64,000 bases of DNA, taken from assembly GCA_025963725.1 (NCBI GenBank), contig JAOQAE010000006.1:186001-250000 (forward strand), read 5' to 3'. Every line of letters starts with the position of its first letter. Positions within the stretch are counted from its first letter, which is position 1. The notes beneath the pieces are model-generated. The model made no database searches and had not been told where the DNA came from. It worked only from the letters and a program-made list of their open reading frames with translations. Both the position numbers and the translations under genes were made by a program. Below are positions 1 through 64,000 of this stretch, piece by piece. The stretch is from Bacteroidota bacterium. GTDB taxonomy: Bacteria > Bacteroidota > Bacteroidia > 2-12-FULL-35-15.

Positions 1-371
1 GCCGGGAGCCATTCGTGGAAAATGTAATTAAACGTTTGGTGAAAATCGGCGGAGCTTCCCACATAATCGAATACGGCATACAAGCCGCCTTTTAAAACAT
101 AAGGCTCCATGCCTGCGGGAATGCCTGTGAAATCAGATACTTCCACCGCCGCCCATTTCTCGAATTCCGTTTGCGGGTTGAAATCTTTAAACTCAAGGGA
201 GTCGTCGAACACCTGTATACAGAAGAGATCGGTGCCAATGCTGTTGCCGATCTTTTTCCTTTCCGGCATGAAGCTTTGCCACAACTCAAAGGTACTGTTC
301 CCTGCCAGCGACATTTTCAGGCGCTTGCCCACCAGCTTTTTCTCCGGCAATGTTTGAATGCGTGGCTGCAT
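1..371 (-). CDS. GyrI-like effector-binding domain protein (3' part missing)
   Basis: The reading frame runs from an ATG at 369-371 off the left edge, so about 123 N-terminal residues are visible. The end of the visible part (GGLYAVFDYVGS, then FNYIFHEWLP) matches the GyrI-like/AraC effector-binding fold (PF06445 type), which binds small molecules. No helix-turn-helix precedes it, so it is probably a stand-alone GyrI-like protein rather than an AraC regulator. It starts 11 bases after the stop of the barrel gene at 383-2110 and may be co-transcribed with it. The ligand cannot be inferred. The family call rests on pattern recognition of a partial sequence. Confidence 0.72.
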   Translation of the reverse strand, partial: MQPRIQTLPEKKLVGKRLKMSLAGNSTFELWQSFMPERKKIGNSIGTDLFCIQVFDDSLEFKDFNPQTEFEKWAAVEVSDFTGIPAGMEPYVLKGGLYAVFDYVGSSADFHQTFNYIFHEWLP

Positions 372-382
372 TAGGGCGCTGC

Positions 383-2110
383 TTAAAAGGAGTAGGACAA
401 TCCCGCCATGAAGCCAAAGCGCTGCGTCGGATATTTATACCAGCGGTTATAGCCCTGTGACGCGATATTGTTCAGGTCGATAAAGAAGCCCAGCTTTTTG
501 TTGTAACGGTATTCAAGGCCAAGGTTTGCATCAAACACGCCTTTTAATTCTTTCGCAACAGGCTTGTCGGGTTGAAGCCAGGCAGGGTCTTTTTCCATCA
601 GCCTCGCAAACTGGCTGTCGATGTAGAACAGGTCGGCACGCACCACGATCTTATCCTTCAGGTTATAATTTGCAGAAAGCGTGATCTCCACCTGCGGCTT
701 GAACCATGCGCGCAATTCATTCTTCATCTTGTAATTGTAGTAATCACCGCGCAGGTTGAAGCGCAGCTTTTCGCGGTTTTGATAGGATACTTCTCCGCGT
801 ATGTTCAGCACATCGGCATCGTCATACACCAGGTCGAACTTATTCCCAAGCACATCGCTGAAATCGTTCACATACAGCTGCAGGTTGTTCACATTGGCAT
901 ACGATACGCGCGTGGCGTATGCGATCTTCGACGACAATGTCCCTTTCAACCCTCCAAAGAATTCATACTTAGTATTTGTATTCTTTGTAACAAGCTCCGA
1001 TTTTACAAAAGGATTCTCATCGGTGATGGACTTGAAGCTGTTCTTCCGCAGTCCGCCGGTAACGCCTGCATACGGAATGATGATGTCTTCAAAAATGTTA
1101 TAGCTCAGCTCCACGTTCGGATAAAAATAAAACTTGGAGGTGCTTTGCACGTCAATAGCTGCGGTAACGCCAAGGCTTGCACGGTACTTCTCGCCTGTTG
1201 CGATAAAATTCGGGTTCAGTGCAATGATGGTATTGTTGGCAGTGTCGCTCAGCGTTTTATAATTGTAATAATCAACCAGCGCATTCACCTTTAGCATTTC
1301 ACCGCTGATGGCAGTCTGCACAAAGCCATCGGCCTTAATATTGTTCTCCGATGACTTATACAGATCGGCCAGGTTATAATACGTGAGGCGGATATCATGA
1401 TTGAAGCGCTCGGGCTTTGTATAATGGCTTTTCAGCTCGGCACCGGCAGCAAAAAGATTGAAGCGCTGCACGGTCTGGTCTTTCTCCAGCATGTTCAGCG
1501 AAGCATCATAGCCGTAGTAATGAAACACATCACGCGCATAATCGAATGTGCCGGAAAGCGTATGCTCCTTCAGGAATTTTTTTCCATACAGGCTGATCTC
1601 GTTATTGCTGTACCCGGCATAGCCGTAATTTTTAAAGGAAGGCTTCGAGAAAACGCCTGTGTTCTCAAAGTTCTTGTATTTAGGTGATGAGGAAAGGTGC
1701 TTTAAGCGGATCCCGTACGCGATCTCTTTCGACCGGAGGGAGTTGTACCACACTTCACCGTAAGGCGTTGCATAATTTCCGATGCCGACCTTCACCAGGC
1801 CATTGTACAATTTTGTAAGCGGCTCCCCGGAGATCTGCGCAGGCACGATCGGATCCACGGCAAAAGGCGTATTGATCCTTTTGGAGTCGATGGAATACGG
1901 CCCTACAGGGATCTTCTGCGTGGAATCATGCACCTCCGGATTATCGCTCAGCTTGTTCGCATCCATGATCGTAGGATTGTAAGTTCCTATCCCGATAACA
2001 GTGAAAGCCCCTACGGAATCCTTCTTCTGTGCGGAAAGCGGCAGTGCCAGCATAAGCAGCATACAGGCAAGCGCAATGCATTTTCTTATGAATGAGATCA
2101 TCCTATTCAT
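383..2110 (-). CDS. Outer-membrane beta-barrel protein, TonB-receptor-like, without plug
   Basis: About 575 aa. I chose the ATG at 2108-2110 because GGAGGAG lies about 8 bases upstream; the longer frame to 2149 has no such site. A signal peptide (hydrophobic CIALACMLLMLALPLSAQ) is followed by alternating polar/aromatic segments typical of an outer-membrane barrel, ending in an aromatic residue (GLSYSF). I see no plug domain or carboxypeptidase-like N-terminal domain, so it is smaller than a full TonB-dependent receptor. Its start overlaps the stop of the upstream TPR gene by 8 bases, indicating translational coupling and probably a shared envelope function. Substrate unknown. Confidence 0.75.
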   Translation of the reverse strand: MNRMISFIRKCIALACMLLMLALPLSAQKKDSVGAFTVIGIGTYNPTIMDANKLSDNPEVHDSTQKIPVGPYSIDSKRINTPFAVDPIVPAQISGEPLTKLYNGLVKVGIGNYATPYGEVWYNSLRSKEIAYGIRLKHLSSSPKYKNFENTGVFSKPSFKNYGYAGYSNNEISLYGKKFLKEHTLSGTFDYARDVFHYYGYDASLNMLEKDQTVQRFNLFAAGAELKSHYTKPERFNHDIRLTYYNLADLYKSSENNIKADGFVQTAISGEMLKVNALVDYYNYKTLSDTANNTIIALNPNFIATGEKYRASLGVTAAIDVQSTSKFYFYPNVELSYNIFEDIIIPYAGVTGGLRKNSFKSITDENPFVKSELVTKNTNTKYEFFGGLKGTLSSKIAYATRVSYANVNNLQLYVNDFSDVLGNKFDLVYDDADVLNIRGEVSYQNREKLRFNLRGDYYNYKMKNELRAWFKPQVEITLSANYNLKDKIVVRADLFYIDSQFARLMEKDPAWLQPDKPVAKELKGVFDANLGLEYRYNKKLGFFIDLNNIASQGYNRWYKYPTQRFGFMAGLSYSF

Positions 2111-5100
2111 TTTTATTTTCTCCTCCCTGCGGCGTAGTGCCGGTTTCATTAAACAATTTCTTCTGTTCGGTACTGTCTCCCTTGAACTCTATCTTCACCG
2201 GCTCCGTCATCATTTTCGACTGCTTTGCAGCTTCTTCATCCGCAATGATCTTGTCGAGCTTTTCCTGCGCGGTTTTGATGAGCTCCGGGGTCTTTGAATC
2301 GCTGATCACGGTTTTTAAAGTGGTCTTTGCCTGGAAATTATCCTTTAATGCAACATAGTTATCTGCCAGCAGGATAAACGCCCTGGAAGCCCAGTATTCG
2401 TAATCGCTTTCGCCGATGAAATCGAAGATCGCTTTTTGCGACTGCTTGTATTCATTTTTCAGGTAAAGGATATAAGCAACATTGTAGCCGGCCTCCGCTC
2501 CCATTTCATTCTTCGCGGTATTGGAGAGCGCTTTGAATTCAGCAAATGCCTCATCGTATTTCTGCATGGCCAGCTGCGCCTGTGCAATATTGAAGTGCGC
2601 CTCGTTCTTCAGCTCCTTACCAACATTCTCGATCGCGAGCACCCGGTTGGCGTACGCGATCACATCCACATAATTCTTCAGCTGGTAATTCACACGCATC
2701 AATCCAACCTTTGCTGCGGAAACGCTTCTCGGCTCTTCCGCCACCTGCTCCAGCTGCTTGTACCAATCGAGGGCCTGTGTATAATTCTGTTTTTTATAGG
2801 AGATGTCGGCGCCGCGGTAGAGCGCTTGCTCCGTATACTGGCTCTTGTTCTTCGAGATCACCACCGCATATCCTGCAAGCGCTACATCCGTATTCCCAAG
2901 CCTGTCGTCAGCATCCGCCTTCATGGCAGTAACAGGCAGCAGGTAAAAGCCTTCGGGAAATTTTTTCAGGTAATTATCGAAGTCGGCTGCAGCTGTTTTA
3001 TAATCGCCGCTTTTATAATGGTTCTCCCCTGCAATATAGCTTAATGAGTCGAGTTCCATTTGTGGAATTCCCGCGCCGATGGAGCTCAGATAAGTCACCA
3101 GTTCCTGCACCTTTCCTTCGGATGTATAGATCTGCTTCACATTCTGGATGGCTGCATTCGCTTCCGGCGATTTGCGGTCGCGCTTTATCAGCTTGTCGAA
3201 ATAGGCCAGCGCATTCTGGTCGTCGCCTTTGATATAATAGATCAGCCCGATCTTGCTGAGAACGGTGGTCATGTAAGAGCTGGAAGGATATTCATCCATG
3301 AACTTCTTATATGATGCAAGCGCTTCATCCGACTGCGAGTTCTTTTCATACGCCTGCGCAAGCTCAAACTTAGCCTTCTGCATATAAGAAGAGGTCGGGT
3401 AGCTGCTGATAAAGTTCTGCAGGTCGCTGATCTTTGCAGAATATTTTTTCATCACGCCGTTGGCAAGCGCCTTTTGGTAGAGCGCATAGTCGGAATTGAT
3501 CAGCTTCATTTTATACGACTGTTCGTAATAATCGGCCGCGTTTGCAAAATCGCGCTGCATGAAATAGCCATCGGCAATCCTGTTCAGCGCATCGTTTATC
3601 TTCTTCGCGTTGGCCTGTGGCTTGAAGGTGACAAATTTCCGCAGCCAGAGGATGCTGTTGTCGTACTGCTTTAGCTTATAGTATGAATAGCCGATATTGT
3701 AGTTAGCATCGCTCAGCTCGCTTTTGCCGATGGCTCCCGGCTCTGCAATGTAGGCCATATATGCATCGATCGCGTTGTCATAGCTGCCCATCTTAAAATA
3801 GGATTCGCCTTTCCAGTAGATCGCTTCCGCAACAATGTTCTTGTCAAACCTGGAGGAGGTTGCCTTTTCAAACATCTTCACAGCTTCTCCGTATTCAGCA
3901 TTGTTGTAAAGATCGATCCCGCGGTAATACGCCACCTTCTGGTGCGCCTGCTTTAATTCAGGCGTTGGCACTTTGATGGCTTCGATGGCTTCGATGGCGC
4001 CTTTGTAATTCCTCGTGGTAGTGAATACATTCACAAGGTAAGTGTATGCCTCGTCGATACGCGATGAGGCCGGGTAATTTTTAATGTATTGCTGAAAGGC
4101 TTTGATCGCCTCGTTGTAAGGATTATACGCCAGCTCATAGCAAAGTTTCGCGTAGCTATACAATGCATCTTCCTGGATCTTCTTGTCGAAATCCAGCTTC
4201 GATGCCTCTGCAAACGCATTGCGCGCATTTTGCTTGTTGTTCAGCTTCAGGTAACAATCGCCAAGGTGGTAGTATGCATTCTGCACCAGCGAATCGCTGA
4301 TGTTTGTAACGCCTGTAAAGTAATTCACAGCTTCATCGTAATCTTTAACTTTGTAAAACGCATAGCCTAATTCATACTGATCGGCGCGTGGCAATTTGCC
4401 GACAGCCTTTTCATAACGCTTTAAGAACGGGATCGCCTCGCCGTATTTTCCCTGGCGGTAATACGATTCACCCAGCAAGCGGGCGATCTCCGGTGCACGT
4501 TTTGTATTTGCGGAGTCGAGCAGCGCAGGCGCATACGCGATCACCTGATCGTACTTGCCCTGCAGGTAATACAGCTGCGCAATGTAATAAGGCACCACCG
4601 GCGCGAAGGTTTCATTCTGCTGCAGCTTTAAAAAATCGGTAAGCGCTGTTTCGTAATTCTTTTCGGTGTAGGCAATGTGGGCGTAGTAATATTTTGCAGC
4701 ACCTGCATAGTTATTATCCACATCCTTGATCTCGTAAAGGTCTTTTTTTGCTTCCGCGAATTTCTCCGTGCTGAAATAGCTGTAGCCGCGCTTGAAATAA
4801 AATTCAGCGAGCTCTTCGGTGCTGAGGTCATAGATGTCGACCTTCTGGAACCAGTCGATGGCATCTCTCCATTTCTTTTTGCGGTAGTTGTATTTTCCGA
4901 GGTAGAAGTAAGCGGATTTTACTTTCGGGCTTTCAGGATGGTCCTTCACAAATTGCTTCAGGTACAGCTCGCCGTCCTTGTTAAACAGCTCGGTTGCGCA
5001 GATCGCGTTGTAGTATTCCGCATCGATCCTTACGAGTGAGTTCGGATCGGGATGCGACTGGATCACCTTCACAAAGCTTTTTTGCGCCGCACCGAATTTT

Positions 5101-5231
5101 TCTTTCTGATATAGCTCCAGCCCTGTCCTGAATTCCGCATCCTCATGTGTATAGATTGTTGTTTGCTGCGCAGACCCTGCAACGCACAAGAAAAAGCTCA
5201 ATATAAGTACTAATCCCCTTAGCTTGCTCAT
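2103..5231 (-). CDS. Large tetratricopeptide-repeat exported protein
   Basis: 1042 aa. The N-terminus carries a signal peptide (LVLILSFFLCVAGSAQQ) without a lipobox cysteine, so a periplasmic location is likely. Almost the whole mature chain consists of TPR/Sel1-like helical pairs, with many copies of patterns such as AYYHLGDCYLKLNNKQNA and YEQAL/YxxAI-type repeats. The last 60 residues are charged and low complexity (EEAAKQSK, TTPQGGENKNE). Such proteins are scaffolds for protein assembly at the envelope; the family function in Bacteroidota is not settled, and I do not equate it with SprE/PorW because it is not a lipoprotein. It is coupled to the downstream barrel gene and divergent from ftsE. 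Confidence 0.8.
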   Translation of the reverse strand: MSKLRGLVLILSFFLCVAGSAQQTTIYTHEDAEFRTGLELYQKEKFGAAQKSFVKVIQSHPDPNSLVRIDAEYYNAICATELFNKDGELYLKQFVKDHPESPKVKSAYFYLGKYNYRKKKWRDAIDWFQKVDIYDLSTEELAEFYFKRGYSYFSTEKFAEAKKDLYEIKDVDNNYAGAAKYYYAHIAYTEKNYETALTDFLKLQQNETFAPVVPYYIAQLYYLQGKYDQVIAYAPALLDSANTKRAPEIARLLGESYYRQGKYGEAIPFLKRYEKAVGKLPRADQYELGYAFYKVKDYDEAVNYFTGVTNISDSLVQNAYYHLGDCYLKLNNKQNARNAFAEASKLDFDKKIQEDALYSYAKLCYELAYNPYNEAIKAFQQYIKNYPASSRIDEAYTYLVNVFTTTRNYKGAIEAIEAIKVPTPELKQAHQKVAYYRGIDLYNNAEYGEAVKMFEKATSSRFDKNIVAEAIYWKGESYFKMGSYDNAIDAYMAYIAEPGAIGKSELSDANYNIGYSYYKLKQYDNSILWLRKFVTFKPQANAKKINDALNRIADGYFMQRDFANAADYYEQSYKMKLINSDYALYQKALANGVMKKYSAKISDLQNFISSYPTSSYMQKAKFELAQAYEKNSQSDEALASYKKFMDEYPSSSYMTTVLSKIGLIYYIKGDDQNALAYFDKLIKRDRKSPEANAAIQNVKQIYTSEGKVQELVTYLSSIGAGIPQMELDSLSYIAGENHYKSGDYKTAAADFDNYLKKFPEGFYLLPVTAMKADADDRLGNTDVALAGYAVVISKNKSQYTEQALYRGADISYKKQNYTQALDWYKQLEQVAEEPRSVSAAKVGLMRVNYQLKNYVDVIAYANRVLAIENVGKELKNEAHFNIAQAQLAMQKYDEAFAEFKALSNTAKNEMGAEAGYNVAYILYLKNEYKQSQKAIFDFIGESDYEYWASRAFILLADNYVALKDNFQAKTTLKTVISDSKTPELIKTAQEKLDKIIADEEAAKQSKMMTEPVKIEFKGDSTEQKKLFNETGTTPQGGENKNE

Positions 5232-5459
5232 CAGTTGGTTGAATGAATAATAAACGTAAAATTAGTAAGGATAGCACCATTCCATTTTAATGTATATGGA
5301 AGTTATTAACGCACAACTGTTGAAAGTATTGCAACAATGTAAAATCCTCACCGCCCGATTTGAGCTAATTTTCGGATGTAAAAATCATACCCTCCGGCAG
5401 CTTTTTTTTCCGGGGGAATTTCTTCCGCAAATTATCAGCGGAAACCTGAAAATAAAATT

Positions 5460-6140
5460 ATGGCCTTAGATACGATCATCAGTCTCGACAAAGTTTCCAT
5501 TTTCCAGAAGCACAACCTGGTGCTTACAAGCGTGTCGCTGAACATTGATAAAGGGGAGTTTGTGTACCTGCTCGGCAAGACCGGCAGCGGCAAAAGCAGC
5601 CTGCTGAAAACACTGTATGCCGACCTCGACCTTACCGAAGGATCCGCCACTGTTGCCGGATTCAACCTTGCCACAATCCGCAACAAGGAGATCCCGTTCC
5701 TCCGCAGGAAGCTGGGCATTGTGTTCCAGGATTTCCAATTGCTTACCGACCGCAGCGTGAATGATAACCTCATGTTTGTATTGAAGGCCACAGGCTGGAA
5801 AGATAAAGATGCAATGCAGAAGCGCATCCAGGAGGTGCTCGACAAAGTGCACCTCAATACAAAAGGATATAAGATGCCGCATGAGCTTTCAGGCGGCGAG
5901 CAGCAGCGTGTGGCCATTGCGCGCGCGCTCCTGAACGACCCCGAGCTGATCCTCGCAGATGAGCCTACCGGGAACCTCGACCCGGAAACTTCGGAAGGCA
6001 TTATGAACCTACTGCTTGAGATCTCAAGGAATGGAAGGGCTGTGCTTATTGCCACGCACGACATCATGATGTTCCAGAAATTTCCTTCGCGTACGATCAA
6101 ATGTGAGAACGGGAAAGTGGTGGATTCGAAGCTGAATTAA
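5460..6140 (+). CDS. ftsE: Cell-division ABC transporter ATP-binding protein FtsE
   Basis: 226 aa, normal FtsE length. Motifs in order: Walker A GKTGSGKS (39-46), Q-loop Q90, signature LSGGEQQR (143-150), Walker B LILADEP with E168, and switch His H200 in ATHD. FtsE binds ATP and, with the membrane protein FtsX, couples divisome assembly to activation of periplasmic peptidoglycan hydrolases. No ftsX lies beside it in this window. It is transcribed divergently from the TPR/barrel pair and followed by a palindromic repeat element. LolD/MacB-type ATPases are close relatives, but the overall sequence, including FQDFQLL, fits FtsE best. Confidence 0.88.
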   Translation: MALDTIISLDKVSIFQKHNLVLTSVSLNIDKGEFVYLLGKTGSGKSSLLKTLYADLDLTEGSATVAGFNLATIRNKEIPFLRRKLGIVFQDFQLLTDRSVNDNLMFVLKATGWKDKDAMQKRIQEVLDKVHLNTKGYKMPHELSGGEQQRVAIARALLNDPELILADEPTGNLDPETSEGIMNLLLEISRNGRAVLIATHDIMMFQKFPSRTIKCENGKVVDSKLN

Positions 6141-6176
6141 TTCTGTTCAGCACACACAGAGTTCACGGATTAGAGG

Positions 6177-6320
6177 ACACACCACTAACCCCTCTCGAGA
6201 GGGGAATTGATAGTGCCCGCATAAGAATTATAGTTCTTACCTGTAAGCTTAAATCTGAACTAAAAAGTTGAGTTGAGCAGAATTTATTCCCCTCTTGAGA
6301 GGGGCAAGGGGGTATGTTAA
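6177..6320. repeat. MITE-like palindromic element, copy A (subfamily I)
   Basis: Two arms, each with a 16-base palindrome (CCCCTCTCGAGAGGGG near 6190-6205; CCCCTCTTGAGAGGGG near 6289-6304), face each other as imperfect terminal inverted repeats. The outer flank is CACTAACCCC on the left and GGGGGTATGTT on the right. Inside the left arm is GATAGTGC, shared with copies B and E. It lies between the convergent ftsE and glycosyltransferase genes and has no coding capacity. Confidence 0.8.
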
Positions 6321-6349
6321 CAAGGGCTAAGAAAAATAATAAAATACGA

Positions 6350-7462
6350 TCAGATCAATTCCAGCAGCTTCTTCACATTCACAGTATTTGAAAAGCAAAC
6401 CGAAAGCGCCTCTTCGCGCTGCTGCTTCCCCTTCATATCAAAAGGAATATTAAAAAGCCGCTCAATCTCCTTTGCCATTTCATCCGCTTCATCGCGGATC
6501 ACGCAAAGTTCCTCGAGTCCGGTGTTGGCCACCATTGGCGTATTAACGACGCAATGCCTGCCGTTGAACAGCGCTGCCAGTAATTTCAATTTAATGCCTG
6601 TTGCCTGGAAGGTAGGCAGCACATTGATCTGCGCATTCCTGATCAGGTCGTCGATCTCCTGCGTGTTGATATTGGCGCGGATGCTGATATGACTGCATGT
6701 TGCCACCGCTTCAATAAGCTCACGCGAGGGCCGCTTTCCGGCAATCACAAAGGGTATCTTTATTTTGGAAAACACTTCCCTCACAAGGAACAGCGCCGCC
6801 TCATTGTTCTCGCCCACTTCGAGATTTCCATGATATAAGCAGAAATCTCCTTTTCCTTCCGCGATCTTCACCTGCTCATTCGGATGAAAGGCAGTGATGT
6901 GATGCACGTTCTTATAATGCTCTCCCAGCTTTTCAGCATCCGCTTTGGAGATGGCCGCAATATGATTGGCCTTGCCGAGCACTTTTTCGAAGCGCTCCAG
7001 CTTTTTGGCTTCCATCCCGAAATATACCTTCCTGAAAAAAGAGCGCTCCACCTTTTCGAGGTTCCTGTAATAATCGTGCTCGATGTTGTGTGTGCGGACC
7101 ACCCGGATGCGGTCATTAAGCCGGCTATCCTCCAGGTGAAAGCAGGAATGCAGGCCTTCAAATAAAATGGGATGCTTATCGCGGAGCAGGTTTTCGATCA
7201 GCTTCGCCGAGGTCCTTGTTACCACAACAAAGGGAAGCGTATTGAACAGCAGCTGCTTGCTCATGTTCCGTTTGTAATAATATACTTTTTCGCAAATGCT
7301 TTCGAGATTGCGGGCTTCTGCCCTGCCGTATTCAAAGCAATGCAGGTGGATCTTTATTCCCTGCGCCTGCAATGCTTTCATCTTATAATACACATCGATC
7401 ACGCCGCCGTAATTGGCAGGATATGGAACATCAAATGAAATGATATGTAAGTGCTTGTCCAA
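6350..7462 (-). CDS. Glycosyltransferase, GT4-like (GT-B fold)
   Basis: 370 aa. The N-terminal donor-independent domain starts FDVPYPANYGGVIDVYY, a typical glycine-rich opening of family 4 glycosyltransferases. The C-terminal half has CLYHGNLEVGENNEAA and a late NVLPTFQATGIKLKLLAAL segment, corresponding to the nucleotide-sugar-binding E-x7-E region of GT4 enzymes, here with Q/T replacing the first Glu. It is cytoplasmic or peripherally membrane-bound and probably transfers a hexose to a surface polysaccharide or lipid-linked glycan. The next glycosyltransferase gene lies 22 bases upstream in the same direction, so the two are likely one operon. Acceptor and sugar unknown. Confidence 0.82.
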   Translation of the reverse strand: MDKHLHIISFDVPYPANYGGVIDVYYKMKALQAQGIKIHLHCFEYGRAEARNLESICEKVYYYKRNMSKQLLFNTLPFVVVTRTSAKLIENLLRDKHPILFEGLHSCFHLEDSRLNDRIRVVRTHNIEHDYYRNLEKVERSFFRKVYFGMEAKKLERFEKVLGKANHIAAISKADAEKLGEHYKNVHHITAFHPNEQVKIAEGKGDFCLYHGNLEVGENNEAALFLVREVFSKIKIPFVIAGKRPSRELIEAVATCSHISIRANINTQEIDDLIRNAQINVLPTFQATGIKLKLLAALFNGRHCVVNTPMVANTGLEELCVIRDEADEMAKEIERLFNIPFDMKGKQQREEALSVCFSNTVNVKKLLELI

Positions 7463-7484
7463 TTTGTTCTAACAGGTTGTTTAT

Positions 7485-8609
7485 TTAATCCAGAAATTTT
7501 TCATACACCTCTTTCAGCTGTTTCTCTTCTTCTTCCCAGTTCAGCTTAGCGGCTGCAATTTTACAGTTTTTTTTCCATTCTTCCAGCAGGCGCTCATCAC
7601 CCAGAATGCGGTTAATCTTACCCGCGATATGCTGCGGATCGTGATTTTCAATAATATCGCCAAGCCTGTGCTCTTTAATAATTTTACTGATCTCTACAAG
7701 ATTTGATGCCAACACAGGCACGCCGGCATGGATGTAATCGAATAATTTATTCGGCAGGCTGTATTTGTAATTGATGTTCGTATCCTTATCGAGCGTAAGG
7801 CCGAGATCGGCATGGCGCGTATACTGCACCAGCTTCTCGAACGGCACTTTACCGGTGAATATTACTTTTTCACCGAGCTTTAATTTTTGAGTGATCTCTT
7901 TGAGCACGTCCATCACATCCCCGCTTCCAACGATCATCAGCACGGCATTCTCCACATACTGCATCGCCTGCACTGCCTCCTCCGCTCCTCTGTCGATATT
8001 GATCCCCGCACCCTGCAGCACAATTATTTTTTTATTGTCCGGCAGTCCGAGCTCTTTTTTTGAAACGGCTGCCACCCGCTCCTGCGCCGACAATAAAGGA
8101 ATATTTCTCAGCACTCTCACCTTCACATTATATTCTTCGCTGTAAATTTTAGCGATTGATCCATTCACGGTGAACACATCTTTCAGCTTCGGGAAGATCC
8201 AGCGCTCGATGCGCTTCCACATGTTTCTTTTCGCAGGATTGTTTTGAAGCTCCGGCACTTCGCAGAAAAGCTCATGGCTGTCGTACACCAGCTTTGCTCC
8301 CATCAGCTTTGAGATCAGAAAATTAGGCAGCAGCGTATCAAGGTCGTTGGCAACGAGTACGGCGCCATTGCGAAGGAAGAGGCAAAGCAGCAGGCGCAGC
8401 TGGTATTCAGCATAGAACAGCGGGCCTTTTTCAAACAGCAGGAACATCCGTTTTGTAGCATAGCTCCTGGGCGCCAATGGCAGGCTTTTGCGCTGCCTGC
8501 GCCCTACCAGCAACACATCGTATCCCATGCCCTGCAGGCTTGTACACACCTTGTGCACGCGCTGGTCGGTGCTGAGGTCGTTGATAACGGATACGATGGC
8601 TTTTTTCAT
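7485..8609 (-). CDS. Glycosyltransferase, GT4-like
   Basis: 374 aa from the ATG at 8607-8609. I prefer this start because MKKAIVSVINDLSTDQRVHK is the normal N-terminus for this family, whereas the upstream extension is not. Features: VANDLDTLLP and LVYDSHELF in the N-terminal domain, the nucleotide-binding start KKIIVLQGAGINIDRGAEEA, then GSGD and FTGKVPFEKL, and a C-terminal LPNKLFDYIHAGVPVLAS, a classic GT4 donor-binding loop. It likely adds a sugar in envelope glycan synthesis together with the following glycosyltransferase. It is divergent from murB. Confidence 0.87.
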   Translation of the reverse strand: MKKAIVSVINDLSTDQRVHKVCTSLQGMGYDVLLVGRRQRKSLPLAPRSYATKRMFLLFEKGPLFYAEYQLRLLLCLFLRNGAVLVANDLDTLLPNFLISKLMGAKLVYDSHELFCEVPELQNNPAKRNMWKRIERWIFPKLKDVFTVNGSIAKIYSEEYNVKVRVLRNIPLLSAQERVAAVSKKELGLPDNKKIIVLQGAGINIDRGAEEAVQAMQYVENAVLMIVGSGDVMDVLKEITQKLKLGEKVIFTGKVPFEKLVQYTRHADLGLTLDKDTNINYKYSLPNKLFDYIHAGVPVLASNLVEISKIIKEHRLGDIIENHDPQHIAGKINRILGDERLLEEWKKNCKIAAAKLNWEEEEKQLKEVYEKFLD

Positions 8610-8759
8610 GGATGAACAGGCCGCTAAGATAGAGATTTTAGGGGTAATGGCATCCGGTAACAACTGAGATATGAGCAGCGGGCTATGAATAACTTTTCAG
8701 CCATGTTATTGATACTTAACAGCAATTTTCTGAATTTTGAATATTATTTGCGGAACAGT

Positions 8760-9776
8760 ATGAACGTTACAGAGAACCAATCCTTAAAGCACTTAAACAC
8801 ATTCGGCATCGATGCATCTGCACGGTACTTTGCAGAATGCACATCACTGGAGGAGATCAAGGCGGTGCTTTCCGATAAAAAATATTCAGGCGCCACAAAG
8901 CTGATCCTTGGCGGCGGCAGCAATTTATTGTTCACGAAGGATTTCGATGGCCTTGTCATCAAGAATAATTTAAAAGGCATCGAGCTCATTAAGGAAGATG
9001 CCGATTTTTATTACGTGCGCTCGGCAGGCGGTGAAGTATGGCACGAGTTCGTGATGCACTGCATCGATCATAATTATGCCGGGCTCGAAAACCTGTCGCT
9101 GATCCCGGGGAACGTCGGCGCAAGCCCGATGCAGAACATCGGCGCGTACGGCGTGGAGATAAAGGATTCGTTTCACGAGCTGCAGGCTTTTCACATCAAC
9201 GATAAAGCGCTGCATATTTTTACCAACACCGATTGCAAGTTCGGTTACCGCGAAAGTGTTTTCAAGCGCGAGCTGAAGGACCAGTTCATTATCACTGCCG
9301 TTACATTTAAGCTGCACAAGCATCCTGTGCTGAACACGAGCTATGGCGCAATTGAAAAAGAGCTGGAAGCAATGGGCATTACAAACCCTACGATACAATC
9401 CGTAAGCAAAGCCGTGTGCAACATCCGCAGCAGCAAATTACCCGATCCGAAAAAGATCGGCAATGCAGGAAGCTTTTTTAAAAATCCCGAAGTTTTAAAA
9501 AGTAAATACGAAGCGCTGCAAAACGAGTTTCCCGCCGTGGTAGGTTATCCGCTTGAAAATGGAAATGTAAAATTAGCTGCCGGCTGGCTCATCGAGCAAT
9601 GCGGTTGGAAAGGAAAATCATCCGGGGATGCAGGCGTGCATAAACTGCAGGCGCTGGTGCTTGTGAATTACGGCAATGCGAAAGGCAATGAGATTTACGA
9701 CCTCTCCACAAAAATACTGGAATCTGTTAAAGAAAAGTTCGGCGTGGAGCTCGAACGCGAAGTGAATATTATTTAG
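8760..9776 (+). CDS. murB: UDP-N-acetylmuramate dehydrogenase MurB
   Basis: 338 aa from the ATG at 8760, the usual size for type I MurB; a longer in-frame start at 8685 adds 25 hydrophobic residues atypical of the family. The N-terminal FAD-binding domain has LGGGSNLLFT, then LIPGNVGASPMQNIGAYGVEI. The C-terminal domain has KIGNAGSFFKNP, containing the catalytic serine region, and AAGWLIEQCGWKG. MurB reduces UDP-GlcNAc-enolpyruvate to UDP-MurNAc with NADPH in the cytoplasm, the second committed step of peptidoglycan synthesis. Its stop directly abuts the stop of the convergent DinB-like gene. Confidence 0.95.
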   Translation: MNVTENQSLKHLNTFGIDASARYFAECTSLEEIKAVLSDKKYSGATKLILGGGSNLLFTKDFDGLVIKNNLKGIELIKEDADFYYVRSAGGEVWHEFVMHCIDHNYAGLENLSLIPGNVGASPMQNIGAYGVEIKDSFHELQAFHINDKALHIFTNTDCKFGYRESVFKRELKDQFIITAVTFKLHKHPVLNTSYGAIEKELEAMGITNPTIQSVSKAVCNIRSSKLPDPKKIGNAGSFFKNPEVLKSKYEALQNEFPAVVGYPLENGNVKLAAGWLIEQCGWKGKSSGDAGVHKLQALVLVNYGNAKGNEIYDLSTKILESVKEKFGVELEREVNII

Positions 9777-10292
9777 TTAATCCAGCAGGTATTTTGTTTT
9801 AAGCACAAACAAATGATGGATCGCATGGCCCGCGATCATATAAATGATCGCCCGTACCGACACCTCTACGCCATTTGCATTCCCGAACTGGCCCAGCTCT
9901 TCCTCCTCAAACGTTTTGAACATCGCCAGGTTAGCTTCGCGCACAATTGCAAATTCATGCCCCAGCTCATATAAAGTGCGCTTGTGAAAATTTGAATTCG
10001 CTACAAAAGCATTCTCATCAAATCCAGGCAATACGGTTTTATCCTTCCGTGCAAAGCGCATAGCGCGGTAACCCAGCACTCTTTCCGTATCGATGATGTG
10101 GCCAAGCACCTGCTTGATCGTCCATTTACCCTCGGCATAAGCATAATCCTCCTTGTCCTCCGGGATCTCGGAGATAACCGCCTGTATGTTCAGGATCTGG
10201 TCTTTCAGCTCCTTGATCACATCATTGCCTTTTACCTTGTCTACATAATTAGCATAGTAGCCGGGGTACTCGATGGGTTCTGGTCGTTTCAT
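9777..10292 (-). CDS. DinB/YfiT-like putative metal-dependent hydrolase
   Basis: 171 aa from the ATG at 10290-10292. The four-helix DinB fold is indicated by three putative metal-binding histidines: one in LGHIIDTER and two in AGHAIHHL near the C-terminus. The family includes thiol-S-transferases and hydrolases of mostly unknown substrate; DinB itself does not repair DNA enzymatically. Immediately upstream (10301-10333) is one of four TTCGTA leader repeats of this window. A TTG three codons earlier is possible, but the ATG is more plausible. Confidence 0.82.
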   Translation of the reverse strand: MKRPEPIEYPGYYANYVDKVKGNDVIKELKDQILNIQAVISEIPEDKEDYAYAEGKWTIKQVLGHIIDTERVLGYRAMRFARKDKTVLPGFDENAFVANSNFHKRTLYELGHEFAIVREANLAMFKTFEEEELGQFGNANGVEVSVRAIIYMIAGHAIHHLFVLKTKYLLD

Positions 10293-10300
10293 GAGGTACA

Positions 10301-10333
10301 ATAACGGATTTTTACGAATTTACGAATCTGTGT
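10301..10333 (-). repeat. TTCGTA leader repeat, copy 1 (upstream of DinB-like gene)
   Basis: Read on the minus strand this begins ACACAGATTCGTAAATTCG and continues to ATCCGTTAT, ending 8 bases before the ATG. The same sequence, in the same orientation relative to the gene, precedes holA, the EVE gene and the Nif3-like gene. Confidence 0.75.
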
Positions 10334-10348
10334 TTGTTCTGCGCGTTG

Positions 10349-10391
10349 TAAGAGATTCTTCACTACGCTGCGCTTCGTTCAGAATGACAAT
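10349..10391. repeat. Short interspersed repeat (GAGATTCTTC...AGAATGACA type)
   Basis: The segment contains GAGATTCTTC, then CTGCGCTTCG, then CAGAATGACA. The same layout, with variations, occurs at 47388-47433 and in shortened form at 59946-59977. It lies in an intergenic stretch made of repeat modules. Confidence 0.6.
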
Positions 10392-10401
10392 TCTTAAACA
10401 A

Positions 10402-10470
10402 TTTTTACTTAAGAATCACAATCATAAAGCTAACCGTCTCCGAACTACCACCTCCGAACTCCGAACTACA
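10402..10470. repeat. Intergenic repeat module sharing GACGGTTAGC with 20268-20325
   Basis: On the minus strand, GTTCGGAGACGGTTAGC followed by ATTCTTAA corresponds to GTTCGTAGACGGTTAGC and ATTCTTAA at about 20285-20320 on the plus strand. Upstream on the minus strand, short GTTCGGAG units run into the stop codon of the M3 peptidase gene, so the repeat begins at the very end of that gene. Confidence 0.6.
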
Positions 10471-12196
10471 AACTTATCTTCTCCAATTCCCCTTTTACAA
10501 AAGCAGCAAGCTCCTTCACATAGCTTTGTGAAAAGTTGAATTCAACTCCGGCAGCCTTGTAGATCTCCGGGATCGATTTGGTATAACCCAAGCGCAAAGC
10601 CGCTTCATATTGGTCAAGCGCCTTTTCAGGGTTCGATTTATAATTTCTCCATACGGCAATTGCACCAAGCTGCGCCATTCCGTATTCTATGTAATAAAAT
10701 GGCACTTCATAAATATGCAGCTGGCTCTGCCATCCGCGCTTCCTGATCTCCTCCATGCCTTTCCAGTCGACAACGCTGCTGCTGAACTCAGTGATGATCT
10801 TTTCCCAGGTATTCATTCTTTCGGCAATAGAATGCTCCGGGTGTTCATACAGCCAGTGCTGGAACTTATCCACAGCGCCTATCCAGAGCAATGACTTTAA
10901 CGTTTGCTCCAACTGCTCCTGCTTCGCCCTTCTCAGCTCATCCTTATCGGCATAGAATACATCCCAGTGCTCCATGGAAATAAGCTCCATCGACATGGAA
11001 GCAAGCTCTGCCACTTCTGAAGGCGTGCTTTTAAAATCGGTGATCTCGAGATCGCGTGTAACAAATGAATGGATCGCGTGTCCGCCTTCATGCACCATCG
11101 TGATCACATCGCGCTGCGCACCTACGGAATTCATAAAAATAAAGGGAACGCCGATCTCGTACAGCGGGTAATTGTATCCTCCGGGAGCTTTGCCTTTGCG
11201 TGATTCGAGGTCGAGATGGCCCATGGTTTTCATGATCTCGAGGTACTCGCCGAATGAATGACGGATCTTATAAAAGCATGCGATGCTTTTATCGATCAGC
11301 TCTGTGCCTGTTTTCACGGGCATCAGCGCGGGCTTGCCATCCACATCCACATCCATGTCCCAAGGCTTTAGCACATCCAGCTTCAGCTTTGCTTTCCGCC
11401 GTTGGTTGATGCTTTCGCTGATGGGCAGGATCTCGCTTGAAATGGATTTATGAAAATCGAAGCAATCCTGCACGGTATAATCGAAGCGCCCAAGCTCGGC
11501 GAATTTATAATCGCGGTAATTTTTAAACCCGGCATTTACACCTACCTGGTGGCGCAGCTGCAAAAGCTCTGAAAACAAATCGTTCAGGGCATCCACGTCT
11601 TTCGACTTGCGCTCCTGCATTTTAAAATAGATCTCTTCACGCACTTTCCTGTCGGCTTCCTTCAGCACGTTCGCAGCCTTCTGCAGCGTGATCTCCTCTC
11701 CTTTCCAGTTCACCGTCATAGCGGCTGCAATGGCGCCGTATTTTTGCGAATCGGTAGCGATCTTTGTATTGAGCGGAATATTTTCTTCCCTGTAGATCTC
11801 CAGCGCCTTCTTCACTCCGCGCAGGTAAACAGCATATTCGGGCTTGTTGAGCTTTGCAACATATTCATTGCTTACGAGCTTTTTGTTCAGCTCATTATTG
11901 TAAGGCGCAATGTGCGGCTCTATTTCAGAAACAAAATAATTGAATGCATCGGTGATCGCCTTGTCGGTAGTATCGCAGGTCATGCGGATATAGCGCCATG
12001 CCATTTCCTCGCTGATCACCGCTTCCAGCTCGCTCCTGTCCTTCAGCCATTTTTCGAGGCTTGCAACAGAATCGATCTTACGCTCCATAAGGTCTTTAAA
12101 AAATGGCTCGATCCTTTCCCAAGTATCGATCGTTAAATGCTGTGGTAAAAAATGGCGCACCGGTTTTTCCGGAACGGTAATCTGCTTTGTGTCCAT
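10466..12196 (-). CDS. M3 family oligoendopeptidase (PepF-like)
   Basis: 576 aa, a normal length for PepF-type oligoendopeptidases. The zinc-binding HEGGHAIHSF motif starts at H369 (E370 catalytic, H373), with the third ligand expected in EVAELASMSMEL about 25 residues on. There is no signal peptide, so it is cytoplasmic; it degrades peptides of roughly 5-20 residues, including products of other proteases and cleaved signal peptides. It follows the T9SS protein at 12208 by 11 bases, but functions need not be linked. Its stop codon is embedded in a repeat module. Confidence 0.92.
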   Translation of the reverse strand: MDTKQITVPEKPVRHFLPQHLTIDTWERIEPFFKDLMERKIDSVASLEKWLKDRSELEAVISEEMAWRYIRMTCDTTDKAITDAFNYFVSEIEPHIAPYNNELNKKLVSNEYVAKLNKPEYAVYLRGVKKALEIYREENIPLNTKIATDSQKYGAIAAAMTVNWKGEEITLQKAANVLKEADRKVREEIYFKMQERKSKDVDALNDLFSELLQLRHQVGVNAGFKNYRDYKFAELGRFDYTVQDCFDFHKSISSEILPISESINQRRKAKLKLDVLKPWDMDVDVDGKPALMPVKTGTELIDKSIACFYKIRHSFGEYLEIMKTMGHLDLESRKGKAPGGYNYPLYEIGVPFIFMNSVGAQRDVITMVHEGGHAIHSFVTRDLEITDFKSTPSEVAELASMSMELISMEHWDVFYADKDELRRAKQEQLEQTLKSLLWIGAVDKFQHWLYEHPEHSIAERMNTWEKIITEFSSSVVDWKGMEEIRKRGWQSQLHIYEVPFYYIEYGMAQLGAIAVWRNYKSNPEKALDQYEAALRLGYTKSIPEIYKAAGVEFNFSQSYVKELAAFVKGELEKISL

Positions 12197-12207
12197 CTCT
12201 GAATATC

Positions 12208-13125
12208 CTACTGTTTAATAAATTTAGATTGAGCTACCCTTCCTGCCTTATCCCTGAGCAATATGAAATACACACCGGGCTTCAGTTCCGAAACATCTAT
12301 TGTTTTCCCGTTGGTCGCTGCACCATTCATTACAGCCTTTCCAAGGCAATTAACAATTGAACAGTCAAATGTGTCGGTAAAGCGCTGGCTGGTAAGCTCC
12401 AGCGTTACAGAATTACCGGCAGGATTTGGAAACAGCCTGAAGGACGTGCCCAGATCCTGTGGCCCCTCTGTTCCTGTTGACGTACAGGAGAAATCCGTAT
12501 GATATATGTAATAAGGCTCAAACGGACAATCCGGGTAACCGGTTTGTAAAAAATTATCTTCAAAACCTTTGCCTTCAACCAGCCCTAAGTCCGCGAACCC
12601 TCCGCCACATGTAAAGTTAAATCTTTTATGATAAATTCCGCACAGCGATACACTGTCAATTGAAGACACAATACGAGGCTCCAGGCCCGAAGGGTTTATT
12701 GCGTAAGTCTTCTTTAAGGTATCACCTATGCTCAGGTTAAAATTATACCAAAGAGTGTCAACAAATGTTCCACTGATGTTTGCATAGATAAAAACCTTTT
12801 TAGCTGCGCTGTCGTTTCTAAAGGCAAAGCGGAATGTAGTGGGGCCATACGGAACAACCGCTGGCGAACAAGCAGTACAGCTGTAAGAAGCGCCATTTAC
12901 CTTTGTGTACGTATAGCTTCCTATAATAGTATCTCCGGCTGTTTGATATTTGTCCCAGGAAAAATAATAGGGAATGGATGTCTCAAAATGGGGCCCCGAT
13001 TTATAGACGAGCCACTGGCCCTGGATCCTGGGAAATGGTTTATAAACGGAAATCTGAGAAATGAGCTGATTGGATACAAGCAGCAATAACAAGACCCTGA
13101 TAAAATGCGGAATAGTTGCTCTCAT
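12208..13125 (-). CDS. Secreted protein with T9SS type A sorting domain
   Basis: 305 aa. A signal peptide (VLLLLLVSNQLISQ) is followed by about 190 residues of unique beta-rich sequence with several Cys (SCTACSPAV, CGGGF, YPDCPFEP) that may form disulfides. The last about 75 residues form a T9SS C-terminal domain: FRLFPNPAGN start, DVSELKPGVYFILL core, KFIKQ end. The protein should be exported by Sec and then moved to the cell surface by the type IX system, with the domain cleaved. The central part matches no family I recognise. Confidence 0.85.
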   Translation of the reverse strand: MRATIPHFIRVLLLLLVSNQLISQISVYKPFPRIQGQWLVYKSGPHFETSIPYYFSWDKYQTAGDTIIGSYTYTKVNGASYSCTACSPAVVPYGPTTFRFAFRNDSAAKKVFIYANISGTFVDTLWYNFNLSIGDTLKKTYAINPSGLEPRIVSSIDSVSLCGIYHKRFNFTCGGGFADLGLVEGKGFEDNFLQTGYPDCPFEPYYIYHTDFSCTSTGTEGPQDLGTSFRLFPNPAGNSVTLELTSQRFTDTFDCSIVNCLGKAVMNGAATNGKTIDVSELKPGVYFILLRDKAGRVAQSKFIKQ

Positions 13126-13161
13126 GTTTATAGCGAATAAGGAATCTCATTCATAACAAAT

Positions 13162-13195
13162 AAAAAAAACCGGTGCTTATGCAGTTCCGGTTTTT
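13162..13195 (-). terminator. Rho-independent terminator containing the DUF5606 stop codon
   Basis: On the minus strand, AAAAACCGG pairs with CCGGTTTTT, followed by a T run. The loop holds the TAA stop of the gene at 13177-13722, so the last codons form one arm of the hairpin. Confidence 0.75.
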
Positions 13196-13722
13196 CTTAC
13201 GCCTTGAGTTTTCACTTTGGTTCCGGCTGTTTTCACAGGCTTGGCCATGGTGTCTTTTGTCTTGGTTTTTAATGCGCCTTTTGCATCGGCTGCTGCTTTC
13301 GCTTTCGGCTTGCTTTCCTTTTCGTCCTTTTCTTCCTCTTTGCTTTCGAGCAGGCCTTCTTTCTGAAGGATGTTGTACCACATCAGCACTTTCTTAATAT
13401 CGGAAGTGTAAACCCTGTCCTCATCATATTCGGCGAATGCCTTTTTGAAATAGGACCTCAATTCTGCATCCGCCGATTTATGGTCGATGGCAGCAGCGCC
13501 TTTTTCCTTTTCGTATATTTTACTGAACACATCTTTCAAAGGCACATCGTCGCCTGTAGAATAGATGCTTACATCTTCCAATGCGCTAACCCTGTTCGTT
13601 GAATGCGCCGGGATCCGTTTCTTATCAACGAGTGATTCAACGATTAATCCGTTCTTCGACTGCGCGATCACTTTATACAATCCGCTCATTCCGGCAATTG
13701 AGATAATTCCGCTTAAATTCAT
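13177..13722 (-). CDS. DUF5606 domain protein
   Basis: 181 aa. The N-terminal about 125 residues (LSGIISIAGMSGLYKVIAQS, then LVDKKRIPAHSTNRVSALED and a C-terminal VLMWYNILQKEG) match the Bacteroidota-specific DUF5606 family, small cytoplasmic proteins of unknown function. The tail from about residue 128 is Lys/Ala/Thr-rich and low complexity, ending RKTGTA. It appears to be its own transcription unit, ended by a hairpin overlapping its stop codon. No enzymatic motif is visible. Confidence 0.85.
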   Translation of the reverse strand: MNLSGIISIAGMSGLYKVIAQSKNGLIVESLVDKKRIPAHSTNRVSALEDVSIYSTGDDVPLKDVFSKIYEKEKGAAAIDHKSADAELRSYFKKAFAEYDEDRVYTSDIKKVLMWYNILQKEGLLESKEEEKDEKESKPKAKAAADAKGALKTKTKDTMAKPVKTAGTKVKTQGVRKTGTA

Positions 13723-13782
13723 ATGCTCTTCGTTTTACTTTAAATTAATAATTATTGCAAATGTAAAAATTATTGCCTGATT

Positions 13783-16677
13783 TTACTTCGCGATCAGCAA
13801 TTTATATGTGTAATTTTTATTGTTGATCACCAGGTGATAATAGTAGATGCCATTCCCCAGCTGGGAAACATTTGTTTCAAGGCTGTGGGTCCCGGCAGGC
13901 ATTTTTTCCGAAACTATTGTTTTTATCACCCTTCCCAGCATATCATACAATTTCAGTTCCACCATGGAAGCTTCCGCCACGGTAAGCTGCACTACCGAGC
14001 TTCCTGCCGCAGGGTTAGGATAAACGATCACGTTATTTTCATTGAATGCATTTTCCACCGCGGTGGCAACAAGGCCGTCGTACATTACCTGCGCATTACC
14101 TGCTGAAACCTGCAGGTCGGCAAGGCTGTCGCCCGCGATCAGCGCAAAGGCCACTTTTACCGAATCGCCCGCAGCGATCACAAAGGGGCCGGAGCTCACA
14201 ACATCGCAGATATCGGCGCCCGCGCCTGCAACACCCGCATCGGTACGGTTGGTGCTCATTGCCGTGTATTTTTCGCCGGTGTCGAAGCCACCAGCGTTCA
14301 GGTCGAGCCCGCCTGCGCCGCCCGCCACGTTGTCGATCGCGTAATGCGTAACGCCCGCGGTGTTGCTCAGCAGCTTGATCCCGCAGTATCTTCCGCCTGC
14401 GCCGGAATAATAAGCATATCCCATTTTATTGGCGGCATCGAAAGAAGCTTTGTTGGAGCCGAATGTAGCGGCATCAATATCCCAATCGGCAAAGATGCCG
14501 GCATATAAATTACTGAGGGTGCTGCCTCCCGTATTCCTGATCACGTACTCCACGATCACATATTTGCGGTTGCCCGCCGTTGACCATGCATACGCTTTAT
14601 GATGGACAGTTACCGGCAATGCGCCTGTAGCTGCCGGGGCATCATTGAAAGTGCCGTCCACATCAAATTCGGAGAACACATCAGGCACTACCCTGTGGGC
14701 ACGCACCACCGACTGGAAATCGGCATCGGATGCTCCGGCAGTTACGCCGCGCACCACGTTGGAAACTTTCGAGGTGCTTGTCCCGATCATCAATCCCGCT
14801 TCGTACAGCAGGGTGCCATCGCCCATGTAATCGAACCCTAATCCGCCCGACTGTCCATCGGCGCGGTAACCGATCCTTCCTGTGCTGGAAATGCTGGTGA
14901 GCACATCGTTGATCGTAATGTTCACATAATCCACATTTACGGTCATTGTAAAATATTCCGTCTGGCTGTAGGATGTTGCCGCATCGGCATACGTTAAGCG
15001 GAACTGGATCACCGTGTTGAGCGGCGCTGTAGGCTTGATGCGCACCGTGAACGGATCGGCATTGTTATTTGCCGATGCCAGCGTTCCCATCGGCCCGAGC
15101 GTTGTTGTTCCGTCGATCACGGTGACGTTGGTAGAGGTCGCCCCGATCGCAGCCAATGTTACCGTAACATTGGAAGCGGGTGCAAGGTAATTCACAAAAT
15201 CACCGCGGATCTGCAACGTGTCGTTTCCGATATACGTATCATCATTCCCATCGGTATCGCTCCTGCTGGTCATTACAATGGAAGGTGAAGATGTAGTGGT
15301 GAGCGCCCTGAATAAATTGACGCGGCCTTCTCCCAGCTTGCTTGTGTAGGATGCAGGATTAAGCGAATAGATATTATCGCAGGTCACTTTCAATTGTTCG
15401 CCTACCTGCAGTGCTGTATAGCCCGGGTAAAACGATTTGATGATCGCGGCGGCACCGGCGGCACAGGGTGAAGCCATGGAGGTTCCGCTCTGGTAGGTGT
15501 AGGTGTTCACCGGGTAGGTGGCATAGATATTTTCGCCGGGAGCGCATACATCGATATTATAGCCGTAATTGCTGCTTGCCGCGGCAACATCGCCGTTATC
15601 GGTATTTGCAACGCTGATCACATACTGAAGGGAAGCCGGGTAAAAATCCTGGTTGCTCCCGTTATTTCCTGCAGCAGCAACTACGAGCGCATTCTGATTG
15701 ATGGTAGCATAGGTCACAATGTCCTGCGCAAATTGTCCGCCTGCGGCTCCGCCCCATGAGCAGTTGATCACAGCGCAGCCATGTGCCGCCGCGTACTGGA
15801 TGCCTTCGTATGCTGCAATGAGCGCACCCGAATTGTCGGCGATCTTTACAGGAAGGAATTTACAGTTAAAGCCAACGCCTGCAATGCCGGTGGAATTATT
15901 CGTGGAAGCGGCAGCAATTCCGCATACATGCACGCCGTGCTGGCTGCCTGTCCAGGTGGGATCGCTGTCGCCATCGCCAAGGTCCCAGCCGGTGAAATTA
16001 TCCACGTAGCCATCGCCATCATTATCACCTCCGCCAATCGGATCCGCATAATTGTGCTTGATGTTATTCTTCAGGTCGTTGTGTGTAGGCTCTGTTCCCG
16101 TGTCGGTGATCCCGATCACCACATTGGTATCTCCGCGTGCGGTAGTGGTGTTCACGCCCCATGCCGCCGGCGCCTGGATCTTGTTAATGGCATATTGCAG
16201 CCCTAAGCTTGGATCGTTCGGTGTAAAGCAGGTATGCGGCACATAATGCGGCTCTGCATATTCGAACAGCCCGAGGCTTTTGAAGGTGTTGATCATCTTC
16301 TCGAGGCTTACATCGGCAGTATAGCGGAACTCATATATAAGGGAGAGGTCGGCATAGGCAAGCCCCTGGTCGTTGAGCTTTCTTTCCGGCTCCTTTTCCT
16401 GCGGGAATTTCTTCTTTAAACCGTTGCCGCCAACAGCCGTATATAATTGAATAAAGCGCGTATCGCTGATCTTATCAAAAGAGCAGAGGGCACGGCCGGA
16501 AGACTTTACTTTCAATATGATGGTCTTTTCCAGGAAATCACCCTGCTGTAGTCCGGACGGCATGGTAAAATGGGCCGAAGCGGAAGTTTTGGACTGCATC
16601 ACTTTCTGGGCCGGGGCAACAGAGATGGCAGATGCCAGGAGCAGCACCGCGCTTAGTTTTTTCGGGAATTGTAGCAT
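13783..16677 (-). CDS. Secreted S8 family (subtilisin-like) serine peptidase with T9SS sorting domain
   Basis: 964 aa. Signal peptide (AVLLLASAISVAPAQ), an N-terminal propeptide-like region (about 45-150), then the subtilase domain with catalytic D192 (GITDTG), H247 (SQHGVHVCG) and S400 (SGTSMASP), and oxyanion Asn N338 (AAAGNNG). Beta-sandwich regions (about 450-880) follow. The C-terminal about 80 residues are a T9SS type A domain (VIVYPNPAAG, LGNGIYYYHL, YKLLIAK). The enzyme should be secreted to the surface or medium and hydrolyse proteins. HGVHVCG instead of HGTHVAG is a mild variation; all catalytic residues are present. Confidence 0.95.
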   Translation of the reverse strand: MLQFPKKLSAVLLLASAISVAPAQKVMQSKTSASAHFTMPSGLQQGDFLEKTIILKVKSSGRALCSFDKISDTRFIQLYTAVGGNGLKKKFPQEKEPERKLNDQGLAYADLSLIYEFRYTADVSLEKMINTFKSLGLFEYAEPHYVPHTCFTPNDPSLGLQYAINKIQAPAAWGVNTTTARGDTNVVIGITDTGTEPTHNDLKNNIKHNYADPIGGGDNDGDGYVDNFTGWDLGDGDSDPTWTGSQHGVHVCGIAAASTNNSTGIAGVGFNCKFLPVKIADNSGALIAAYEGIQYAAAHGCAVINCSWGGAAGGQFAQDIVTYATINQNALVVAAAGNNGSNQDFYPASLQYVISVANTDNGDVAAASSNYGYNIDVCAPGENIYATYPVNTYTYQSGTSMASPCAAGAAAIIKSFYPGYTALQVGEQLKVTCDNIYSLNPASYTSKLGEGRVNLFRALTTTSSPSIVMTSRSDTDGNDDTYIGNDTLQIRGDFVNYLAPASNVTVTLAAIGATSTNVTVIDGTTTLGPMGTLASANNNADPFTVRIKPTAPLNTVIQFRLTYADAATSYSQTEYFTMTVNVDYVNITINDVLTSISSTGRIGYRADGQSGGLGFDYMGDGTLLYEAGLMIGTSTSKVSNVVRGVTAGASDADFQSVVRAHRVVPDVFSEFDVDGTFNDAPAATGALPVTVHHKAYAWSTAGNRKYVIVEYVIRNTGGSTLSNLYAGIFADWDIDAATFGSNKASFDAANKMGYAYYSGAGGRYCGIKLLSNTAGVTHYAIDNVAGGAGGLDLNAGGFDTGEKYTAMSTNRTDAGVAGAGADICDVVSSGPFVIAAGDSVKVAFALIAGDSLADLQVSAGNAQVMYDGLVATAVENAFNENNVIVYPNPAAGSSVVQLTVAEASMVELKLYDMLGRVIKTIVSEKMPAGTHSLETNVSQLGNGIYYYHLVINNKNYTYKLLIAK

Positions 16678-16733
16678 TAAGGATTGGTGTTAATTTACAG
16701 CAAGATAGGTATGTTTTGTTAAAAAACAAAGCA

Positions 16734-17177
16734 TCATTCAAAATCGGGAATCATTTGCAGGAACTGGTAGGAATTGCTGGTATAATCCATTTTGCAGCAG
16801 AAATGATCGAGGCCGTTGGTCACCACCAGGTAATTCACCTTAAAGCTCATGTTATAGGCGGCGATCTGCTGAAATGTATCCTGGCTGATCTTCACTTCCG
16901 GCGCCTTGCATTCGATCATCAGGTGGGGCTGGCCTGCTTTGTTGTAGATAAGCACGTCGGCGCGCTTCCGGAGCTGGTTGTACCTCAGTCCGATCTCAAC
17001 AGCAACAAGCGAAGTCGGGTATTTTTTATCCTCGGTTAGGAAGCGGATAAAATTCTGGCGCACCCATTCCTCCGGGGTAAGCACCACGAATTTTTTACGG
17101 ATGGCATCAAAGATAAAAACGATGTTATTTTCCTCTTTCAGCCTGAAGTTGTAGGATGGCAAATTGAGTTCCTGCAT
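16734..17177 (-). CDS. Stand-alone HsdR N-terminal-like (PD-(D/E)XK nuclease fold) protein
   Basis: 147 aa. The core D74 (RADVLIYN) and E89-x-K91 (LMIECKAP) form a PD-(D/E)XK-type signature, followed by Q103 and Y109 in a QxxxxxY arrangement like that of type I restriction HsdR N-terminal domains (PF13588 type). There is no helicase region and there are no hsdM/hsdS genes nearby, so it is not a complete restriction system. It lies near holA, with amn between. It may be a DNA-binding or nuclease-like protein in replication or repair; that is inference. Confidence 0.8.
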   Translation of the reverse strand: MQELNLPSYNFRLKEENNIVFIFDAIRKKFVVLTPEEWVRQNFIRFLTEDKKYPTSLVAVEIGLRYNQLRKRADVLIYNKAGQPHLMIECKAPEVKISQDTFQQIAAYNMSFKVNYLVVTNGLDHFCCKMDYTSNSYQFLQMIPDFE

Positions 17178-17277
17178 TGCTTTACAAAGAAGCGTTTTTT
17201 CTAAAAATAAAGCGTATTATTTTTTTATTAATAATTCTCAACAGGGCTTTATTCAGCGGCTTTAATTCGTATTTTCG

Positions 17278-17419
17278 CACACACCCCTAACCCCTCTCAA
17301 GAGGGGAATGGATAGTGCAAACATTGAAATCCAATATTTCAACGGAGCATCTCCCGGAAAAAATATCACCCGGAGGGACGGGATCAACTCCCCTCTTGAG
17401 AGGGGCCGGGGGTGTGTTA
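17278..17419. repeat. MITE-like palindromic element, copy B (subfamily I)
   Basis: The left arm has ACACACCCCTAACCCC and palindrome CCCCTCTCAAGAGGGG, then GGATAGTGCAAAC. The right arm has GGATCAACTCCCCTC, the palindrome again, and GGGGGTGTGTT. The two ends are inverted repeats of about 28 bases with few mismatches. It sits between the divergent HsdR-N-like and AMP nucleosidase genes. Confidence 0.85.
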
Positions 17420-17467
17420 TCCGGATATTGATTTTCGTAACATTGTAAAATTTCGTAATTAGCAAAT

Positions 17468-18238
17468 ATGAAGAGCAAGGAAGAAATAGTAGCCAACTGG
17501 CTGCCAAGATATACAGGCACTGAGCTGAAAGATTTCGGGAAGTACATCATCCTGACCAATTTCAACAAGTATGTGAGAAAATTCGCCGAATGGAACAACG
17601 TTGAAGTGGTGGGCGTGGATATGCCAATGCCGAATGCAACTGCAAACGGCATCACGATCATCAACTTCGGGATGGGCAGCGCCAATGCGGCAACCATCAT
17701 GGACCTGCTCAGCGCCATCGAGCCGGAAGCGGCTTTATTCCTCGGCAAATGCGGGGGATTAAAAAAGAAGAACGAGCTGGGCGATCTCATTCTCCCGATC
17801 GCAGCGATCCGCGGCGAGGGTACCTCCGACGATTATTTTCCTGCGGAAGTACCGGCCCTGCCGGCATTCAGCCTGCAGAAAGCTATCTCCACCACCATCA
17901 GGAACCATAACAAGGATTACTGGACAGGCACTGTTTATACTACCAACCGCAGGGTTTGGGAGCACGACGAAGAATTCAAAGGTTACCTCCGCTCGATCCG
18001 CGCCATGGGAATCGACATGGAAACGGCGACCATTTTCAGCACCGGGTTTTACAATGGGATCCCCACAGGCGCATTGCTGCTTGTAAGCGATCAGCCGATG
18101 ATCTCCACCGGCGTAAAAACAACGGAAAGCGATAAAAAGATCACGCTCAATTTCGTGGATGATCACCTGCAGATCGGGATCGATGCCTTGAACGAGCTTA
18201 AAAATAACGGATTGACGGTAAAGCATTTGAGGTTTTAG
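17468..18238 (+). CDS. amn: AMP nucleosidase (short form)
   Basis: 256 aa, comprising only the catalytic nucleoside-phosphorylase-like domain; E. coli Amn is nearly twice as long because of an N-terminal regulatory domain. Visible motifs: INFGMGSANAATIMDLL (ribose/phosphate site), LFLGKCGGL, MGIDMETATIF (Met-Glu ribose-binding pair) and LLVSDQPM (catalytic Asp). It hydrolyses AMP to adenine and ribose 5-phosphate in the cytoplasm, adjusting adenylate pools. The upstream sequence TTCGTAATTAGCA recurs upstream of holA. Confidence 0.9.
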   Translation: MKSKEEIVANWLPRYTGTELKDFGKYIILTNFNKYVRKFAEWNNVEVVGVDMPMPNATANGITIINFGMGSANAATIMDLLSAIEPEAALFLGKCGGLKKKNELGDLILPIAAIRGEGTSDDYFPAEVPALPAFSLQKAISTTIRNHNKDYWTGTVYTTNRRVWEHDEEFKGYLRSIRAMGIDMETATIFSTGFYNGIPTGALLLVSDQPMISTGVKTTESDKKITLNFVDDHLQIGIDALNELKNNGLTVKHLRF

Positions 18239-18244
18239 TTAGTA

Positions 18245-18286
18245 GGGAGGTTGGAGTTGGGAGGTTGGAGTTGGGAGGTTGGAGTG
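18245..18286 (+). repeat. Three tandem copies of a 14-base unit
   Basis: The unit GGGAGGTTGGAGTT is repeated three times with only the last base changed (18245-18258, 18259-18272, 18273-18286). It lies just after the AMP nucleosidase stop. A related TTGGGAGTTGGGAGTT lies at about 20274-20290. Confidence 0.85.
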
Positions 18287-18310
18287 CTGTGTGCATAAAG
18301 GATGACCCAC

Positions 18311-18393
18311 ACACAGATTCGTAAAATTCGTACAGATTCGTTATCCGTACAAAAATTCGTAATTCGTAAATTAGTACAGATTCGTAATTAGCA
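18311..18393 (+). repeat. TTCGTA leader repeat, copy 2 (upstream of holA, extended)
   Basis: Starts ACACAGATTCGTAAAATTCG, then ACAGATTCGTTATCCGTAC, followed by further ATTCGTA units to just before the holA ATG at 18401. The first about 45 bases match copy 3 (20451) almost base for base. Confidence 0.8.
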
Positions 18394-18400
18394 CATCAAC

Positions 18401-19432
18401 ATGGATTTTAATTCAATAATGTCGGAGCTTAAAAAGAAAACGTACCGCCCGGTATATTTTCTGATGGGCGATGAGCCGTATTTTATTGATATGATCTCCG
18501 ACCACATCGAGCAGCATGTGCTGGATGAAAGCGAAAAGGAATTCAACCAAACCGTTTTATACGGCCGCGATGTAACGGCTGCCGATATTATCGGCGCTGC
18601 CAAACGCTTCCCGATGATGAGCCAGCACCAGGTGGTGATCGTGAAGGAAGCACAGGACATAAAAGACCTGATCAAAAAGGAAAAAGAAAGCGGCAAGGAA
18701 AAAACGAAATCCGTTTTTGAAACCTACCTCGAAAATCCGCTGCCATCCACCATCCTTGTATTCTGCTACAAATACAAAAGTATCGATAAGCGCACCGCCG
18801 TGGCGAAGCTCATCGATAAAACAGCCGTGCTTTTCGAATCAAAAAAATTATACGATAACCAGGTTCCCGACTGGATCAACAATTACCTCAAGGTAAAAGG
18901 CTTTACCATCAACCAGCGCGCCGCAGGATTGCTGAGCGAATACCTCGGCACCGGGCTCAGCAAGATCACCAACGAGCTCGACAAGCTCATCATCAACCTG
19001 CCTCCGAAAGCGGAGATCACGCCGGAGCACATCCAGACCAACATCGGGATCAGCAAGGATTATAACGTGTTTGAGCTGCAGACGAGCATCGGGAAGAAGG
19101 AAGTGCTGAAAGTGAACCGCATCATCAATTATTTTGCAGCCAACCCTAAGGACAACCCAATGGTAATGACCGTTTCTTCACTATACGGCTATTTCTGCAA
19201 GATCCTTACCTACCATTTCCTCGACGATAAAAAAGGGGCCGCCTCCGCCCTCGGCGTGCACCCGTTCTTCGTAAAAGATTATGAAGCTGCCGCCCGGAAC
19301 TACAGCGTGGGGAAATTAAAGTCCATTTTCAGCTATTTACGCGATTATGACCTCAAATCCAAGGGGGTCGACAGTGGCTCCGCTACCGAAGGCGAATTAC
19401 TCAAAGAGATGGTTTTCAAGATCTTACACTAA
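18401..19432 (+). CDS. holA: DNA polymerase III subunit delta
   Basis: 343 aa, the usual length. The N-terminus (YRPVYFLMGDEPYFIDMISDH) is the modified AAA+ start of the delta subunit, followed by the NPLPSTILVFCYKYKSIDKR and LDKLIINLPPKAEITPEHI regions and a C-terminal helical domain (VDSGSATEGELLKEMVFKIL). Delta is part of the clamp loader and opens the sliding clamp; it binds no ATP itself, consistent with no Walker A motif. A TTCGTA repeat leader directly precedes it. Confidence 0.93.
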   Translation: MDFNSIMSELKKKTYRPVYFLMGDEPYFIDMISDHIEQHVLDESEKEFNQTVLYGRDVTAADIIGAAKRFPMMSQHQVVIVKEAQDIKDLIKKEKESGKEKTKSVFETYLENPLPSTILVFCYKYKSIDKRTAVAKLIDKTAVLFESKKLYDNQVPDWINNYLKVKGFTINQRAAGLLSEYLGTGLSKITNELDKLIINLPPKAEITPEHIQTNIGISKDYNVFELQTSIGKKEVLKVNRIINYFAANPKDNPMVMTVSSLYGYFCKILTYHFLDDKKGAASALGVHPFFVKDYEAAARNYSVGKLKSIFSYLRDYDLKSKGVDSGSATEGELLKEMVFKILH

Positions 19433-19600
19433 AAATCACCCATATCCACGTTTTCCCGAAAATATTTTTCCCAAATCTGCCCGCCCCCGTATCAAAACGC
19501 AATTCCATGCGTAAATTTGTATAGTAAATGATACTGCCGTTGCTACACTTCTGCTGAAGGAAATTGTGCTGTACGACACCAAACTATTTTTGAATACAAA

Positions 19601-20263
19601 ATGAAAAAAGGGATCTATTGCCTGGAAGGATTGTGGGATTATAATTTAAGGGATAAATCCACCGTGCAGCCTATATTGGAATTGCTGGAGAAGAGCGACA
19701 TCTGCAATCACATGTATCATTCATGCGCTACAAAAGATGAGCTCGAATTTTTCCTGAAAAAGTGGAAGCAAAAAAAGATCAACACAAAATTTCCGATCCT
19801 CTACCTTGCCTTCCATGGCAGCAAAGGCAATATCCTCATCACACATAACAAACCTTATTCTCTTAAGGAGCTCGGCACTATGCTCGAAGGCTCCTGCGAT
19901 GGAAAAGTGATCTTCTTTGCCTCCTGCGAAACACTCAATACAGATGAGCGAAAGATCCAGTCGTTCCTGAAGCAAACCAATGCCATAGCCGCCGTTGGCT
20001 ACAAGCAGGAGGTTGAGTGGATGCTCGCCACCGCATTCGAGCTGCTGGTGCTCGATGCCTTCCAGCAGGACCGCTTCGATAGCCGGGGCATCCAGAATAT
20101 CGAGGAGAAAATAAAAACCGAATATGGTAAGCTGCACCAGCTGCTCTATTTCCGGATGGTGATCAACAAGCACGTGCATTTCCCGAGAAAACGGGTCGTA
20201 ACCAATGCAGGCGTGGTTACAAAGACACGCAAACAAACGGAGAAGAGATTGAAAAGTGGATAG
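19601..20263 (+). CDS. Solitary CHAT/caspase-like protein (DUF6642-like)
   Basis: 220 aa, no signal peptide. A beta strand ending in a His (LYLAFHGSKG, H72) and another ending in a Cys (VIFFASCETLN, C109) reproduce the His-Cys dyad of CHAT/clostripain-type cysteine peptidases, where the second motif is typically SACET. I believe it matches the uncharacterised Bacteroidota family DUF6642, but I cannot confirm the number. There is no TPR or other partner domain, and the C-terminus is basic (KKR/KTRKQTEKR). It is flanked by repeat-rich DNA on the 3' side. Protease activity is inferred from the dyad only. Confidence 0.72.
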   Translation: MKKGIYCLEGLWDYNLRDKSTVQPILELLEKSDICNHMYHSCATKDELEFFLKKWKQKKINTKFPILYLAFHGSKGNILITHNKPYSLKELGTMLEGSCDGKVIFFASCETLNTDERKIQSFLKQTNAIAAVGYKQEVEWMLATAFELLVLDAFQQDRFDSRGIQNIEEKIKTEYGKLHQLLYFRMVINKHVHFPRKRVVTNAGVVTKTRKQTEKRLKSG

Positions 20264-20267
20264 TTGA

Positions 20268-20325
20268 GAATTGGGAGTTGGGAGTTCGTAGACGGTTAGC
20301 AGAGTAATTGAATTCTTAAATCAAA
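20268..20325. repeat. Intergenic repeat module sharing GACGGTTAGC with 10402-10470
   Basis: Starts with TTGGGAGTTGGGAGTT units, then GTTCGTAGACGGTTAGC and ATTCTTAA. An inverted copy lies at about 10402-10470 in the window. Confidence 0.55.
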
Positions 20326-20344
20326 ACCTGGATTAATAATTCGT

Positions 20345-20386
20345 GCAGGATCAATTCCCCTCTCGAGAGGGGCTAGGGGTGTGTTA
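20345..20386 (+). repeat. Solo arm of the MITE-like element, copy C (subfamily I)
   Basis: GCAGGATCAATTCCCC, palindrome CCCCTCTCGAGAGGGG, then CTAGGGGTGTGTT correspond to the right arm only of copies A and B. No matching left arm is found in the 80 bases to its left, so this is a half element. Confidence 0.75.
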
Positions 20387-20401
20387 ACCTTTGCAAGCCC
20401 T

Positions 20402-20432
20402 CACACGTTCTCGACTCCGCTCGAACTGACAA
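20402..20432 (+). repeat. 31-base repeat, copy 1
   Basis: CACACGTTCTCGACTCCGCT and the following 11 bases are a perfect reverse complement of 29597-29627. Both copies are intergenic. Confidence 0.9.
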
Positions 20433-20450
20433 GCACACATAGCCCGTCAA

Positions 20451-20517
20451 ACACAGATTCGTAAATTCGTATAGATCCGTTATCCGTACATTCGTATATT
20501 CGCAAAAAAATCCGTAA
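20451..20517 (+). repeat. TTCGTA leader repeat, copy 3 (upstream of EVE gene)
   Basis: ACACAGATTCGTAAATTCG, then ATAGATCCGTTATCCGTAC, then ATTCGTATATTCGC up to the base before the EVE gene start at 20520. Nearly identical to the start of copy 2. Confidence 0.8.
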
Positions 20518-20519
20518 CC

Positions 20520-20930
20520 ATGAATCATTGGCTGATCAAATCAGAGCCCTTCAAATACAGCTGGGAAAAGTTCGAAAAAGATGGCAAAGCCGTGTGGGAT
20601 GGCGTTCGTAATTATGCAGCCCGCAACAACATGCGCGCAATGAAAAAAGGAGACCTCGCCTTTTTCTATCACAGCAATGAAGGCCTCGAGATCGTTGGCA
20701 TTGCAAAAGTAGTGAAAGAGCATTACCAGGATCCGACCACCGAAGACCCGGCATGGAGCGTGGTGGAATTCGCCCCCTTCAAAAAGCTGAAACGCCCGGT
20801 AACACTCGCCGAGATCAAAGCCGATAAAAAACTGCAGAACATGCAGATCATTAAGCTTTCCAGGCTGTCGGTTTCGGCAGTCACTGCAGCGGAGTTCGAC
20901 TATATCCTTGCGCTTTCGCAGGCCAAATAA
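20520..20930 (+). CDS. EVE domain protein (PUA-like fold)
   Basis: 136 aa, the size of the whole EVE domain. Family hallmarks: the N-terminal WLIKSEPFKYSWEKFEKDG, then VWDGVRNYAARNNMRAMKKG, LAFFYHSNEGLEIVGIAKV, and a C-terminal LSRLSVSAVTAAEFDYI. EVE domains resemble YTH/PUA domains and bind modified bases in RNA or DNA; stand-alone versions are common in bacteria and of uncertain role. The start codon directly follows a TTCGTA leader repeat. Confidence 0.93.
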   Translation: MNHWLIKSEPFKYSWEKFEKDGKAVWDGVRNYAARNNMRAMKKGDLAFFYHSNEGLEIVGIAKVVKEHYQDPTTEDPAWSVVEFAPFKKLKRPVTLAEIKADKKLQNMQIIKLSRLSVSAVTAAEFDYILALSQAK

Positions 20931-21035
20931 TGTGGGGCGCTCCGCCGCTCATGTCGCAAAAACTGCCGGTTATCTTAAAGAATCTGTGATCCAGAAATTT
21001 GACTGCTTTTTTTTAAAGGAAATGATTACATTTAC

Positions 21036-21060
21036 ACGCCTTAAAAAAAAGGCGTTTTTT
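21036..21060 (+). terminator. Rho-independent terminator upstream of the TonB receptor
   Basis: ACGCCTT (21036-21042) pairs with AAGGCGT (21049-21055), followed by six T. It lies 100 bases after the EVE stop and 18 bases before the TonB receptor ATG. It probably ends the EVE transcript; if a promoter lies upstream of it, it would act as an attenuator for the receptor. Confidence 0.7.
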
Positions 21061-21077
21061 ATTTAAATGCTGCAACC

Positions 21078-23399
21078 ATGAATTTTAGTAGATCACTGAT
21101 CATCATCCTTTGCATTTTCATCGCAAAAATCTCCTTCTCCCAAACGGGTACAGTCCGCGGATTTGTTTATTTAAAAGATTCCGGCGAGCCGATGCTCTTT
21201 ACCAATGTGATCCTCAAAGGCACTACCATCGGTAACGCAACGGATGTGAACGGATATTTCTCGATCAACAAGATCCCTCCCGGAAATTACACGCTGATGA
21301 TCGCTTCAACGCTCGGCTATGATACGCTCATGGAGCCGATCACCGTTAAAGCGAATGAGATCGTGAACAAAAAATTATACCTCGTTAAATCCAATGTGAA
21401 GCTGAAGGTGATCGAGATCTCTGCTGAGCAGGAAGCAAAGCAGACCGAAACACAGGTCTCAGTAAATAAGATCGACCCGATCATGATCAAGAAACTGCCT
21501 ACAGTTGGCGGCGAGCCCGATCTGGCGCAGTATTTACAGGTATTGCCGGGTGTGATCTTCACCGGCGACCAGGGCGGACAATTATACATCCGCGGCGGAT
21601 CCCCCGTGCAGAACAAAGTATTGCTGGATGGAATGATCGTGTACAATCCCTTCCACTCCATCGGCTTATTTTCCGTTTTCGATGCCGACATCATCCGGAA
21701 TGCCGATGTGTACAGCGGTGGATTCGGTGCTGAATACGGCGGGCGCATCTCTTCCGTAATGGACATTACCACCCGCGACGGAAATAAAAAACGTGTTGCC
21801 GGCAAGGTGGCTGCAAGTCCGTTCGGCGCAAAGGTACTCGTGGAAGGCCCGCTGAAAAGGCTGAAGGAAACATCCAACTCCTCCATCTCCTTTATTCTTT
21901 CCGCAAAAACATCTTACCTGCCTACCACTTCCAAAGTATTGTATTCGTATGTGGATGAGAACGGGCTCCCCTTCAGCTTCAACGATTATTACGGAAAAGT
22001 ATCCTTCAACTCCAACAACGGAAGCAAGCTCAACCTCTTCGGCTTTAATTTCAGCGATCGCGTAAACTATAAATCGGTGCAGAATATGAAATGGGATGCA
22101 TACGGCGGAGGCGGAAATTTCCTCGTGGTGCCTAACAACTCACCGATCCTTGTGAACGGTAATTTCGCATACTCGCAGTACAAAGTGCTTCTGCAGCCGG
22201 AAGGCGAGCAGGAAAAAAGCAGCGGCATCAAAGGGTTCAACATGGGCGTTGGCTTTACCTACTTCATGAGCAAAAATGAATTGAACTACGGGCTCGAAGT
22301 ATTAGGCTTCACCACCGATTTCGATTTTTACAATTCCGTAGGCCGTCACCTTTCACAAAACGAGAATACCACCGAGATCGGCGGATATGTAAAATACAAA
22401 TACGTTTCCAAGCATAAGAAATTACTCATCGAGCCGAGCTTCCGTTTACAGTACTACGCTTCATTGTCCAACACATCACCTGAGCCCCGCATCGGCCTTA
22501 AATGGAACATTACACCCCGCGTTCGCTTCAAAGCGGCAGGCGGAATGTATTCCCAGAACCTGATCGCGGCAAACTCCGACAGGGATGTGGTGAATTTATT
22601 CTATGGCTTCCTTTCCGGCCCCGACAACCTGCCGGAGGAAATGACCAACAAGGATGGCAGCGTTAAAGAGATCAAGCACAAGCTCCAGAAAGCAAATCAC
22701 TATATTTTCGGGATGGAGTTTGACCTTGCCCGTCACCTCGACCTTAACATTGAGGCCTACCGCAAGGATTTTACCCAGCTCACCAACCTGAACCGCAACA
22801 AGCTGTTCGAGGAAAGCCAGACCGACAAGCCGGAGATGCTGAGAAGGGATTACATTATTGAGACTGGAAGGGCGCAGGGTATTGATGTTGTGCTGAAATA
22901 CGATTACAAGCGCTTTTACGTATGGATCGTTTACTCGCTCGGCTATGTTACCCGCTGGGACGGTGTGCAGGAATACCGCCCGCATTACGACAGGCGCCAC
23001 AATGCCAATATTGTTGCTTCCTATACATTCGGGAAAGACAGGAACTGGGAACTGGATGCCCGCTGGAACCTCGGTTCGGGATTCCCGTTCAGGCCTACAG
23101 GAGGCTTCTATGAAGACCTTAACTTCAGCGATGGTATTACCACGGATTACACACAAACCAACGGAGACCTGAACCTTTTCTACGCAGAAGGCCAGGTGCA
23201 TGAGCTGCCATGGTACCACCGCCTCGACATCAACATCAAGCGCACTTTCCAGCTGTTCGAGAATACGAAGATCGAAGCTGCAATTGGCGCAACAAACGTG
23301 TACAGCCGTAAAAACGTGTTCTATGTGGACCGCATCCAGCATAAAACCGTGTACCAGCTGCCGATCCTGCCAACCGTAAGCATCTCCATGACATTCTAA
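21078..23399 (+). CDS. TonB-dependent receptor with carboxypeptidase-like N-terminal domain
   Basis: 773 aa. A signal peptide (IIILCIFIAKISFSQ) precedes a carboxypeptidase-regulatory-like domain (about 22-110: GTVRGFVYLKDSGEPMLFTN, GYFSINKIPPGNYTL). The plug follows (about 130-230: KLPTVGGEPDLAQYLQVLPG, YIRGGSPVQNKVLLDG, GGRISSVMDITTRDG). The rest is the 22-strand-type barrel, ending in a terminal Phe (VSISMTF). It would import a substrate across the outer membrane using TonB energy. No SusD-like partner follows, so it is not a SusCD pair. The substrate is unknown. It stands alone between two terminators. Confidence 0.92.
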   Translation: MNFSRSLIIILCIFIAKISFSQTGTVRGFVYLKDSGEPMLFTNVILKGTTIGNATDVNGYFSINKIPPGNYTLMIASTLGYDTLMEPITVKANEIVNKKLYLVKSNVKLKVIEISAEQEAKQTETQVSVNKIDPIMIKKLPTVGGEPDLAQYLQVLPGVIFTGDQGGQLYIRGGSPVQNKVLLDGMIVYNPFHSIGLFSVFDADIIRNADVYSGGFGAEYGGRISSVMDITTRDGNKKRVAGKVAASPFGAKVLVEGPLKRLKETSNSSISFILSAKTSYLPTTSKVLYSYVDENGLPFSFNDYYGKVSFNSNNGSKLNLFGFNFSDRVNYKSVQNMKWDAYGGGGNFLVVPNNSPILVNGNFAYSQYKVLLQPEGEQEKSSGIKGFNMGVGFTYFMSKNELNYGLEVLGFTTDFDFYNSVGRHLSQNENTTEIGGYVKYKYVSKHKKLLIEPSFRLQYYASLSNTSPEPRIGLKWNITPRVRFKAAGGMYSQNLIAANSDRDVVNLFYGFLSGPDNLPEEMTNKDGSVKEIKHKLQKANHYIFGMEFDLARHLDLNIEAYRKDFTQLTNLNRNKLFEESQTDKPEMLRRDYIIETGRAQGIDVVLKYDYKRFYVWIVYSLGYVTRWDGVQEYRPHYDRRHNANIVASYTFGKDRNWELDARWNLGSGFPFRPTGGFYEDLNFSDGITTDYTQTNGDLNLFYAEGQVHELPWYHRLDINIKRTFQLFENTKIEAAIGATNVYSRKNVFYVDRIQHKTVYQLPILPTVSISMTF

Positions 23400-23419
23400 A
23401 AACCCTTGCCCTTACAGGA

Positions 23420-23453
23420 AATCCGCAGCGTTCAGGCGCTGCGGATTTTTTTA
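23420..23453 (+). terminator. Rho-independent terminator after the TonB receptor
   Basis: AATCCGCAGCG (23420-23430) pairs with CGCTGCGGATT (23437-23447) around a 6-base loop, followed by seven T in total. Confidence 0.9.
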
Positions 23454-23495
23454 TAACAATTTATCAAAACGCTTTTAACGGGCAGGAATAATTCG

Positions 23496-23503
23496 TAATT
23501 TTG
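23496..23503 (+). promoter_or_regulatory. Candidate Bacteroidota -7 box for pyrG
   Basis: TAATTTTG fits the TAnnTTTG consensus, 86 bases before the pyrG start. I find no clear TTG -33 box at the expected distance. Confidence 0.4.
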
Positions 23504-23577
23504 TACGACCAATAAAAACTGGCAATTCCCTCACAGGCTTTGGCAAGAATGAGTATTATTCGGTCATCATCTTATAA

Positions 23578-25209
<1,632 letters not shown>

Positions 25210-25233
25210 TAAATTTTCAATCTTAAAAGGAAG

Positions 25234-25268
25234 CATACATAAACATCACGTTATGTATGTTTTTTTTT
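25234..25268 (+). terminator. Rho-independent terminator after pyrG
   Basis: CATACATAA (25234-25242) pairs with TTATGTATG (25251-25259) around an 8-base loop, followed by a run of nine T. Confidence 0.9.
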
Positions 25269-25364
25269 GCTCTTAATCTTCAACCGCGCAAAGTAACAAA
25301 ATGAACGCTCCGTACGTCATTAGCAATGACGTCTGCCGATCATAGGTTAAAATTTAATTTTTTG

Positions 25365-25372
25365 TATATTTG
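25365..25372 (+). promoter_or_regulatory. Candidate -7 box overlapping the start region of the gene at 25375
   Basis: TATATTTG is an exact TAnnTTTG match ending 2 bases before the first possible ATG (25375) and 5 bases before the second (25378). Transcription from it would begin at or near the start codon, giving a leaderless message. Confidence 0.35.
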
Positions 25373-25374
25373 AT

Positions 25375-25848
25375 ATGATGAAACATTTACTCCTTCTATG
25401 TTTATTCACCTGTTCTTTCTTCGCGAAAGCGCAGGGCACCGACACCCTGAAAGTGATCGGCATTCACCCTGCAGTAGGCAAGGTGATTTCACAGGACGAA
25501 AAAATAAAATACAGGCTTTTTCCCGAATACAAGGACAGCACCTTCATCAGTGCCCGCGTGCTGAAATACAACGACAGCACTTTCATGCTTTCCGTATCGG
25601 CGCTGCACGGCATTGAGCTGAACAATTACATCAGCACAAAGCAGCTGGATGCGCTTTATTACCAGATCGACGATGTGGAAAAAGGCAGGCAGCCGAAGGA
25701 AGAGCAATATGTGCAAACAGAGGAAGAAAAGAAGCAGGAACGCAAGCGCCGCAACCAGGAAGCCGCTTCCGAATTCTGGCTTGACTTCCTGGGGCAGATG
25801 ATCGTTGTGACTGTTGAAACCCTCATATTTGTGGCACTTTCCAACTAA
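25375..25848 (+). CDS. Small exported protein with C-terminal membrane segment, paralogue of the next gene
   Basis: 157 aa (or 156 from the ATG at 25378). Signal peptide (LLLLCLFTCSFFAKAQ), then a domain with IHPAVGKVISQDEK, LFPEYKDSTF and KYNDSTFML, then a charged stretch (about 100-130, EEEKKQERKRRNQEAA) and a hydrophobic C-terminus (DFLGQMIVVTVETLIFVALS). The domain recurs in the following gene, one base downstream, so the pair is a tandem duplication in one operon. I recognise no family or enzymatic motif. Probably an envelope protein of unknown function. Confidence 0.75.
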   Translation: MMKHLLLLCLFTCSFFAKAQGTDTLKVIGIHPAVGKVISQDEKIKYRLFPEYKDSTFISARVLKYNDSTFMLSVSALHGIELNNYISTKQLDALYYQIDDVEKGRQPKEEQYVQTEEEKKQERKRRNQEAASEFWLDFLGQMIVVTVETLIFVALSN

Positions 25849-25849
25849 C

Positions 25850-26293
25850 ATGAAGCTGCTCCTTACTCAGATCTTCTTCCTGTTCCTGCTGAGCGCAAAT
25901 GCACAGCTGAGAGGAACAGGCGCGATCATTACCCTCCATCCTTCTCTTGGCAAAACCATTACGCCGGAGGAAAAGAAAGAGTTCGGGCTCTTTGCAGATT
26001 ACCCCGACAGCAACTTTGAAACAGCCAATTTTGTTAAGTACGACGACAGCACCTACACGGTCCTGTTCAAAACACCAACAGGCTCTTTTGAAAGATCAAT
26101 CACCGCCACCGAGGTTGCTGCAATTCATGCCGCCATTGAAAAGCAGAAGCCGGCACCGCCCCTGCCTCCGCAGGAACCGGAAGAACCCCGCCTGAGCGGT
26201 GAAAATGACCTGGTAGATACATTCTGCGAGGGGCTTGTGAAATCCATTGGGATTGCAGCCACTATATTCGAAATCTTCAACTCAGGGCACTGA
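25850..26293 (+). CDS. Small exported protein, paralogue of the previous gene
   Basis: 147 aa from the ATG at 25850, one base after the previous stop; the longer frame overlapping the previous gene is not needed because MKLLLTQIFFLFLLSANAQ is a proper signal peptide. The domain mirrors its neighbour: LHPSLGKTITPEEK, LFADYPDSNF, KYDDSTYTVLF. A Pro/Glu-rich linker (KPAPPLPPQEPEEPR) follows, then a weakly hydrophobic C-terminus with FCEGLVKSIGIAATIF. Function unknown; probably acts with its neighbour. Confidence 0.75.
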   Translation: MKLLLTQIFFLFLLSANAQLRGTGAIITLHPSLGKTITPEEKKEFGLFADYPDSNFETANFVKYDDSTYTVLFKTPTGSFERSITATEVAAIHAAIEKQKPAPPLPPQEPEEPRLSGENDLVDTFCEGLVKSIGIAATIFEIFNSGH

Positions 26294-26367
26294 AAAAATG
26301 CTAAACCGGCATACACCCGAAGGCCTCTTTTATTCCCTAAAATCCTGCTCCCGCCGCTAAATATTAT

Positions 26368-26375
26368 TATCTTTG
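26368..26375 (+). promoter_or_regulatory. Candidate -7 box for yidC
   Basis: TATCTTTG, an exact TAnnTTTG match, 45 bases upstream of the yidC start. No clear -33 TTG at the usual spacing. Confidence 0.4.
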
Positions 26376-26419
26376 CGCCCTAAATTCAATGGGCTTACAT
26401 AGGCTCAAAAAAACTTCAA

Positions 26420-28324
26420 ATGGATAGGAATTCGATACTTGGTCTGCTATTGATTGGCGGAATTTTAGTCGGCTGGATGGTATGGGCACAACCCAACGCA
26501 GCAGAGAAAGCAAAGCTCCAGCATGCGCAGGATTCTATTGCGCAATACACCATGGCTATGCAAACAAAAGCGGAGGCAGATAAAAAAGCTGCTGAGCTGC
26601 AAAAAACCAAAGCGCTTACCGCCAGCCTCCCAAAAGATCTTTCAGGCACGATCAGCGATTCGGTCCGCACCATCATTAAAAAGCAGCTGTACGGTAATTT
26701 TTATGAAGCTTCAAAAGGCGAGAACAAAACTATTGTGCTGGAGAACGAGCTGATGAAAGTGAGTGTTGCAAGCAAAGGCGGCCGCATCTCTTCCGTGGAG
26801 CTCAAGAAATACAAGACCTTCGACGGCAGGCCGCTGATCCTCTTCTATCCTGACTCATCCAGGCAATCGATCACATTTGAAACAGCAGGCAAAAAGCTTG
26901 CTACCGACACCATGTATTTCAGCACCGAAGGCTCCGGCTTTAAGGTGGAAGGCGAAACTACAAAAGAGCTTTCCATGCGCGTGTATGCCGGTGACAAATC
27001 GAAATACATTGAGTATGTGTACTCCATGAAAGGAAACGATTACATGATGCAATACCACATCAACATGGTAAACATGCAGAGTGTGATCTCCCCTTCCTCA
27101 AAAAACATTGCGCTGAACCTCGAGATGAAAACGCCTGCGCAGGAAAAGCACCATGCTACACAGGCTACCGCTTCCACTATTTATTATGAGAACAAAGAAG
27201 GATCCGTAGATAAGATCAGCGAGGCAAAAGCGGAAAGGCTTGCCGTGGAAACACCACTGAAATGGGTAGGCTTCAAACAGCAGTTCTTCACCTGTTCGTA
27301 TGTGGCCAACGATCATTTTGAAGCAAACAGCGTGATCGAAACAAGGAACGACCCGGCTTCCACAGAGTTTGTAAAAGATTTCTCCGCATCGCTGTTCATC
27401 CCATACAACCATACCGCTTCTGAATCATTCGGCATGCAGGTATATTTCGGCCCGAACCATTACCAGACGCTGAAAAAATACGACCTTAACCTTGAGCGCC
27501 AGATCAATCTCGGATGGAAGATCTTCGGATGGATCAACCGTTTCCTCGTGATCCCGATCTTCAATTTCCTCAGCGGCTTCAACATGAACTATGGCCTGAT
27601 CATCCTGATCCTGACCATCATCATCAAATTATTATTGCTGCCGATCGCTTACCGCACCGTTCTTTCCTCTGCAAAGATGAGGGTGTTGAAACCGGAGATC
27701 GATGAGCTCAATGAAAAGCACAAGAACGATGACCCGATGAAAAAGCAGCAGGCTACCATGGCGCTGTACAAGCAGGCCGGTGTAAATCCGATGGCCGGCT
27801 GTATTCCCGTGCTGCTCCAGATGCCGATCTTAATGGCGCTGTTCAGCTTCTTCCCTGCCTCTATCGAATTACGCCAGCAGGGCTTCCTTTGGGCCACCGA
27901 TATGTCCACCTACGATTCGGTGTATAATTTTGGCTTCTCCGTTCCATGGTACGGCGATCACGTGAGCTTGTTCGCATTGCTGATGACCGCTTCCACATTG
28001 TTATACACCTGGAGCAACAGCCAGCTGATGGGCACCAGCAACCAGATGCCCGGCATGAAATGGATGATGTACCTGATGCCGATCCTCTTCCTTGGCTTCC
28101 TGAACAACTACTCCGCCGGATTAAGCTGGTATTACTTCCTGGCGAACATGATCACGTTCGGACAAACATGGATAATGCAGAAATACGTGATCGACAGCGA
28201 TGCGCTGCACAAAAAGATCCAGGAGAATAAAACCAAGCCGGTGAAGCAGAACAAATTCCAGCAAAGGCTGGAAGCAATGACAAAAGAAGCACAACAGCGC
28301 CAGCAGGCTCAAAAGAAAAAATAA
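26420..28324 (+). CDS. yidC: Membrane protein insertase YidC
   Basis: 634 aa. Long-form YidC: an N-terminal membrane anchor (LGLLLIGGILVGWMVWA), a large periplasmic beta-supersandwich domain (about 50-360), then the conserved insertase core with membrane segments starting NYGLIILILTIIIKLLLLP, the cytoplasmic QKHNDDP-type loop (ELNEKHKNDDPMKKQQATMA), GCIPVLLQMPILMALF, and a late MMYLMPILFLGFLNNYSAGL. The basic tail (RQQAQKKK) fits ribosome binding. It inserts and folds inner-membrane proteins with or without SecYEG. It precedes the phosphatidylserine decarboxylase gene by 5 bases. Confidence 0.97.
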   Translation: MDRNSILGLLLIGGILVGWMVWAQPNAAEKAKLQHAQDSIAQYTMAMQTKAEADKKAAELQKTKALTASLPKDLSGTISDSVRTIIKKQLYGNFYEASKGENKTIVLENELMKVSVASKGGRISSVELKKYKTFDGRPLILFYPDSSRQSITFETAGKKLATDTMYFSTEGSGFKVEGETTKELSMRVYAGDKSKYIEYVYSMKGNDYMMQYHINMVNMQSVISPSSKNIALNLEMKTPAQEKHHATQATASTIYYENKEGSVDKISEAKAERLAVETPLKWVGFKQQFFTCSYVANDHFEANSVIETRNDPASTEFVKDFSASLFIPYNHTASESFGMQVYFGPNHYQTLKKYDLNLERQINLGWKIFGWINRFLVIPIFNFLSGFNMNYGLIILILTIIIKLLLLPIAYRTVLSSAKMRVLKPEIDELNEKHKNDDPMKKQQATMALYKQAGVNPMAGCIPVLLQMPILMALFSFFPASIELRQQGFLWATDMSTYDSVYNFGFSVPWYGDHVSLFALLMTASTLLYTWSNSQLMGTSNQMPGMKWMMYLMPILFLGFLNNYSAGLSWYYFLANMITFGQTWIMQKYVIDSDALHKKIQENKTKPVKQNKFQQRLEAMTKEAQQRQQAQKKK

Positions 28325-28329
28325 TTCAC

Positions 28330-28986
28330 ATGATCCACAAAGAAGGTTATCCGTCAATCATCCTGACAATCATTGTTGTCGCGCTCATAAACTTTTTAAC
28401 GCTTTATTTCGCGCCGGCTTATCCCATCATCGTATGGCTGGGATATGCATTGTCGGCCTTCCTGCTCATCACCATCCTGCAGTTCTTCAGGAACCCTGCA
28501 CGCAAAGTGATCATCGATGAGAATTCGATTGTTGCACCTGCCGACGGAAGGGTTGTTGTAATTGAAGAAACTACGGAAACAGAATATTTCAAGGACAAGC
28601 GTTTGCAGATCTCCATCTTCATGTCGCCAATCAATGTGCATGCAAACCGTTATCCTATCGCCGGATTGGTGAAATATGCAAAGTATCATCCGGGATTATT
28701 TTTGGTTGCATGGCATCCGAAATCATCCACGGAGAACGAACGCACTACCATTGTAGTTCAGCATAAGAACGGACAGGAAATATTGTTCCGCCAGATCGCA
28801 GGTGCGCTGGCAAGAAGGATCGTTTATTATTCAAAGGAAGGCGACCAGGCAATACAGGGCGCTGAGTTCGGTTTCATTAAATTCGGCTCACGCGTCGATC
28901 TTCTGCTGCCTGTCAATGTGAAAGTGAAAGTAAACCTTGAGCAGAAAGTAACGGGCAACTCTACGGTGATCGCTACGTTTAATTAA
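28330..28986 (+). CDS. psd: Phosphatidylserine decarboxylase proenzyme (short form)
   Basis: 218 aa, the short Bacteroidota form. Two N-terminal membrane segments (about 8-50), FFRNPAR, VAPADGRVVVIEE, then the HANRYPIAG region with conserved His. Self-cleavage to form the pyruvoyl group is expected between G186 and S187 in KFGSRVD, which replaces the LGST motif of E. coli. It converts phosphatidylserine to phosphatidylethanolamine at the inner membrane. Five bases after yidC, so the two form an operon. Confidence 0.93.
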   Translation: MIHKEGYPSIILTIIVVALINFLTLYFAPAYPIIVWLGYALSAFLLITILQFFRNPARKVIIDENSIVAPADGRVVVIEETTETEYFKDKRLQISIFMSPINVHANRYPIAGLVKYAKYHPGLFLVAWHPKSSTENERTTIVVQHKNGQEILFRQIAGALARRIVYYSKEGDQAIQGAEFGFIKFGSRVDLLLPVNVKVKVNLEQKVTGNSTVIATFN

Positions 28987-28995
28987 AAATTATTT

Positions 28996-29114
28996 TGACC
29001 ACCCCTAACCCCTCCTCGGAGGAGGGGAATGCAGTGTGCAAGCGAGAACATCTCTGTAGAACATAATGGTAAGCAGGATCAGCTCCCTCCTCTCAGGAGG
29101 GTTGGGGTGGTACT
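28996..29114. repeat. MITE-like palindromic element, copy D (subfamily II)
   Basis: Left arm GACCACCCCTAACCCC, palindrome CCCCTCCTCGGAGGAGGGG, then AGTGTGCAAGC. Right arm GCAGGATCAGCTCCC, hairpin CCTCCTCTCAGGAGG, then GGGGTGGTAC. Shares inner motifs with copies A, B and E but has the longer CCCCTCCT palindrome and GTACCACCCC-type ends. Lies between psd and the small Cys-rich gene. Confidence 0.8.
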
Positions 29115-29222
29115 TGCAGAAATCACCTTAACATTAATTAACTTCCCCATTTCCCATTCGTGTTTTTTTTGAGTACCTTTATGAAAAGGAAATAAATCAT
29201 TATCAATCATAAATCACATACC

Positions 29223-29507
29223 ATGAAAAAATTATTTTTATTAGCCGCATTCACAGGAATGCTTGCCGCTACCTCTGCAACAGCTGTTGCGGCAGTTACA
29301 AAAGCTACTGTAGTTACCGTTAAAGGCGACGACAAAAAGAAAAAGGAAGAGAAAAAAGCTTGCGACAAAGAAAAAGCTGCATGCTGCAAGAAAGATGCGA
29401 AAACAGGTGAAACAACTGAAACAAAATCCTGCTGCAAAAAAACTGCTGCCGCAACAACTACTACTACGACAACCACTACGCCTACCACAACACCGGCGGC
29501 AAAGTAA
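29223..29507 (+). CDS. Small exported Cys/Lys/Thr-rich protein
   Basis: 94 aa. A clear signal peptide (LFLLAAFTGMLAATSATA) is followed by a lysine-rich stretch (about 36-50), two cysteine pairs separated by charged residues (ACDKEKAACCKK and SCCKK, five Cys in total) and a threonine-rich tail (about 75-94). A terminator follows at once, supporting a real small gene. Paired cysteines with lysines suggest metal binding, but no known metallothionein signature is present. The function is unknown; the low-complexity tail suggests a disordered or wall-spanning segment. Confidence 0.75.
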   Translation: MKKLFLLAAFTGMLAATSATAVAAVTKATVVTVKGDDKKKKEEKKACDKEKAACCKKDAKTGETTETKSCCKKTAAATTTTTTTTTPTTTPAAK

Positions 29508-29525
29508 ACGAAGTTCTATTAAATT

Positions 29526-29560
29526 AAAAGCCCCTGCAGAATCATCTGCCGGGGCTTTTT
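29526..29560 (+). terminator. Rho-independent terminator after the Cys-rich gene
   Basis: AAAAGCCCC (29526-29534) pairs with GGGGCTTTT (29551-29559); an inner GCAG/CTGC pair closes a 6-base loop. It ends with five T. Confidence 0.92.
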
Positions 29561-29596
29561 AGTTTGTGAGTGTGAGTTAGCAAGGTGGGTTGTGCG

Positions 29597-29627
29597 TTGT
29601 CAGTTCGAGCGGAGTCGAGAACGTGTG
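29597..29627 (-). repeat. 31-base repeat, copy 2 (inverted relative to 20402)
   Basis: Perfect reverse complement of 20402-20432. Located between the convergent Cys-rich and YjjG-like genes. Confidence 0.9.
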
Positions 29628-29664
29628 GCTGCATGTCACAGCATGCATAAAAACGCTCACCAAA

Positions 29665-30360
29665 TCACAAAATCCCTTTCAGCTCCGACAAACAGCTGAT
29701 CTCGTGTGTTACAGCCTCGCTATGCGCCTTTCGCTCCGGGTTGTAAAACACCTGCGCCATGCCGCTGTTCCGCGCCCCTACAATATCCGCCTCCAGGCTG
29801 TCGCCGATCATAATGCTGTTGGTCGCATCCGCTTTGGCAAGGTTCATGGAAAATTCGAAGATCTTCACATCCGGCTTTTTACAGCTGGCCATTTCCGAGG
29901 TAACAACGCTGTTGAAATATTTTTTAAGATTGCTTTTCTCCAGCTTCACATGCTGCACTTCCTCAAAGCCGTTGGTGATGATGTGCAGCTGGTATTTCGA
30001 TGACAGATAATCCAGCACATCGAGGCTATGCGGCATCAGCTGGCTTTTCAGCGGCGAATGCTCCACGTAATCTTTTCCGAATGCTTCTGCAAATGCATCA
30101 TCTTGTATTCCAAAGAGCCCGAATGCCCGTTTGAAACGCTCCGAGCGCAGGGTATCCTTGTCGACAAGGTTCAGGCTGTAATCGGACCAGAGCTGATCGT
30201 TGATCACTTTATATTTACAGATGAATTCATCCATCGAATGAATGCCCCGGTCTGCAAAGCGATGCTTTTCCGCAAGCTCGCAGATGGTATGGTAGGAATT
30301 ACCATCCATATCCCACAGCGTGCGGTCAAGGTCGAAAAAAACGTGCTTATACCGAGACAT
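29665..30360 (-). CDS. HAD hydrolase, YjjG-type noncanonical pyrimidine nucleotidase
   Basis: 231 aa from the ATG at 30358-30360, chosen because MSRYKHVFFDLDRTLWD is the expected start; a longer frame to 30426 would run far into the upstream gene. HAD motifs: nucleophile D in FDLDRTLWD, motif II ITNG, motif III Lys in CKKPD, and motif IV IMIGDSLEADIVGA. The helical cap and overall length match YjjG, a house-cleaning 5'-nucleotidase acting on dUMP, dTMP and noncanonical pyrimidine nucleotides. It overlaps the upstream membrane-protein gene by 14 bases. Confidence 0.88.
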   Translation of the reverse strand: MSRYKHVFFDLDRTLWDMDGNSYHTICELAEKHRFADRGIHSMDEFICKYKVINDQLWSDYSLNLVDKDTLRSERFKRAFGLFGIQDDAFAEAFGKDYVEHSPLKSQLMPHSLDVLDYLSSKYQLHIITNGFEEVQHVKLEKSNLKKYFNSVVTSEMASCKKPDVKIFEFSMNLAKADATNSIMIGDSLEADIVGARNSGMAQVFYNPERKAHSEAVTHEISCLSELKGIL

Positions 30361-30802
30361 TGAACAATAATTTAACGGAAGAAACGGAGACCGACCAGAA
30401 AAGGATCGAGCAGAACATGTACACAAGGATCTTCTGCTTGTGCTTGAAATAACGCACCGCTAAAAAGCAGCCGATTGGGATCGACAGTAGTAGCGGGGTA
30501 AGGAAGGCAATGCCGAGAAGGCCGAACCGCATCTTCACCCACACAATGATCTTATTTTTTTTCGTGAATTTTTTCTTATTGACAGGATGGTCGTGCAGCT
30601 TCTCCAGCTTTCTTTTCTTGATCCGCGCCACGATCTTTTCACTCATGAACACAAAAACAGTAACGCCTGTAAATCCGCCCAGCGAAGTAACCGTCACCGC
30701 TTCAAAAAAGGAGAAGCCCGCAGCAAGCGCCATGGGAACAGCACCGAATACAAATTTTACAGTGCTCACCAGAAATATGATGACAATCTCCCACCAATCC
30801 AT
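30347..30802 (-). CDS. Small multi-spanning membrane protein of unknown function
   Basis: 151 aa with four likely membrane segments: about 5-25, 30-55, 92-112 and 125-145. The central cytoplasmic loop is strongly basic (RIKKRKLEKLHDHPVNKKKF). I recognise no named family; similar small proteins are common in Bacteroidota. It lies 12 bases after upp and overlaps the HAD gene by 14 bases, so it is part of the same transcript. No transport motif visible. Confidence 0.75.
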   Translation of the reverse strand: MDWWEIVIIFLVSTVKFVFGAVPMALAAGFSFFEAVTVTSLGGFTGVTVFVFMSEKIVARIKKRKLEKLHDHPVNKKKFTKKNKIIVWVKMRFGLLGIAFLTPLLLSIPIGCFLAVRYFKHKQKILVYMFCSILFWSVSVSSVKLLFNVSV

Positions 30803-30814
30803 ACTTAAAAAAAA

Positions 30815-31462
30815 TTAAATTTTATGTCCGAAGGCAAGATCGCCTGCATCTCCAAGGCCGGGTACGATGTACGACTGAGCCGTTAGCTCGTCATCCACTG
30901 CGCCGCACCAGAAGGTAACATTTTCGGGCAAGTGCTTTTTGGCATAATCCAAACCCTCAAGGCTTGCGATCACCGAAACAATATGCGTATGGCGCGGCCT
31001 TCCGCGTTTCATCAACGCCTGGTAAGCAAGCACCATGGAAGCTCCCGTTGCCAGCATCGGATCGCAAAGGATCAGTACTTTATCGGTAAGGTCGGGTGCC
31101 GACAGGTATTCTACATGAATATCAAAGCTGCCATCCTTGTGATGCCTGCGGTATGCGGAGATAAAGGCATTTTGTGCCTTGTCAAAGTAATTTAAAATGC
31201 CCTGGTGAACAGGGAGCCCTGCACGCAGGATCGTGGCGATCACCGGCTGTTCCTTTGGTACCGACACATTGGCGATCCCCAATGGCGTAGCGATCTCATT
31301 CGTTTGATAGCTCAGCGTTTTGCTGATCTCGTAGGCGATGATCTCTCCCATGCGCTCCATGTTCCTGCGGAAACGCATGCTGTCGTCCTGCACTTTTACC
31401 TCGCGGATCTCAGCAATATACTGATTGAATACCGAGTTGGATGCACCAATAATATGAACCAT
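30815..31462 (-). CDS. upp: Uracil phosphoribosyltransferase
   Basis: 215 aa. The PRPP-binding loop VLILCDPMLATGAS and the uracil-binding C-terminus AQSYIVPGLGDAGDLAFG identify UPRT; the N-terminal half includes TILRAGLPVHQGIL. It salvages uracil to UMP using PRPP in the cytoplasm. It lies 4 bases after the GNAT gene and ahead of a membrane protein and a pyrimidine nucleotidase-like HAD, so a small pyrimidine-related cluster can be inferred. Confidence 0.95.
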   Translation of the reverse strand: MVHIIGASNSVFNQYIAEIREVKVQDDSMRFRRNMERMGEIIAYEISKTLSYQTNEIATPLGIANVSVPKEQPVIATILRAGLPVHQGILNYFDKAQNAFISAYRRHHKDGSFDIHVEYLSAPDLTDKVLILCDPMLATGASMVLAYQALMKRGRPRHTHIVSVIASLEGLDYAKKHLPENVTFWCGAVDDELTAQSYIVPGLGDAGDLAFGHKI

Positions 31463-31466
31463 AAAA

Positions 31467-32390
31467 TTATTTTTTTAGCGATTTTAACCAGTTTACCAGC
31501 CGTGGCAGCCTGTTCTTTTGCACTTGTAAATATACGCAATCTTTTGCACCGAAATTCTTATAAAAACGGGCAACCGATTCCACAGAAGAGCCGCCGAAAT
31601 CAAGGATTGTATTGCTTCCCGCATGCTTCTGAATAAAAGTGTCGAATAACAAATGCATGAACCCATGGCTTTTGCCCTCGTCCGTAACACCGCTTTTTAA
31701 AAAAACATACCTGTTCCCATAGCGCATGAAGAACCCGGCGGCGGAGAGCCCGCCATCCGCGCTGTACACCCCGATTGTTTCTGCCTGTCCCCGCTGTTCG
31801 CAGGCTTCCATCAGGCGCAGCAGCTTTTTATAATCGGTATCCTTAAACACTTCAAGCTCCTGCCCCTTTGTACTCCTGAAAAGCTCCACAACCTCTTTTC
31901 CTTTTATGCCTTCTTTTACTATTGCTCCCGCCTTCAGCGCTTTTTTAATGCTCCTTTTTGCATTATCGGAATAGCTCTTTTGCAGAGCCTGATGTGCTTC
32001 GTCCAGGTGCAGCAGCTGAAATTTACGCTCTGTTGGTTCGAACCCTGTAGACTCCACGCTCTGCCCCTCGTGCAGGCAAAACTCCATGTATTTAAATTTG
32101 TCGGGGATCGCTGCAAGAAAATCGTTCAGTAATTTTTCCGGGGCCTTTTTTCTTGAATATACGCCGAAGTAACGTGTAAAAAAAGGCTGGTAGAGATAGT
32201 GAATGCGGTATTTCGATCCGCCTGCAAGCGGGAACACCGCCTCATAATCACCGAGGATCAGCGCGCTCCAGCTTTCACAAACCGCATCGAGGTAAAACGA
32301 GCAGACGAATATATTTCCATCGCTGCTTGCCTTAATGCAGTCATCCCACTTCTTCCTGTCGATCGCTGTATGTTCTGTAAAACGGATCAT
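31467..32390 (-). CDS. GNAT/FemAB-like acyltransferase
   Basis: 307 aa. The N-terminal half (ITHT-type start FTEHTAIDRKKWDDCI, VFPLAGGSKYRIHYLYQPFF) and C-terminal half (SAAGFFMRYGNRYVFLKSGV, then DFGGSSVESVARFYKNFGAK) match GNAT-fold proteins of the FemAB/BioF2-like group, which often transfer an acyl or aminoacyl group to cell-wall or surface sugars. It overlaps the deacetylase upstream by 4 bases (ATGA-type), so the two are translationally coupled. Substrate unknown; the context suggests surface polysaccharide or amino-sugar modification. Confidence 0.78.
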   Translation of the reverse strand: MIRFTEHTAIDRKKWDDCIKASSDGNIFVCSFYLDAVCESWSALILGDYEAVFPLAGGSKYRIHYLYQPFFTRYFGVYSRKKAPEKLLNDFLAAIPDKFKYMEFCLHEGQSVESTGFEPTERKFQLLHLDEAHQALQKSYSDNAKRSIKKALKAGAIVKEGIKGKEVVELFRSTKGQELEVFKDTDYKKLLRLMEACEQRGQAETIGVYSADGGLSAAGFFMRYGNRYVFLKSGVTDEGKSHGFMHLLFDTFIQKHAGSNTILDFGGSSVESVARFYKNFGAKDCVYLQVQKNRLPRLVNWLKSLKK

Positions 32391-33376
32391 GCCGGGAATG
32401 TTTTAGCAAAGGTGCTGAACTGGTGCTGCTCCTTATTTTCTTTTATAAATTCTTCAAGCTTATTCAGCGAGTGCCGCGACAAAGCCTTCGGATGTCCGAT
32501 CACTACCATGTGCCCGCGCTTTTCTCTCTGCAGCCTGTTCAATGCTTTCTGCAGCAGCTGTGAATTATATCCGTCAACAGAAACAGGATTATTTGTGAAC
32601 TTCGTCAGCAGCTTTTTCCTGTAGCCCGGCGCCGGCATCGCCTGCCCGTCTCCAAGCGGCTTGTGCATGTACGGATCTTTCCGCCCGAGCAAAAATAATT
32701 TCCAGAAAAATAATGGTGAATTCCGGATCGGGCTGATCGGCACTTCCGTGAAATAGCCGTCTTTCTTTTCAAGTATTACATCCCTTTCAAACCTGTAAAT
32801 GTCCTTATCGGGCGCATTCCTGAAATCGTATGAATATTGTTCCGATGCAAAATAGCCGTTCCTGAATACGCTGCTGTCCACACGGATGCCCAGCTCCCTG
32901 AATATTTTTTCCAGCTTGCTGAAAGGCTGCAAGCACCAGCCGCCTGCGCGAAAGGCAAATGTTGCTTTGCCGGTAATATCTTCCAGTCCTTTCTTATATC
33001 TTCTTACTATGCTGCTGACCTGTTCATCATCAAAGTCGGCCAGCTTGTACCGCTTTACATCAATGATCCAGCACGTGCCGTTATAATAGCTGTCTTCCCA
33101 GTGCGGATGGATATGCAGCTGAACATCATGGCCCGTATCGCCCAGGTATTTTACCTGCTCAACAATTGCCTCGTAATCTTTTTCCAGCTGCGGGAATTTT
33201 TTCCGGAACTCATCCAGCTTCAGAATAAAGCCGATGTCGACAAAAAAAACAAAGCGGGTACCCGTGCTTTCCGCTATCCTGATAAGCTCCGAAGTTGGAT
33301 ACAGGATACACTTCTCCACCGTGCCATGGTTGGCGCCAAAGTATATTTCGTAGTCGAGTGTAATGTATATTTTCAT
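32387..33376 (-). CDS. Polysaccharide deacetylase-like protein (NodB fold)
   Basis: 329 aa. It begins MKIYITLDYEIYFG, where the DYE aspartate fits the first NodB motif; VQLHIHPHWED gives the two metal-binding histidines; FRAGGWCLQP and VVIGHPKALS correspond to later NodB motifs. There is no signal peptide, so it is cytoplasmic. It probably removes an N-acetyl or O-acetyl group from a sugar intermediate. It sits in a five-gene cluster with a second deacetylase, two acyltransferases and WecB. Confidence 0.8.
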   Translation of the reverse strand: MKIYITLDYEIYFGANHGTVEKCILYPTSELIRIAESTGTRFVFFVDIGFILKLDEFRKKFPQLEKDYEAIVEQVKYLGDTGHDVQLHIHPHWEDSYYNGTCWIIDVKRYKLADFDDEQVSSIVRRYKKGLEDITGKATFAFRAGGWCLQPFSKLEKIFRELGIRVDSSVFRNGYFASEQYSYDFRNAPDKDIYRFERDVILEKKDGYFTEVPISPIRNSPLFFWKLFLLGRKDPYMHKPLGDGQAMPAPGYRKKLLTKFTNNPVSVDGYNSQLLQKALNRLQREKRGHMVVIGHPKALSRHSLNKLEEFIKENKEQHQFSTFAKTFPA

Positions 33377-33397
33377 TGTTCAGTACCTATATCTTAA

Positions 33398-34291
33398 CTA
33401 CTCTCCAAACGGTGTGTACATTGTTACTCCCTTTTCCCTGTAGCTCCTGATCATCACCTCCAGCATTTTATCCGCGTCAATCAGCATGCTCTTTGCCCCG
33501 CCGATCATGCCGTTCACCAGCACTCCCTCTTTCTCGAACAGCGGCTTCAGCGCATCGCAGTTGCGTTTTGCGGAATACTCCGGGTTATGCACCTTCGTTT
33601 TCATCACCGATTCATTTCCCTTCGCATCGATCATTTTCACTTCAAAGATCTTTTCATCATATACGGGAAACTTAAAGTCGACGGCATCTTCCAGCGTATG
33701 CAGGTTAGTGCAGGCTCCATTCAGTGTAGTTCCGAGCATTAAGACCTTACCGCCTTTATCGCAAAGCTTTCTAAACGGGGAATGCTCGTTGTATGGCGTA
33801 AGCTGCCCGAAATGCGAACCTGTATAATAGGCAGCCAGCGGGCCTTTCGCGGCAACGCAATCAGTCGGGTGAAAGCTTCGCAGCACACCCTCCATTTTCC
33901 TGAAATGCTCGGTAATGCTTCCCATCTGCGAAGGAGTATTTTCAATGTCAAAAAAAGGATGCTCTTCCAGGTAGGTTTTATTTCTTCCTTTTGCCGGAAA
34001 GGTGGGCAGCAGCAAGGTGCCTTCATTACCGATCACATCCAGCAATGCATCGATCACAGTTGTGGCACCGCCTTCCACAAAGCCGATCTTGCTCAGGCTG
34101 CTGTGCACCAGCACCGAATCGCCTTTCCGGAGGCCGATCTTTTGCAGGCCCTCCATAAGCTGCGCTTTGCTGATGCCGCTTTTTGTCCGCTCCTGCTCTT
34201 TCAATACTTTCCTGCGCTGCCGCTTCCTGAGCGCTTTGGCCCATTCCAGCAGAAAGCCGGGTGCGTAGTTGAGGATGAATTGTTTCAGCAT
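33398..34291 (-). CDS. AAC(3)-fold acetyltransferase (putative sugar N-acetyltransferase)
   Basis: 297 aa. GDSVLVHSSLSKIGFVEGGA, TLLLPTFPAKGR, LRSFHPTDCVAAKGPLA, and SPFRKLCDKGGKVLMLGT with the catalytic histidine and acetyl-CoA-binding parts identify the antibiotic_NAT / AAC(3) family (PF02522 type). In a polysaccharide cluster this fold is known to acetylate amino sugars rather than aminoglycosides, so a resistance function should not be assumed. It lies 1 base after the DUF7033-like deacetylase and 21 bases before the NodB-type one. Confidence 0.85.
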   Translation of the reverse strand: MLKQFILNYAPGFLLEWAKALRKRQRRKVLKEQERTKSGISKAQLMEGLQKIGLRKGDSVLVHSSLSKIGFVEGGATTVIDALLDVIGNEGTLLLPTFPAKGRNKTYLEEHPFFDIENTPSQMGSITEHFRKMEGVLRSFHPTDCVAAKGPLAAYYTGSHFGQLTPYNEHSPFRKLCDKGGKVLMLGTTLNGACTNLHTLEDAVDFKFPVYDEKIFEVKMIDAKGNESVMKTKVHNPEYSAKRNCDALKPLFEKEGVLVNGMIGGAKSMLIDADKMLEVMIRSYREKGVTMYTPFGE

Positions 34292-34292
34292 G

Positions 34293-35642
34293 TTAATTTT
34301 CCGGGCCGGCTTTCGGCTTTCTTTCCCTGGGTTTCTGTGTTACCGTAGCATACGCGATCATCTCTTCATACACGGCTTTCCATCCTTTCCACAATTTCTG
34401 GTCATTCAGGGTATCGTTATGCCAGAGGCTGATGAAGCTGCCATCCACCGCTTTCACCTCATCGATGAGCGGCCTGATCCTGCTCATCGCATCTTCCGGC
34501 TCTACCTTCATGTAATATTTCAGCGTGCCTTCCATCACCGCAAAAGGATGCACTTTCAAGTGCGTTTCCAGCTCCATGTCAAGGTCATAAAAATTGAACG
34601 GCGTACAGATGCTTGCACGAAAGCCGACCTGCGAGGCAAATCCCATGGTGTAATCATGCCGTATGTCGAGGTCGATCAGGTTGCGGTAAGTGTCCGGCAA
34701 AGTCAGCTTTAAAAAGTGCTGGCGGCTTTGCGTAATGTCGCGGTGAAGAATTTTGGAAAGGCGGTTCACCTCTTTCCTGAGCTGCTCTTTGCTTTTGTTG
34801 GAGCCGTAAGAAGGGTGAATGCCCACCTGTGCATAATCGCCGATCATTTTGATCAGCGACTGGAATTTTTCACTTTCCACGGGCAGGTTCTTATCGTTCA
34901 CGCCGTAATCGCCCAGCAGAAAAAAATAGATGCTTTTAAATTTATATTTATGCAGCATCTTCAGCTGAAAGTCGTAGGTATCATACGGATCCTTCTGCAA
35001 TCCGAGGATCACTCGGCTTCGCTCCCTGATCTCTTTAAAATCGAGACTGGCAAGCGATTTCAGGTAGCCGCCGATGCTGCGTGTAAATCCTTTTTCACGG
35101 TAGGCGTATGCATTGTCGATGTCTATCGTGGATATAAATTCATATTTGCGTTCCGGAAAAACAAGCTCGGGATAGCGCCTCATCAGGATCTCCTTCACCT
35201 CGAGCGACCAGATGTTCACTACAGGCTTTTGCAGGAAGCCATTCATGAAAGCGAGGCTGTCCTTCGCATCAAAGCGGTCGTGCTCATCGCGGATGTGCGG
35301 AAGGTATTCTTCGTAACGGCTTACGAGGTAAAAGCTGGCTGCGAACACATCGAATGGCAATGCGGAAGTTTTACCCGTTGCAAAAAAAGCCTTGGTTCCT
35401 TTATGTTCGAAGAGCGCAATGTTCTGTTCGGTGATCCCGCTTTCAAGCAGCAGGTGCCGCGCGCTGAAATGCACCTCATCGCTCACAGGGTTAATAGAGT
35501 AGCTTACCTTTGCACCCTGCATCTCCCTGAATTCAACCTCCTTATCGGTCAGCTCAAAATCCAGCCCGAGCATATCTTTAAACATAAGGTTAAAGATGTA
35601 CTTGTTGCGGTGTGTTATTTTATCGGTGAAGATCCGGAGCAT
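34293..35642 (-). CDS. Polysaccharide deacetylase family protein with N-terminal DUF7033-like domain
   Basis: 449 aa. The N-terminal about 150 residues (FEHKGTKAFFATGK, DVFAASFYLVSRYEEYLP, FMNGFLQKPVVNIWS) match a Bacteroidota domain found before a NodB-like catalytic part. That part has FISTIDIDNAYAYREK (metal Asp), YAQVGIHPSYGSN (His), TYRNLIDLDIRHDYTMGF and FISLWHNDTL. It probably deacetylates an amino-sugar unit in surface-polysaccharide synthesis. No signal peptide. It sits between WecB (11 bases) and the AAC(3)-like gene (1 base). Confidence 0.85.
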   Translation of the reverse strand: MLRIFTDKITHRNKYIFNLMFKDMLGLDFELTDKEVEFREMQGAKVSYSINPVSDEVHFSARHLLLESGITEQNIALFEHKGTKAFFATGKTSALPFDVFAASFYLVSRYEEYLPHIRDEHDRFDAKDSLAFMNGFLQKPVVNIWSLEVKEILMRRYPELVFPERKYEFISTIDIDNAYAYREKGFTRSIGGYLKSLASLDFKEIRERSRVILGLQKDPYDTYDFQLKMLHKYKFKSIYFFLLGDYGVNDKNLPVESEKFQSLIKMIGDYAQVGIHPSYGSNKSKEQLRKEVNRLSKILHRDITQSRQHFLKLTLPDTYRNLIDLDIRHDYTMGFASQVGFRASICTPFNFYDLDMELETHLKVHPFAVMEGTLKYYMKVEPEDAMSRIRPLIDEVKAVDGSFISLWHNDTLNDQKLWKGWKAVYEEMIAYATVTQKPRERKPKAGPEN

Positions 35643-35653
35643 ACATTAAAAAA

Positions 35654-36796
35654 TTACAGTGCGAGCATCTGGCTGCAGATGAATTCGGCAGCTTTCCCAT
35701 CACCAAAAATATGCGGGAACTCAAGCCCTTTTCTTTCCTTAAAATATTCGAATGCCTCAATTATCTTTTTCTCATCGGCATCTGCGATCTTTGCCGAGCC
35801 GCATTCCACCAGCTCCACCCATTCCGTTTCCGCACGCAGGATAATGCAGGGCTTCCTGAAAAAATAAGCTTCCTTCTGAACGCCGCCGCTGTCGGTCATG
35901 ATCAGCGAAGCGTTTTTTTCCAGCGCTATCATCTCGAGGAATGATACGGGGGAAATGATCTTTATAAGGCTGCTTGTTTTAATATTGCTGTAAAGCTCAG
36001 ACGAAAGGTTCTTCGATAATAATTTCGCTGTGCGCGGATGCAATGGTAGCACCACCTTGCAGTTGTTTTCATTCGCGATGGTGTACAAGGCGCGGAAAAG
36101 TGAGTTGAGGCGAACAGGCTCATCCGTATTATTGTTGCGGTGCACGGTCGCCAGTATGAACTGATCTTTTTCTAAGCCGTTCTTTTCAAGGATATCAGTT
36201 GTTTTTTCCGCCACCTCAGAAAAATAAAGCGAGTTGTCGAACATCACATCACCGCAATGAAAGATCTTCGGGTTGTCGGCAGAATACGGAGCTGTGTTAT
36301 TCTCCCTGAATCCTTCTTTCACTAAATTATCATAGCCGGTTTTGGTCGGGGAGAACAGCAGCGTGGAAATATGATCGCACAGGATGCGGTTGATCTCCTC
36401 CGGCATCGCTTTGTTGAAGGACCGCAATCCCGCTTCGATATGCACCACCGGGATCAGGAGCTTGGAAGCAGCCACGGCGCCGGCAAGGGTGGAATTGGTG
36501 TCGCCGTACAATACGATGCGGTCGGGCTTCTCCTTCATCAGGATCTCCTCGATCCCTTCGATCATGAATGCGGTTTGCTTTCCATGTGTTCCCGAACCAA
36601 CGTTCAGGTTATAATTCGGGCGCGGAATATCGAGCTCGTCAAAAAATACTTCCGACATGTTATCGTCGTAATGCTGGCCGGTATGCACGATCACTTCCTT
36701 TATTTTGTCGGCAAAGGAATTTTTTATCGCCCTGCTCAAAGCAGCGGCTTTAATGATTTGCGGACGGGCACCTATAATTGTCAGAATTTTGATCAT
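35654..36796 (-). CDS. wecB: UDP-N-acetylglucosamine 2-epimerase (non-hydrolysing)
   Basis: 380 aa. Hallmarks: IIGARPQIIKAAAL at the N-terminus, VLYGDTNSTLAGAVAA, VHIEAGLRSFNKAMPEEINR, and late MTDSGGVQKEAYFF. It interconverts UDP-GlcNAc and UDP-ManNAc in the cytoplasm and supplies N-acetyl-mannosamine for surface polysaccharide. It is the first gene of the five-gene cluster (gap of 11 bases to the next), suggesting that the cluster builds or edits an N-acetylated mannosamine- or mannuronate-containing glycan. Confidence 0.93.
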   Translation of the reverse strand: MIKILTIIGARPQIIKAAALSRAIKNSFADKIKEVIVHTGQHYDDNMSEVFFDELDIPRPNYNLNVGSGTHGKQTAFMIEGIEEILMKEKPDRIVLYGDTNSTLAGAVAASKLLIPVVHIEAGLRSFNKAMPEEINRILCDHISTLLFSPTKTGYDNLVKEGFRENNTAPYSADNPKIFHCGDVMFDNSLYFSEVAEKTTDILEKNGLEKDQFILATVHRNNNTDEPVRLNSLFRALYTIANENNCKVVLPLHPRTAKLLSKNLSSELYSNIKTSSLIKIISPVSFLEMIALEKNASLIMTDSGGVQKEAYFFRKPCIILRAETEWVELVECGSAKIADADEKKIIEAFEYFKERKGLEFPHIFGDGKAAEFICSQMLAL

Positions 36797-36828
36797 GTTC
36801 TTTTTTTGTAAGGGCAGCTTATGTATGA

Positions 36829-37524
36829 TCAGATCAGCCCTTCATCTGCGAAGCTATAATAGCCTGCATCCGTCATGATCAGGTGGTCGATCAGCGGGAT
36901 CTCCATGATCTTACCGGCCTCCTTAATGCCTTTGGTGATCTTTATATCGGCCTCGCTCGGCTTTAAATTTCCTGAAGGGTGATTATGGCAAATAATGATA
37001 GAGCTGGCGTAATGCTCAACAGCGCATTTGAAGATGATCTTAGTATCCACCACCGTGCCTGCCACGCCTCCCCTGCTGATCAGCTCTTTCTTTATAATGC
37101 CGTTTGCCCTGTTAAGAAGCACCAGCCAGAACTCTTCATGCGGCAGGTCCACCATTTTCGGCTTCATGGCCTCGTAAGCATCCTTGCTCGTGGTGATCTT
37201 CTCGCGCTTTACGGTTTCGGTTTCCTTCCGTCTTCTTCCCAGCTCCAGCGCAGCCACAATGCTTACTGCCTTAGCTTCGCCGATCCCCTTGAATTTTGTA
37301 AGCTCGTTCACTCCCAGCTTACTCAACTCATTGAGGTTATTCTCAACCGCCGATAAAATGCGCTTCGATAATTCAACCGCTGTTTCATTCCTGCTTCCCG
37401 AGCCAATAAGTATGGCGATCAGCTCTGCTTCCGAAAGCACCTGCCTGCCTTTTCCCATGAGCTTTTCCCTGGGGCGGTCCTCTTCTGCCCAGGCTTTCAG
37501 GTTTAATGTTTCGTTCTCCGTCAT
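36829..37524 (-). CDS. radC: RadC/JAB-domain protein
   Basis: 231 aa from the ATG at 37522-37524; the alternative upstream ATG adds 8 residues (MLPLKFNF) with no support. The N-terminal helix-hairpin-helix-like region (EDRPREKLMGKGRQ, LTKFKGIGEAKAVSIVAALE) precedes the JAMM metal site HNHPSGNLKPSEADI (HxH...S..D) and LIDHLIM. The family is widespread; its historical DNA-repair role in E. coli is doubtful and its true function is unknown. It follows wecB by 32 bases on the same strand. Confidence 0.9.
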   Translation of the reverse strand: MTENETLNLKAWAEEDRPREKLMGKGRQVLSEAELIAILIGSGSRNETAVELSKRILSAVENNLNELSKLGVNELTKFKGIGEAKAVSIVAALELGRRRKETETVKREKITTSKDAYEAMKPKMVDLPHEEFWLVLLNRANGIIKKELISRGGVAGTVVDTKIIFKCAVEHYASSIIICHNHPSGNLKPSEADIKITKGIKEAGKIMEIPLIDHLIMTDAGYYSFADEGLI

Positions 37525-37589
37525 AAAATTGAACTTTAAAGGTAACAAAAAAACAAAACCATTCTTAACGAAGGGTTCTGGCCAGAATA

Positions 37590-37621
37590 TAAAAAAAGGC
37601 TCCGCATAGAGCGGAGCCTTT
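37590..37621 (-). terminator. Rho-independent terminator of rpsT
   Basis: On the minus strand AAAGGCTCCGC pairs with GCGGAGCCTTT around a 5-base loop (TCTAT), followed by a T run. It lies 27 bases after the rpsT stop and upstream of radC. Confidence 0.92.
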
Positions 37622-37647
37622 CTATTTCAAGTAAATGTATGTAATGC

Positions 37648-37905
37648 TTATTTCTTAAGCGCGTTCACTTTCTTAGTCAGTTTCGACTTTAAGTTCGCAG
37701 CTTTGTTTTTATGGATAACGTTTTTCTTCGCCAGTTTATCAACCATAGCGATAACTTTAGGAAGTTTTTCGGTTGCTGATTTTTTGTTATCATCAGTCCT
37801 TAATTCCTTCACTGCATTACGCATAGTTTTTGCCTGGTAACGGTTTCTTAAACGTTTAGCATCGTTAGAACGGATTCTTTTGATACTGGATTTGTGATTT
37901 GCCAT
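37648..37905 (-). CDS. rpsT: 30S ribosomal protein S20
   Basis: 85 aa, typical length. [18 protein letters not shown] and the whole lysine-rich helical chain match S20, which binds 16S rRNA. It stands alone with its own terminator. An AAAAAAAAGAAG stretch precedes the ATG, in keeping with weak Shine-Dalgarno use in this phylum. Confidence 0.97.
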
Positions 37906-37969
37906 CTTCTTTTTTTTATTAAGCCATCAGCCTTTATCAGCCAATAACCCTGTTACTGTTATTTTTTAG

Positions 37970-38041
37970 TAGCCCGTAGGGGAATCGAACCCCTGTTTCC
38001 AGGATGAAAACCTGGCGTCCTAACCCCTAGACGAACGGGCC
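37970..38041 (-). tRNA. trnE: tRNA-Glu (anticodon TTC)
   Basis: 72 nt read on the minus strand: acceptor GGCCCGT pairs with ACGGGCT (first pair G-T), D arm GTCTAGGGGTTAGGAC, anticodon stem CCAGG/CCTGG with loop TTTTCAT giving TTC, T arm AGGGGTTCGATTCCCCT, discriminator A. No encoded CCA. The G-T end pair is a feature I associate with Bacteroidota tRNA-Glu. Confidence 0.97.
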
Positions 38042-38116
38042 AATCATTTTTTGGGAGTGCAAATGTAGAGTTAAATTCTATTTCTGCAAAATATTTTTAC
38101 TCTTTTTATCTAATTA

Positions 38117-38809
38117 TCACTCCATCGTATCATTATCTGCCTGGAAACGAAAGCCTAAACGTTTTCCCGTCTTGATCTGCATGCTCTCGCTGGCCGCCTG
38201 CATGTCCTGCACCGACACCTCTTTCACCGAATCGAAAGGCGGCGTGTACAAATCGAAGCTCAGGCAGTATAAAATGGTGGATTCCAGCACATCATTCAGC
38301 TTTTCAGGGCTTACCACGGCATGTACAAAATCGTTGTACAGGAAGCCCAGCTGCCTTTTCCCTTCTACAAAGTAATGGTTCTCCTTGTTGATGAAGATCC
38401 GTCCGATCACGTATCCCAGGTCGTTCACCCGGTTGTACAGGAACGAATCGTTCAGGAAATTATAAATGTTGATGATCCCGCAAAATGAGCGTGAAGGGTC
38501 TTCCTTAATGTACGAATTCTTCCAGATCGGGTGTGATTTATCGAATTCAAAGATGTTCGTGTGCATCGCGAAGATCAGCAGGTCGCCCGCCACCCTCAGC
38601 TCGAATTCAAACTCACCCTTCTCCTTGTACTCGATCACCACCCGCTTATCGATCGCCGCAGCTTCCTTTTTATAATCCGCCGCAAGCGCTTTGGCCGCAG
38701 TTTTCATGGATTTGAATGCCGCAACCGTATTGGCATACACATCCTGCTTTACGCTTGATTTCTCCTTTAGAATCTTTAATATCAGTTCACGTGGACTTTG
38801 CTTTTCCAT
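38117..38809 (-). CDS. Conserved hypothetical cytoplasmic protein
   Basis: 230 aa from the ATG at 38807-38809 (MEKQSPRELILKILKEK); the upstream in-frame start would extend into proS and is not needed. No signal peptide, membrane segment or known catalytic motif is visible; the chain is mixed alpha/beta with FAMHTNIFEFDKSHP, SRSFCGIINIYNFLND and INKENHYFVEGKRQ. It lies 11 bases after proS on the same strand and ends 75 bases before the tRNA-Glu gene. The homogeneous composition and tight spacing support a real gene. Function unknown. Confidence 0.8.
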   Translation of the reverse strand: MEKQSPRELILKILKEKSSVKQDVYANTVAAFKSMKTAAKALAADYKKEAAAIDKRVVIEYKEKGEFEFELRVAGDLLIFAMHTNIFEFDKSHPIWKNSYIKEDPSRSFCGIINIYNFLNDSFLYNRVNDLGYVIGRIFINKENHYFVEGKRQLGFLYNDFVHAVVSPEKLNDVLESTILYCLSFDLYTPPFDSVKEVSVQDMQAASESMQIKTGKRLGFRFQADNDTME

Positions 38810-38820
38810 GTTTTCCTTGT

Positions 38821-40299
38821 TTAATATGCCTTTGCAAAAACTACTCTCTGAGTAGACGGCTTGCCTGAATAAATGCATGTTCCTGTCTCCTGTTTATTGT
38901 TTAACGGGATGCAGCGAATGGTTGCCTTGGTCTCTTCCTTGATCTTTTTCTCGGTTTCACTGGTTCCATCCCAGTGTGCAAGTACAAATCCTGTTTTACC
39001 TTCCAGCACGCTCTTGAACTCCTCATAGGTATCAACCGTAGTGGTTTTAGCCTCACGAAGCGCCAGCGCTTTCTGATACAGGTTATCCTGGATCTGCTCA
39101 AGCAGCTGAGCCACCTTGTCCTCGATACCGGCCTGCTGAAGCGTTTCCTTTTCCATCGTATCCCTTCTTGCCAGCTCCACAGTTCCGTTTTCCAGGTCAC
39201 GCCCGCCAATAGCTATCCTTACAGGTACTCCCTTCAATTCGTACTCCGCAAATTTCCATCCCGGACGCTGATTGTCACGGTCGTCATACTTCACGGAAAT
39301 GCCTTTTGCTTCCATCGCTTTTTTCATCCTAAAAACTACTTCCGAAATTTGTGCCAGCTGCTCCTCACCTTTATAGATCGGAACTATAACTACTTGGAAA
39401 GGAGCAAGTTTTGGAGGCAAAACCAATCCTTTATCATCGGAATGTGACATGATCAACGCACCCATCAGACGGGTGGAAACTCCCCACGAAGTGGCCCAAA
39501 CGTACTCCTGTTTTCCCTCCTTATTTGCAAATTTCACATCAAATGCTTTCGCGAAATTTTGGCCGAGGAAATGCGAGGTACCTGCCTGCAGTGCTTTTCC
39601 GTCCTGCATCAGCGCCTCGATGCAATAAGTTTCATCTGCGCCGGCAAAACGCTCGTTCGCGGTTTTAATGCCTTTCAAAACCGGCATAGCCATCCAGTTC
39701 TCCGCAAAATCAGCATACACATGCAGCATCTTTTCGGTTTCCGCGATGGCTTCCGCCTTCGTTTCATGCGCCGTATGGCCTTCCTGCCAGAGAAATTCGG
39801 CGGTTCGGAGGAACAGGCGCGTGCGCATCTCCCAGCGTACTACATTCGCCCATTGGTTGATCAGGATCGGCAAGTCGCGGTACGACTGGATCCAGCCTTT
39901 GTATGTGCTCCAGATGATCGCCTCGCTTGTTGGGCGAACGATCAGCTCTTCGGTTAACTTAGCATCGGGGTCAACAATCAGCTTTCCCTTGTTGTTAGGG
40001 TCGCTTTTTAAGCGGTAATGCGTCACTACGGCGCATTCCTTAGCAAATCCTTCAGCATTCGTTTCTTCTGCCTCAAACAGGCTTTTCGGCACGAATAATG
40101 GGAAATAAGCGTTCACATGCCCGGTATCCTTGAACATTTTGTCAAGTGCCTGCTGCATTTTCTCCCAGATGGCATATCCGTAAGGCTTGATCACCATACA
40201 GCCCTTAACTGCTGAATGCTGCGCCAGGTCAGCCTTTTCGACCAGCTCGTTGTACCATTCCGAGTAATTTGCGGCACGCGTTGATAATTCCTTGCTCAT
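38821..40299 (-). CDS. proS: Prolyl-tRNA synthetase (short, ProS type 3)
   Basis: 492 aa from the ATG at 40297-40299; AAGGAA lies 6 bases upstream, whereas the frame extending to 40422 has no such site. Class II motifs: [10 protein letters not shown] (motif 2 region), [14 protein letters not shown], and the anticodon-binding C-terminus with TGKTGF-type [19 protein letters not shown] and [18 protein letters not shown]. This is the short archaeal/eukaryote-like form lacking the editing domain. It charges tRNA-Pro. It is the first gene of a pair with the hypothetical gene at 38117. Confidence 0.96.
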
Positions 40300-40437
40300 A
40301 TAGTTCCTTTTGTGGTATAGTATTTGTAAATTTATGCTGAAATAGATGGCAAAAATAGAAAAATAAACCTTTTGGCCTTTCGTTCGTCTATATATTAAAT
40401 CATTTAACCAGCGTCCCCACATTCAATCATAAAAAAA

Positions 40438-41760
40438 ATGAAAACATATATTGGAATCTTAGCGTTGACAGCACTGTTTGCAACAGGATGCACCGCCCCG
40501 CAAGGCGCCACTTCCCGCGCTTACAGCGACGATGTTTATTACTCATCCGCAGATGCCGCAGCCGATCAGGCAAAGCTGAAGCGGGACCTCGAAAAGGAAA
40601 AACAGGACGCCATTGCCGCTAAAAGAGCGGAGCAGGACAAGGCCGCTCCCGCGGAAAGCCCTGCCACCACTGACGATTATTACCAAACAACCGAAAAACG
40701 TACGGATCAGGATGGAAATACGTATGTAACCAACAATTACTACGAAGACAAGCCATTCGATTACGACGATTATTACGATTACGAGTATTCTGCACGCTTA
40801 AGGCGCTTCCACAATAACGTAGGCTATTACGGCTATTACGATAATTACTACACGAATACGTACTATTACACATACGACCCGTTCTATTACGGTACCAGCG
40901 TGTACATGGGCTATAATTTCTGGGGCCCTTCCTATGCCGTGTACAGCTACAATCCGGGCTTTTTATGGTATTCCAGCTATGGATGGTGCAACGATCCATG
41001 GTACAATCCGTATGGCTATAACCCATATATGAATGGCTATGCGAACGGATACAATAACGGTTACATGGATGGATACAATAACGGTTATTACGGCCATGGC
41101 GGCTACCAGAACAACTATTTCAACAGCTACGACAACAACAGCTATTACTATGGCCCCCGCGGCACCATGACGGCTAACAGCCGCAGCAACGCGCAGCCAA
41201 GCATGGCGCACCGTTACATGGAAACCGTGGAAGCACAAACACATAAGCCATTCGAAGAAACCCATGGCCGCACCAACAACGAATACATGAAGCCTACCAC
41301 CGTGAGCGATTATATGTCGAAACCGGCAAGGGACAACAATACTTCCAAGCCAATGGAATCAAGGCCGGTGAACAGCAGGCCTACGAATGCCGACAACAAG
41401 CCGGTGTACAATGAAAGGCCTGCCAATAACACAAATGAAAGGCCTGCTAATAACACAACCGAGCAAAAGCCTGTGTACAATAACAAACCGGGAGAAAAGC
41501 CTGCACAAAAACCGGCTGAACGTCCTGTGTATAACGAACAGCAGAAGCCGCAGGAGCGCCCTGTATATGAGCAGAAACCTGCAGAAAAACCTGTGTACCA
41601 GGAAAAGCCTGCAGAAAGGCCAAGAGAAAAGCCGCAATACCAGCAGCAGGCACCGGCTCAAACCCCGGCTCCGCGCAATAATACTTCCACCGATGGAAGC
41701 AGCACCAAAGGCAGCAGCACTCCTGCTCCCACTCCAAGTCCTGCACCGAGAAGAAGATAA
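40438..41760 (+). CDS. Tyr/Asn-rich lipoprotein with KPVY/ERPVY repeats
   Basis: 440 aa. Signal peptide with lipobox LFATGC, lipidated Cys at C18. A short charged helix (about 45-65) precedes a very tyrosine- and asparagine-rich segment (about 75-245: YDDYYDYEYS, YYGYYDNYYTNTYYYTYDP, NGYANGYNNGYMDGYNNGYY). The last about 150 residues are Pro/Lys/Glu-rich with recurring PVYNE, EKPVYQEKPAERP motifs. No known domain; it is mostly disordered. It probably sits on the outer membrane and is coupled to the porin-like gene 20 bases downstream. The tyrosine and KPVY content recalls adhesive proteins; that is analogy only. Confidence 0.75.
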   Translation: MKTYIGILALTALFATGCTAPQGATSRAYSDDVYYSSADAAADQAKLKRDLEKEKQDAIAAKRAEQDKAAPAESPATTDDYYQTTEKRTDQDGNTYVTNNYYEDKPFDYDDYYDYEYSARLRRFHNNVGYYGYYDNYYTNTYYYTYDPFYYGTSVYMGYNFWGPSYAVYSYNPGFLWYSSYGWCNDPWYNPYGYNPYMNGYANGYNNGYMDGYNNGYYGHGGYQNNYFNSYDNNSYYYGPRGTMTANSRSNAQPSMAHRYMETVEAQTHKPFEETHGRTNNEYMKPTTVSDYMSKPARDNNTSKPMESRPVNSRPTNADNKPVYNERPANNTNERPANNTTEQKPVYNNKPGEKPAQKPAERPVYNEQQKPQERPVYEQKPAEKPVYQEKPAERPREKPQYQQQAPAQTPAPRNNTSTDGSSTKGSSTPAPTPSPAPRRR

Positions 41761-41780
41761 ATAAGCCATAAAATCAACCT

Positions 41781-43223
41781 ATGCAAAAACGAATCCTGAC
41801 AGGAGGAATTGGATTGCTATGTGCAATCTCCTCCTTTGCTCAAAATGATATAGACGCGATGCGTTATTCACAGATCACCTTCGGGGGAACCGCCCGCTTT
41901 GCCTCCATGGCTGGATCTATGGGCGCGCTTGGAGGCGATGTGTCCACGCTAAGCTTTAACCCGGCCGGCATCGCGGTGTTCAAAAAAACAGAATTTTCGA
42001 TCACTCCTTCTGTTTTTTCGCAAACCACCACTTCCTCCTACCTCGGCAGCACTTCCTCCGACAGGAAGCTGAACTTTAATCTCGGTAATCTTGGAATGGT
42101 GCTTTCCTTTAAGTTAAAGGATACCACCACGGGCTGGAAGTCGCTTAATTTTGGGATTGGGTACAACCGTACGAACAATTTTAATAACCGGATGGATGTA
42201 AAAGGCGACAACACTAAAAATTCGTTGCTGGATGTATATGTTGCCAATGCCAACGGCCATACTTCCGATAATTTCGATGGCTTTTCAACAGGCCTGGCTT
42301 GGACCACCTATCTCTTCAATCCGCAGGCTGCCGATTCAACTTACTATTACCATGTGATCCCGAATTACGGTGAAACTCAGCGCAAATCAACCGACACGAA
42401 AGGCGGCATGGGAGAATTCGCATTCAGCTTCGGGGGGAATTATAAGGAAAAGCTCCTTGTAGGTGCAACGCTGGGCATTGTAAAAGCACGCTATGAAGAA
42501 GAAAGCACGTATGAAGAAACCGACACACAAGACACGATCGCAGGATTTAACTCCTTTAAATATGTGACCAGCCTGGCAAGCAATGGTACAGGTGTAAACT
42601 TTAAATTCGGGATGATCGTGAAGCCGAACGACTGGCTGCGGCTGGGTGCTGCCATTCATTCGCCTACCGCCATCAGGTTTACCGACAGCTACAGCAGCTA
42701 TATGGAATCCGACCTCGATAACAACGTAAGGTATGCCGACACTTCTGCCGACGGCTCCTTCAAATACTCGGTGATCACACCGTTCAAAGCCATTGGAAGC
42801 ATCGGCTTTGTGATAAATAAGATGGCGCTGATCAATGCGGAGTATGAATACGTTGATTACAGCTACGCATCCCTGAACTCTCATCCGAATGTATTTACCG
42901 ATGTGAATACCAGCATCCGCTCCAAATACACTTCAACCGGCAATATCCGCGTGGGTGGCGAGGTCCGCTTCGATCCGATAGCCTTCCGTTTGGGATATGC
43001 TTTGTATGGAAGCCCGTTTAAAAATGGCGACAATGTTTCGGCATACCGCTCCAGCTATACTGCCGGACTTGGCTACAGGGTGAACAATTTCTTTATTGAT
43101 TTTGCCTATGTGCTGACCAAATTCAATGAAACGAATTACCTGTACGATCCTGCCATCTCATCGGCAGTGAAAAACAACTATAAAAATTCAAGCTTCATGC
43201 TTACCATTGGAGCACGATTCTAA
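41781..43223 (+). CDS. OmpP1/FadL/TodX family outer-membrane protein
   Basis: 480 aa. Signal peptide (LTGGIGLLCAISSFAQ), followed by AMRYSQITFGGTARFASMAGSMGALGGDVSTLSFNPAGIAVFKK-like opening, which matches the N-terminal hatch of the FadL family (the NPAG motif). The rest is a beta-barrel ending in Phe (MLTIGARF). FadL proteins transport hydrophobic molecules across the outer membrane. It follows the Tyr-rich lipoprotein by 20 bases and is closed by a strong terminator. Substrate unknown. Confidence 0.87.
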   Translation: MQKRILTGGIGLLCAISSFAQNDIDAMRYSQITFGGTARFASMAGSMGALGGDVSTLSFNPAGIAVFKKTEFSITPSVFSQTTTSSYLGSTSSDRKLNFNLGNLGMVLSFKLKDTTTGWKSLNFGIGYNRTNNFNNRMDVKGDNTKNSLLDVYVANANGHTSDNFDGFSTGLAWTTYLFNPQAADSTYYYHVIPNYGETQRKSTDTKGGMGEFAFSFGGNYKEKLLVGATLGIVKARYEEESTYEETDTQDTIAGFNSFKYVTSLASNGTGVNFKFGMIVKPNDWLRLGAAIHSPTAIRFTDSYSSYMESDLDNNVRYADTSADGSFKYSVITPFKAIGSIGFVINKMALINAEYEYVDYSYASLNSHPNVFTDVNTSIRSKYTSTGNIRVGGEVRFDPIAFRLGYALYGSPFKNGDNVSAYRSSYTAGLGYRVNNFFIDFAYVLTKFNETNYLYDPAISSAVKNNYKNSSFMLTIGARF

Positions 43224-43244
43224 AGACGTTTGTTTGTGATTGCG

Positions 43245-43290
43245 AAAACGCCCTCCCGATTTTTTCCGGGGAGGGCGTTTTTGTTTTTAT
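43245..43290 (+). terminator. Rho-independent terminator after the FadL-type gene
   Basis: AAAACGCCCTCCC (43245-43257) pairs with GGGAGGGCGTTTT (43269-43281), with a T-rich loop and a T run. Confidence 0.93.
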
Positions 43291-43309
43291 GTATATTAGT
43301 GATCCGAAC

Positions 43310-43864
43310 ATGAGCGATCTTTACAACACATACAAAGGCCTTCCGAAAGAGAAGCTGTTCCACATCCTGCTTTCGCCCGGCGATTACCAGCCGGATGCTA
43401 TAGCAGCTGCACGGCAGGTGCTTTCGGACAAGAGCTGGACAGCGGACTTCGGGCAGGAAATTGAAAGACGAAAGCAGGAAGAAGAGCAGAAGCATCGCGA
43501 GCAGGAAGAAGAAGTGATCGAGAAGGCGGCTTATTATAAAAACGTGGTGGAATATAAAAGCCATCGCAATTCCTTCCAGATCCGGATCCCCGATATGCCC
43601 CGCTTCGAGATCGCGTTAACGGAACGGAATATCGAGTATTTCCGGGAAGACAAGCATATCGGCGTTCAGCTGGATAATTACCCCACTCAAACCTATTACT
43701 TCAAAAATGAAGATGCAGAGCAGGTTGACAAGCTTGTGAAGGAGCTTCAGCTGATCACCACACCGTATGCTGACTACAAGCCGTTCTTTAAATTTGAGCT
43801 GAAAGCGATCGCGGCTGCCATTGTGATCATTTTCCTTGTGCTTTTTATCTTCAGCTTGTTTTAA
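43310..43864 (+). CDS. Hypothetical protein with C-terminal membrane anchor
   Basis: 184 aa from the ATG at 43310; an in-frame ATG at 43289 falls directly at the end of the terminator hairpin and is less likely. An N-terminal helical domain (about 1-75, including a Glu/Gln/Arg-rich coiled stretch RRKQEEEQKHREQEEE) is followed by a mixed domain (NSFQIRIPDMPRFEIALTER, GVQLDNYPTQTYYF) and one hydrophobic C-terminal segment (AAIVIIFLVLFIFSLF). That gives a tail-anchored topology with the bulk in the cytoplasm. No known family recognised. Confidence 0.7.
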   Translation: MSDLYNTYKGLPKEKLFHILLSPGDYQPDAIAAARQVLSDKSWTADFGQEIERRKQEEEQKHREQEEEVIEKAAYYKNVVEYKSHRNSFQIRIPDMPRFEIALTERNIEYFREDKHIGVQLDNYPTQTYYFKNEDAEQVDKLVKELQLITTPYADYKPFFKFELKAIAAAIVIIFLVLFIFSLF

Positions 43865-43952
43865 GAGCCTTGATCCGGCCTGCTTAGCGCGTAATTGCTT
43901 GGCTGCTTGGCATTTCCAAAAATTTTCATATTTTAGTACAAAACTAAACCCT

Positions 43953-44741
43953 ATGAAAACATTCAAAACCATCATTGTTTTACTTTTCAGCACCGCTGTT
44001 CTGGCGCAGCCGGGAACATGGAAACAGCTTGGTAAGGCCGGCGAATGGGCTAATACCCTCAAGGCGGTGGAAGCCGACGGGAAGATCTACACCATCGAAA
44101 AATCGGGTGCGTTTTATGTGACCGATCCTGTAACAGGCACCTGGCAGCAGATCGGAAAACAGGATTATCAGAATACAAAATTCATTTTCGCGGCCAATAA
44201 AATGATCTATACGATTGAAACCGCAGGAACACTTTACGTGATCAACCCTGCCGATGGCAGCTGGAAACAGCTCGGACAAGCGGGCGCCTGGGCAGGCACG
44301 GTTGCGGGCACTATCTTAAACGGCAAGCTTTACACCACCGAAAAAAGCGGCGCGCTTTACGCAACCGACCTCAGCACAGGCACCTGGGTGCAGATCGGGA
44401 AGCCTGAATTTGGCAATACCGTACGCATGTGGGCTGCCAATGGAAAGCTGTTCACGCACGAAGCCAGCGGAACGCTCTATGAAGTGAATATTGTGGACGG
44501 CACCTGGAAACAGATCGGCGCAACGGAAGGCTGGGCGGATACGATGACGGGCGTTGTGGTGAATAATATGCTTTACACGATCGAATCCAGCGGCTCATTG
44601 TATGAAACCGACCTTACTACCGGTAAATGGAAACAGGTTGGAAAATCGGAATACCAGAATACGGTGTTTATGACCGGAACAGGCTCCAAGCTCCATACAA
44701 TTGAGAACAGCGGCTCCCTTTTCGAGATCGCCCTTCAATAG
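43953..44741 (+). CDS. Exported six-repeat tectonin-like beta-propeller protein
   Basis: 262 aa from the ATG at 43953. Signal peptide (IIVLLFSTAVLAQ), then six consecutive repeats of 41, 40, 41, 40, 41 and 39 residues, each starting GTWKQLG / GTWQQIG and ending near a LYVTDP-like turn. Odd repeats carry an inserted AGEWA-type motif, even ones an xxNT motif, so the units alternate ABABAB. Tectonin-type propellers often bind sugars or lipopolysaccharide and act in recognition. It is probably periplasmic or surface-exposed; no T9SS domain is visible, so secretion beyond the periplasm is not supported. Confidence 0.8.
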   Translation: MKTFKTIIVLLFSTAVLAQPGTWKQLGKAGEWANTLKAVEADGKIYTIEKSGAFYVTDPVTGTWQQIGKQDYQNTKFIFAANKMIYTIETAGTLYVINPADGSWKQLGQAGAWAGTVAGTILNGKLYTTEKSGALYATDLSTGTWVQIGKPEFGNTVRMWAANGKLFTHEASGTLYEVNIVDGTWKQIGATEGWADTMTGVVVNNMLYTIESSGSLYETDLTTGKWKQVGKSEYQNTVFMTGTGSKLHTIENSGSLFEIALQ

Positions 44742-44840
44742 GAGGTTTTCTCACTGACCGGTTATGATTGAAATCCGTCCATTCAGGCCTTATTTCTGTC
44801 CTGCCGCCGATTTAGCCCTAATTTCTTCATTTTGATGCCG

Positions 44841-44848
44841 TAACTTTG
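44841..44848 (+). promoter_or_regulatory. Candidate -7 box for the lipocalin-like gene
   Basis: TAACTTTG is an exact TAnnTTTG match, 31 bases before the ATG at 44879. A strong ribosome-binding site (AAAGGAG, 44868-44874) follows. Confidence 0.45.
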
Positions 44849-44878
44849 TAGTAAGTAACCCATTCAGAAAGGAGAATT

Positions 44879-45310
44879 ATGAAAACTAATGCAAGATCAA
44901 TCATCGCCATTTCAGCACTTGCTATTGCTTACCTGGCTTGGAAAAAACCGGCCGCAGAAGTGGAGCTCCGTGCAGTGAAATCATTAGTCACAAAAGGGAA
45001 ATGGAAGGTGAATCTGTACCGTGATAACGGTGTGGACGAAACCAACAACTATACAGGTTATGAGTTTCAATTCAAACCCAATGGAACTGTTATAGCATCA
45101 AAAGATGAGTCTTTGCTGAGCGGAACCTGGAAAAGTGCCGTGGATGGCCGCAAACCTAAACTATATATGGAATTTGCATCGTCATCCCATCTGGATGAAT
45201 TGTCGGAAGACTGGCAGATCACAGGTCATGAATCTGATTCCCTCGAACTGGAGGATACAACCCCGGGAAAGGGAGGAGTTGATTACCTGAACCTGCAGAA
45301 AATTTCGTAA
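44879..45310 (+). CDS. Exported lipocalin-like small protein
   Basis: 143 aa with a strong GGAG site 5 bases before ATG. N-terminal membrane segment or uncleaved signal (SIIAISALAIAYLAW). The rest is beta-rich: GKWKVNLYRDNG, YTGYEFQFKPNGTVIASK, SGTWKSAVDGRKPKLYMEF, WQITGHESDSLEL. The layout of KW-x-V, FxPNGTV and SGTW strands resembles small lipocalin-like domains of Bacteroidota (lipocalin_5/DUF4923-like), but I cannot name the family. Probably a small periplasmic or membrane-tethered ligand-binding domain. A terminator follows directly. Confidence 0.7.
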   Translation: MKTNARSIIAISALAIAYLAWKKPAAEVELRAVKSLVTKGKWKVNLYRDNGVDETNNYTGYEFQFKPNGTVIASKDESLLSGTWKSAVDGRKPKLYMEFASSSHLDELSEDWQITGHESDSLELEDTTPGKGGVDYLNLQKIS

Positions 45311-45326
45311 CAATAATCTATAAACA

Positions 45327-45363
45327 CAAAAAAGGAGTCCCGGATCCCGGAACTCCTTTTTTT
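45327..45363. terminator. Bidirectional terminator between convergent genes
   Basis: AAAAAGGAGT pairs with ACTCCTTTTT around an inner CCGG/CCGG stem, with A and T runs on the two sides. It serves both the lipocalin-like gene (plus) and the zinc-ribbon gene (minus). Confidence 0.9.
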
Positions 45364-45377
45364 CTTTTTATAAGCTT

Positions 45378-46139
45378 TTATTCTTTTACTTTCCCGGTTA
45401 AAATATCGGCATCCACCAAAATCCTTCCGCAATGCTCGCATACGATCACTTTCTTGTGAGTGCGGATATCAAGCTGGCGCTGTGGCGGGATCTTGTTAAA
45501 GCATCCTCCGCAGGCATCACGCTCTACGGTAACAACACCTAAGCCGTTCATCACGTTTCCGCGGATCCTTTTATAAGCATTCAGGAGGCGATCTTCGATC
45601 ATCGACTCTGAAGTTTTTGATTTTTTCAATAATGATTCCTCTTCCTTCTCCGTTTCAGCAACGATCTCATCGAGCTCTTTCTGCTTCAGCTTCAGGTCTT
45701 TCTGACGGTCTTTCAATTCTGCTTCAGAAGTTTCAATGATCTCTTTTTTTGTGATCATGTTCGCTTTGAATTCCTTGATGCGCTTCTCAGCCAGCTGGAT
45801 CTCCAGGTTCTGGAACTCGATCTCTTTGGTGATAGCATCGTATTCGCGGTTATTGCGAACTTTTCCCTGCTGTGCTTCGTATTTTTTGATCAATGCCGCA
45901 GCATCTTTCATTACATTCTTTTTGTCTGCAATCCCGTCTTCCATCGCTTTCAGCTCCTCGGTAAGATTGTTCACGCGGGTTTCAAGGCCTGCAACAATAT
46001 CTTCCAGGTCCCTTACTTCCAAAGGCAATTCACCTCTTACAGTCCTGATCTTATCGATCTTTGAATCGATCTGCTGTAATTCAAACAGTGTTCTCAATTT
46101 TTCCTCTACAGAAATATCTTCAGTTTTAGCTTTTGCCAT
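45378..46139 (-). CDS. Zinc-ribbon coiled-coil protein (CdsZ/zf-RING_7-like)
   Basis: 253 aa. Residues about 10-190 are a long coiled coil with heptads of Leu/Glu/Lys. The C-terminus carries a C4 zinc ribbon: CGGCFNKI and CEHCGRILVD, about 20 residues apart. This architecture is widespread and likely cytoplasmic; the chlamydial relative CdsZ interacts with secretion components and other relatives bind nucleic acids, but the role here is not known. It lies 3 bases after the Nif3-like gene on the same strand, so the two are an operon. Confidence 0.87.
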   Translation of the reverse strand: MAKAKTEDISVEEKLRTLFELQQIDSKIDKIRTVRGELPLEVRDLEDIVAGLETRVNNLTEELKAMEDGIADKKNVMKDAAALIKKYEAQQGKVRNNREYDAITKEIEFQNLEIQLAEKRIKEFKANMITKKEIIETSEAELKDRQKDLKLKQKELDEIVAETEKEEESLLKKSKTSESMIEDRLLNAYKRIRGNVMNGLGVVTVERDACGGCFNKIPPQRQLDIRTHKKVIVCEHCGRILVDADILTGKVKE

Positions 46140-46142
46140 TTT

Positions 46143-47234
46143 TTATAGATAATTTATTGGATTTGTATTGATTTTTGACAAATGGAGTGCAAATGTACTA
46201 AATTTTTTCTTTAAAATCTCATAAAATAATTCGCTGGTGTACTGCTCGCTTTCATAGTGCCCGATATCAGCTATAACAATTTGGTTTTCAGCATCAAAGA
46301 ACTGGTGATACTTAAAATCTGCCGTCACAAAAACATCCGCTCCGGCCCTGATCGCTGCCGGAAGCAAAAAGCTGCCGGAACCGCCGCAAACAGCTACTTT
46401 TTTCACCTTTTTACCCCTTAATGCGGTAAACCGCACGCTTTCCGCCTTCATTGCCGATTTCAGGCGCTTCAGGAACTCCATTTCATCCGCCTCCTCTATC
46501 TCACCGATGAGGCCGCCCCCAACTTCCTTATGCACATTGTGAAGCGGGATAAGGTCATACGCCACTTCTTCATAAGGATGCGCCTTGATGAGAGCTGATA
46601 ACACCTTCGATTCGAGATGCGCAGGAAGGATGGTTTCGATCTTGGTTTCCTTTTCCTCGTGGCGCTCGCCCGGCTTGCCCACGTATGGATCCGCATCCTC
46701 GCCTGCACGGAATGTACCTGTGCCCATGCTGTTAAAGCTGCATTCATCATAGTTGCCGATCTGCCCGGCGCCGGCTTTGAACATGGCATTCCGCACTTCA
46801 TCCGCCTTATCCTGCGGGCAGAACGTGATCAGCCTTTTGAGCTTATCCTTCTGCGGCACCAGGATGCGGCAATCCTTCATGCCCAGCTTTTCCGCGATCT
46901 TCGCATTTACCCCGTCGATCACATTATCGAGATTGGTATGTGCCGCATAAATGGCGATGTTGTTCCGGATGGCTTTGATGATGACACGCTCCACGTAATT
47001 CTTGCCGTTGAACTTCTTGAGGCCGGAAAACACGATCGGATGGTGCGCGATCACCAGGTTGCAGCCCATGGCAATGGCTTCATCAAGCACAGCTTCCGTG
47101 CTGTCGAGGCAGATAAGCGCCGCCGTTACTTCCAGATCATGGCTTCCGCAGATGAGCCCTGCATTGTCGTAGCTTTCCTGGTATGCCAGCGGGGCAATGG
47201 ATTCGAGATGGTCGGTGATTTCTTTTAGCTTCAT
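46143..47234 (-). CDS. Nif3-like dinuclear metal-centre protein (three-domain type)
   Basis: 363 aa from the ATG at 47232-47234, with MKLKEITDHLESIAPLAYQES matching the family start; a frame extending to 47282 would include the leader repeat. Metal-ligand motifs: VIAHHPIVFSG (two His), AAHTNLDNV (His, Asp), and late ADIGHYESEQYT (His, Glu). The middle part (about 130-240) forms a PII/CutA-like insert, as in YqfO. Proposed as hexameric GTP cyclohydrolase-like hydrolases; the true function is uncertain. It is followed by the zinc-ribbon gene with a 3-base gap. Confidence 0.93.
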   Translation of the reverse strand: MKLKEITDHLESIAPLAYQESYDNAGLICGSHDLEVTAALICLDSTEAVLDEAIAMGCNLVIAHHPIVFSGLKKFNGKNYVERVIIKAIRNNIAIYAAHTNLDNVIDGVNAKIAEKLGMKDCRILVPQKDKLKRLITFCPQDKADEVRNAMFKAGAGQIGNYDECSFNSMGTGTFRAGEDADPYVGKPGERHEEKETKIETILPAHLESKVLSALIKAHPYEEVAYDLIPLHNVHKEVGGGLIGEIEEADEMEFLKRLKSAMKAESVRFTALRGKKVKKVAVCGGSGSFLLPAAIRAGADVFVTADFKYHQFFDAENQIVIADIGHYESEQYTSELFYEILKKKFSTFALHLSKINTNPINYL

Positions 47235-47275
47235 AATACGGATAACGAATTGGGGATACGAATTTACGAATCTGG
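47235..47275 (-). repeat. TTCGTA leader repeat, copy 4 (upstream of Nif3-like gene)
   Basis: On the minus strand CAGATTCGTAAATTCGTA, then ATTCGTTATCCGTATT, ends directly at the ATG of the Nif3-like gene. Same core and order as the copies at 10301, 18311 and 20451. Confidence 0.75.
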
Positions 47276-47387
47276 GTGACATAACGCTGCATTATTCCTG
47301 AGTGTTTTGTCGTACTGAGGAACCAGGCGGTGCGCGTGGCATGGTGAGGTACGAAGCATCCCGGGCACACAAGAATGGTTCTCTCCG

Positions 47388-47433
47388 CTGGAGATCCTTC
47401 GCTTCACTGCGTTTCACTCAGGATGACAAACTG
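47388..47433. repeat. Short interspersed repeat (second copy)
   Basis: GAGATCCTTCGCTTCACTGC followed by CAGGATGACA, resembling 10349-10391. Just upstream, 47308-47370 holds further repeat-like DNA with GTACTGAGGAACCAG and GGTACGAAGCATCC. Confidence 0.55.
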
Positions 47434-47480
47434 CACAAGTCAACCCGCGATCAATCAATATAATTCGTATTTTTAAAACC

Positions 47481-48578
47481 GTGAAGTTTTTACGCATTAT
47501 AGCATTTCCTTTATCGGTCATTTACGGGCTCATCGTTGCCATCCGCAACAAGATGTACGACCTCGGCATTCTCCGTTCGCGCGAGTTTGAGATCCCGGTA
47601 ATCTCCGTGGGCAACCTCTGCGTGGGAGGAACGGGAAAAACACCGCACATCGAATACCTCATCCGCCTGCTGAAAGGCGAATTTTACATAGCCACGCTCA
47701 GCCGCGGCTATGGACGCAAAACAAGCGGCTTCCTGCTTGCCGACACACAATCAACCGCCTCCGACATCGGCGATGAGCCTTTGCAGTTCAAGCGCAAATA
47801 CAGCAATGTACGCGTTGCAGTAGATGCAAACCGCATTAACGGAATTGCGGAGCTGCAGAAAAATTATCCTTCGCTGCAAAGCATCCTCCTGGATGATGCG
47901 TTCCAGCACCGCGCGGTAAGGCCGGGATTATCCATTGTGCTGACGGATTACAGCAAGCTGTATGTGAACGACTTTGTGATGCCTACCGGGAGCCTGCGCG
48001 AATTCAAAAGCGGGATCATCCGCGCCGATATTATCATTGTTACCAAATGTCCGCTGATCCTGCTGCCGATCGAGCGCAAGCGCCTGCTCAACGAAATAAG
48101 GCCGATGCCCCACCAGCATGTTTATTTCTCCTTCATTAAATACGGTGATTTTATTCCGCTCAATGGCGGAGAACAAAAAAACCCCTTCACAAAGGAATTC
48201 TATTTCGAGCGCAACTATTCCATCCTGCTGCTTACCGGCATCGCCAACACTTCCCCGCTCGAATATTACCTGAAGGATAAGGTAAAGAACCTGCAGCGGG
48301 CGAAATACCCCGACCATCACCGCTTTACGCAAAACGACCTGGGGAATATTAAAAAAATATTTAATAATATTGCAGCCCCGAACAAGATCATATTGACCAC
48401 TGAAAAAGATGCGATGCGCCTGAAAGGCCCTGAATATGCAGAGGCTATAAAAGACCTTCCTGTTTTTTACATACCGATCGAAATTGATTTTCACGATAAG
48501 GACAAAGAACAATTCAACGAACAGATCACACATTATGTTAGAGCAAATCAAAAGTACGGCAGCGTATATTCAAAGTAA
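47481..48578 (+). CDS. lpxK: Tetraacyldisaccharide 4'-kinase
   Basis: 365 aa, starting with GTG (47481) and MKFLRIIAFPLSVIYGL as a typical N-terminal membrane anchor. P-loop GNLCVGGTGKTP (44-55, Lys 53), then LSRGYGRKTSG, DEPLQFKRKY, and DDAFQHRAV. It phosphorylates the 4' position of the lipid A precursor at the inner membrane, the penultimate step for the core lipid A. It supports an LPS-bearing outer membrane; lpxH is also in the window. Its last 44 bases overlap the PNP gene in another frame. Confidence 0.95.
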   Translation: MKFLRIIAFPLSVIYGLIVAIRNKMYDLGILRSREFEIPVISVGNLCVGGTGKTPHIEYLIRLLKGEFYIATLSRGYGRKTSGFLLADTQSTASDIGDEPLQFKRKYSNVRVAVDANRINGIAELQKNYPSLQSILLDDAFQHRAVRPGLSIVLTDYSKLYVNDFVMPTGSLREFKSGIIRADIIIVTKCPLILLPIERKRLLNEIRPMPHQHVYFSFIKYGDFIPLNGGEQKNPFTKEFYFERNYSILLLTGIANTSPLEYYLKDKVKNLQRAKYPDHHRFTQNDLGNIKKIFNNIAAPNKIILTTEKDAMRLKGPEYAEAIKDLPVFYIPIEIDFHDKDKEQFNEQITHYVRANQKYGSVYSK

Positions 48579-49347
48579 AACGAACTTTCAGCCGGAAGTG
48601 GGAATTATATTGGGAACGGGCCTTGGCGGACTGGTGCAGGAGATCGACATCAAACATACGATCGCTTATGAAGAGATCCCGGGCTTCCCTGTTTCAACAG
48701 TGGAAGGCCATTCGGGCAAGCTGATCTTCGGCGAGCTCGGCGGAAAAAATGTAGTGGCCATGCAGGGGCGCTTTCATTATTACGAAGGCTACAACATGCA
48801 GCAGGTAACTTATCCTGTGCGCGTCATGAAATTTCTCGGCATCCAGAAGCTCTTTGTTTCCAATGCTTCCGGCGGCGTGAATGACACATTCGAGATCGGC
48901 GACCTGATGATCATCAGCGACCATATCAACTTTTTTCCATCCAACCCGCTGATCGGGAAAAACATGGCGGAGCTTGGCCCGCGCTTCCCCGACATGAGTG
49001 AAGCCTATAGCAAAGAGATCATCGCAAAAGCAAAAAAAGTGGCCGCAGCGAACAACATAAAAGTGCAGCAGGGAGTTTACCTCGGCTTATCGGGCCCCAC
49101 CTTTGAAACGCCCGCAGAATACCGCATGGTGAAGATCCTCGGCGCAGATGCCGTTGGCATGAGCACCGTTCCGGAAGTGATCGTTGCCAGGCACATGGGC
49201 ATTCCCTGCTTCGCGATCTCGATCATTACCGACCTTGGCGTGGAAGGGAAGATCGTGGAAGTAACGCATGAGGAAGTGCAGCAGGTTGCGGCGCTTGCGG
49301 AAAAGAAAATGACGCTTATTATGAAAGAGCTGATGAAGGAGCTGTAG
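48535..49347 (+). CDS. Purine nucleoside phosphorylase (PNP-I, trimeric type)
   Basis: 270 aa from the ATG at 48535 (MLEQIKSTAAYIQ, the family start). Motifs: VGIILGTGLGGLV (phosphate/ribose site), PGFPVSTVEGHSG, MQGRFHYYEGY, FVSNASGGVN and the AVGMSTVPEVIVARHMGI segment. It cleaves inosine and guanosine with phosphate to free purine and ribose 1-phosphate. The start lies 44 bases inside lpxK in the +1 frame, so the two are translationally linked. Together with AMP nucleosidase and Upp it gives the window several salvage enzymes. Confidence 0.94.
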   Translation: MLEQIKSTAAYIQSKTNFQPEVGIILGTGLGGLVQEIDIKHTIAYEEIPGFPVSTVEGHSGKLIFGELGGKNVVAMQGRFHYYEGYNMQQVTYPVRVMKFLGIQKLFVSNASGGVNDTFEIGDLMIISDHINFFPSNPLIGKNMAELGPRFPDMSEAYSKEIIAKAKKVAAANNIKVQQGVYLGLSGPTFETPAEYRMVKILGADAVGMSTVPEVIVARHMGIPCFAISIITDLGVEGKIVEVTHEEVQQVAALAEKKMTLIMKELMKEL

Positions 49348-49366
49348 TATTTAATCAGAGAGATTT

Positions 49367-49531
49367 GCTTGTACCACCCCTATCCCCTCCTGAGAGGAGG
49401 GGGACGGATAGTGCAAACATATAGCAGTAGTAAAAGAATAATAATTGGATTTAACGGATGATTGGACGGAATTGTATGCCGACATTCGCAGGATCAGCTC
49501 CCTCTCTGAGGAGGGCTGGGGTGGTACAAGC
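49367..49531. repeat. MITE-like palindromic element, copy E (subfamily II, best-defined ends)
   Basis: 165 bp bounded by perfect 14-base inverted repeats GCTTGTACCACCCC (49367-49380) and its reverse complement (49518-49531). The left arm holds CCCCTCCTGAGAGGAGGGG and GATAGTGCAAAC, the right arm GCAGGATCAGCTCCC and a CCTCTCTGAGGAGG hairpin. It lies between the PNP gene and the M1 peptidase gene. Confidence 0.88.
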
Positions 49532-49594
49532 GGATCTTAACGGTGTAGCTCCATTCCCATATTTTCATTATCTTTAAGTATCAATTGATCCGAA

Positions 49595-51538
49595 ATGAAA
49601 AAAAACCTGCTTCTCTTCCTTGGCTTTCTTCCTGCATTCATAAACGCACAACAATCTGTAAATCCGGCTGAGATCAATATACCTGCCATGGAGCAGAAAG
49701 CTCATGAGGGGATGTTCCGCTCTGTAATGGCAGGTGCAGCCAATACCTACGACATCACTTACAACCGCTGCGAGTGGTATATAAACCCCGCAGTGCGGTA
49801 CATCAAAGGCGCTATTACCACACACTTCAAGCCTACCGTGATCAGCTTTAACCAGATTGAATTCGACCTTGATGCCAGCTTCACGATCGACTCGGTAAAG
49901 TTTCACGGCATGCAGCTCACCTACGTTCAGCTGCCTGGAAGCATCCTGCGGATCAATCTGCCTTCGGTACTTCCGGTTAATATCATAGATTCGATCAGCG
50001 TGCATTACCAGGGCGTGCCGCCGAATACAGGCTTCGGATCATTTGTTGACAATACGCACGGCACTCCGCCTGTTCCCGTGATCTGGACGCTTTCCGAGCC
50101 GTTCGGCGCCCGCGACTGGTGGCCATGCAAGCAGGACCTGAACGACAAGATCGATTCGGTGGATGTGATCGTAACATGCCCGCAGGCCTATCGTGCAGCG
50201 AGCAACGGCGTGCTGCTCTCGGAAATGCTTTCCGGCACCGATAAAATTTATCACTGGAAAACAAGGCACAGGATCGCCGCTTACTTGGTTGCCTTTGCTG
50301 TTACAAACTACGTGGCCTATTCCGATTATGTGCCGTTGAGCCCAACCGACTCCATTGAAGTGCTCAATTACGTTTATCCTGAAAGCCTTGCAGATGCGCA
50401 ATCACAAACTCCCGACATCATCAACGTGATCAGCTTGTACGACAGCCTCACCATTGTTTATCCCTTCGCGGATGAAAAGTACGGCCATGCGCAATTCGGC
50501 TGGGGCGGCGGAATGGAGCACCAAACGATGAGCTTTGTAGTGGCCTTCAATCATTCGCTGCTTGCACATGAATGCGCGCATCAATGGTTCGGTGATCACA
50601 TTACCTGCGGCAGCTGGCAGGACATCTGGCTGAATGAAGGATTTGCCACTTACTTTGAAGGCCTTACGGAAGAGCGTTATTTTCCATCCACCTGGTACAC
50701 CTGGAAGCACGACAAGATCGTGAACATCACCTCCAATCCCGGCGGCTCTGTGCTATGCGACGATACCACTTCGGTGGGAAGGATCTTCGATGGCCGGTTG
50801 ACCTACAACAAAGGATCGTACCTCCTACACATGCTTCGCTGGAAAATGGGTGATTCGCTGTTCTTCCTTGCACTAAAGAATTACCTGAACACACCGGGCC
50901 TTGCCGCCAACTACGCAAAAACACAGGACCTGAAAGCTGTGCTTGAAGCCACAAGCGGACAAAACCTGACCAATTTTTTCAACCAGTGGTATTACGGTCA
51001 GGGCTATCCTTCCTACCAGGTAGCTTACGGGCAAAGCGGAAGCATGGTAACGGTGAAGATCGATCAAACGCAATCGCATCCATCGGTAAGCTTTTACGAG
51101 ATGCCTGTTCCTGTTAAATTTATCGGTACAACGCAGGATACAACCATTGTATTCAACCATACATTCTCCGGGCAAACATTTACTGCGAACATCGCATTTC
51201 CTGTGAGCAGCGCGCAATTCGACCCCGAGCTCTGGATCCTTTCCAACAACAATACGATCATCGGCATCGAAGATCATGAGCTTGCAGCAAACCGGGTGGA
51301 TGTATATCCGAATCCTGCAACGGATCATTTAACAGTGATGCTGCAGCTAAAAGAAAAGAGTGCGGTTACGGTCGGGATCTATGATGTGAGCGGACGGAAA
51401 GTGCGTTCGGAAAATATTACAGCGGATGCCGGAAAGTCGACAGCGGCGATCGACATCAGCGCACTGAGCGCCGGCGTTTATGAAGTACGGATCACGGGAA
51501 CAGCGTTCAGCGCTTCACAGAAGATCGTAAAGAAATAA
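49595..51538 (+). CDS. Secreted M1 family metallopeptidase with T9SS sorting domain
   Basis: 647 aa. Signal peptide (LLLFLGFLPAFINAQQ). M1 hallmarks: exopeptidase motif GGGMEHQ (304-310) and zinc motif HECAH (325-329) with Glu at 348 in LNEGF. The last about 75 residues are a T9SS type A domain (VDVYPNPATD, ISALSAGVYEVRI, KIVKK end). It should be secreted to the surface and cleave N-terminal residues or small peptides. It is 3 bases before a membrane protein gene and about 60 bases downstream of MITE copy E. Confidence 0.94.
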   Translation: MKKNLLLFLGFLPAFINAQQSVNPAEINIPAMEQKAHEGMFRSVMAGAANTYDITYNRCEWYINPAVRYIKGAITTHFKPTVISFNQIEFDLDASFTIDSVKFHGMQLTYVQLPGSILRINLPSVLPVNIIDSISVHYQGVPPNTGFGSFVDNTHGTPPVPVIWTLSEPFGARDWWPCKQDLNDKIDSVDVIVTCPQAYRAASNGVLLSEMLSGTDKIYHWKTRHRIAAYLVAFAVTNYVAYSDYVPLSPTDSIEVLNYVYPESLADAQSQTPDIINVISLYDSLTIVYPFADEKYGHAQFGWGGGMEHQTMSFVVAFNHSLLAHECAHQWFGDHITCGSWQDIWLNEGFATYFEGLTEERYFPSTWYTWKHDKIVNITSNPGGSVLCDDTTSVGRIFDGRLTYNKGSYLLHMLRWKMGDSLFFLALKNYLNTPGLAANYAKTQDLKAVLEATSGQNLTNFFNQWYYGQGYPSYQVAYGQSGSMVTVKIDQTQSHPSVSFYEMPVPVKFIGTTQDTTIVFNHTFSGQTFTANIAFPVSSAQFDPELWILSNNNTIIGIEDHELAANRVDVYPNPATDHLTVMLQLKEKSAVTVGIYDVSGRKVRSENITADAGKSTAAIDISALSAGVYEVRITGTAFSASQKIVKK

Positions 51539-51541
51539 GCG

Positions 51542-52195
51542 ATGATCCTCGGCCTTACATTTTATTTTTTCGGAATTCTCCTGTTCATCGCTTCGCTGGT
51601 CAGAGTTGTAATGGAGAAAAAATCGATGTCCGGGCAATTCATCTCTTACGTGATCAAAGGACATTTTATTTGTCTCGCGCTCACCGCTTTTTTAATTTTC
51701 CTCTGGTCGTTCAACATTCACTTGCCCGGAAAGGTCCTGGAAATATTGCCCTTCTGGCTGTTCATATTTTCAGGCGTATTTGTTTTCGGATTTGCCAGGC
51801 TTCACTCTTTTAAAAAAGCATGGTTCGGATTTGTGTTCTTCGCGCATTTATTTTTCTCCCTTATCGCTATTATTCCTTTCATCGGCACGGGGATCACCAT
51901 TCGCATTTATTCTTATTTCATGCCTGACGACTCCTCTTTTGAAACAGAGCAGTTCCGCATACAGGAGGAAGTCCGGGGGATCATGTCGCCCATGGGAAGC
52001 CCGTATGTATACATCAAATGCGGCTTGTATGAATTAAAATATGAAACGGACATCGAGCCCGTTTATAACCTCGACAGCGTGAGCCTTCAAAAGCTCGACG
52101 ATAAAAATATGCTGCTGCGGTTTTATGATTCGGATGATCCCAGAAGCGAAAGCGGGCGTGTCCAGAACGACACAATCGCCTGTGGCTGCCTGTAA
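51542..52195 (+). CDS. Membrane protein of unknown function
   Basis: 217 aa. Four hydrophobic segments in the first half: about 4-22, 35-60, 65-87 and 95-120. The second half (about 125-217) is soluble and beta-like (SPYVYIKCGLYELKYETDIE, LLRFYDSDDPRSE) and ends with a Cys pair (CGCL). It follows the M1 peptidase by 3 bases and is likely co-transcribed. No recognised family. Confidence 0.7.
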   Translation: MILGLTFYFFGILLFIASLVRVVMEKKSMSGQFISYVIKGHFICLALTAFLIFLWSFNIHLPGKVLEILPFWLFIFSGVFVFGFARLHSFKKAWFGFVFFAHLFFSLIAIIPFIGTGITIRIYSYFMPDDSSFETEQFRIQEEVRGIMSPMGSPYVYIKCGLYELKYETDIEPVYNLDSVSLQKLDDKNMLLRFYDSDDPRSESGRVQNDTIACGCL

Positions 52196-52268
52196 GCACA
52201 AAACCGGATGCGCCTCCCCTGAATTATGAGAATAGAATTCCTTTAGAATTAATGCCGAAATTTGATCT

Positions 52269-52946
52269 ATGAAAATTCTTCTTATAGAGGACGAGCCGGA
52301 GCTTCGCAAATCAATAAAGCAATACCTTCATCAGGAAGGTTACCTGGTTGAGTCAGCTGCCGATTTTATAAAGGCATCCGAAAAGGCTTTTGATTATGAC
52401 TATTCCTGTATCCTGATAGATATTACTTTGCCAAAAGGAAACGGGTTGGATATCGTAAGGCAACTTAAACAAAGAAACTCGAAAGCCGGCATCATAATTA
52501 TATCTGCGAAAAATTCATCTGACGATAAAATTACCGGCCTTGATCTGGGAGCTGATGATTACCTGGCAAAGCCATTTGACCTGGCTGAGCTGAATTCACG
52601 TATCAAGGCCCTGATCAGAAGAAGAAATTTTGATGGCAACAAAGCCATCGTTATAAATGAGATCACTATAGTACCCGAAGAAAGGGCAGTAACAGTAAAC
52701 AACCAGCCGGTCATTTTAACGGCAAGAGAATATGACCTGCTCTTATTCTTCATTACAAATAAAAGCCGGGTCGTATCAAAAAATGCAATTGCCGAACACT
52801 TATGGGGAGATGAAAGCGACCAAATGGACAGCCACGATTTTATTTATGTGCATTTGAGAAACTTACGCAAAAAGCTGAGCGATAAGGGATGCGTGGATTA
52901 CATACAAACAATTTACGGGATCGGATATAGTTTTAAAGCAAGCTGA
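52269..52946 (+). CDS. OmpR-family response regulator
   Basis: 225 aa. Receiver domain with acidic pocket EDE (7-9), phosphorylation Asp D51, switch Ser S79 and Lys K101. The C-terminal winged-helix domain (about 125-225) has REYDLLLFFITNKSRVVSKN and YVHLRNLRKKL, the DNA-contacting region. Translationally coupled (TGATG overlap) to the sensor kinase that follows. The target is not identified, but the adjacent PepSY-like and outer-membrane barrel genes are natural candidates. Confidence 0.95.
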   Translation: MKILLIEDEPELRKSIKQYLHQEGYLVESAADFIKASEKAFDYDYSCILIDITLPKGNGLDIVRQLKQRNSKAGIIIISAKNSSDDKITGLDLGADDYLAKPFDLAELNSRIKALIRRRNFDGNKAIVINEITIVPEERAVTVNNQPVILTAREYDLLLFFITNKSRVVSKNAIAEHLWGDESDQMDSHDFIYVHLRNLRKKLSDKGCVDYIQTIYGIGYSFKAS

Positions 52947-54205
52947 TGAGATTAATAAACAAAACAATTCTGTACTATCTTTTGATCAGTTTTCCTCTGC
53001 TCATCATAGCAGGTTTCTTTTCCTACTTTTTAATAAAGGGCGAATTACAGGATGGTGTCGACGAATCCCTCGCAAAGGAAAGGTTGAATGCAATACATCT
53101 TATCAACTCCTTCAGCCGTCCGCAAAGCGTGAATGCAAGCTTCGACAGCCTATCGGGCATCAAACTGGCTAAAAACGAAAAAGCAGGAGAAGTGTTCTCA
53201 GATACGAGCATTTACGATACAGCAGAACAGGAATTTGTTCCTTACCGGGTTCTCAAAAGTTATTACAGGTCAAACAGCAACAATTACCTCATAACCATTG
53301 CCAAAGCCAGCTTTGAGCAGGAAGAGCTGATGGAAGGCCTGTTATCTGCATTTGTATTGATCATTGCTTTTTTGGTGGCTGCCTTTTTTATTGTGAACTG
53401 GTTAATTTCCAAAGCCCTTTGGAAACCTTTCCATAAAACGCTGTCGGAGCTGGGCACTTACGATATAAGAAAACACGATTATCATAAATTTGAATCTGTA
53501 AATACCGCCGAATTCAACGAGCTGAATATTGCGCTGAGTAAAATGACAGAAAAGATCCATTCCGACTTTTTGCAGCAGAAGGAGTTTACCGAGAACGCTT
53601 CTCACGAAATGCAAACACCGCTGGCCATAGCAAAAGCGAATCTCTCACTACTTATGCAGTCCTCCAACCTGAAAGAGGAAGAAATGGACCAGCTGCAAAC
53701 TATCGAGAACACATTAAAAAAACTAAGCGCCTTAAACAAATCTCTTATTCTGTTAACCAAAATTGAGAACAACCAGTTTCATAAAAAGGCGGCTATTGAC
53801 CTTAAAGAAATTACGGTTAAGGCTTTAGAGAATTACTCGGATTTAATCCAGGCTAAAAACTTAAAGATTGAAACCGGTTTCAGCGCCGGCTTTACAATAG
53901 AGATGAACCCTGTACTGGCAGATGTATTGATCAGCAACCTTCTTCAAAATGCCATCAGGCATAACAAGGCAGGCGGCGTTATACAGGTTTCCTCTGCTCC
54001 AAACACATTTTCTATCTCCAATAGCGGGGAGCCGCTAACAATCCATGAAGAGGAGCTGTTTGTACGATTTAAAAAGAATGATGCCTCAAAAGATTCACTG
54101 GGCCTTGGCTTGTCAATTGTAAAAACTATCATTAGCCATTACAATCATACAATTGCTTACAGTTACACGGATGGTAAGCATACGTTCACTATAACGCATC
54201 CATGA
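52946..54205 (+). CDS. Sensor histidine kinase
   Basis: 419 aa. Two membrane segments (about 8-30 and 132-153) frame a periplasmic sensor of about 100 residues. A HisKA motif has the phospho-acceptor H220 in ENASHEMQTPLAIA, and the C-terminal ATPase domain shows the N-box DVLISNLLQNAIRHNKAGG and G2 box LGLGLSIVKTI. The G1 region is a divergent SNSGEPL. It partners with the response regulator encoded one base upstream. The periplasmic sensor has no recognised fold. Confidence 0.94.
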   Translation: MRLINKTILYYLLISFPLLIIAGFFSYFLIKGELQDGVDESLAKERLNAIHLINSFSRPQSVNASFDSLSGIKLAKNEKAGEVFSDTSIYDTAEQEFVPYRVLKSYYRSNSNNYLITIAKASFEQEELMEGLLSAFVLIIAFLVAAFFIVNWLISKALWKPFHKTLSELGTYDIRKHDYHKFESVNTAEFNELNIALSKMTEKIHSDFLQQKEFTENASHEMQTPLAIAKANLSLLMQSSNLKEEEMDQLQTIENTLKKLSALNKSLILLTKIENNQFHKKAAIDLKEITVKALENYSDLIQAKNLKIETGFSAGFTIEMNPVLADVLISNLLQNAIRHNKAGGVIQVSSAPNTFSISNSGEPLTIHEEELFVRFKKNDASKDSLGLGLSIVKTIISHYNHTIAYSYTDGKHTFTITHP

Positions 54206-54283
54206 ATCCGCTTTGCATAGCAAACGAAAGATTTGCTTTAGAATCATGTTGTTATTTTGAGGCTAAACCAAAACGCTGTAAAA

Positions 54284-54742
54284 ATGAAAACAATGTTAAT
54301 GATGCTGTCTGCAGTGCTCATAGTTAGCTGTGCAAACGCCCAAAAAGTAACCGAAGCACAAGTTCCTGCGAAAGTAAAAGAAGCCTTTGCAAACAAGTAT
54401 CCGGGAACAAAAGTTGAAAAATGGGAAAAGGAAAATGCTGATTACGAAGCAGAGTTTGATCTGAAGGATGTAGAAACTTCTGCCGTGTTTGACGCTGATG
54501 GCGTATTTAAAGAAATGGAACAGGAAATTAAGCTGTCAGGTCTTCCAAAGGGAGTGGCCGAATATTGCAAGGCCAGCTTTACAGGTTATAAATTATCTGA
54601 AGCCGCTGTAATTACGGATGCTGCTGGTAAGGTAATGTATGAAGCGGAAATGAGTAAAGGAAAGGATCATTTTGATGCACTATTTGACGACAAGGGAAAT
54701 TTTGTAAAAAAATCAGAATTAAAAAATGAAGATAAAGACTGA
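54284..54742 (+). CDS. Exported PepSY-like (DUF2874-type) protein
   Basis: 152 aa from the ATG at 54284 (MKTMLMMLSAVLIVSCANAQ), the longer frame to 54257 having no support. Signal peptide, then two related halves: VPAKVKEAFANKYPGTKVEKWEKENADYEAEFDL and GVAEYCKASFTGYKL-type repeats, as in PepSY-like proteins of Bacteroidota. These often lie next to two-component systems and may modulate sensing or bind peptides. Its end overlaps the outer-membrane barrel gene by 17 bases. Confidence 0.87.
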   Translation: MKTMLMMLSAVLIVSCANAQKVTEAQVPAKVKEAFANKYPGTKVEKWEKENADYEAEFDLKDVETSAVFDADGVFKEMEQEIKLSGLPKGVAEYCKASFTGYKLSEAAVITDAAGKVMYEAEMSKGKDHFDALFDDKGNFVKKSELKNEDKD

Positions 54743-57242
54743 CTTTAATTATTTAACAATACTGACTTCAAAAAGCTATTTAGGCATCCTTCTTTGCTTC
54801 CTGCTCCCTGCAGCATTTACACATGCGCAGGAGCAGACAAAGCTACCGTATAAAATTTCGGGGAAGGTCATTGATTCTGCATCCTCGCTTCCGATTGAAT
54901 ATGCCACCCTGAACCTGATTAATGAACGGAACAACAAATTAGTGAACGGCACTGTAACCGATGCGGAAGGAAATTTCTTCCTGGAAGCCGATACGGGGAA
55001 GTATGATCTTGTGATCTACTTTATCGGCTATCGTAAAATAACACTTGAACATATTACAGTAAGCGAGAGCCGGCCTGCGGTGATGCTTGAAAACATTAAG
55101 CTTGCAAGCAGCCTGAAGAATTTAAAGGAGGTTACCGTTACAACAGAAAGGAGCCTTATTGAAAACAAGATCGATAAGATGGTTTATAATGCCGGTAATG
55201 ACCTTACCTCACAAAGCGGCACGGCAGCAGATGTATTAAAAAAAGTACCACAGGTTTCCGTGGATGAAAATGGCAATGTGGAGCTCCAGGGAAGCAGCGG
55301 AATTAAATTCCTTATTAACGGCAAGCCTTCTACACTTTTCGGAAGCAATATTACAGAGGTATTGCAGAATATACCTGCCAGCCTTATCCAGAGCATCGAG
55401 GTAATTACGAGCCCGGGGGCTAAATACGATGCGGAAGGCACAGGCGGGATCATAAATATTATCTTAAAGAAAAGCACCTCGGAAGGATTCAATGGGAATG
55501 TATCCTTATCTGCCGGAACACGGCTGGAAAACGGTTCCCTGAACCTGAACTTCCGCAAATCCCATGTCAGCGCCAATGTGTATTGCAGCGGAAATGCGCA
55601 GCTGTTATCACAAACCTTAAACCGGAACATCCGCACATCTTACGACAGTACAGGACAAGCCACGGATCTGATCCAGGAGGGAACAAGCGGATACAGAAGG
55701 GATGGCTTGGAAGGAGGAGCCGGCTTCGATTGGGAGATCAATGATAAAAATGACCTGTCTGTTTCTGTGGGGATCGACCACAGCAGCAATAAAAACGAAG
55801 GAATGAACAGCAGGAGCACGGTCAGCAAAGATCTCTCCGGCAATACGGTGTCGGGTTTCAATGACCGTGTGCTGACCTCTGATTCCTACCGGGAAGATGC
55901 GATCAACTGGGAGGTAAATTATAAAAGAACATTCGAAAAGGAAGACCAGGAGCTGAACATTGCTTATTATGGCATGACGGAAGACAATTATACCGCGTAC
56001 AGCCAATCCCAGCAAGCAACAGGATCCGATTCAACTTATGATGGCTCATACGGCAAAGACCCCGGAACAGAGCGGGAGAATGAAATGCTGCTCGATTACA
56101 CCCAGCCGCTCGGGGAAAATGCATTGCTGGAGACCGGGGCCAAAGCTACCTTCACGAATGTTAGCAGCACTTCCGACATCTACGTGCTAAATCCGGCTTC
56201 CGGGGAGTATAGCTATAGTACCGGCCAATCTTCAAAGCTGATCTATAAAGCCAATGTATATGCAGCTTATCTTTCAGGATCGGTAAAGCTGTCGGAGCAC
56301 CTGAATGCGAAAGCCGGAATCCGTTATGAATATACGACTCCGGAGGCCTATTTTTCCAATGCAGGAATTACCCATATCAAGCCGCCCTATAGCACCTGGG
56401 TTCCTTCCGGAGCAGTTTCCTATTCCTTTAAAACGAACAACACGGTCAAAGTGAGTTATACTCACCGTATCGAGCGGCCCGATGATCATGACCTGAACCC
56501 TTTCCTCGATGCCAGCGATCCAAAGAATCTCAGCACCGGCAATCCCGGCCTCCGGCCCGAAACCGGTGATAAGGTGGAATTAGGGTTCAGCAAAATATTT
56601 GAAAAAGGCCCGAGCATTACAGCTACTCTCTTTTATAGGGGAAACCGGAACGATATCCAGTCATTTACGCGGTTTTATGAATCCTTCCAGGTGAACGATT
56701 CGATTTATCACGATGTTTCAGTTACCACAATAGAAAACATTGGCAGGGAAAATAATTTTGGCCTGAGCATTTTTGCGCTTGTTCCCATTAAATCAAAGCT
56801 GAATTTCCGTACGAATATCTCCGGCTTCCAGCGCTATATCATTAACGGGGCCTTGCCGGGCCGGAATATACAAGGCTTTAATTACCGGATCAATATGAAC
56901 CTGAGCTATGAAGTAAGCAAGACTTTTGCTTTCGAATTCTTCGGCAATTTTAATTCCGCGCGGATCAATGCACAGGGAAAAATGCCTTCCTTCACAAGCT
57001 ATACCCTTGCTCTCCGGAAAAAGCTGCTTAAAGACAGGCTGAGTATTGCAGTGAGCGCTACTAACCCGTTCAATAAGTATGTAAACCAGAAAACAGAATT
57101 AACGGGCGATAATTTCAGCTCCGTCAATATCCGTCAGCTGCCTTACCGCTCATTCGGAATCAACATTACATATCGCTTTGGGAAACTGGAGTTTAAAGCG
57201 GAAGACGAGATGCAGGACCCTAATCTTACACCCCCGCAATAG
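54726..57242 (+). CDS. TonB-receptor-like outer-membrane barrel protein with carboxypeptidase-like domain
   Basis: 838 aa. The signal region (LGILLCFLLPAAFTHAQ) is followed by a carboxypeptidase-regulatory-like domain (about 40-125, including KISGKVIDSASSLPIEYATL), a plug (LTSQSGTAADVLKKVPQVSV, GSSGIKFLINGKPSTL, ITSPGAKYDAEGTGGIINI) and a large barrel of the OMP_b-brl_3 type. It probably transports a substrate across the outer membrane or acts as a surface receptor. Overlapping by 17 bases with the PepSY-like gene and following the two-component genes, it is likely their target. Substrate unknown. Confidence 0.9.
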   Translation: MKIKTDFNYLTILTSKSYLGILLCFLLPAAFTHAQEQTKLPYKISGKVIDSASSLPIEYATLNLINERNNKLVNGTVTDAEGNFFLEADTGKYDLVIYFIGYRKITLEHITVSESRPAVMLENIKLASSLKNLKEVTVTTERSLIENKIDKMVYNAGNDLTSQSGTAADVLKKVPQVSVDENGNVELQGSSGIKFLINGKPSTLFGSNITEVLQNIPASLIQSIEVITSPGAKYDAEGTGGIINIILKKSTSEGFNGNVSLSAGTRLENGSLNLNFRKSHVSANVYCSGNAQLLSQTLNRNIRTSYDSTGQATDLIQEGTSGYRRDGLEGGAGFDWEINDKNDLSVSVGIDHSSNKNEGMNSRSTVSKDLSGNTVSGFNDRVLTSDSYREDAINWEVNYKRTFEKEDQELNIAYYGMTEDNYTAYSQSQQATGSDSTYDGSYGKDPGTERENEMLLDYTQPLGENALLETGAKATFTNVSSTSDIYVLNPASGEYSYSTGQSSKLIYKANVYAAYLSGSVKLSEHLNAKAGIRYEYTTPEAYFSNAGITHIKPPYSTWVPSGAVSYSFKTNNTVKVSYTHRIERPDDHDLNPFLDASDPKNLSTGNPGLRPETGDKVELGFSKIFEKGPSITATLFYRGNRNDIQSFTRFYESFQVNDSIYHDVSVTTIENIGRENNFGLSIFALVPIKSKLNFRTNISGFQRYIINGALPGRNIQGFNYRINMNLSYEVSKTFAFEFFGNFNSARINAQGKMPSFTSYTLALRKKLLKDRLSIAVSATNPFNKYVNQKTELTGDNFSSVNIRQLPYRSFGINITYRFGKLEFKAEDEMQDPNLTPPQ

Positions 57243-57307
57243 CATACGCCCTCCCCTGCTGCCATACTTTTTTTTCGTATCTTTCGTGCTTTAATTTCGT
57301 CCTTAAT

Positions 57308-58756
57308 ATGAGCATTTACGAGAAATACGAAGCCGTGATCGGCCTCGAGATCCACACACAGCTTTCCACTAAAAGCAAAGCATACGCTGCCGATTCTACC
57401 GAATTCGGGATCCTGCCTAACACCAATGTAAGCCCTATTTCACTCGGGCATCCCGGAACGCTTCCACGCTCCAACAAGCGTGTGATCGAATACGCGGTTC
57501 GCCTGGGGCTGGCAGTAAAGGCCGAGATCCGCGAAGTGAACGAATATGCGCGCAAGAATTACTTTTACGCCGATCTTCCGAAAGGCTACCAGATCACGCA
57601 GGACAAAACACCGATCTGCACCGGCGGCTACATCACCATCAAGCAGGAGGATGGAACCGAGAAGAACATCAACATCACCCGCATCCACATGGAAGAGGAT
57701 GCCGGAAAAAGCATCCACGACATCGACCCTACCGATTCCCTCATCGACCTGAACCGTGCAGGCGTTGCGCTGCTTGAGATCGTAAGCGAGCCGGAGATCC
57801 GCAGCGGTGAGGAAGCCTACAAATATTTAACGGAAGTACGCAAGCTGGTGCGCTACCTCGACATCTGCGACGGCAACATGGAAGAAGGCAGCATGCGATG
57901 CGATGCCAATGTTTCGGTACGTTTGAAGGGTTCGAAAGAATTCGGGAACCGCACCGAAACAAAGAACATGAACTCGATCCGCAATGTTCAGCGCGCTATC
58001 GAATACGAAGTGAAGCGCCAGATCGAAGCGATAGAGAACGGAGAGGTGATCTCGCAGGATACACGCAGCTTTGACGCCGTGGCAGGAACCACCTTCGTAA
58101 TGCGAAGCAAGGAGATGGCCAATGATTACCGCTATTTCCCGGAGCCCGACCTGCAGCCCGTAATTGTAACGAAGGAATACATCGAGCAGGTAAAAAAAGT
58201 GCTGCCGCCATTGCCGCAGGAGCTGCATAAAAAATACATGGCGCTTGGCCTCTCTGCCTACGATGCAGGTGTGCTCACCGACACGAAGGAGATTGCCCTG
58301 TACTTTGAATCCATCATTTCAAAAACAAAAAATGTAAAGTCCGCTTCGAACTGGCTCACCGTGCAGGTGAAATCATTCCTGAACGACAATGCCCTGCACA
58401 TTTCCGATTTCAAAGTAACCGCGGAACGCATGGCGCAGCTGGTTGACCTGATCGACAGCGGAAAGGTAAGCCATACTATCGCCGTTCAGAAAATATTTCC
58501 GAAGATGCTCGAAGAGCTGGAGAAAAGCCCTGCACAGATCGCGGAAGAGAACAGCTGGATCCAGGAAAGCGACAGCAACGCGCTGTCGGAGCTGGCACAG
58601 CAGGCATTGGCGAAATTCCCCGATAAGGTAGCCGAATACAAAGCCGGAAAAGAAAGCCTGCTCGGATTGTTCATGGGGGAGGTAATGAAGCTCTCAAAAG
58701 GAAAAGCCGATCCGAAAATGGCCAGCGAGCTGGTGAAAAAATTACTTGAAAAATAA
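57308..58756 (+). CDS. gatB: Aspartyl/glutamyl-tRNA(Asn/Gln) amidotransferase subunit B
   Basis: 482 aa, standard. YEAVIGLEIHTQLSTKSKAY, GTLPRSNKRVIEYAVRLGLA, RTETKNMNSIRNVQRAIEYE, MRSKEMANDYRYFPEPDL, plus the C-terminal helical YqeY-like tail, identify GatB. With GatA and GatC it converts Asp-tRNA-Asn or Glu-tRNA-Gln to the amidated forms. No gatA or gatC lies nearby. A TATCTTTC sequence about 35 bases upstream resembles the -7 box but is one base off. Confidence 0.96.
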   Translation: MSIYEKYEAVIGLEIHTQLSTKSKAYAADSTEFGILPNTNVSPISLGHPGTLPRSNKRVIEYAVRLGLAVKAEIREVNEYARKNYFYADLPKGYQITQDKTPICTGGYITIKQEDGTEKNINITRIHMEEDAGKSIHDIDPTDSLIDLNRAGVALLEIVSEPEIRSGEEAYKYLTEVRKLVRYLDICDGNMEEGSMRCDANVSVRLKGSKEFGNRTETKNMNSIRNVQRAIEYEVKRQIEAIENGEVISQDTRSFDAVAGTTFVMRSKEMANDYRYFPEPDLQPVIVTKEYIEQVKKVLPPLPQELHKKYMALGLSAYDAGVLTDTKEIALYFESIISKTKNVKSASNWLTVQVKSFLNDNALHISDFKVTAERMAQLVDLIDSGKVSHTIAVQKIFPKMLEELEKSPAQIAEENSWIQESDSNALSELAQQALAKFPDKVAEYKAGKESLLGLFMGEVMKLSKGKADPKMASELVKKLLEK

Positions 58757-58773
58757 AAAACGAACCAATACCA

Positions 58774-59934
58774 ATGAAACTAAAAACAACATTACTGCTT
58801 CTTCCTTTTGCACTTGCCTTTGCATGCTCCAATGCCAGCTCCACTTCTTCCTCCGATCTCGAGATCAAAGGAAAACTGAGCAATGCGCATGGCGAGACCA
58901 TTTACCTCGAGCAGCTTTCTGCCGAAGCCATTAAGCCTGTGGACACCGCTGTTGTTGATGAAAAAGGAGAATTTATAATGAATGCCCCGGTAACGGAAAC
59001 AGGATTTTACCGCCTCAGGATCTCGGATAAGAATTTTGCGACGCTGATCCTCGATTCGGGCCAACACCTCACCATCACTGGTGATGCGCAGGACCTCGGC
59101 AATACCTACCAGGTGGAAGGCTCACCGGATTCCAAATTATTCTGGGACCTCAACCAGCGCTCCGCCGTTAATTACCGCAAGCGCGATTCGCTGCAGCGCT
59201 CCTTCCAGGCCTTTGCAGGATCGCTTACCGTTCCGGGCAAAACACTGGCAAAAAAAGATTCCATTCGCATCGACTCCATGAGCAACGCCCTTGAAAAACC
59301 TTACATGGCGCTGATCTCGGAGCATAACACCTACCTGCAGAATTTCATCGAGAAGAATCCTTCTTCCTTTGCATCGCTTGCCGCCATTCAGCAATTGCCT
59401 GCCGAAGAATTTCTTCCGACCTACATTAAGCTGGATGAAGGCCTGTTCAAAAAATATCCGAACTCCGCTTACATCAAATCATTTCACGCAAGCGTTGAAT
59501 CGCAGAAAAAGCTGGCGATCGGCACACCGGCGCCGGAGCTTACGATGAACACTCCCGACGACAAGCCATTGTCCCTTTCATCACTGCAGGGCAAAGTGGT
59601 GCTTGTGGATTTCTGGGCTTCCTGGTGCGGGCCCTGCCGTGCAGAGAACCCGAACGTGGTAAAGGCTTACAACAAGTATAAATCCAAAGGCTTTGATATT
59701 TACAGCGTGTCGCTCGACAAGGACAAGGACAAATGGATCGCGGCGATCAAAAAAGACGGGCTCGCATGGGCCAACCATGTATGCGATTTCAAATACTGGC
59801 AATCGCCCGTAGTGCAGCTTTACAACTTTAACGGCATTCCGTACAATGTGCTGATCGATAAAAAAGGGAATATCATCGCGAAGAACTTACGCGGTGAAGA
59901 CCTCGAAAAAAAGCTTGCCGAGATTTTAAAATAA
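58774..59934 (+). CDS. TlpA-like thiol-disulfide lipoprotein (DUF4369-type N-terminus)
   Basis: 386 aa. Lipobox LAFAC with lipidated Cys C18. The N-terminal domain (about 28-130; GKLSNAHGETIYLEQLSAE, FYRLRISDKNF) resembles DUF4369, followed by a helical linker and a thioredoxin domain with the active site WCGPC (C285, C288) and VDFWASWCGPCRAENP. It probably acts as a membrane-anchored periplasmic thiol-disulfide reductase. It follows gatB by 17 bases. The exact redox partner is not known. Confidence 0.9.
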   Translation: MKLKTTLLLLPFALAFACSNASSTSSSDLEIKGKLSNAHGETIYLEQLSAEAIKPVDTAVVDEKGEFIMNAPVTETGFYRLRISDKNFATLILDSGQHLTITGDAQDLGNTYQVEGSPDSKLFWDLNQRSAVNYRKRDSLQRSFQAFAGSLTVPGKTLAKKDSIRIDSMSNALEKPYMALISEHNTYLQNFIEKNPSSFASLAAIQQLPAEEFLPTYIKLDEGLFKKYPNSAYIKSFHASVESQKKLAIGTPAPELTMNTPDDKPLSLSSLQGKVVLVDFWASWCGPCRAENPNVVKAYNKYKSKGFDIYSVSLDKDKDKWIAAIKKDGLAWANHVCDFKYWQSPVVQLYNFNGIPYNVLIDKKGNIIAKNLRGEDLEKKLAEILK

Positions 59935-59945
59935 GATCAAATGAG

Positions 59946-59977
59946 TGAGATTGCTTCGCTATGCTCGCAATGACGTT
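59946..59977. repeat. Short interspersed repeat (shortened third copy)
   Basis: GAGATTGCTTCGCTATGCTC and GCAATGACG resemble the cores at 10349-10391 and 47388-47433, with the central part shortened. Intergenic between the TlpA-like and M1 peptidase genes. Confidence 0.5.
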
Positions 59978-60042
59978 TCTCAAATAATCATTAGTATTAG
60001 TAAGCTCCGGATAGTAATTAAAACTGATCAACCCGCTTCGAT

Positions 60043-63000
60043 ATGCGTAAAATGAACATTAAAGCAATTTTCATTTCTTCCCTTCTCTGCATGGGCGGGC
60101 TTGCAAATGCACAAAGCTATTTTCAGCAGGAGGTCAACTACACCATCCACGTAACGCTGGATGATGTGAAGAACGAGCTCACAGCCGATGAAAGCATCGA
60201 GTACATCAACAACTCCCCGAACGAGCTTTCCTTCATTTACATGCATTTGTGGCCCAATGCATACAAGGACAACAGCACTGCGCTCGCAAAGCAAAAGCTG
60301 GAGAACGGTGAAACCAATTTCTATTATTCGAAAGAGACCGACAAAGGCTACATTGACCAGATCGATTTTAAAGTGGATGGGAAAACTGTGAAATGGGAAT
60401 TGCTGAAAGACAGCATCGACATTTGCAAGATGTACCTTAACGAGCCTTTGAAAAGCGGCGCGCGAATTACCATCACCACCCCCTTTCACGTAAAGATCCC
60501 TTCCGGGGAATTCTCACGCCTCGGGCACATCGGTCAGTCGTACCAGATCACGCAATGGTATCCGAAGCCTGCAGTGTACGACCGCAACGGCTGGAATTAC
60601 ATGCCGTACCTCAACCAGGGAGAATTTTATTCGGAGTTCGGCAGCTTTGATGTGAGCATCACGCTTCCGCGGAATTATGTGCTCGGCGCTACCGGCGATA
60701 TGGTGGATGGAGAAGCCGAGCTGAAATGGCTCGACGACAAAGTGCATGAAACGGAAGCGATCGAATACTTCAATCCGAAGGAGCTCGATTTTCCGGCATC
60801 CGACAACGTTACAAAAACGCTGCGCTTCAGGCAAAGCAATGTGCACGATTTTGCATGGTTCTGCGACAAGCGCTATCATGTGCTGAAAGGCGAAGTGACC
60901 ACTCCGCATACAAAGCATAAAGTAACCACCTGGGTAATGTTTACCAACTCGGAAGGCAACCTCTGGAAAAGCAGCATCAAGTACATGAACGATGCGATCT
61001 ATTATTATTCGCTCTGGAACGGCGATTATCCTTACAACCATTGCACCGCTGTGGACGGCACCATCAGCGCCGGCGGCGGGATGGAATACCCGAACATTAC
61101 CGTGATCGGCGCATCGGGGAATGCTTTTCAGCTGGATGTGGTGATCACACATGAAGTTGGCCACAACTGGTTCTACGGAATGCTGGGCTCCAACGAGCGC
61201 GAGCATGCATGGATGGATGAAGGGATCAACTCTGCAAATGAGATGCGCTACGTGGAAACAAAATATCCGGACAGGAAGCTCACCGATGGATTGATCGACC
61301 TGCCGGGTGATCTGTTCGGGCTGAAAAAATACGGGCATAAATACCAGTATTATCTTACCTATATGCTTTCGGCTGCAAAGAACGAAGACCAGGCCATTGA
61401 AACGCCTGCCTACGATTACACAGAGCTGAACTATGGAGGCGATGTGTATTCCAAAACGGCAGTCGTATTCGATTACCTCAAAAAATATCTCGGCGATGAA
61501 GTGTATGATGCCGCCATGCAGAAATATTTTGAGGAGTGGCATTTCAAGCACCCGATGCCCAACGACCTGCGCAAAGTGCTGGAACGCGAAACGGGCAAAA
61601 AGCTGGACTGGTTCTTCGATGACCTGATCAGCTCCACCAAAAAGCTCGATTATAAAATTGCGTTCGTGAACAAGCGTGATGATGGCGCATGGGACATCGG
61701 CGTGAAGAACACCGGCGACATCAAAGGCCCGGTGATCATTTACGGGATCAAGGATGATAAGGCTGTGGGCGAAGTGATGTACGAAGGCTTTGAAGGCAAG
61801 GCAATGCTTGGCTTCCCTCCTGCCGATGTGGATTACTTCAAGATCGATTACCCTGAGAACATGCCCGAGATCAACCGGAATAACAATACCATCCGCACAC
61901 ATGGCCTCTTCAGAAAAGTGGAGCCGCTGAAGCTGCAGTTCCTCACAGGTGTTGACGATCCCGATAAAACGCAATTGTACTGGACACCGGTTGCCGGCTG
62001 GAACAACTACAACAAATGGATGCTTGGCCTTGCCTTCTACAGCAATGTGCTTCCGCAGAAAAAATTCGAGTTCCAGCTCATGCCGATGTACAGCTATACT
62101 ACAAATGACCTCACGGGATACGGACACATGGCTATCAACTTTTTCCCGGAAAATATATTCCAGAAAGTCTCTATCGGCGCAACGGCAACACGCTATGCTT
62201 ATTCCAACGCGCCGTTCGACCTGAACTTTAACAAGATCGCACCCGAGCTGCTGCTTGAGTTTAAAAAATCGAGGCTGCGAAGCCCCTTCAAGCACACGCT
62301 GCGCTACAGGAACATCAATCTCGTGAATGACAGCTATTCAGTAAATGTAGTATTGGGGCCCGGCGCCGATAATACATCCACTTACAGGAAAATGCAGGAC
62401 TATATCAATATCAACGACCTTACTTACACGTTTGCAAAAAGCCATGCCATACAGCCATACAGCCTCAATGTAAACCTGCAGCAGGGAGAATGGATGGCGA
62501 AGCTTGGGCTCACCGCCAATTACAGCTATAAGTTCAAAAACAAGAACAAGAGCTTTGATCTGCGTTTGTTTGCGGGATCATTCCTCAGCAACGACCCCGC
62601 AGCTGCCGGCCCTTACCGTTTCCGGATGAGCGGCTGGAGAGGCTACCAGGATTATCTGTACGATAATATTTACCTGGGCCGCACCGAAATGGATGGCATC
62701 CTCGCCAACCAGTTCACGGAGAACGACGGAGGGTTTAAGTTCTACGCTCCGAACGGACAATCCGGCAAATGGCTCGCAGCGCTGAATATAAAATCATCGC
62801 TTGGCAACATGAAGCTGCCGATCGGTTTGTATGCCGATATCGGGACCTGCGGTACGGATGGGCTTCTTAAAGACCAGGCATTGTACGATGCCGGCGTTTA
62901 TCTCTCGCTCCGGAAAAACATCTGCGAAGTGTATTTCCCGGTGCTGCTCTGCAACGACTTCAAAGCATACAAAACCGCGAATGGCCTTACGTATCCTGAA

Positions 63001-63069
63001 ACGATCAGGTTTACGCTCAACATCAGCCTGATCAATCCATTTAATCTTGTACGGAATTTCTCTTTTTAA
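60043..63069 (+). CDS. M1 family metallopeptidase with C-terminal outer-membrane barrel-like domain
   Basis: 1008 aa, longer than typical M1 enzymes. Signal peptide (IFISSLLCMGGLANAQ). The catalytic domain has GGGMEYP (344-350), zinc motif HEVGH (370-374) and Glu E393 in AWMDEG. From about residue 630 the sequence changes to alternating aromatic/polar segments (FYSNVLPQKKFEFQLMPMYS, YGHMAINFFPENIF) and ends in a terminal Phe (LVRNFSF), a pattern of outer-membrane barrels. No T9SS domain. This suggests a periplasmic or surface aminopeptidase tethered by a barrel; the barrel part is inferred from pattern only. Confidence 0.85.
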   Translation: MRKMNIKAIFISSLLCMGGLANAQSYFQQEVNYTIHVTLDDVKNELTADESIEYINNSPNELSFIYMHLWPNAYKDNSTALAKQKLENGETNFYYSKETDKGYIDQIDFKVDGKTVKWELLKDSIDICKMYLNEPLKSGARITITTPFHVKIPSGEFSRLGHIGQSYQITQWYPKPAVYDRNGWNYMPYLNQGEFYSEFGSFDVSITLPRNYVLGATGDMVDGEAELKWLDDKVHETEAIEYFNPKELDFPASDNVTKTLRFRQSNVHDFAWFCDKRYHVLKGEVTTPHTKHKVTTWVMFTNSEGNLWKSSIKYMNDAIYYYSLWNGDYPYNHCTAVDGTISAGGGMEYPNITVIGASGNAFQLDVVITHEVGHNWFYGMLGSNEREHAWMDEGINSANEMRYVETKYPDRKLTDGLIDLPGDLFGLKKYGHKYQYYLTYMLSAAKNEDQAIETPAYDYTELNYGGDVYSKTAVVFDYLKKYLGDEVYDAAMQKYFEEWHFKHPMPNDLRKVLERETGKKLDWFFDDLISSTKKLDYKIAFVNKRDDGAWDIGVKNTGDIKGPVIIYGIKDDKAVGEVMYEGFEGKAMLGFPPADVDYFKIDYPENMPEINRNNNTIRTHGLFRKVEPLKLQFLTGVDDPDKTQLYWTPVAGWNNYNKWMLGLAFYSNVLPQKKFEFQLMPMYSYTTNDLTGYGHMAINFFPENIFQKVSIGATATRYAYSNAPFDLNFNKIAPELLLEFKKSRLRSPFKHTLRYRNINLVNDSYSVNVVLGPGADNTSTYRKMQDYININDLTYTFAKSHAIQPYSLNVNLQQGEWMAKLGLTANYSYKFKNKNKSFDLRLFAGSFLSNDPAAAGPYRFRMSGWRGYQDYLYDNIYLGRTEMDGILANQFTENDGGFKFYAPNGQSGKWLAALNIKSSLGNMKLPIGLYADIGTCGTDGLLKDQALYDAGVYLSLRKNICEVYFPVLLCNDFKAYKTANGLTYPETIRFTLNISLINPFNLVRNFSF

Positions 63070-63079
63070 AAAAACTGAT

Positions 63080-63844
63080 TTGAACCCAGGTAAAAAAATA
63101 TATTTCGCTTCCGATTTTCATCTCGGTGTTCCCGATTTTGAGCAGAGCCTCAAGCGGGAAAAGCTGATCGTGAAATGGCTGGATGAAATAAAGCAGGATG
63201 CGGAAGAGATCTACCTGATGGGAGATGTGTTTGATTTCTGGTTCGAGCATACGCATTCGGTTCCGAAAGGCTTTGTACGCCTGCTTGGAAAGATCGCCGA
63301 GATCACCGATTCAGGGATACCTGTTCATTTTTTTACCGGCAACCACGATATGTGGATGTTCGATTATCTTCCGAAAGAGCTTGGCGTAAGCATTTACCGC
63401 GCGCCGGTAAGCAGGACGTATAACAACAAGAAATTCTATCTCGGGCACGGCGATGGCCTCGGCCCGGGTGACCACGGATACAAGTTCATTAAAAAAGTAT
63501 TTGCGAACAAGATCAGCCAGTGGATGTTCGCAAGGATCCATCCGAACCTTGGCTTTGGAATGGCGCAGTTCTGGTCGCGCAGAAGCCGTGTATCAAACGG
63601 GCCGAAGGATGAGCAGTTCCACGGCGAAGAAAATGAATGGCTGGCGATCTATGCAAAGGAGATCCTTAAAAAGGAGCATTTCGATTATTTTATTTTCGGG
63701 CACAGGCATCTCCCGCTCGACATTGCTCTCCCGGGAAACAGCCGCTATGTGAATTTAGGCGAATGGGTGAATTATAATTCCTACGCGGTGTTCGACGGAC
63801 ATGAGCTTCTTCTGAAAAACTATGCAAATCCCGTTAACCTATAA
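63080..63844 (+). CDS. lpxH: UDP-2,3-diacylglucosamine diphosphatase (LpxH-like)
   Basis: 254 aa from a TTG at 63080 (read as Met, then NPGKKIYFASDFHLG); the other in-frame TTG at 63047 lies inside the preceding gene and gives an atypical start. Metallophosphatase motifs in order: DFHLG, GDVFDFWFEH, GNHD, LGHGDGLGPGD, FGHRH. LpxH removes UMP from UDP-2,3-diacylglucosamine in lipid A synthesis at the inner membrane. It follows the M1 peptidase by 10 bases. Both lpxH and lpxK in the window support a lipid A-containing outer membrane. Confidence 0.9.
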   Translation: MNPGKKIYFASDFHLGVPDFEQSLKREKLIVKWLDEIKQDAEEIYLMGDVFDFWFEHTHSVPKGFVRLLGKIAEITDSGIPVHFFTGNHDMWMFDYLPKELGVSIYRAPVSRTYNNKKFYLGHGDGLGPGDHGYKFIKKVFANKISQWMFARIHPNLGFGMAQFWSRRSRVSNGPKDEQFHGEENEWLAIYAKEILKKEHFDYFIFGHRHLPLDIALPGNSRYVNLGEWVNYNSYAVFDGHELLLKNYANPVNL

Positions 63845-63847
63845 AAT

Positions 63848-63875
63848 GAAAAGCCCCGCAACCGCGGGGCTTTTC
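63848..63875. terminator. Bidirectional terminator between lpxH and gapA
   Basis: GAAAAGCCCCGC (63848-63859) pairs perfectly with GCGGGGCTTTTC (63864-63875) around a 4-base loop, with the A/T-rich ends acting for both convergent genes. Confidence 0.93.
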
Positions 63876-63876
63876 A

Positions 63877-64000
<124 letters not shown>

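Follow-up and report, generated by a model that had tools for sequence, protein, structure and literature searches.

Within the window, by which we mean the whole stretch of 64,000 nucleotides that was analysed, the five repeat loci described by an earlier note all lie where it had placed them, and they comprise nine arms:

6177..6216, + strand: A-type arm, left half of a facing pair; third-strand code 6/7
6277..6320, - strand: A-type arm, right half of the pair; code 6/7, 4-base linker
17278..17318, + strand: A-type arm; code 7/7, linker TAA
17378..17419, - strand: A-type arm; code 7/7, linker CGG, that is, the other linker type
20345..20386, - strand: A-type arm, unpaired; code 7/7
28996..29039, + strand: BL arm; linker TAA, code 8/8
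29073..29114, - strand: BR arm; linker CAA, code 7/7
49367..49414, + strand: BL arm; linker TAT, code 8/8, outer end perfect over 14 bases
49492..49531, - strand: BR arm; linker CAG, imperfect hairpin, code 7/7

Read on the G-rich strand, an arm is composed of a pyrimidine stem, a loop of 2–3 bases, a purine stem, a linker that is usually 3 bases long and of the TTA or YNG type, and a third segment of 7–9 bases, a mirror of the stem under the reverse-Hoogsteen code (G·G.C, T·A.T, and A·A.T), which would fold back antiparallel to the purine strand. Each arm does have the palindrome previously ascribed to it, but it also holds this third segment beyond the palindrome. Both inner motifs, GATAGTGC and GCAGGATC, are present as variants of a single tail close to GATCCTGC, which is less conserved than the stem. 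In the window, CACCCCTAACCCCTC with up to 3 mismatches occurs 6 times against 0.61 expected, a number reached by none of 100 shuffles, and the ends of copy 49367 (GCTTGTACCACCCC / GGGGTGGTACAAGC) are indeed perfect over 14 bases. Integron attC sites and G-quadruplexes were dropped as candidates on sequence alone.

A genome-wide pattern search revealed many further copies with consistent ends: one arm pattern has 79 exact matches in the genome, and its reversed control has none. The window and 80 fetched stretches together contain 184 arms (68 A, 57 BL, 54 BR, and 5 C), which is a lower bound because the stretches were taken around search matches and arms with indels, such as 49492-49531, are missed. 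The two subfamilies recognised earlier are real throughout the genome, as are their differences in palindrome and in outer end; because the outer ends mirror the stem, however, these are not two independent differences but a single co-change. Conservation amounts to 1.84–2.00 bits per base in the stem, 1.71–1.87 in the third strand, 1.12–1.36 in the linker, 0.77–1.41 in the loop, and 0.12–0.22 in the outer flank. The arms are 86–89% identical (0.86–0.89), and 27 partner arms outside the genome pattern have a mean score of 0.90, whereas the identity of the interiors is 0.38–0.47 against 0.32–0.33 when shuffled (short pairs: 10 of the 15 A-A and 34 of the 38 B), the interior of A pairs being close to random. 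This difference between arms and interiors favours structural sites selected at gene ends, either as a barrier or supercoil sink where genes converge or to protect the 3' ends of mRNA, and hardly mobile at present, an explanation that we regard as possible rather than probable.

The arms occur in 55 facing pairs, as 74 arms without a facing partner, and in alternating arrays with recurring linkers. Facing pairs are mostly 104–155 bases long; A pairs fall into length classes of 137–155 and 213–255 bases, and 36 of the 40 pairs with a B arm measure 104–145. All 38 B-B facing pairs join BL with BR, with no BL-BL and no BR-BR pair; BL and BR differ in linker type, and the two classes were set by consensus sequences that take in the linker. 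Both BL/C pairs join a T-type with a C-type linker, and 4 of the 15 A-A pairs follow the rule of two linker types, one further pair being ambiguous. There is no need to regard the half copy at 20345 as broken, since 38 of the 68 A arms have no facing partner and a single A arm likewise occupies this gap, in the same orientation, in congeners G003 and G016. Inward of arm 20345..20386, an AT-rich stretch is followed by the TAACCGTCTACGAACT tail that is common to other unpaired A arms; a filter for the TAACCGTCT tail was passed by 16 of the 38 unpaired A arms, two of which (L036 and L094) look like chance. With respect to local GC skew, 23 of these 38 arms lie on the opposite strand and 15 on the same strand.

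The dependence of the third segment on the stem was assessed by finding hairpins first and ignoring the outer end. Among 326 palindromes, 294 have one side that obeys the code fully, against a mean of 133 and a maximum of 157 when outer ends were exchanged between the palindromes (300 trials); 312 obey with at most one mismatch, and of the 32 that do not obey fully, 14 have more than one. When both readings were counted, 303 of 652 obeyed, and the unique ones gave 133 of 415 against an exchanged mean of 63 and maximum of 77. At cross-phylum loci, 51 of the 64 palindromes besides the scan match obey (exchanged ends: mean 22.9, maximum 31; random genomic ends: mean 0.05). These counts are not independent, owing to shared ancestry within arm families and to horizontally shared families, and the search patterns that picked most loci already contained the outer end's C-run. 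Counting each distinct stem once (18 found, 3 without a C-run end left out), 10 of 15 obey fully against a permuted mean of 2.0, none of 5000 permutations reaching 10, and when only 11 bases of each end are considered, 7 of 15 obey, a number reached by 1 of 2000 permutations; this permutation lessens the effect of shared ancestry and does not abolish it. Two small sets fetched regardless of hairpins decide nothing, because 3 of 4 palindromes obey in each and exchanged ends also reached 3.

In addition, a pattern in which one stem base and the base mirroring it could take any letter was run against three collections. In 395 genomes of the phylum, 9 matched, and the 19 copies outside the source genome were A-T in 16 cases, C-C in 3, and mixed in none; the 22 copies on 12 viral contigs were A-T in 16 cases, C-C in 6, and again never mixed. 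The cross-phylum scan gave 97 copies (C-C 74, A-T 20, C-T 2, T-C 1), or C-C 24, A-T 14, C-T 1, and T-C 1 when counted by hand-assigned lineage label. The rule is broken at the tested base by three Pontibacter copies, and in G028 the end of an A-like arm is of the B type, with one mismatch. By record titles, the element is present in at least six phyla. That the three strands change together across several phyla suggests, as far as sequence comparison can tell, that the folded DNA shape itself is kept.

The clusters of arms are intergenic: 94 of 96 lie outside ORFs of at least 120 aa, though 88.8% of the bases are in called ORFs. The gaps that contain arms are convergent in 32 cases, tandem in 53, and divergent in 9, compared with 30, 129, and 54 among 213 armless gaps, a few of which may be counted twice as some fetched stretches overlap at their edges. 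Convergent gaps are enriched and divergent gaps depleted (Fisher p 1e-4 and 1.2e-3), a 3'-end bias that again speaks for structural sites, as does the shared 20345-type A arm of G003 and G016. Copy numbers in the genus speak against them: among 36 genomes, pattern copies number 79 and 69 in two species and 1–17 in fourteen, and the other twenty have no match to the arm pattern.

Each of the five window loci shows presence/absence differences among the congeners compared, the collinear genomes having either empty gaps or reciprocal arms (the latter in G009 and G028), with shared arms at 6177 (G028) and 20345 (G003, G016). The orthologous place of 6277..6320 holds an A arm in G028 and a B-like arm in G009. 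Arm 17278..17318, whose left junction lies between TATTTTCGC and ACACACCCC, has an armless orthologous gap in G009, G032, G028, G033, G003, G016, G035, and G006, and the gap of 20345 has no arm in G009, G028, G032, G033, G035, and G006. The pair 28996/29073 is missing from G009, G028, G032, and G003, and G010 has another triplex-type hairpin in this gap; the pair 49367/49492 is missing from G009, the sole congener compared there. Absence at a gap is compatible with insertion and deletion alike, no pair among the collinear congeners compared having both flanks unchanged around an element, and an old site accounts for the 20345 arm of G003 and G016 as well as repeated gain does. Because most window copies are absent from most congeners at the collinear loci compared and 20 of the 36 genomes have no match, there is no strong conservation of either site or copy number, which counts against structural sites. 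The similar E. coli motif is moreover reported to have neither promoter nor terminator activity (PMC4666352).

The 3'-end bias is also consistent with RNA elements, namely transcript hairpins, attenuators, or terminators, and the fold-back potential that the earlier note saw is real: three paired elements fold strongly (z -5.2, -8.2, and -4.7 with DNA energy parameters, the 49367 pair left out). However, the single arm 20345 folds little beyond shuffles (z -1.0), no Rfam family reached its gathering score at the copies, a tRNA being the only match in the window, and an RNA hairpin has no use for the conserved third strand. The RNA reading is weaker than a DNA-level one because the third segment obeys the code of purine-motif triplexes, which RNA reportedly cannot form (PMC4666352, citing Semerad and Maher). 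We consider an RNA function very unlikely.

A MITE-like nature, as first proposed, agrees with a dispersed intergenic family of many copies, inverted ends, narrow length classes, fold-back potential, and presence/absence differences between related genomes; under this explanation, the repeats would be MITEs of a DDE transposon whose terminal inverted repeats contain palindromes by chance. Yet no target-site duplication was found in 36 isolated pairs, where the longest flanking direct repeat averaged 2.42 against 2.59 for mismatched flanks, and the interior is barely conserved, near random in A. Over half of the A arms also have no facing partner. No parent transposase was found, the largest ORF family beside the copies touching 7 of 81 stretches (families unannotated). 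An origin of this kind is highly improbable.

The repeats could also be REP/BIME (REPIN) elements moved by a Y1 (RAYT-type) HUH transposase that has been lost, lies outside the assembly, or acts in trans. Their layout is REP-like, with intergenic hairpins that are single, paired, or in alternating arrays with recurring short linkers, and REP-Y1 pairing is common in the genus, where several Y1 loci have a repeated hairpin of their own. Some arms lie near Y1 genes: C-like arms at about 0.2 kb (L123) and 1.3 kb (L115), a CCCCCTT-type arm at about 1 kb (L126), a degenerate B-like arm at about 1.3 kb (L125), and, at the Cytophagales locus L230, a degenerate A-like arm at about 0.4 kb. However, in the 30 of 103 Y1 matches that were examined, no intact A or B arm was found at any of 29 Y1 loci (L112-L140) or at the Y1 locus of the source genome. 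The ORFs beside copies in the source genome gave no Y1 match, and, judged by eye among the matches listed, every Y1 is more than 10 kb from any copy. The seven of 36 genomes without a Y1 match (E 0.001) hold 10, 1, 0, 0, 0, 9, and 6 copies, and copy number does not correlate with Y1 number (Spearman -0.17, p 0.33). On inspection of the arms, the foot of the hairpin carries neither a GTAG/GGAG nor a CGTC tag; it has CACCCC and a 3-base linker on one side and the tail near GATCCTGC on the other. Movement by a Y1 enzyme is an unlikely explanation, and these searches found no transposase or RAYT-like gene sharing its ends with the A and B arms, which the earlier note had suggested looking for.

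The single Y1_Tnp gene detected in the source genome adjoins an array of a different hairpin family, GCTCCTACGGAGC, of which there are 98 copies (control: 3). In 80 cross-phylum loci, three Y1 matches were found (L176, L196, and L230): that of L176 is partial and 5 kb from the arm, and at L196 and L230 the distance to the scanned arm is 2.6 and 3.4 kb, with other palindromes seen by eye on either side of the match.

From the architecture, covariation, arrangement, location, absence of target-site duplications, and presence/absence pattern computed here, we infer the fold and the mode of spread: the repeats are probably BoxC-type triplex arms in a REP/BIME-like arrangement, kept for their DNA fold and spread without target duplication. 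When single-stranded DNA is exposed, on the lagging-strand template or by supercoil-driven extrusion, an arm would fold up as a triplex hairpin and two facing arms as a larger cruciform. Copies may be gained and lost by a process that acts on the folded DNA without target duplication, for which template switching at a stalled fork or a single-strand nuclease or transposase acting in trans are candidates. The arms would be kept or homogenised as their fold is recognised or useful, and the DNA between them would drift. More speculatively, and with considerable doubt on our part, the intramolecular triplex could be the signal itself: an enzyme reading the triplex would copy, keep, or homogenise the arms and so force stem and third strand to change together, making the Bacteroidota pairs REPIN-like mobile units based on a triplex instead of a tagged hairpin.

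Bacterial triplex motifs are known, and the literature cited holds no proof that what counts in the cell is the triplex and not the hairpin or the letters as such. That stem and third strand co-change in several families bears on this role as comparative evidence, and the families supply natural variants with matched and mismatched third strands. A genus in which genomes hold from 79 copies to none is a good place to study repeat gain and loss.

In Nostoc, the SDR4-6 repeats, reportedly described by Elhai et al. in 2008, are said to be hairpins of 21–27 bases with compensatory changes and nesting, near heptameric repeats; to our knowledge, they have received no triplex reading. Their likeness to the arms is one of description, and at several cyanobacterial loci our arms sit within short tandem repeats. 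MITEs resemble the present repeats in being short and non-coding with inverted ends, and differ in their target duplication, parent transposon, and conserved interior, none of which was found here. REP/BIME/REPIN elements with RAYT (PMC6006769 and PMC3733652) share the intergenic hairpin units in single, inverted-pair, and array forms, all of which the arms show, and REPs are likewise biased to convergent and tandem gaps (PMC3733652). Unlike them, the arms have a pyrimidine-only stem and a third strand, no GTAG/CGTC tag was seen, and no Y1 gene flanked by intact A/B arms was found in the matches examined.

The closest known motif is the intrastrand triplex motif BoxC/PIT/TM of E. coli and cyanobacteria (Holder et al. 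2015, PMC4666352), which that paper attributes to Hoyne and Maher (2000, 2002). Text searches of the paper gave no mention of Bacteroidetes and none of covariation or compensation between families; a literature search likewise gave no report of such co-change, and a search with the exact sequence letters gave no paper related by title. Holder et al. also found that the E. coli motif left no footprint in vivo. The arms fit the definition of this motif (class II code, with 6/7 to 8/8 in the window; stem of 6–15; loops of 1–6), and they share its pyrimidine stem, its short loop, its purine stem, a second loop of 3 bases (TTA or CCG type), its purine-motif third strand, and its intergenic position (94/96 clusters). 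Loci of the known motif vary between related genomes, and those of the arms may do so as well. Five E. coli inverted pairs follow an A+B rule by combining the two loop types (PMC4666352); here 38 of 38 B pairs do so, but only 4 of 15 A-A pairs. Table 1 of that paper lists CCCTCTCCCTGTGGGAGAGGGCCGGGGTGAGGGC, and a 37-base C-type arm has a match (E ≤10) in 4344 of 5426 E. coli genomes, with at least 80% covered in 3993. By architecture, the repeats probably make up a large Bacteroidota branch of this known class of bacterial repeats able to adopt a triplex. The branch differs from the E. coli motif in (i) its copy number, at least 184 arms against 23 in E. coli MG1655; (ii) the coexistence of several stem families (A, BL, BR, and C); (iii) its B arms, which are often facing or in alternating arrays with recurring linkers; and (iv) the common inner tail near GATCCTGC.

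The window carries nine arms at five loci. Each arm consists of a pyrimidine stem, a short loop, a purine stem, a linker and a third strand that mirrors the stem. Read 5' to 3' on the C-rich strand, the A arm is ACACACCCC-TAA-CCCCTCT-CN-AGAGGGG-AATNGATCCTGC, the BL arm is ACCACCCC-TAA-CCCCTCCT-NNN-AGGAGGGG-AATGCATNNTGC, and the BR arm is TACCACCC-CAA-CCCTCCT-NNN-AGGAGGG-AGCTGATCCTGC. A 15-base core had 6 matches in the window at 3 or fewer mismatches, compared with 0.61 expected. The loci are arranged as follows:

6177 and 17278: facing A-A pairs (two)
20345: unpaired A arm (one)
28996 and 49367: facing BL-BR pairs (two)

The outer end mirrors the stem: T is faced by A or T, and C by C. Read on the G-rich strand, the arm has the form of an antiparallel purine-motif triplex, GAGAGGGG-TTA-GGGGTGTG, and the arms are predicted to fold accordingly under the code G*G.C, T*A.T and A*A.T. 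Conservation within the arm is highest in the stem and third strand and lower in loops and linkers. At loci of which most were found through patterns containing part of the outer end, a hairpin-first test revealed that 294 of 326 palindromes obeyed the code throughout, compared with 133 (maximum 157) when outer ends were exchanged. For palindromes other than the scan match, the figures were 51 of 64 and 22.9 (maximum 31); in two small sets of 4 palindromes, 3 obeyed in each, and exchanged ends also reached 3. These sequence counts overstate independence because the arm families share ancestry and may be horizontally spread. With each stem counted once and 3 of 18 stems dropped because they had no C-run end, 10 of 15 obeyed (permuted mean 2.0; none of 5000 permutations reached 10), or 7 of 15 with shorter ends.

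Stem and third strand also change together. In loci from a cross-phylum scan, stem CCCCTCT is paired with ACACACCCC and stem CCCCTCC with ACCCACCCC. When one stem base and its mirror base were allowed to vary in the search pattern, 9 of 395 Bacteroidota-phylum genomes had matches; host genome aside, the 19 copies comprised 16 A-T, 3 C-C and no mixed combinations, and those on viral contigs 16 A-T, 6 C-C and none mixed. Among 97 copies of the cross-phylum scan, 74 were C-C, 20 A-T, 2 C-T and 1 T-C, all three mixed copies belonging to Pontibacter. Since RNA is reported not to adopt the purine-motif triplex, the conserved third strand points to a role of the arms at the DNA level.

The bacterial host genome (4.79 Mb, 7 contigs) contains 79 matches to a strict arm pattern and none to its reversed control, bearing out the earlier note's expectation of further copies. 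The window and 80 stretches around matches yielded 184 arms (68 A, 57 BL, 54 BR and 5 C), counts that are lower bounds. These arms form 55 facing pairs (25 BL-BR, 13 BR-BL, 15 A-A and 2 BL-C), and 74 lack a facing partner. B arms also occur in arrays, where short linkers that recur, GTACAGCACTAACC for example, separate the pairs. Across the host and its relatives, the pattern matched 29 of 198 genomes (control 0), with 79 copies in the host, 69 in one congener, 1–17 in fourteen congeners and a few in each of thirteen more distant genomes. At three separate loci (L057, L076 and L091), right A arms hold a second hairpin resembling GTTCATCCTGAGCGAAGCCGAAGGA inside the loop, which may be a nested repeat or mark the spread of a composite arm. 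At locus L103 (G000:C7:1321020-1327835), a stretch of about 2 kb has five A arms, all pointing the same way, interspersed with GCTCCGGAGGAGC-type hairpins.

Arm clusters lie outside ORFs of at least 120 aa in 94 of 96 cases, and convergent gaps are enriched and divergent gaps depleted among those bearing arms. The part of PMC3733652 cited here describes a like gap-orientation bias for REPs.

Arms turn over between related genomes, and the data fit insertion or deletion alike. In congeners G009, G028 and G032, collinearity extends over much of the window; in several others it covers a part. (i) The gap corresponding to the 17278 pair is arm-free in G009, G032, G028, G033, G003, G016, G035 and G006; alignable flanks place the left junction exactly before ACACACCCC, and the G028 gap holds another repeat. 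(ii) The 20345 arm is missing from the corresponding gap of G009, G028, G032, G033, G035 and G006; an A arm of matching orientation occupies that gap in G003 and G016. (iii) The 28996 pair is missing in G009, G028, G032 and G003, and G010 has another triplex-type hairpin there, with the GATCCTGC tail in common. (iv) The 49367 pair is missing in G009. (v) At 6177, only the right A arm is present in G028, the left hairpin being absent, and G009 carries a B-like arm. Reciprocally, G009 has two arms where the host gap is about 20 bases, and G028 has an A-like arm (B-type end, one code mismatch) at a place that is arm-free in the host.

The earlier note had suggested MITE-like elements. At 36 isolated pairs, no target-site duplication was found, with a mean longest flanking direct repeat of 2.42, compared with 2.59 for mismatched flanks. 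In the shorter pairs (10 of 15 A-A, 45 comparisons; 34 of 38 B, 60 comparisons), the outer 28+28 bases were 89% identical in A-A and 86% in B pairs, and the interiors 38% and 47%, against 32–33% for shuffled sequence. This contrast is not merely a search artefact because the 27 partner arms outside the genome pattern still averaged a score of 0.90. A MITE as usually defined is disfavoured by the absent duplication and by poorly conserved interiors beside conserved arms.

A RAYT-like gene with the same ends, which the earlier note proposed to search for, is not visible for intact A and B arms at the Y1 loci examined. The one PF01797 (Y1_Tnp) gene detected in the host (L031, G000:C6:384022-384366) adjoins an array of GCTCCTACGGAGC, a hairpin unlike the A/B arms with 98 copies in the genome (control 3). 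Its protein (DHTH ... YILNQAEHH) resembles, by eye, subclass 1.2 of PMC6006769, which is tabulated without REP structures in the part of that paper cited here; gene and hairpins are apparently a REP-Y1 pair for this subclass. Among 29 genus Y1 loci (30 of 103 Y1 matches examined, the host's included), none carried an A or B arm that was intact, and no correlation between copy number and Y1 number was found over 36 congeners. C-like arms lie near Y1 genes at L115 and L123 (about 0.2 kb away at L123), a CCCCCTT-type arm at L126 and a degenerate B-like arm at L125; outside the genus, L230 (Cytophagales) has a degenerate A-like arm (6800-6880) and, about 0.4 kb away, a Y1 gene (7242-7841). Y1 loci L118-L120, L124-L126, L130-L132, L137 and L139 of the genus each have a private family of hairpins close to the gene, and these loci are good material for studying REP-transposase co-evolution.

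Other repeats were seen in the window. Some 65 bases inward from unpaired A arms, a tail resembling TTAACCGTCTCCGAACTACAAACT lies at 20263-20340 and about 10430-10440, and with unpaired A arms at L034, L053, L055, L068, L080, L082, L085 and L103; near 10430 no arm accompanies the tail, and its G028 counterpart has both. A perfect 31-base inverted repeat, CACACGTTCTCGACTCCGCTCGAACTGACAA, at 20402-20432 (directly adjoining the unpaired arm at 20345) and 29597-29627 is perhaps another dispersed palindromic family. Short TTCGTAATTCGTAAATTCGTA-like tandem sequence recurs intergenically (18324-18396, 10301-10336, 20448-20490, 47256-47277 and 17434-17467) and adjoins arms elsewhere in the genome. A tRNA gene lies at 37970-38041 (minus strand), and a 24-base tandem repeat (2 copies) within an ORF at 41410-41457.

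Scanning GTDB species genomes with one arm pattern gave at least 110 stretches, 80 of which were taken as loci, from several isolates and many MAGs. By title, the matches listed include Bacteroidota, Cyanobacteria (Nostoc, Anabaena, Okeania, Symploca, Moorena, Oscillatoria and Crocosphaera), Planctomycetota, Nitrospirota, Calditrichota and one Lysobacterales MAG. In the Planctomycetaceae MAG Nm470_bin17, ACCACCCC-type arms are numerous and spread over many contigs, with neighbours resembling CGCCTCCGAAGGAGG (L163, L166, L170, L201, L213-L217 and others). IMG/VR viral contigs (L271-L284) carry A- and CCC-type triplex arms, at most five per stretch.

We suggest that an arm would fold where single strands become exposed and would spread via a process acting on folded DNA, in which any enzyme is hypothetical, and that the fold itself may be what is maintained. 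The known counterpart is the E. coli motif BoxC (PIT, TM). According to the sections of PMC4666352 cited here, it has 23 copies in MG1655 and occurs in more than 260 genomes, its triplex is stable in vitro, no in vivo footprint was found, and its loci show raised variability. At E 10 or better, a 37-base C-type arm had matches in 4344 of 5426 E. coli genomes. By their predicted triplex architecture, we place the window repeats as a new, expanded, multi-family branch of the BoxC/PIT/TM class. The second loop of E. coli BoxC is TTA or CCG, and each of its five inverted pairs contains both loop types, as those sections describe; here, BL is joined with BR in 38 of 38 facing B-arm pairs, with T-type and C-type linkers, respectively. 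The A-A pairs deviate, 4 of 15 following the two-linker-type rule.
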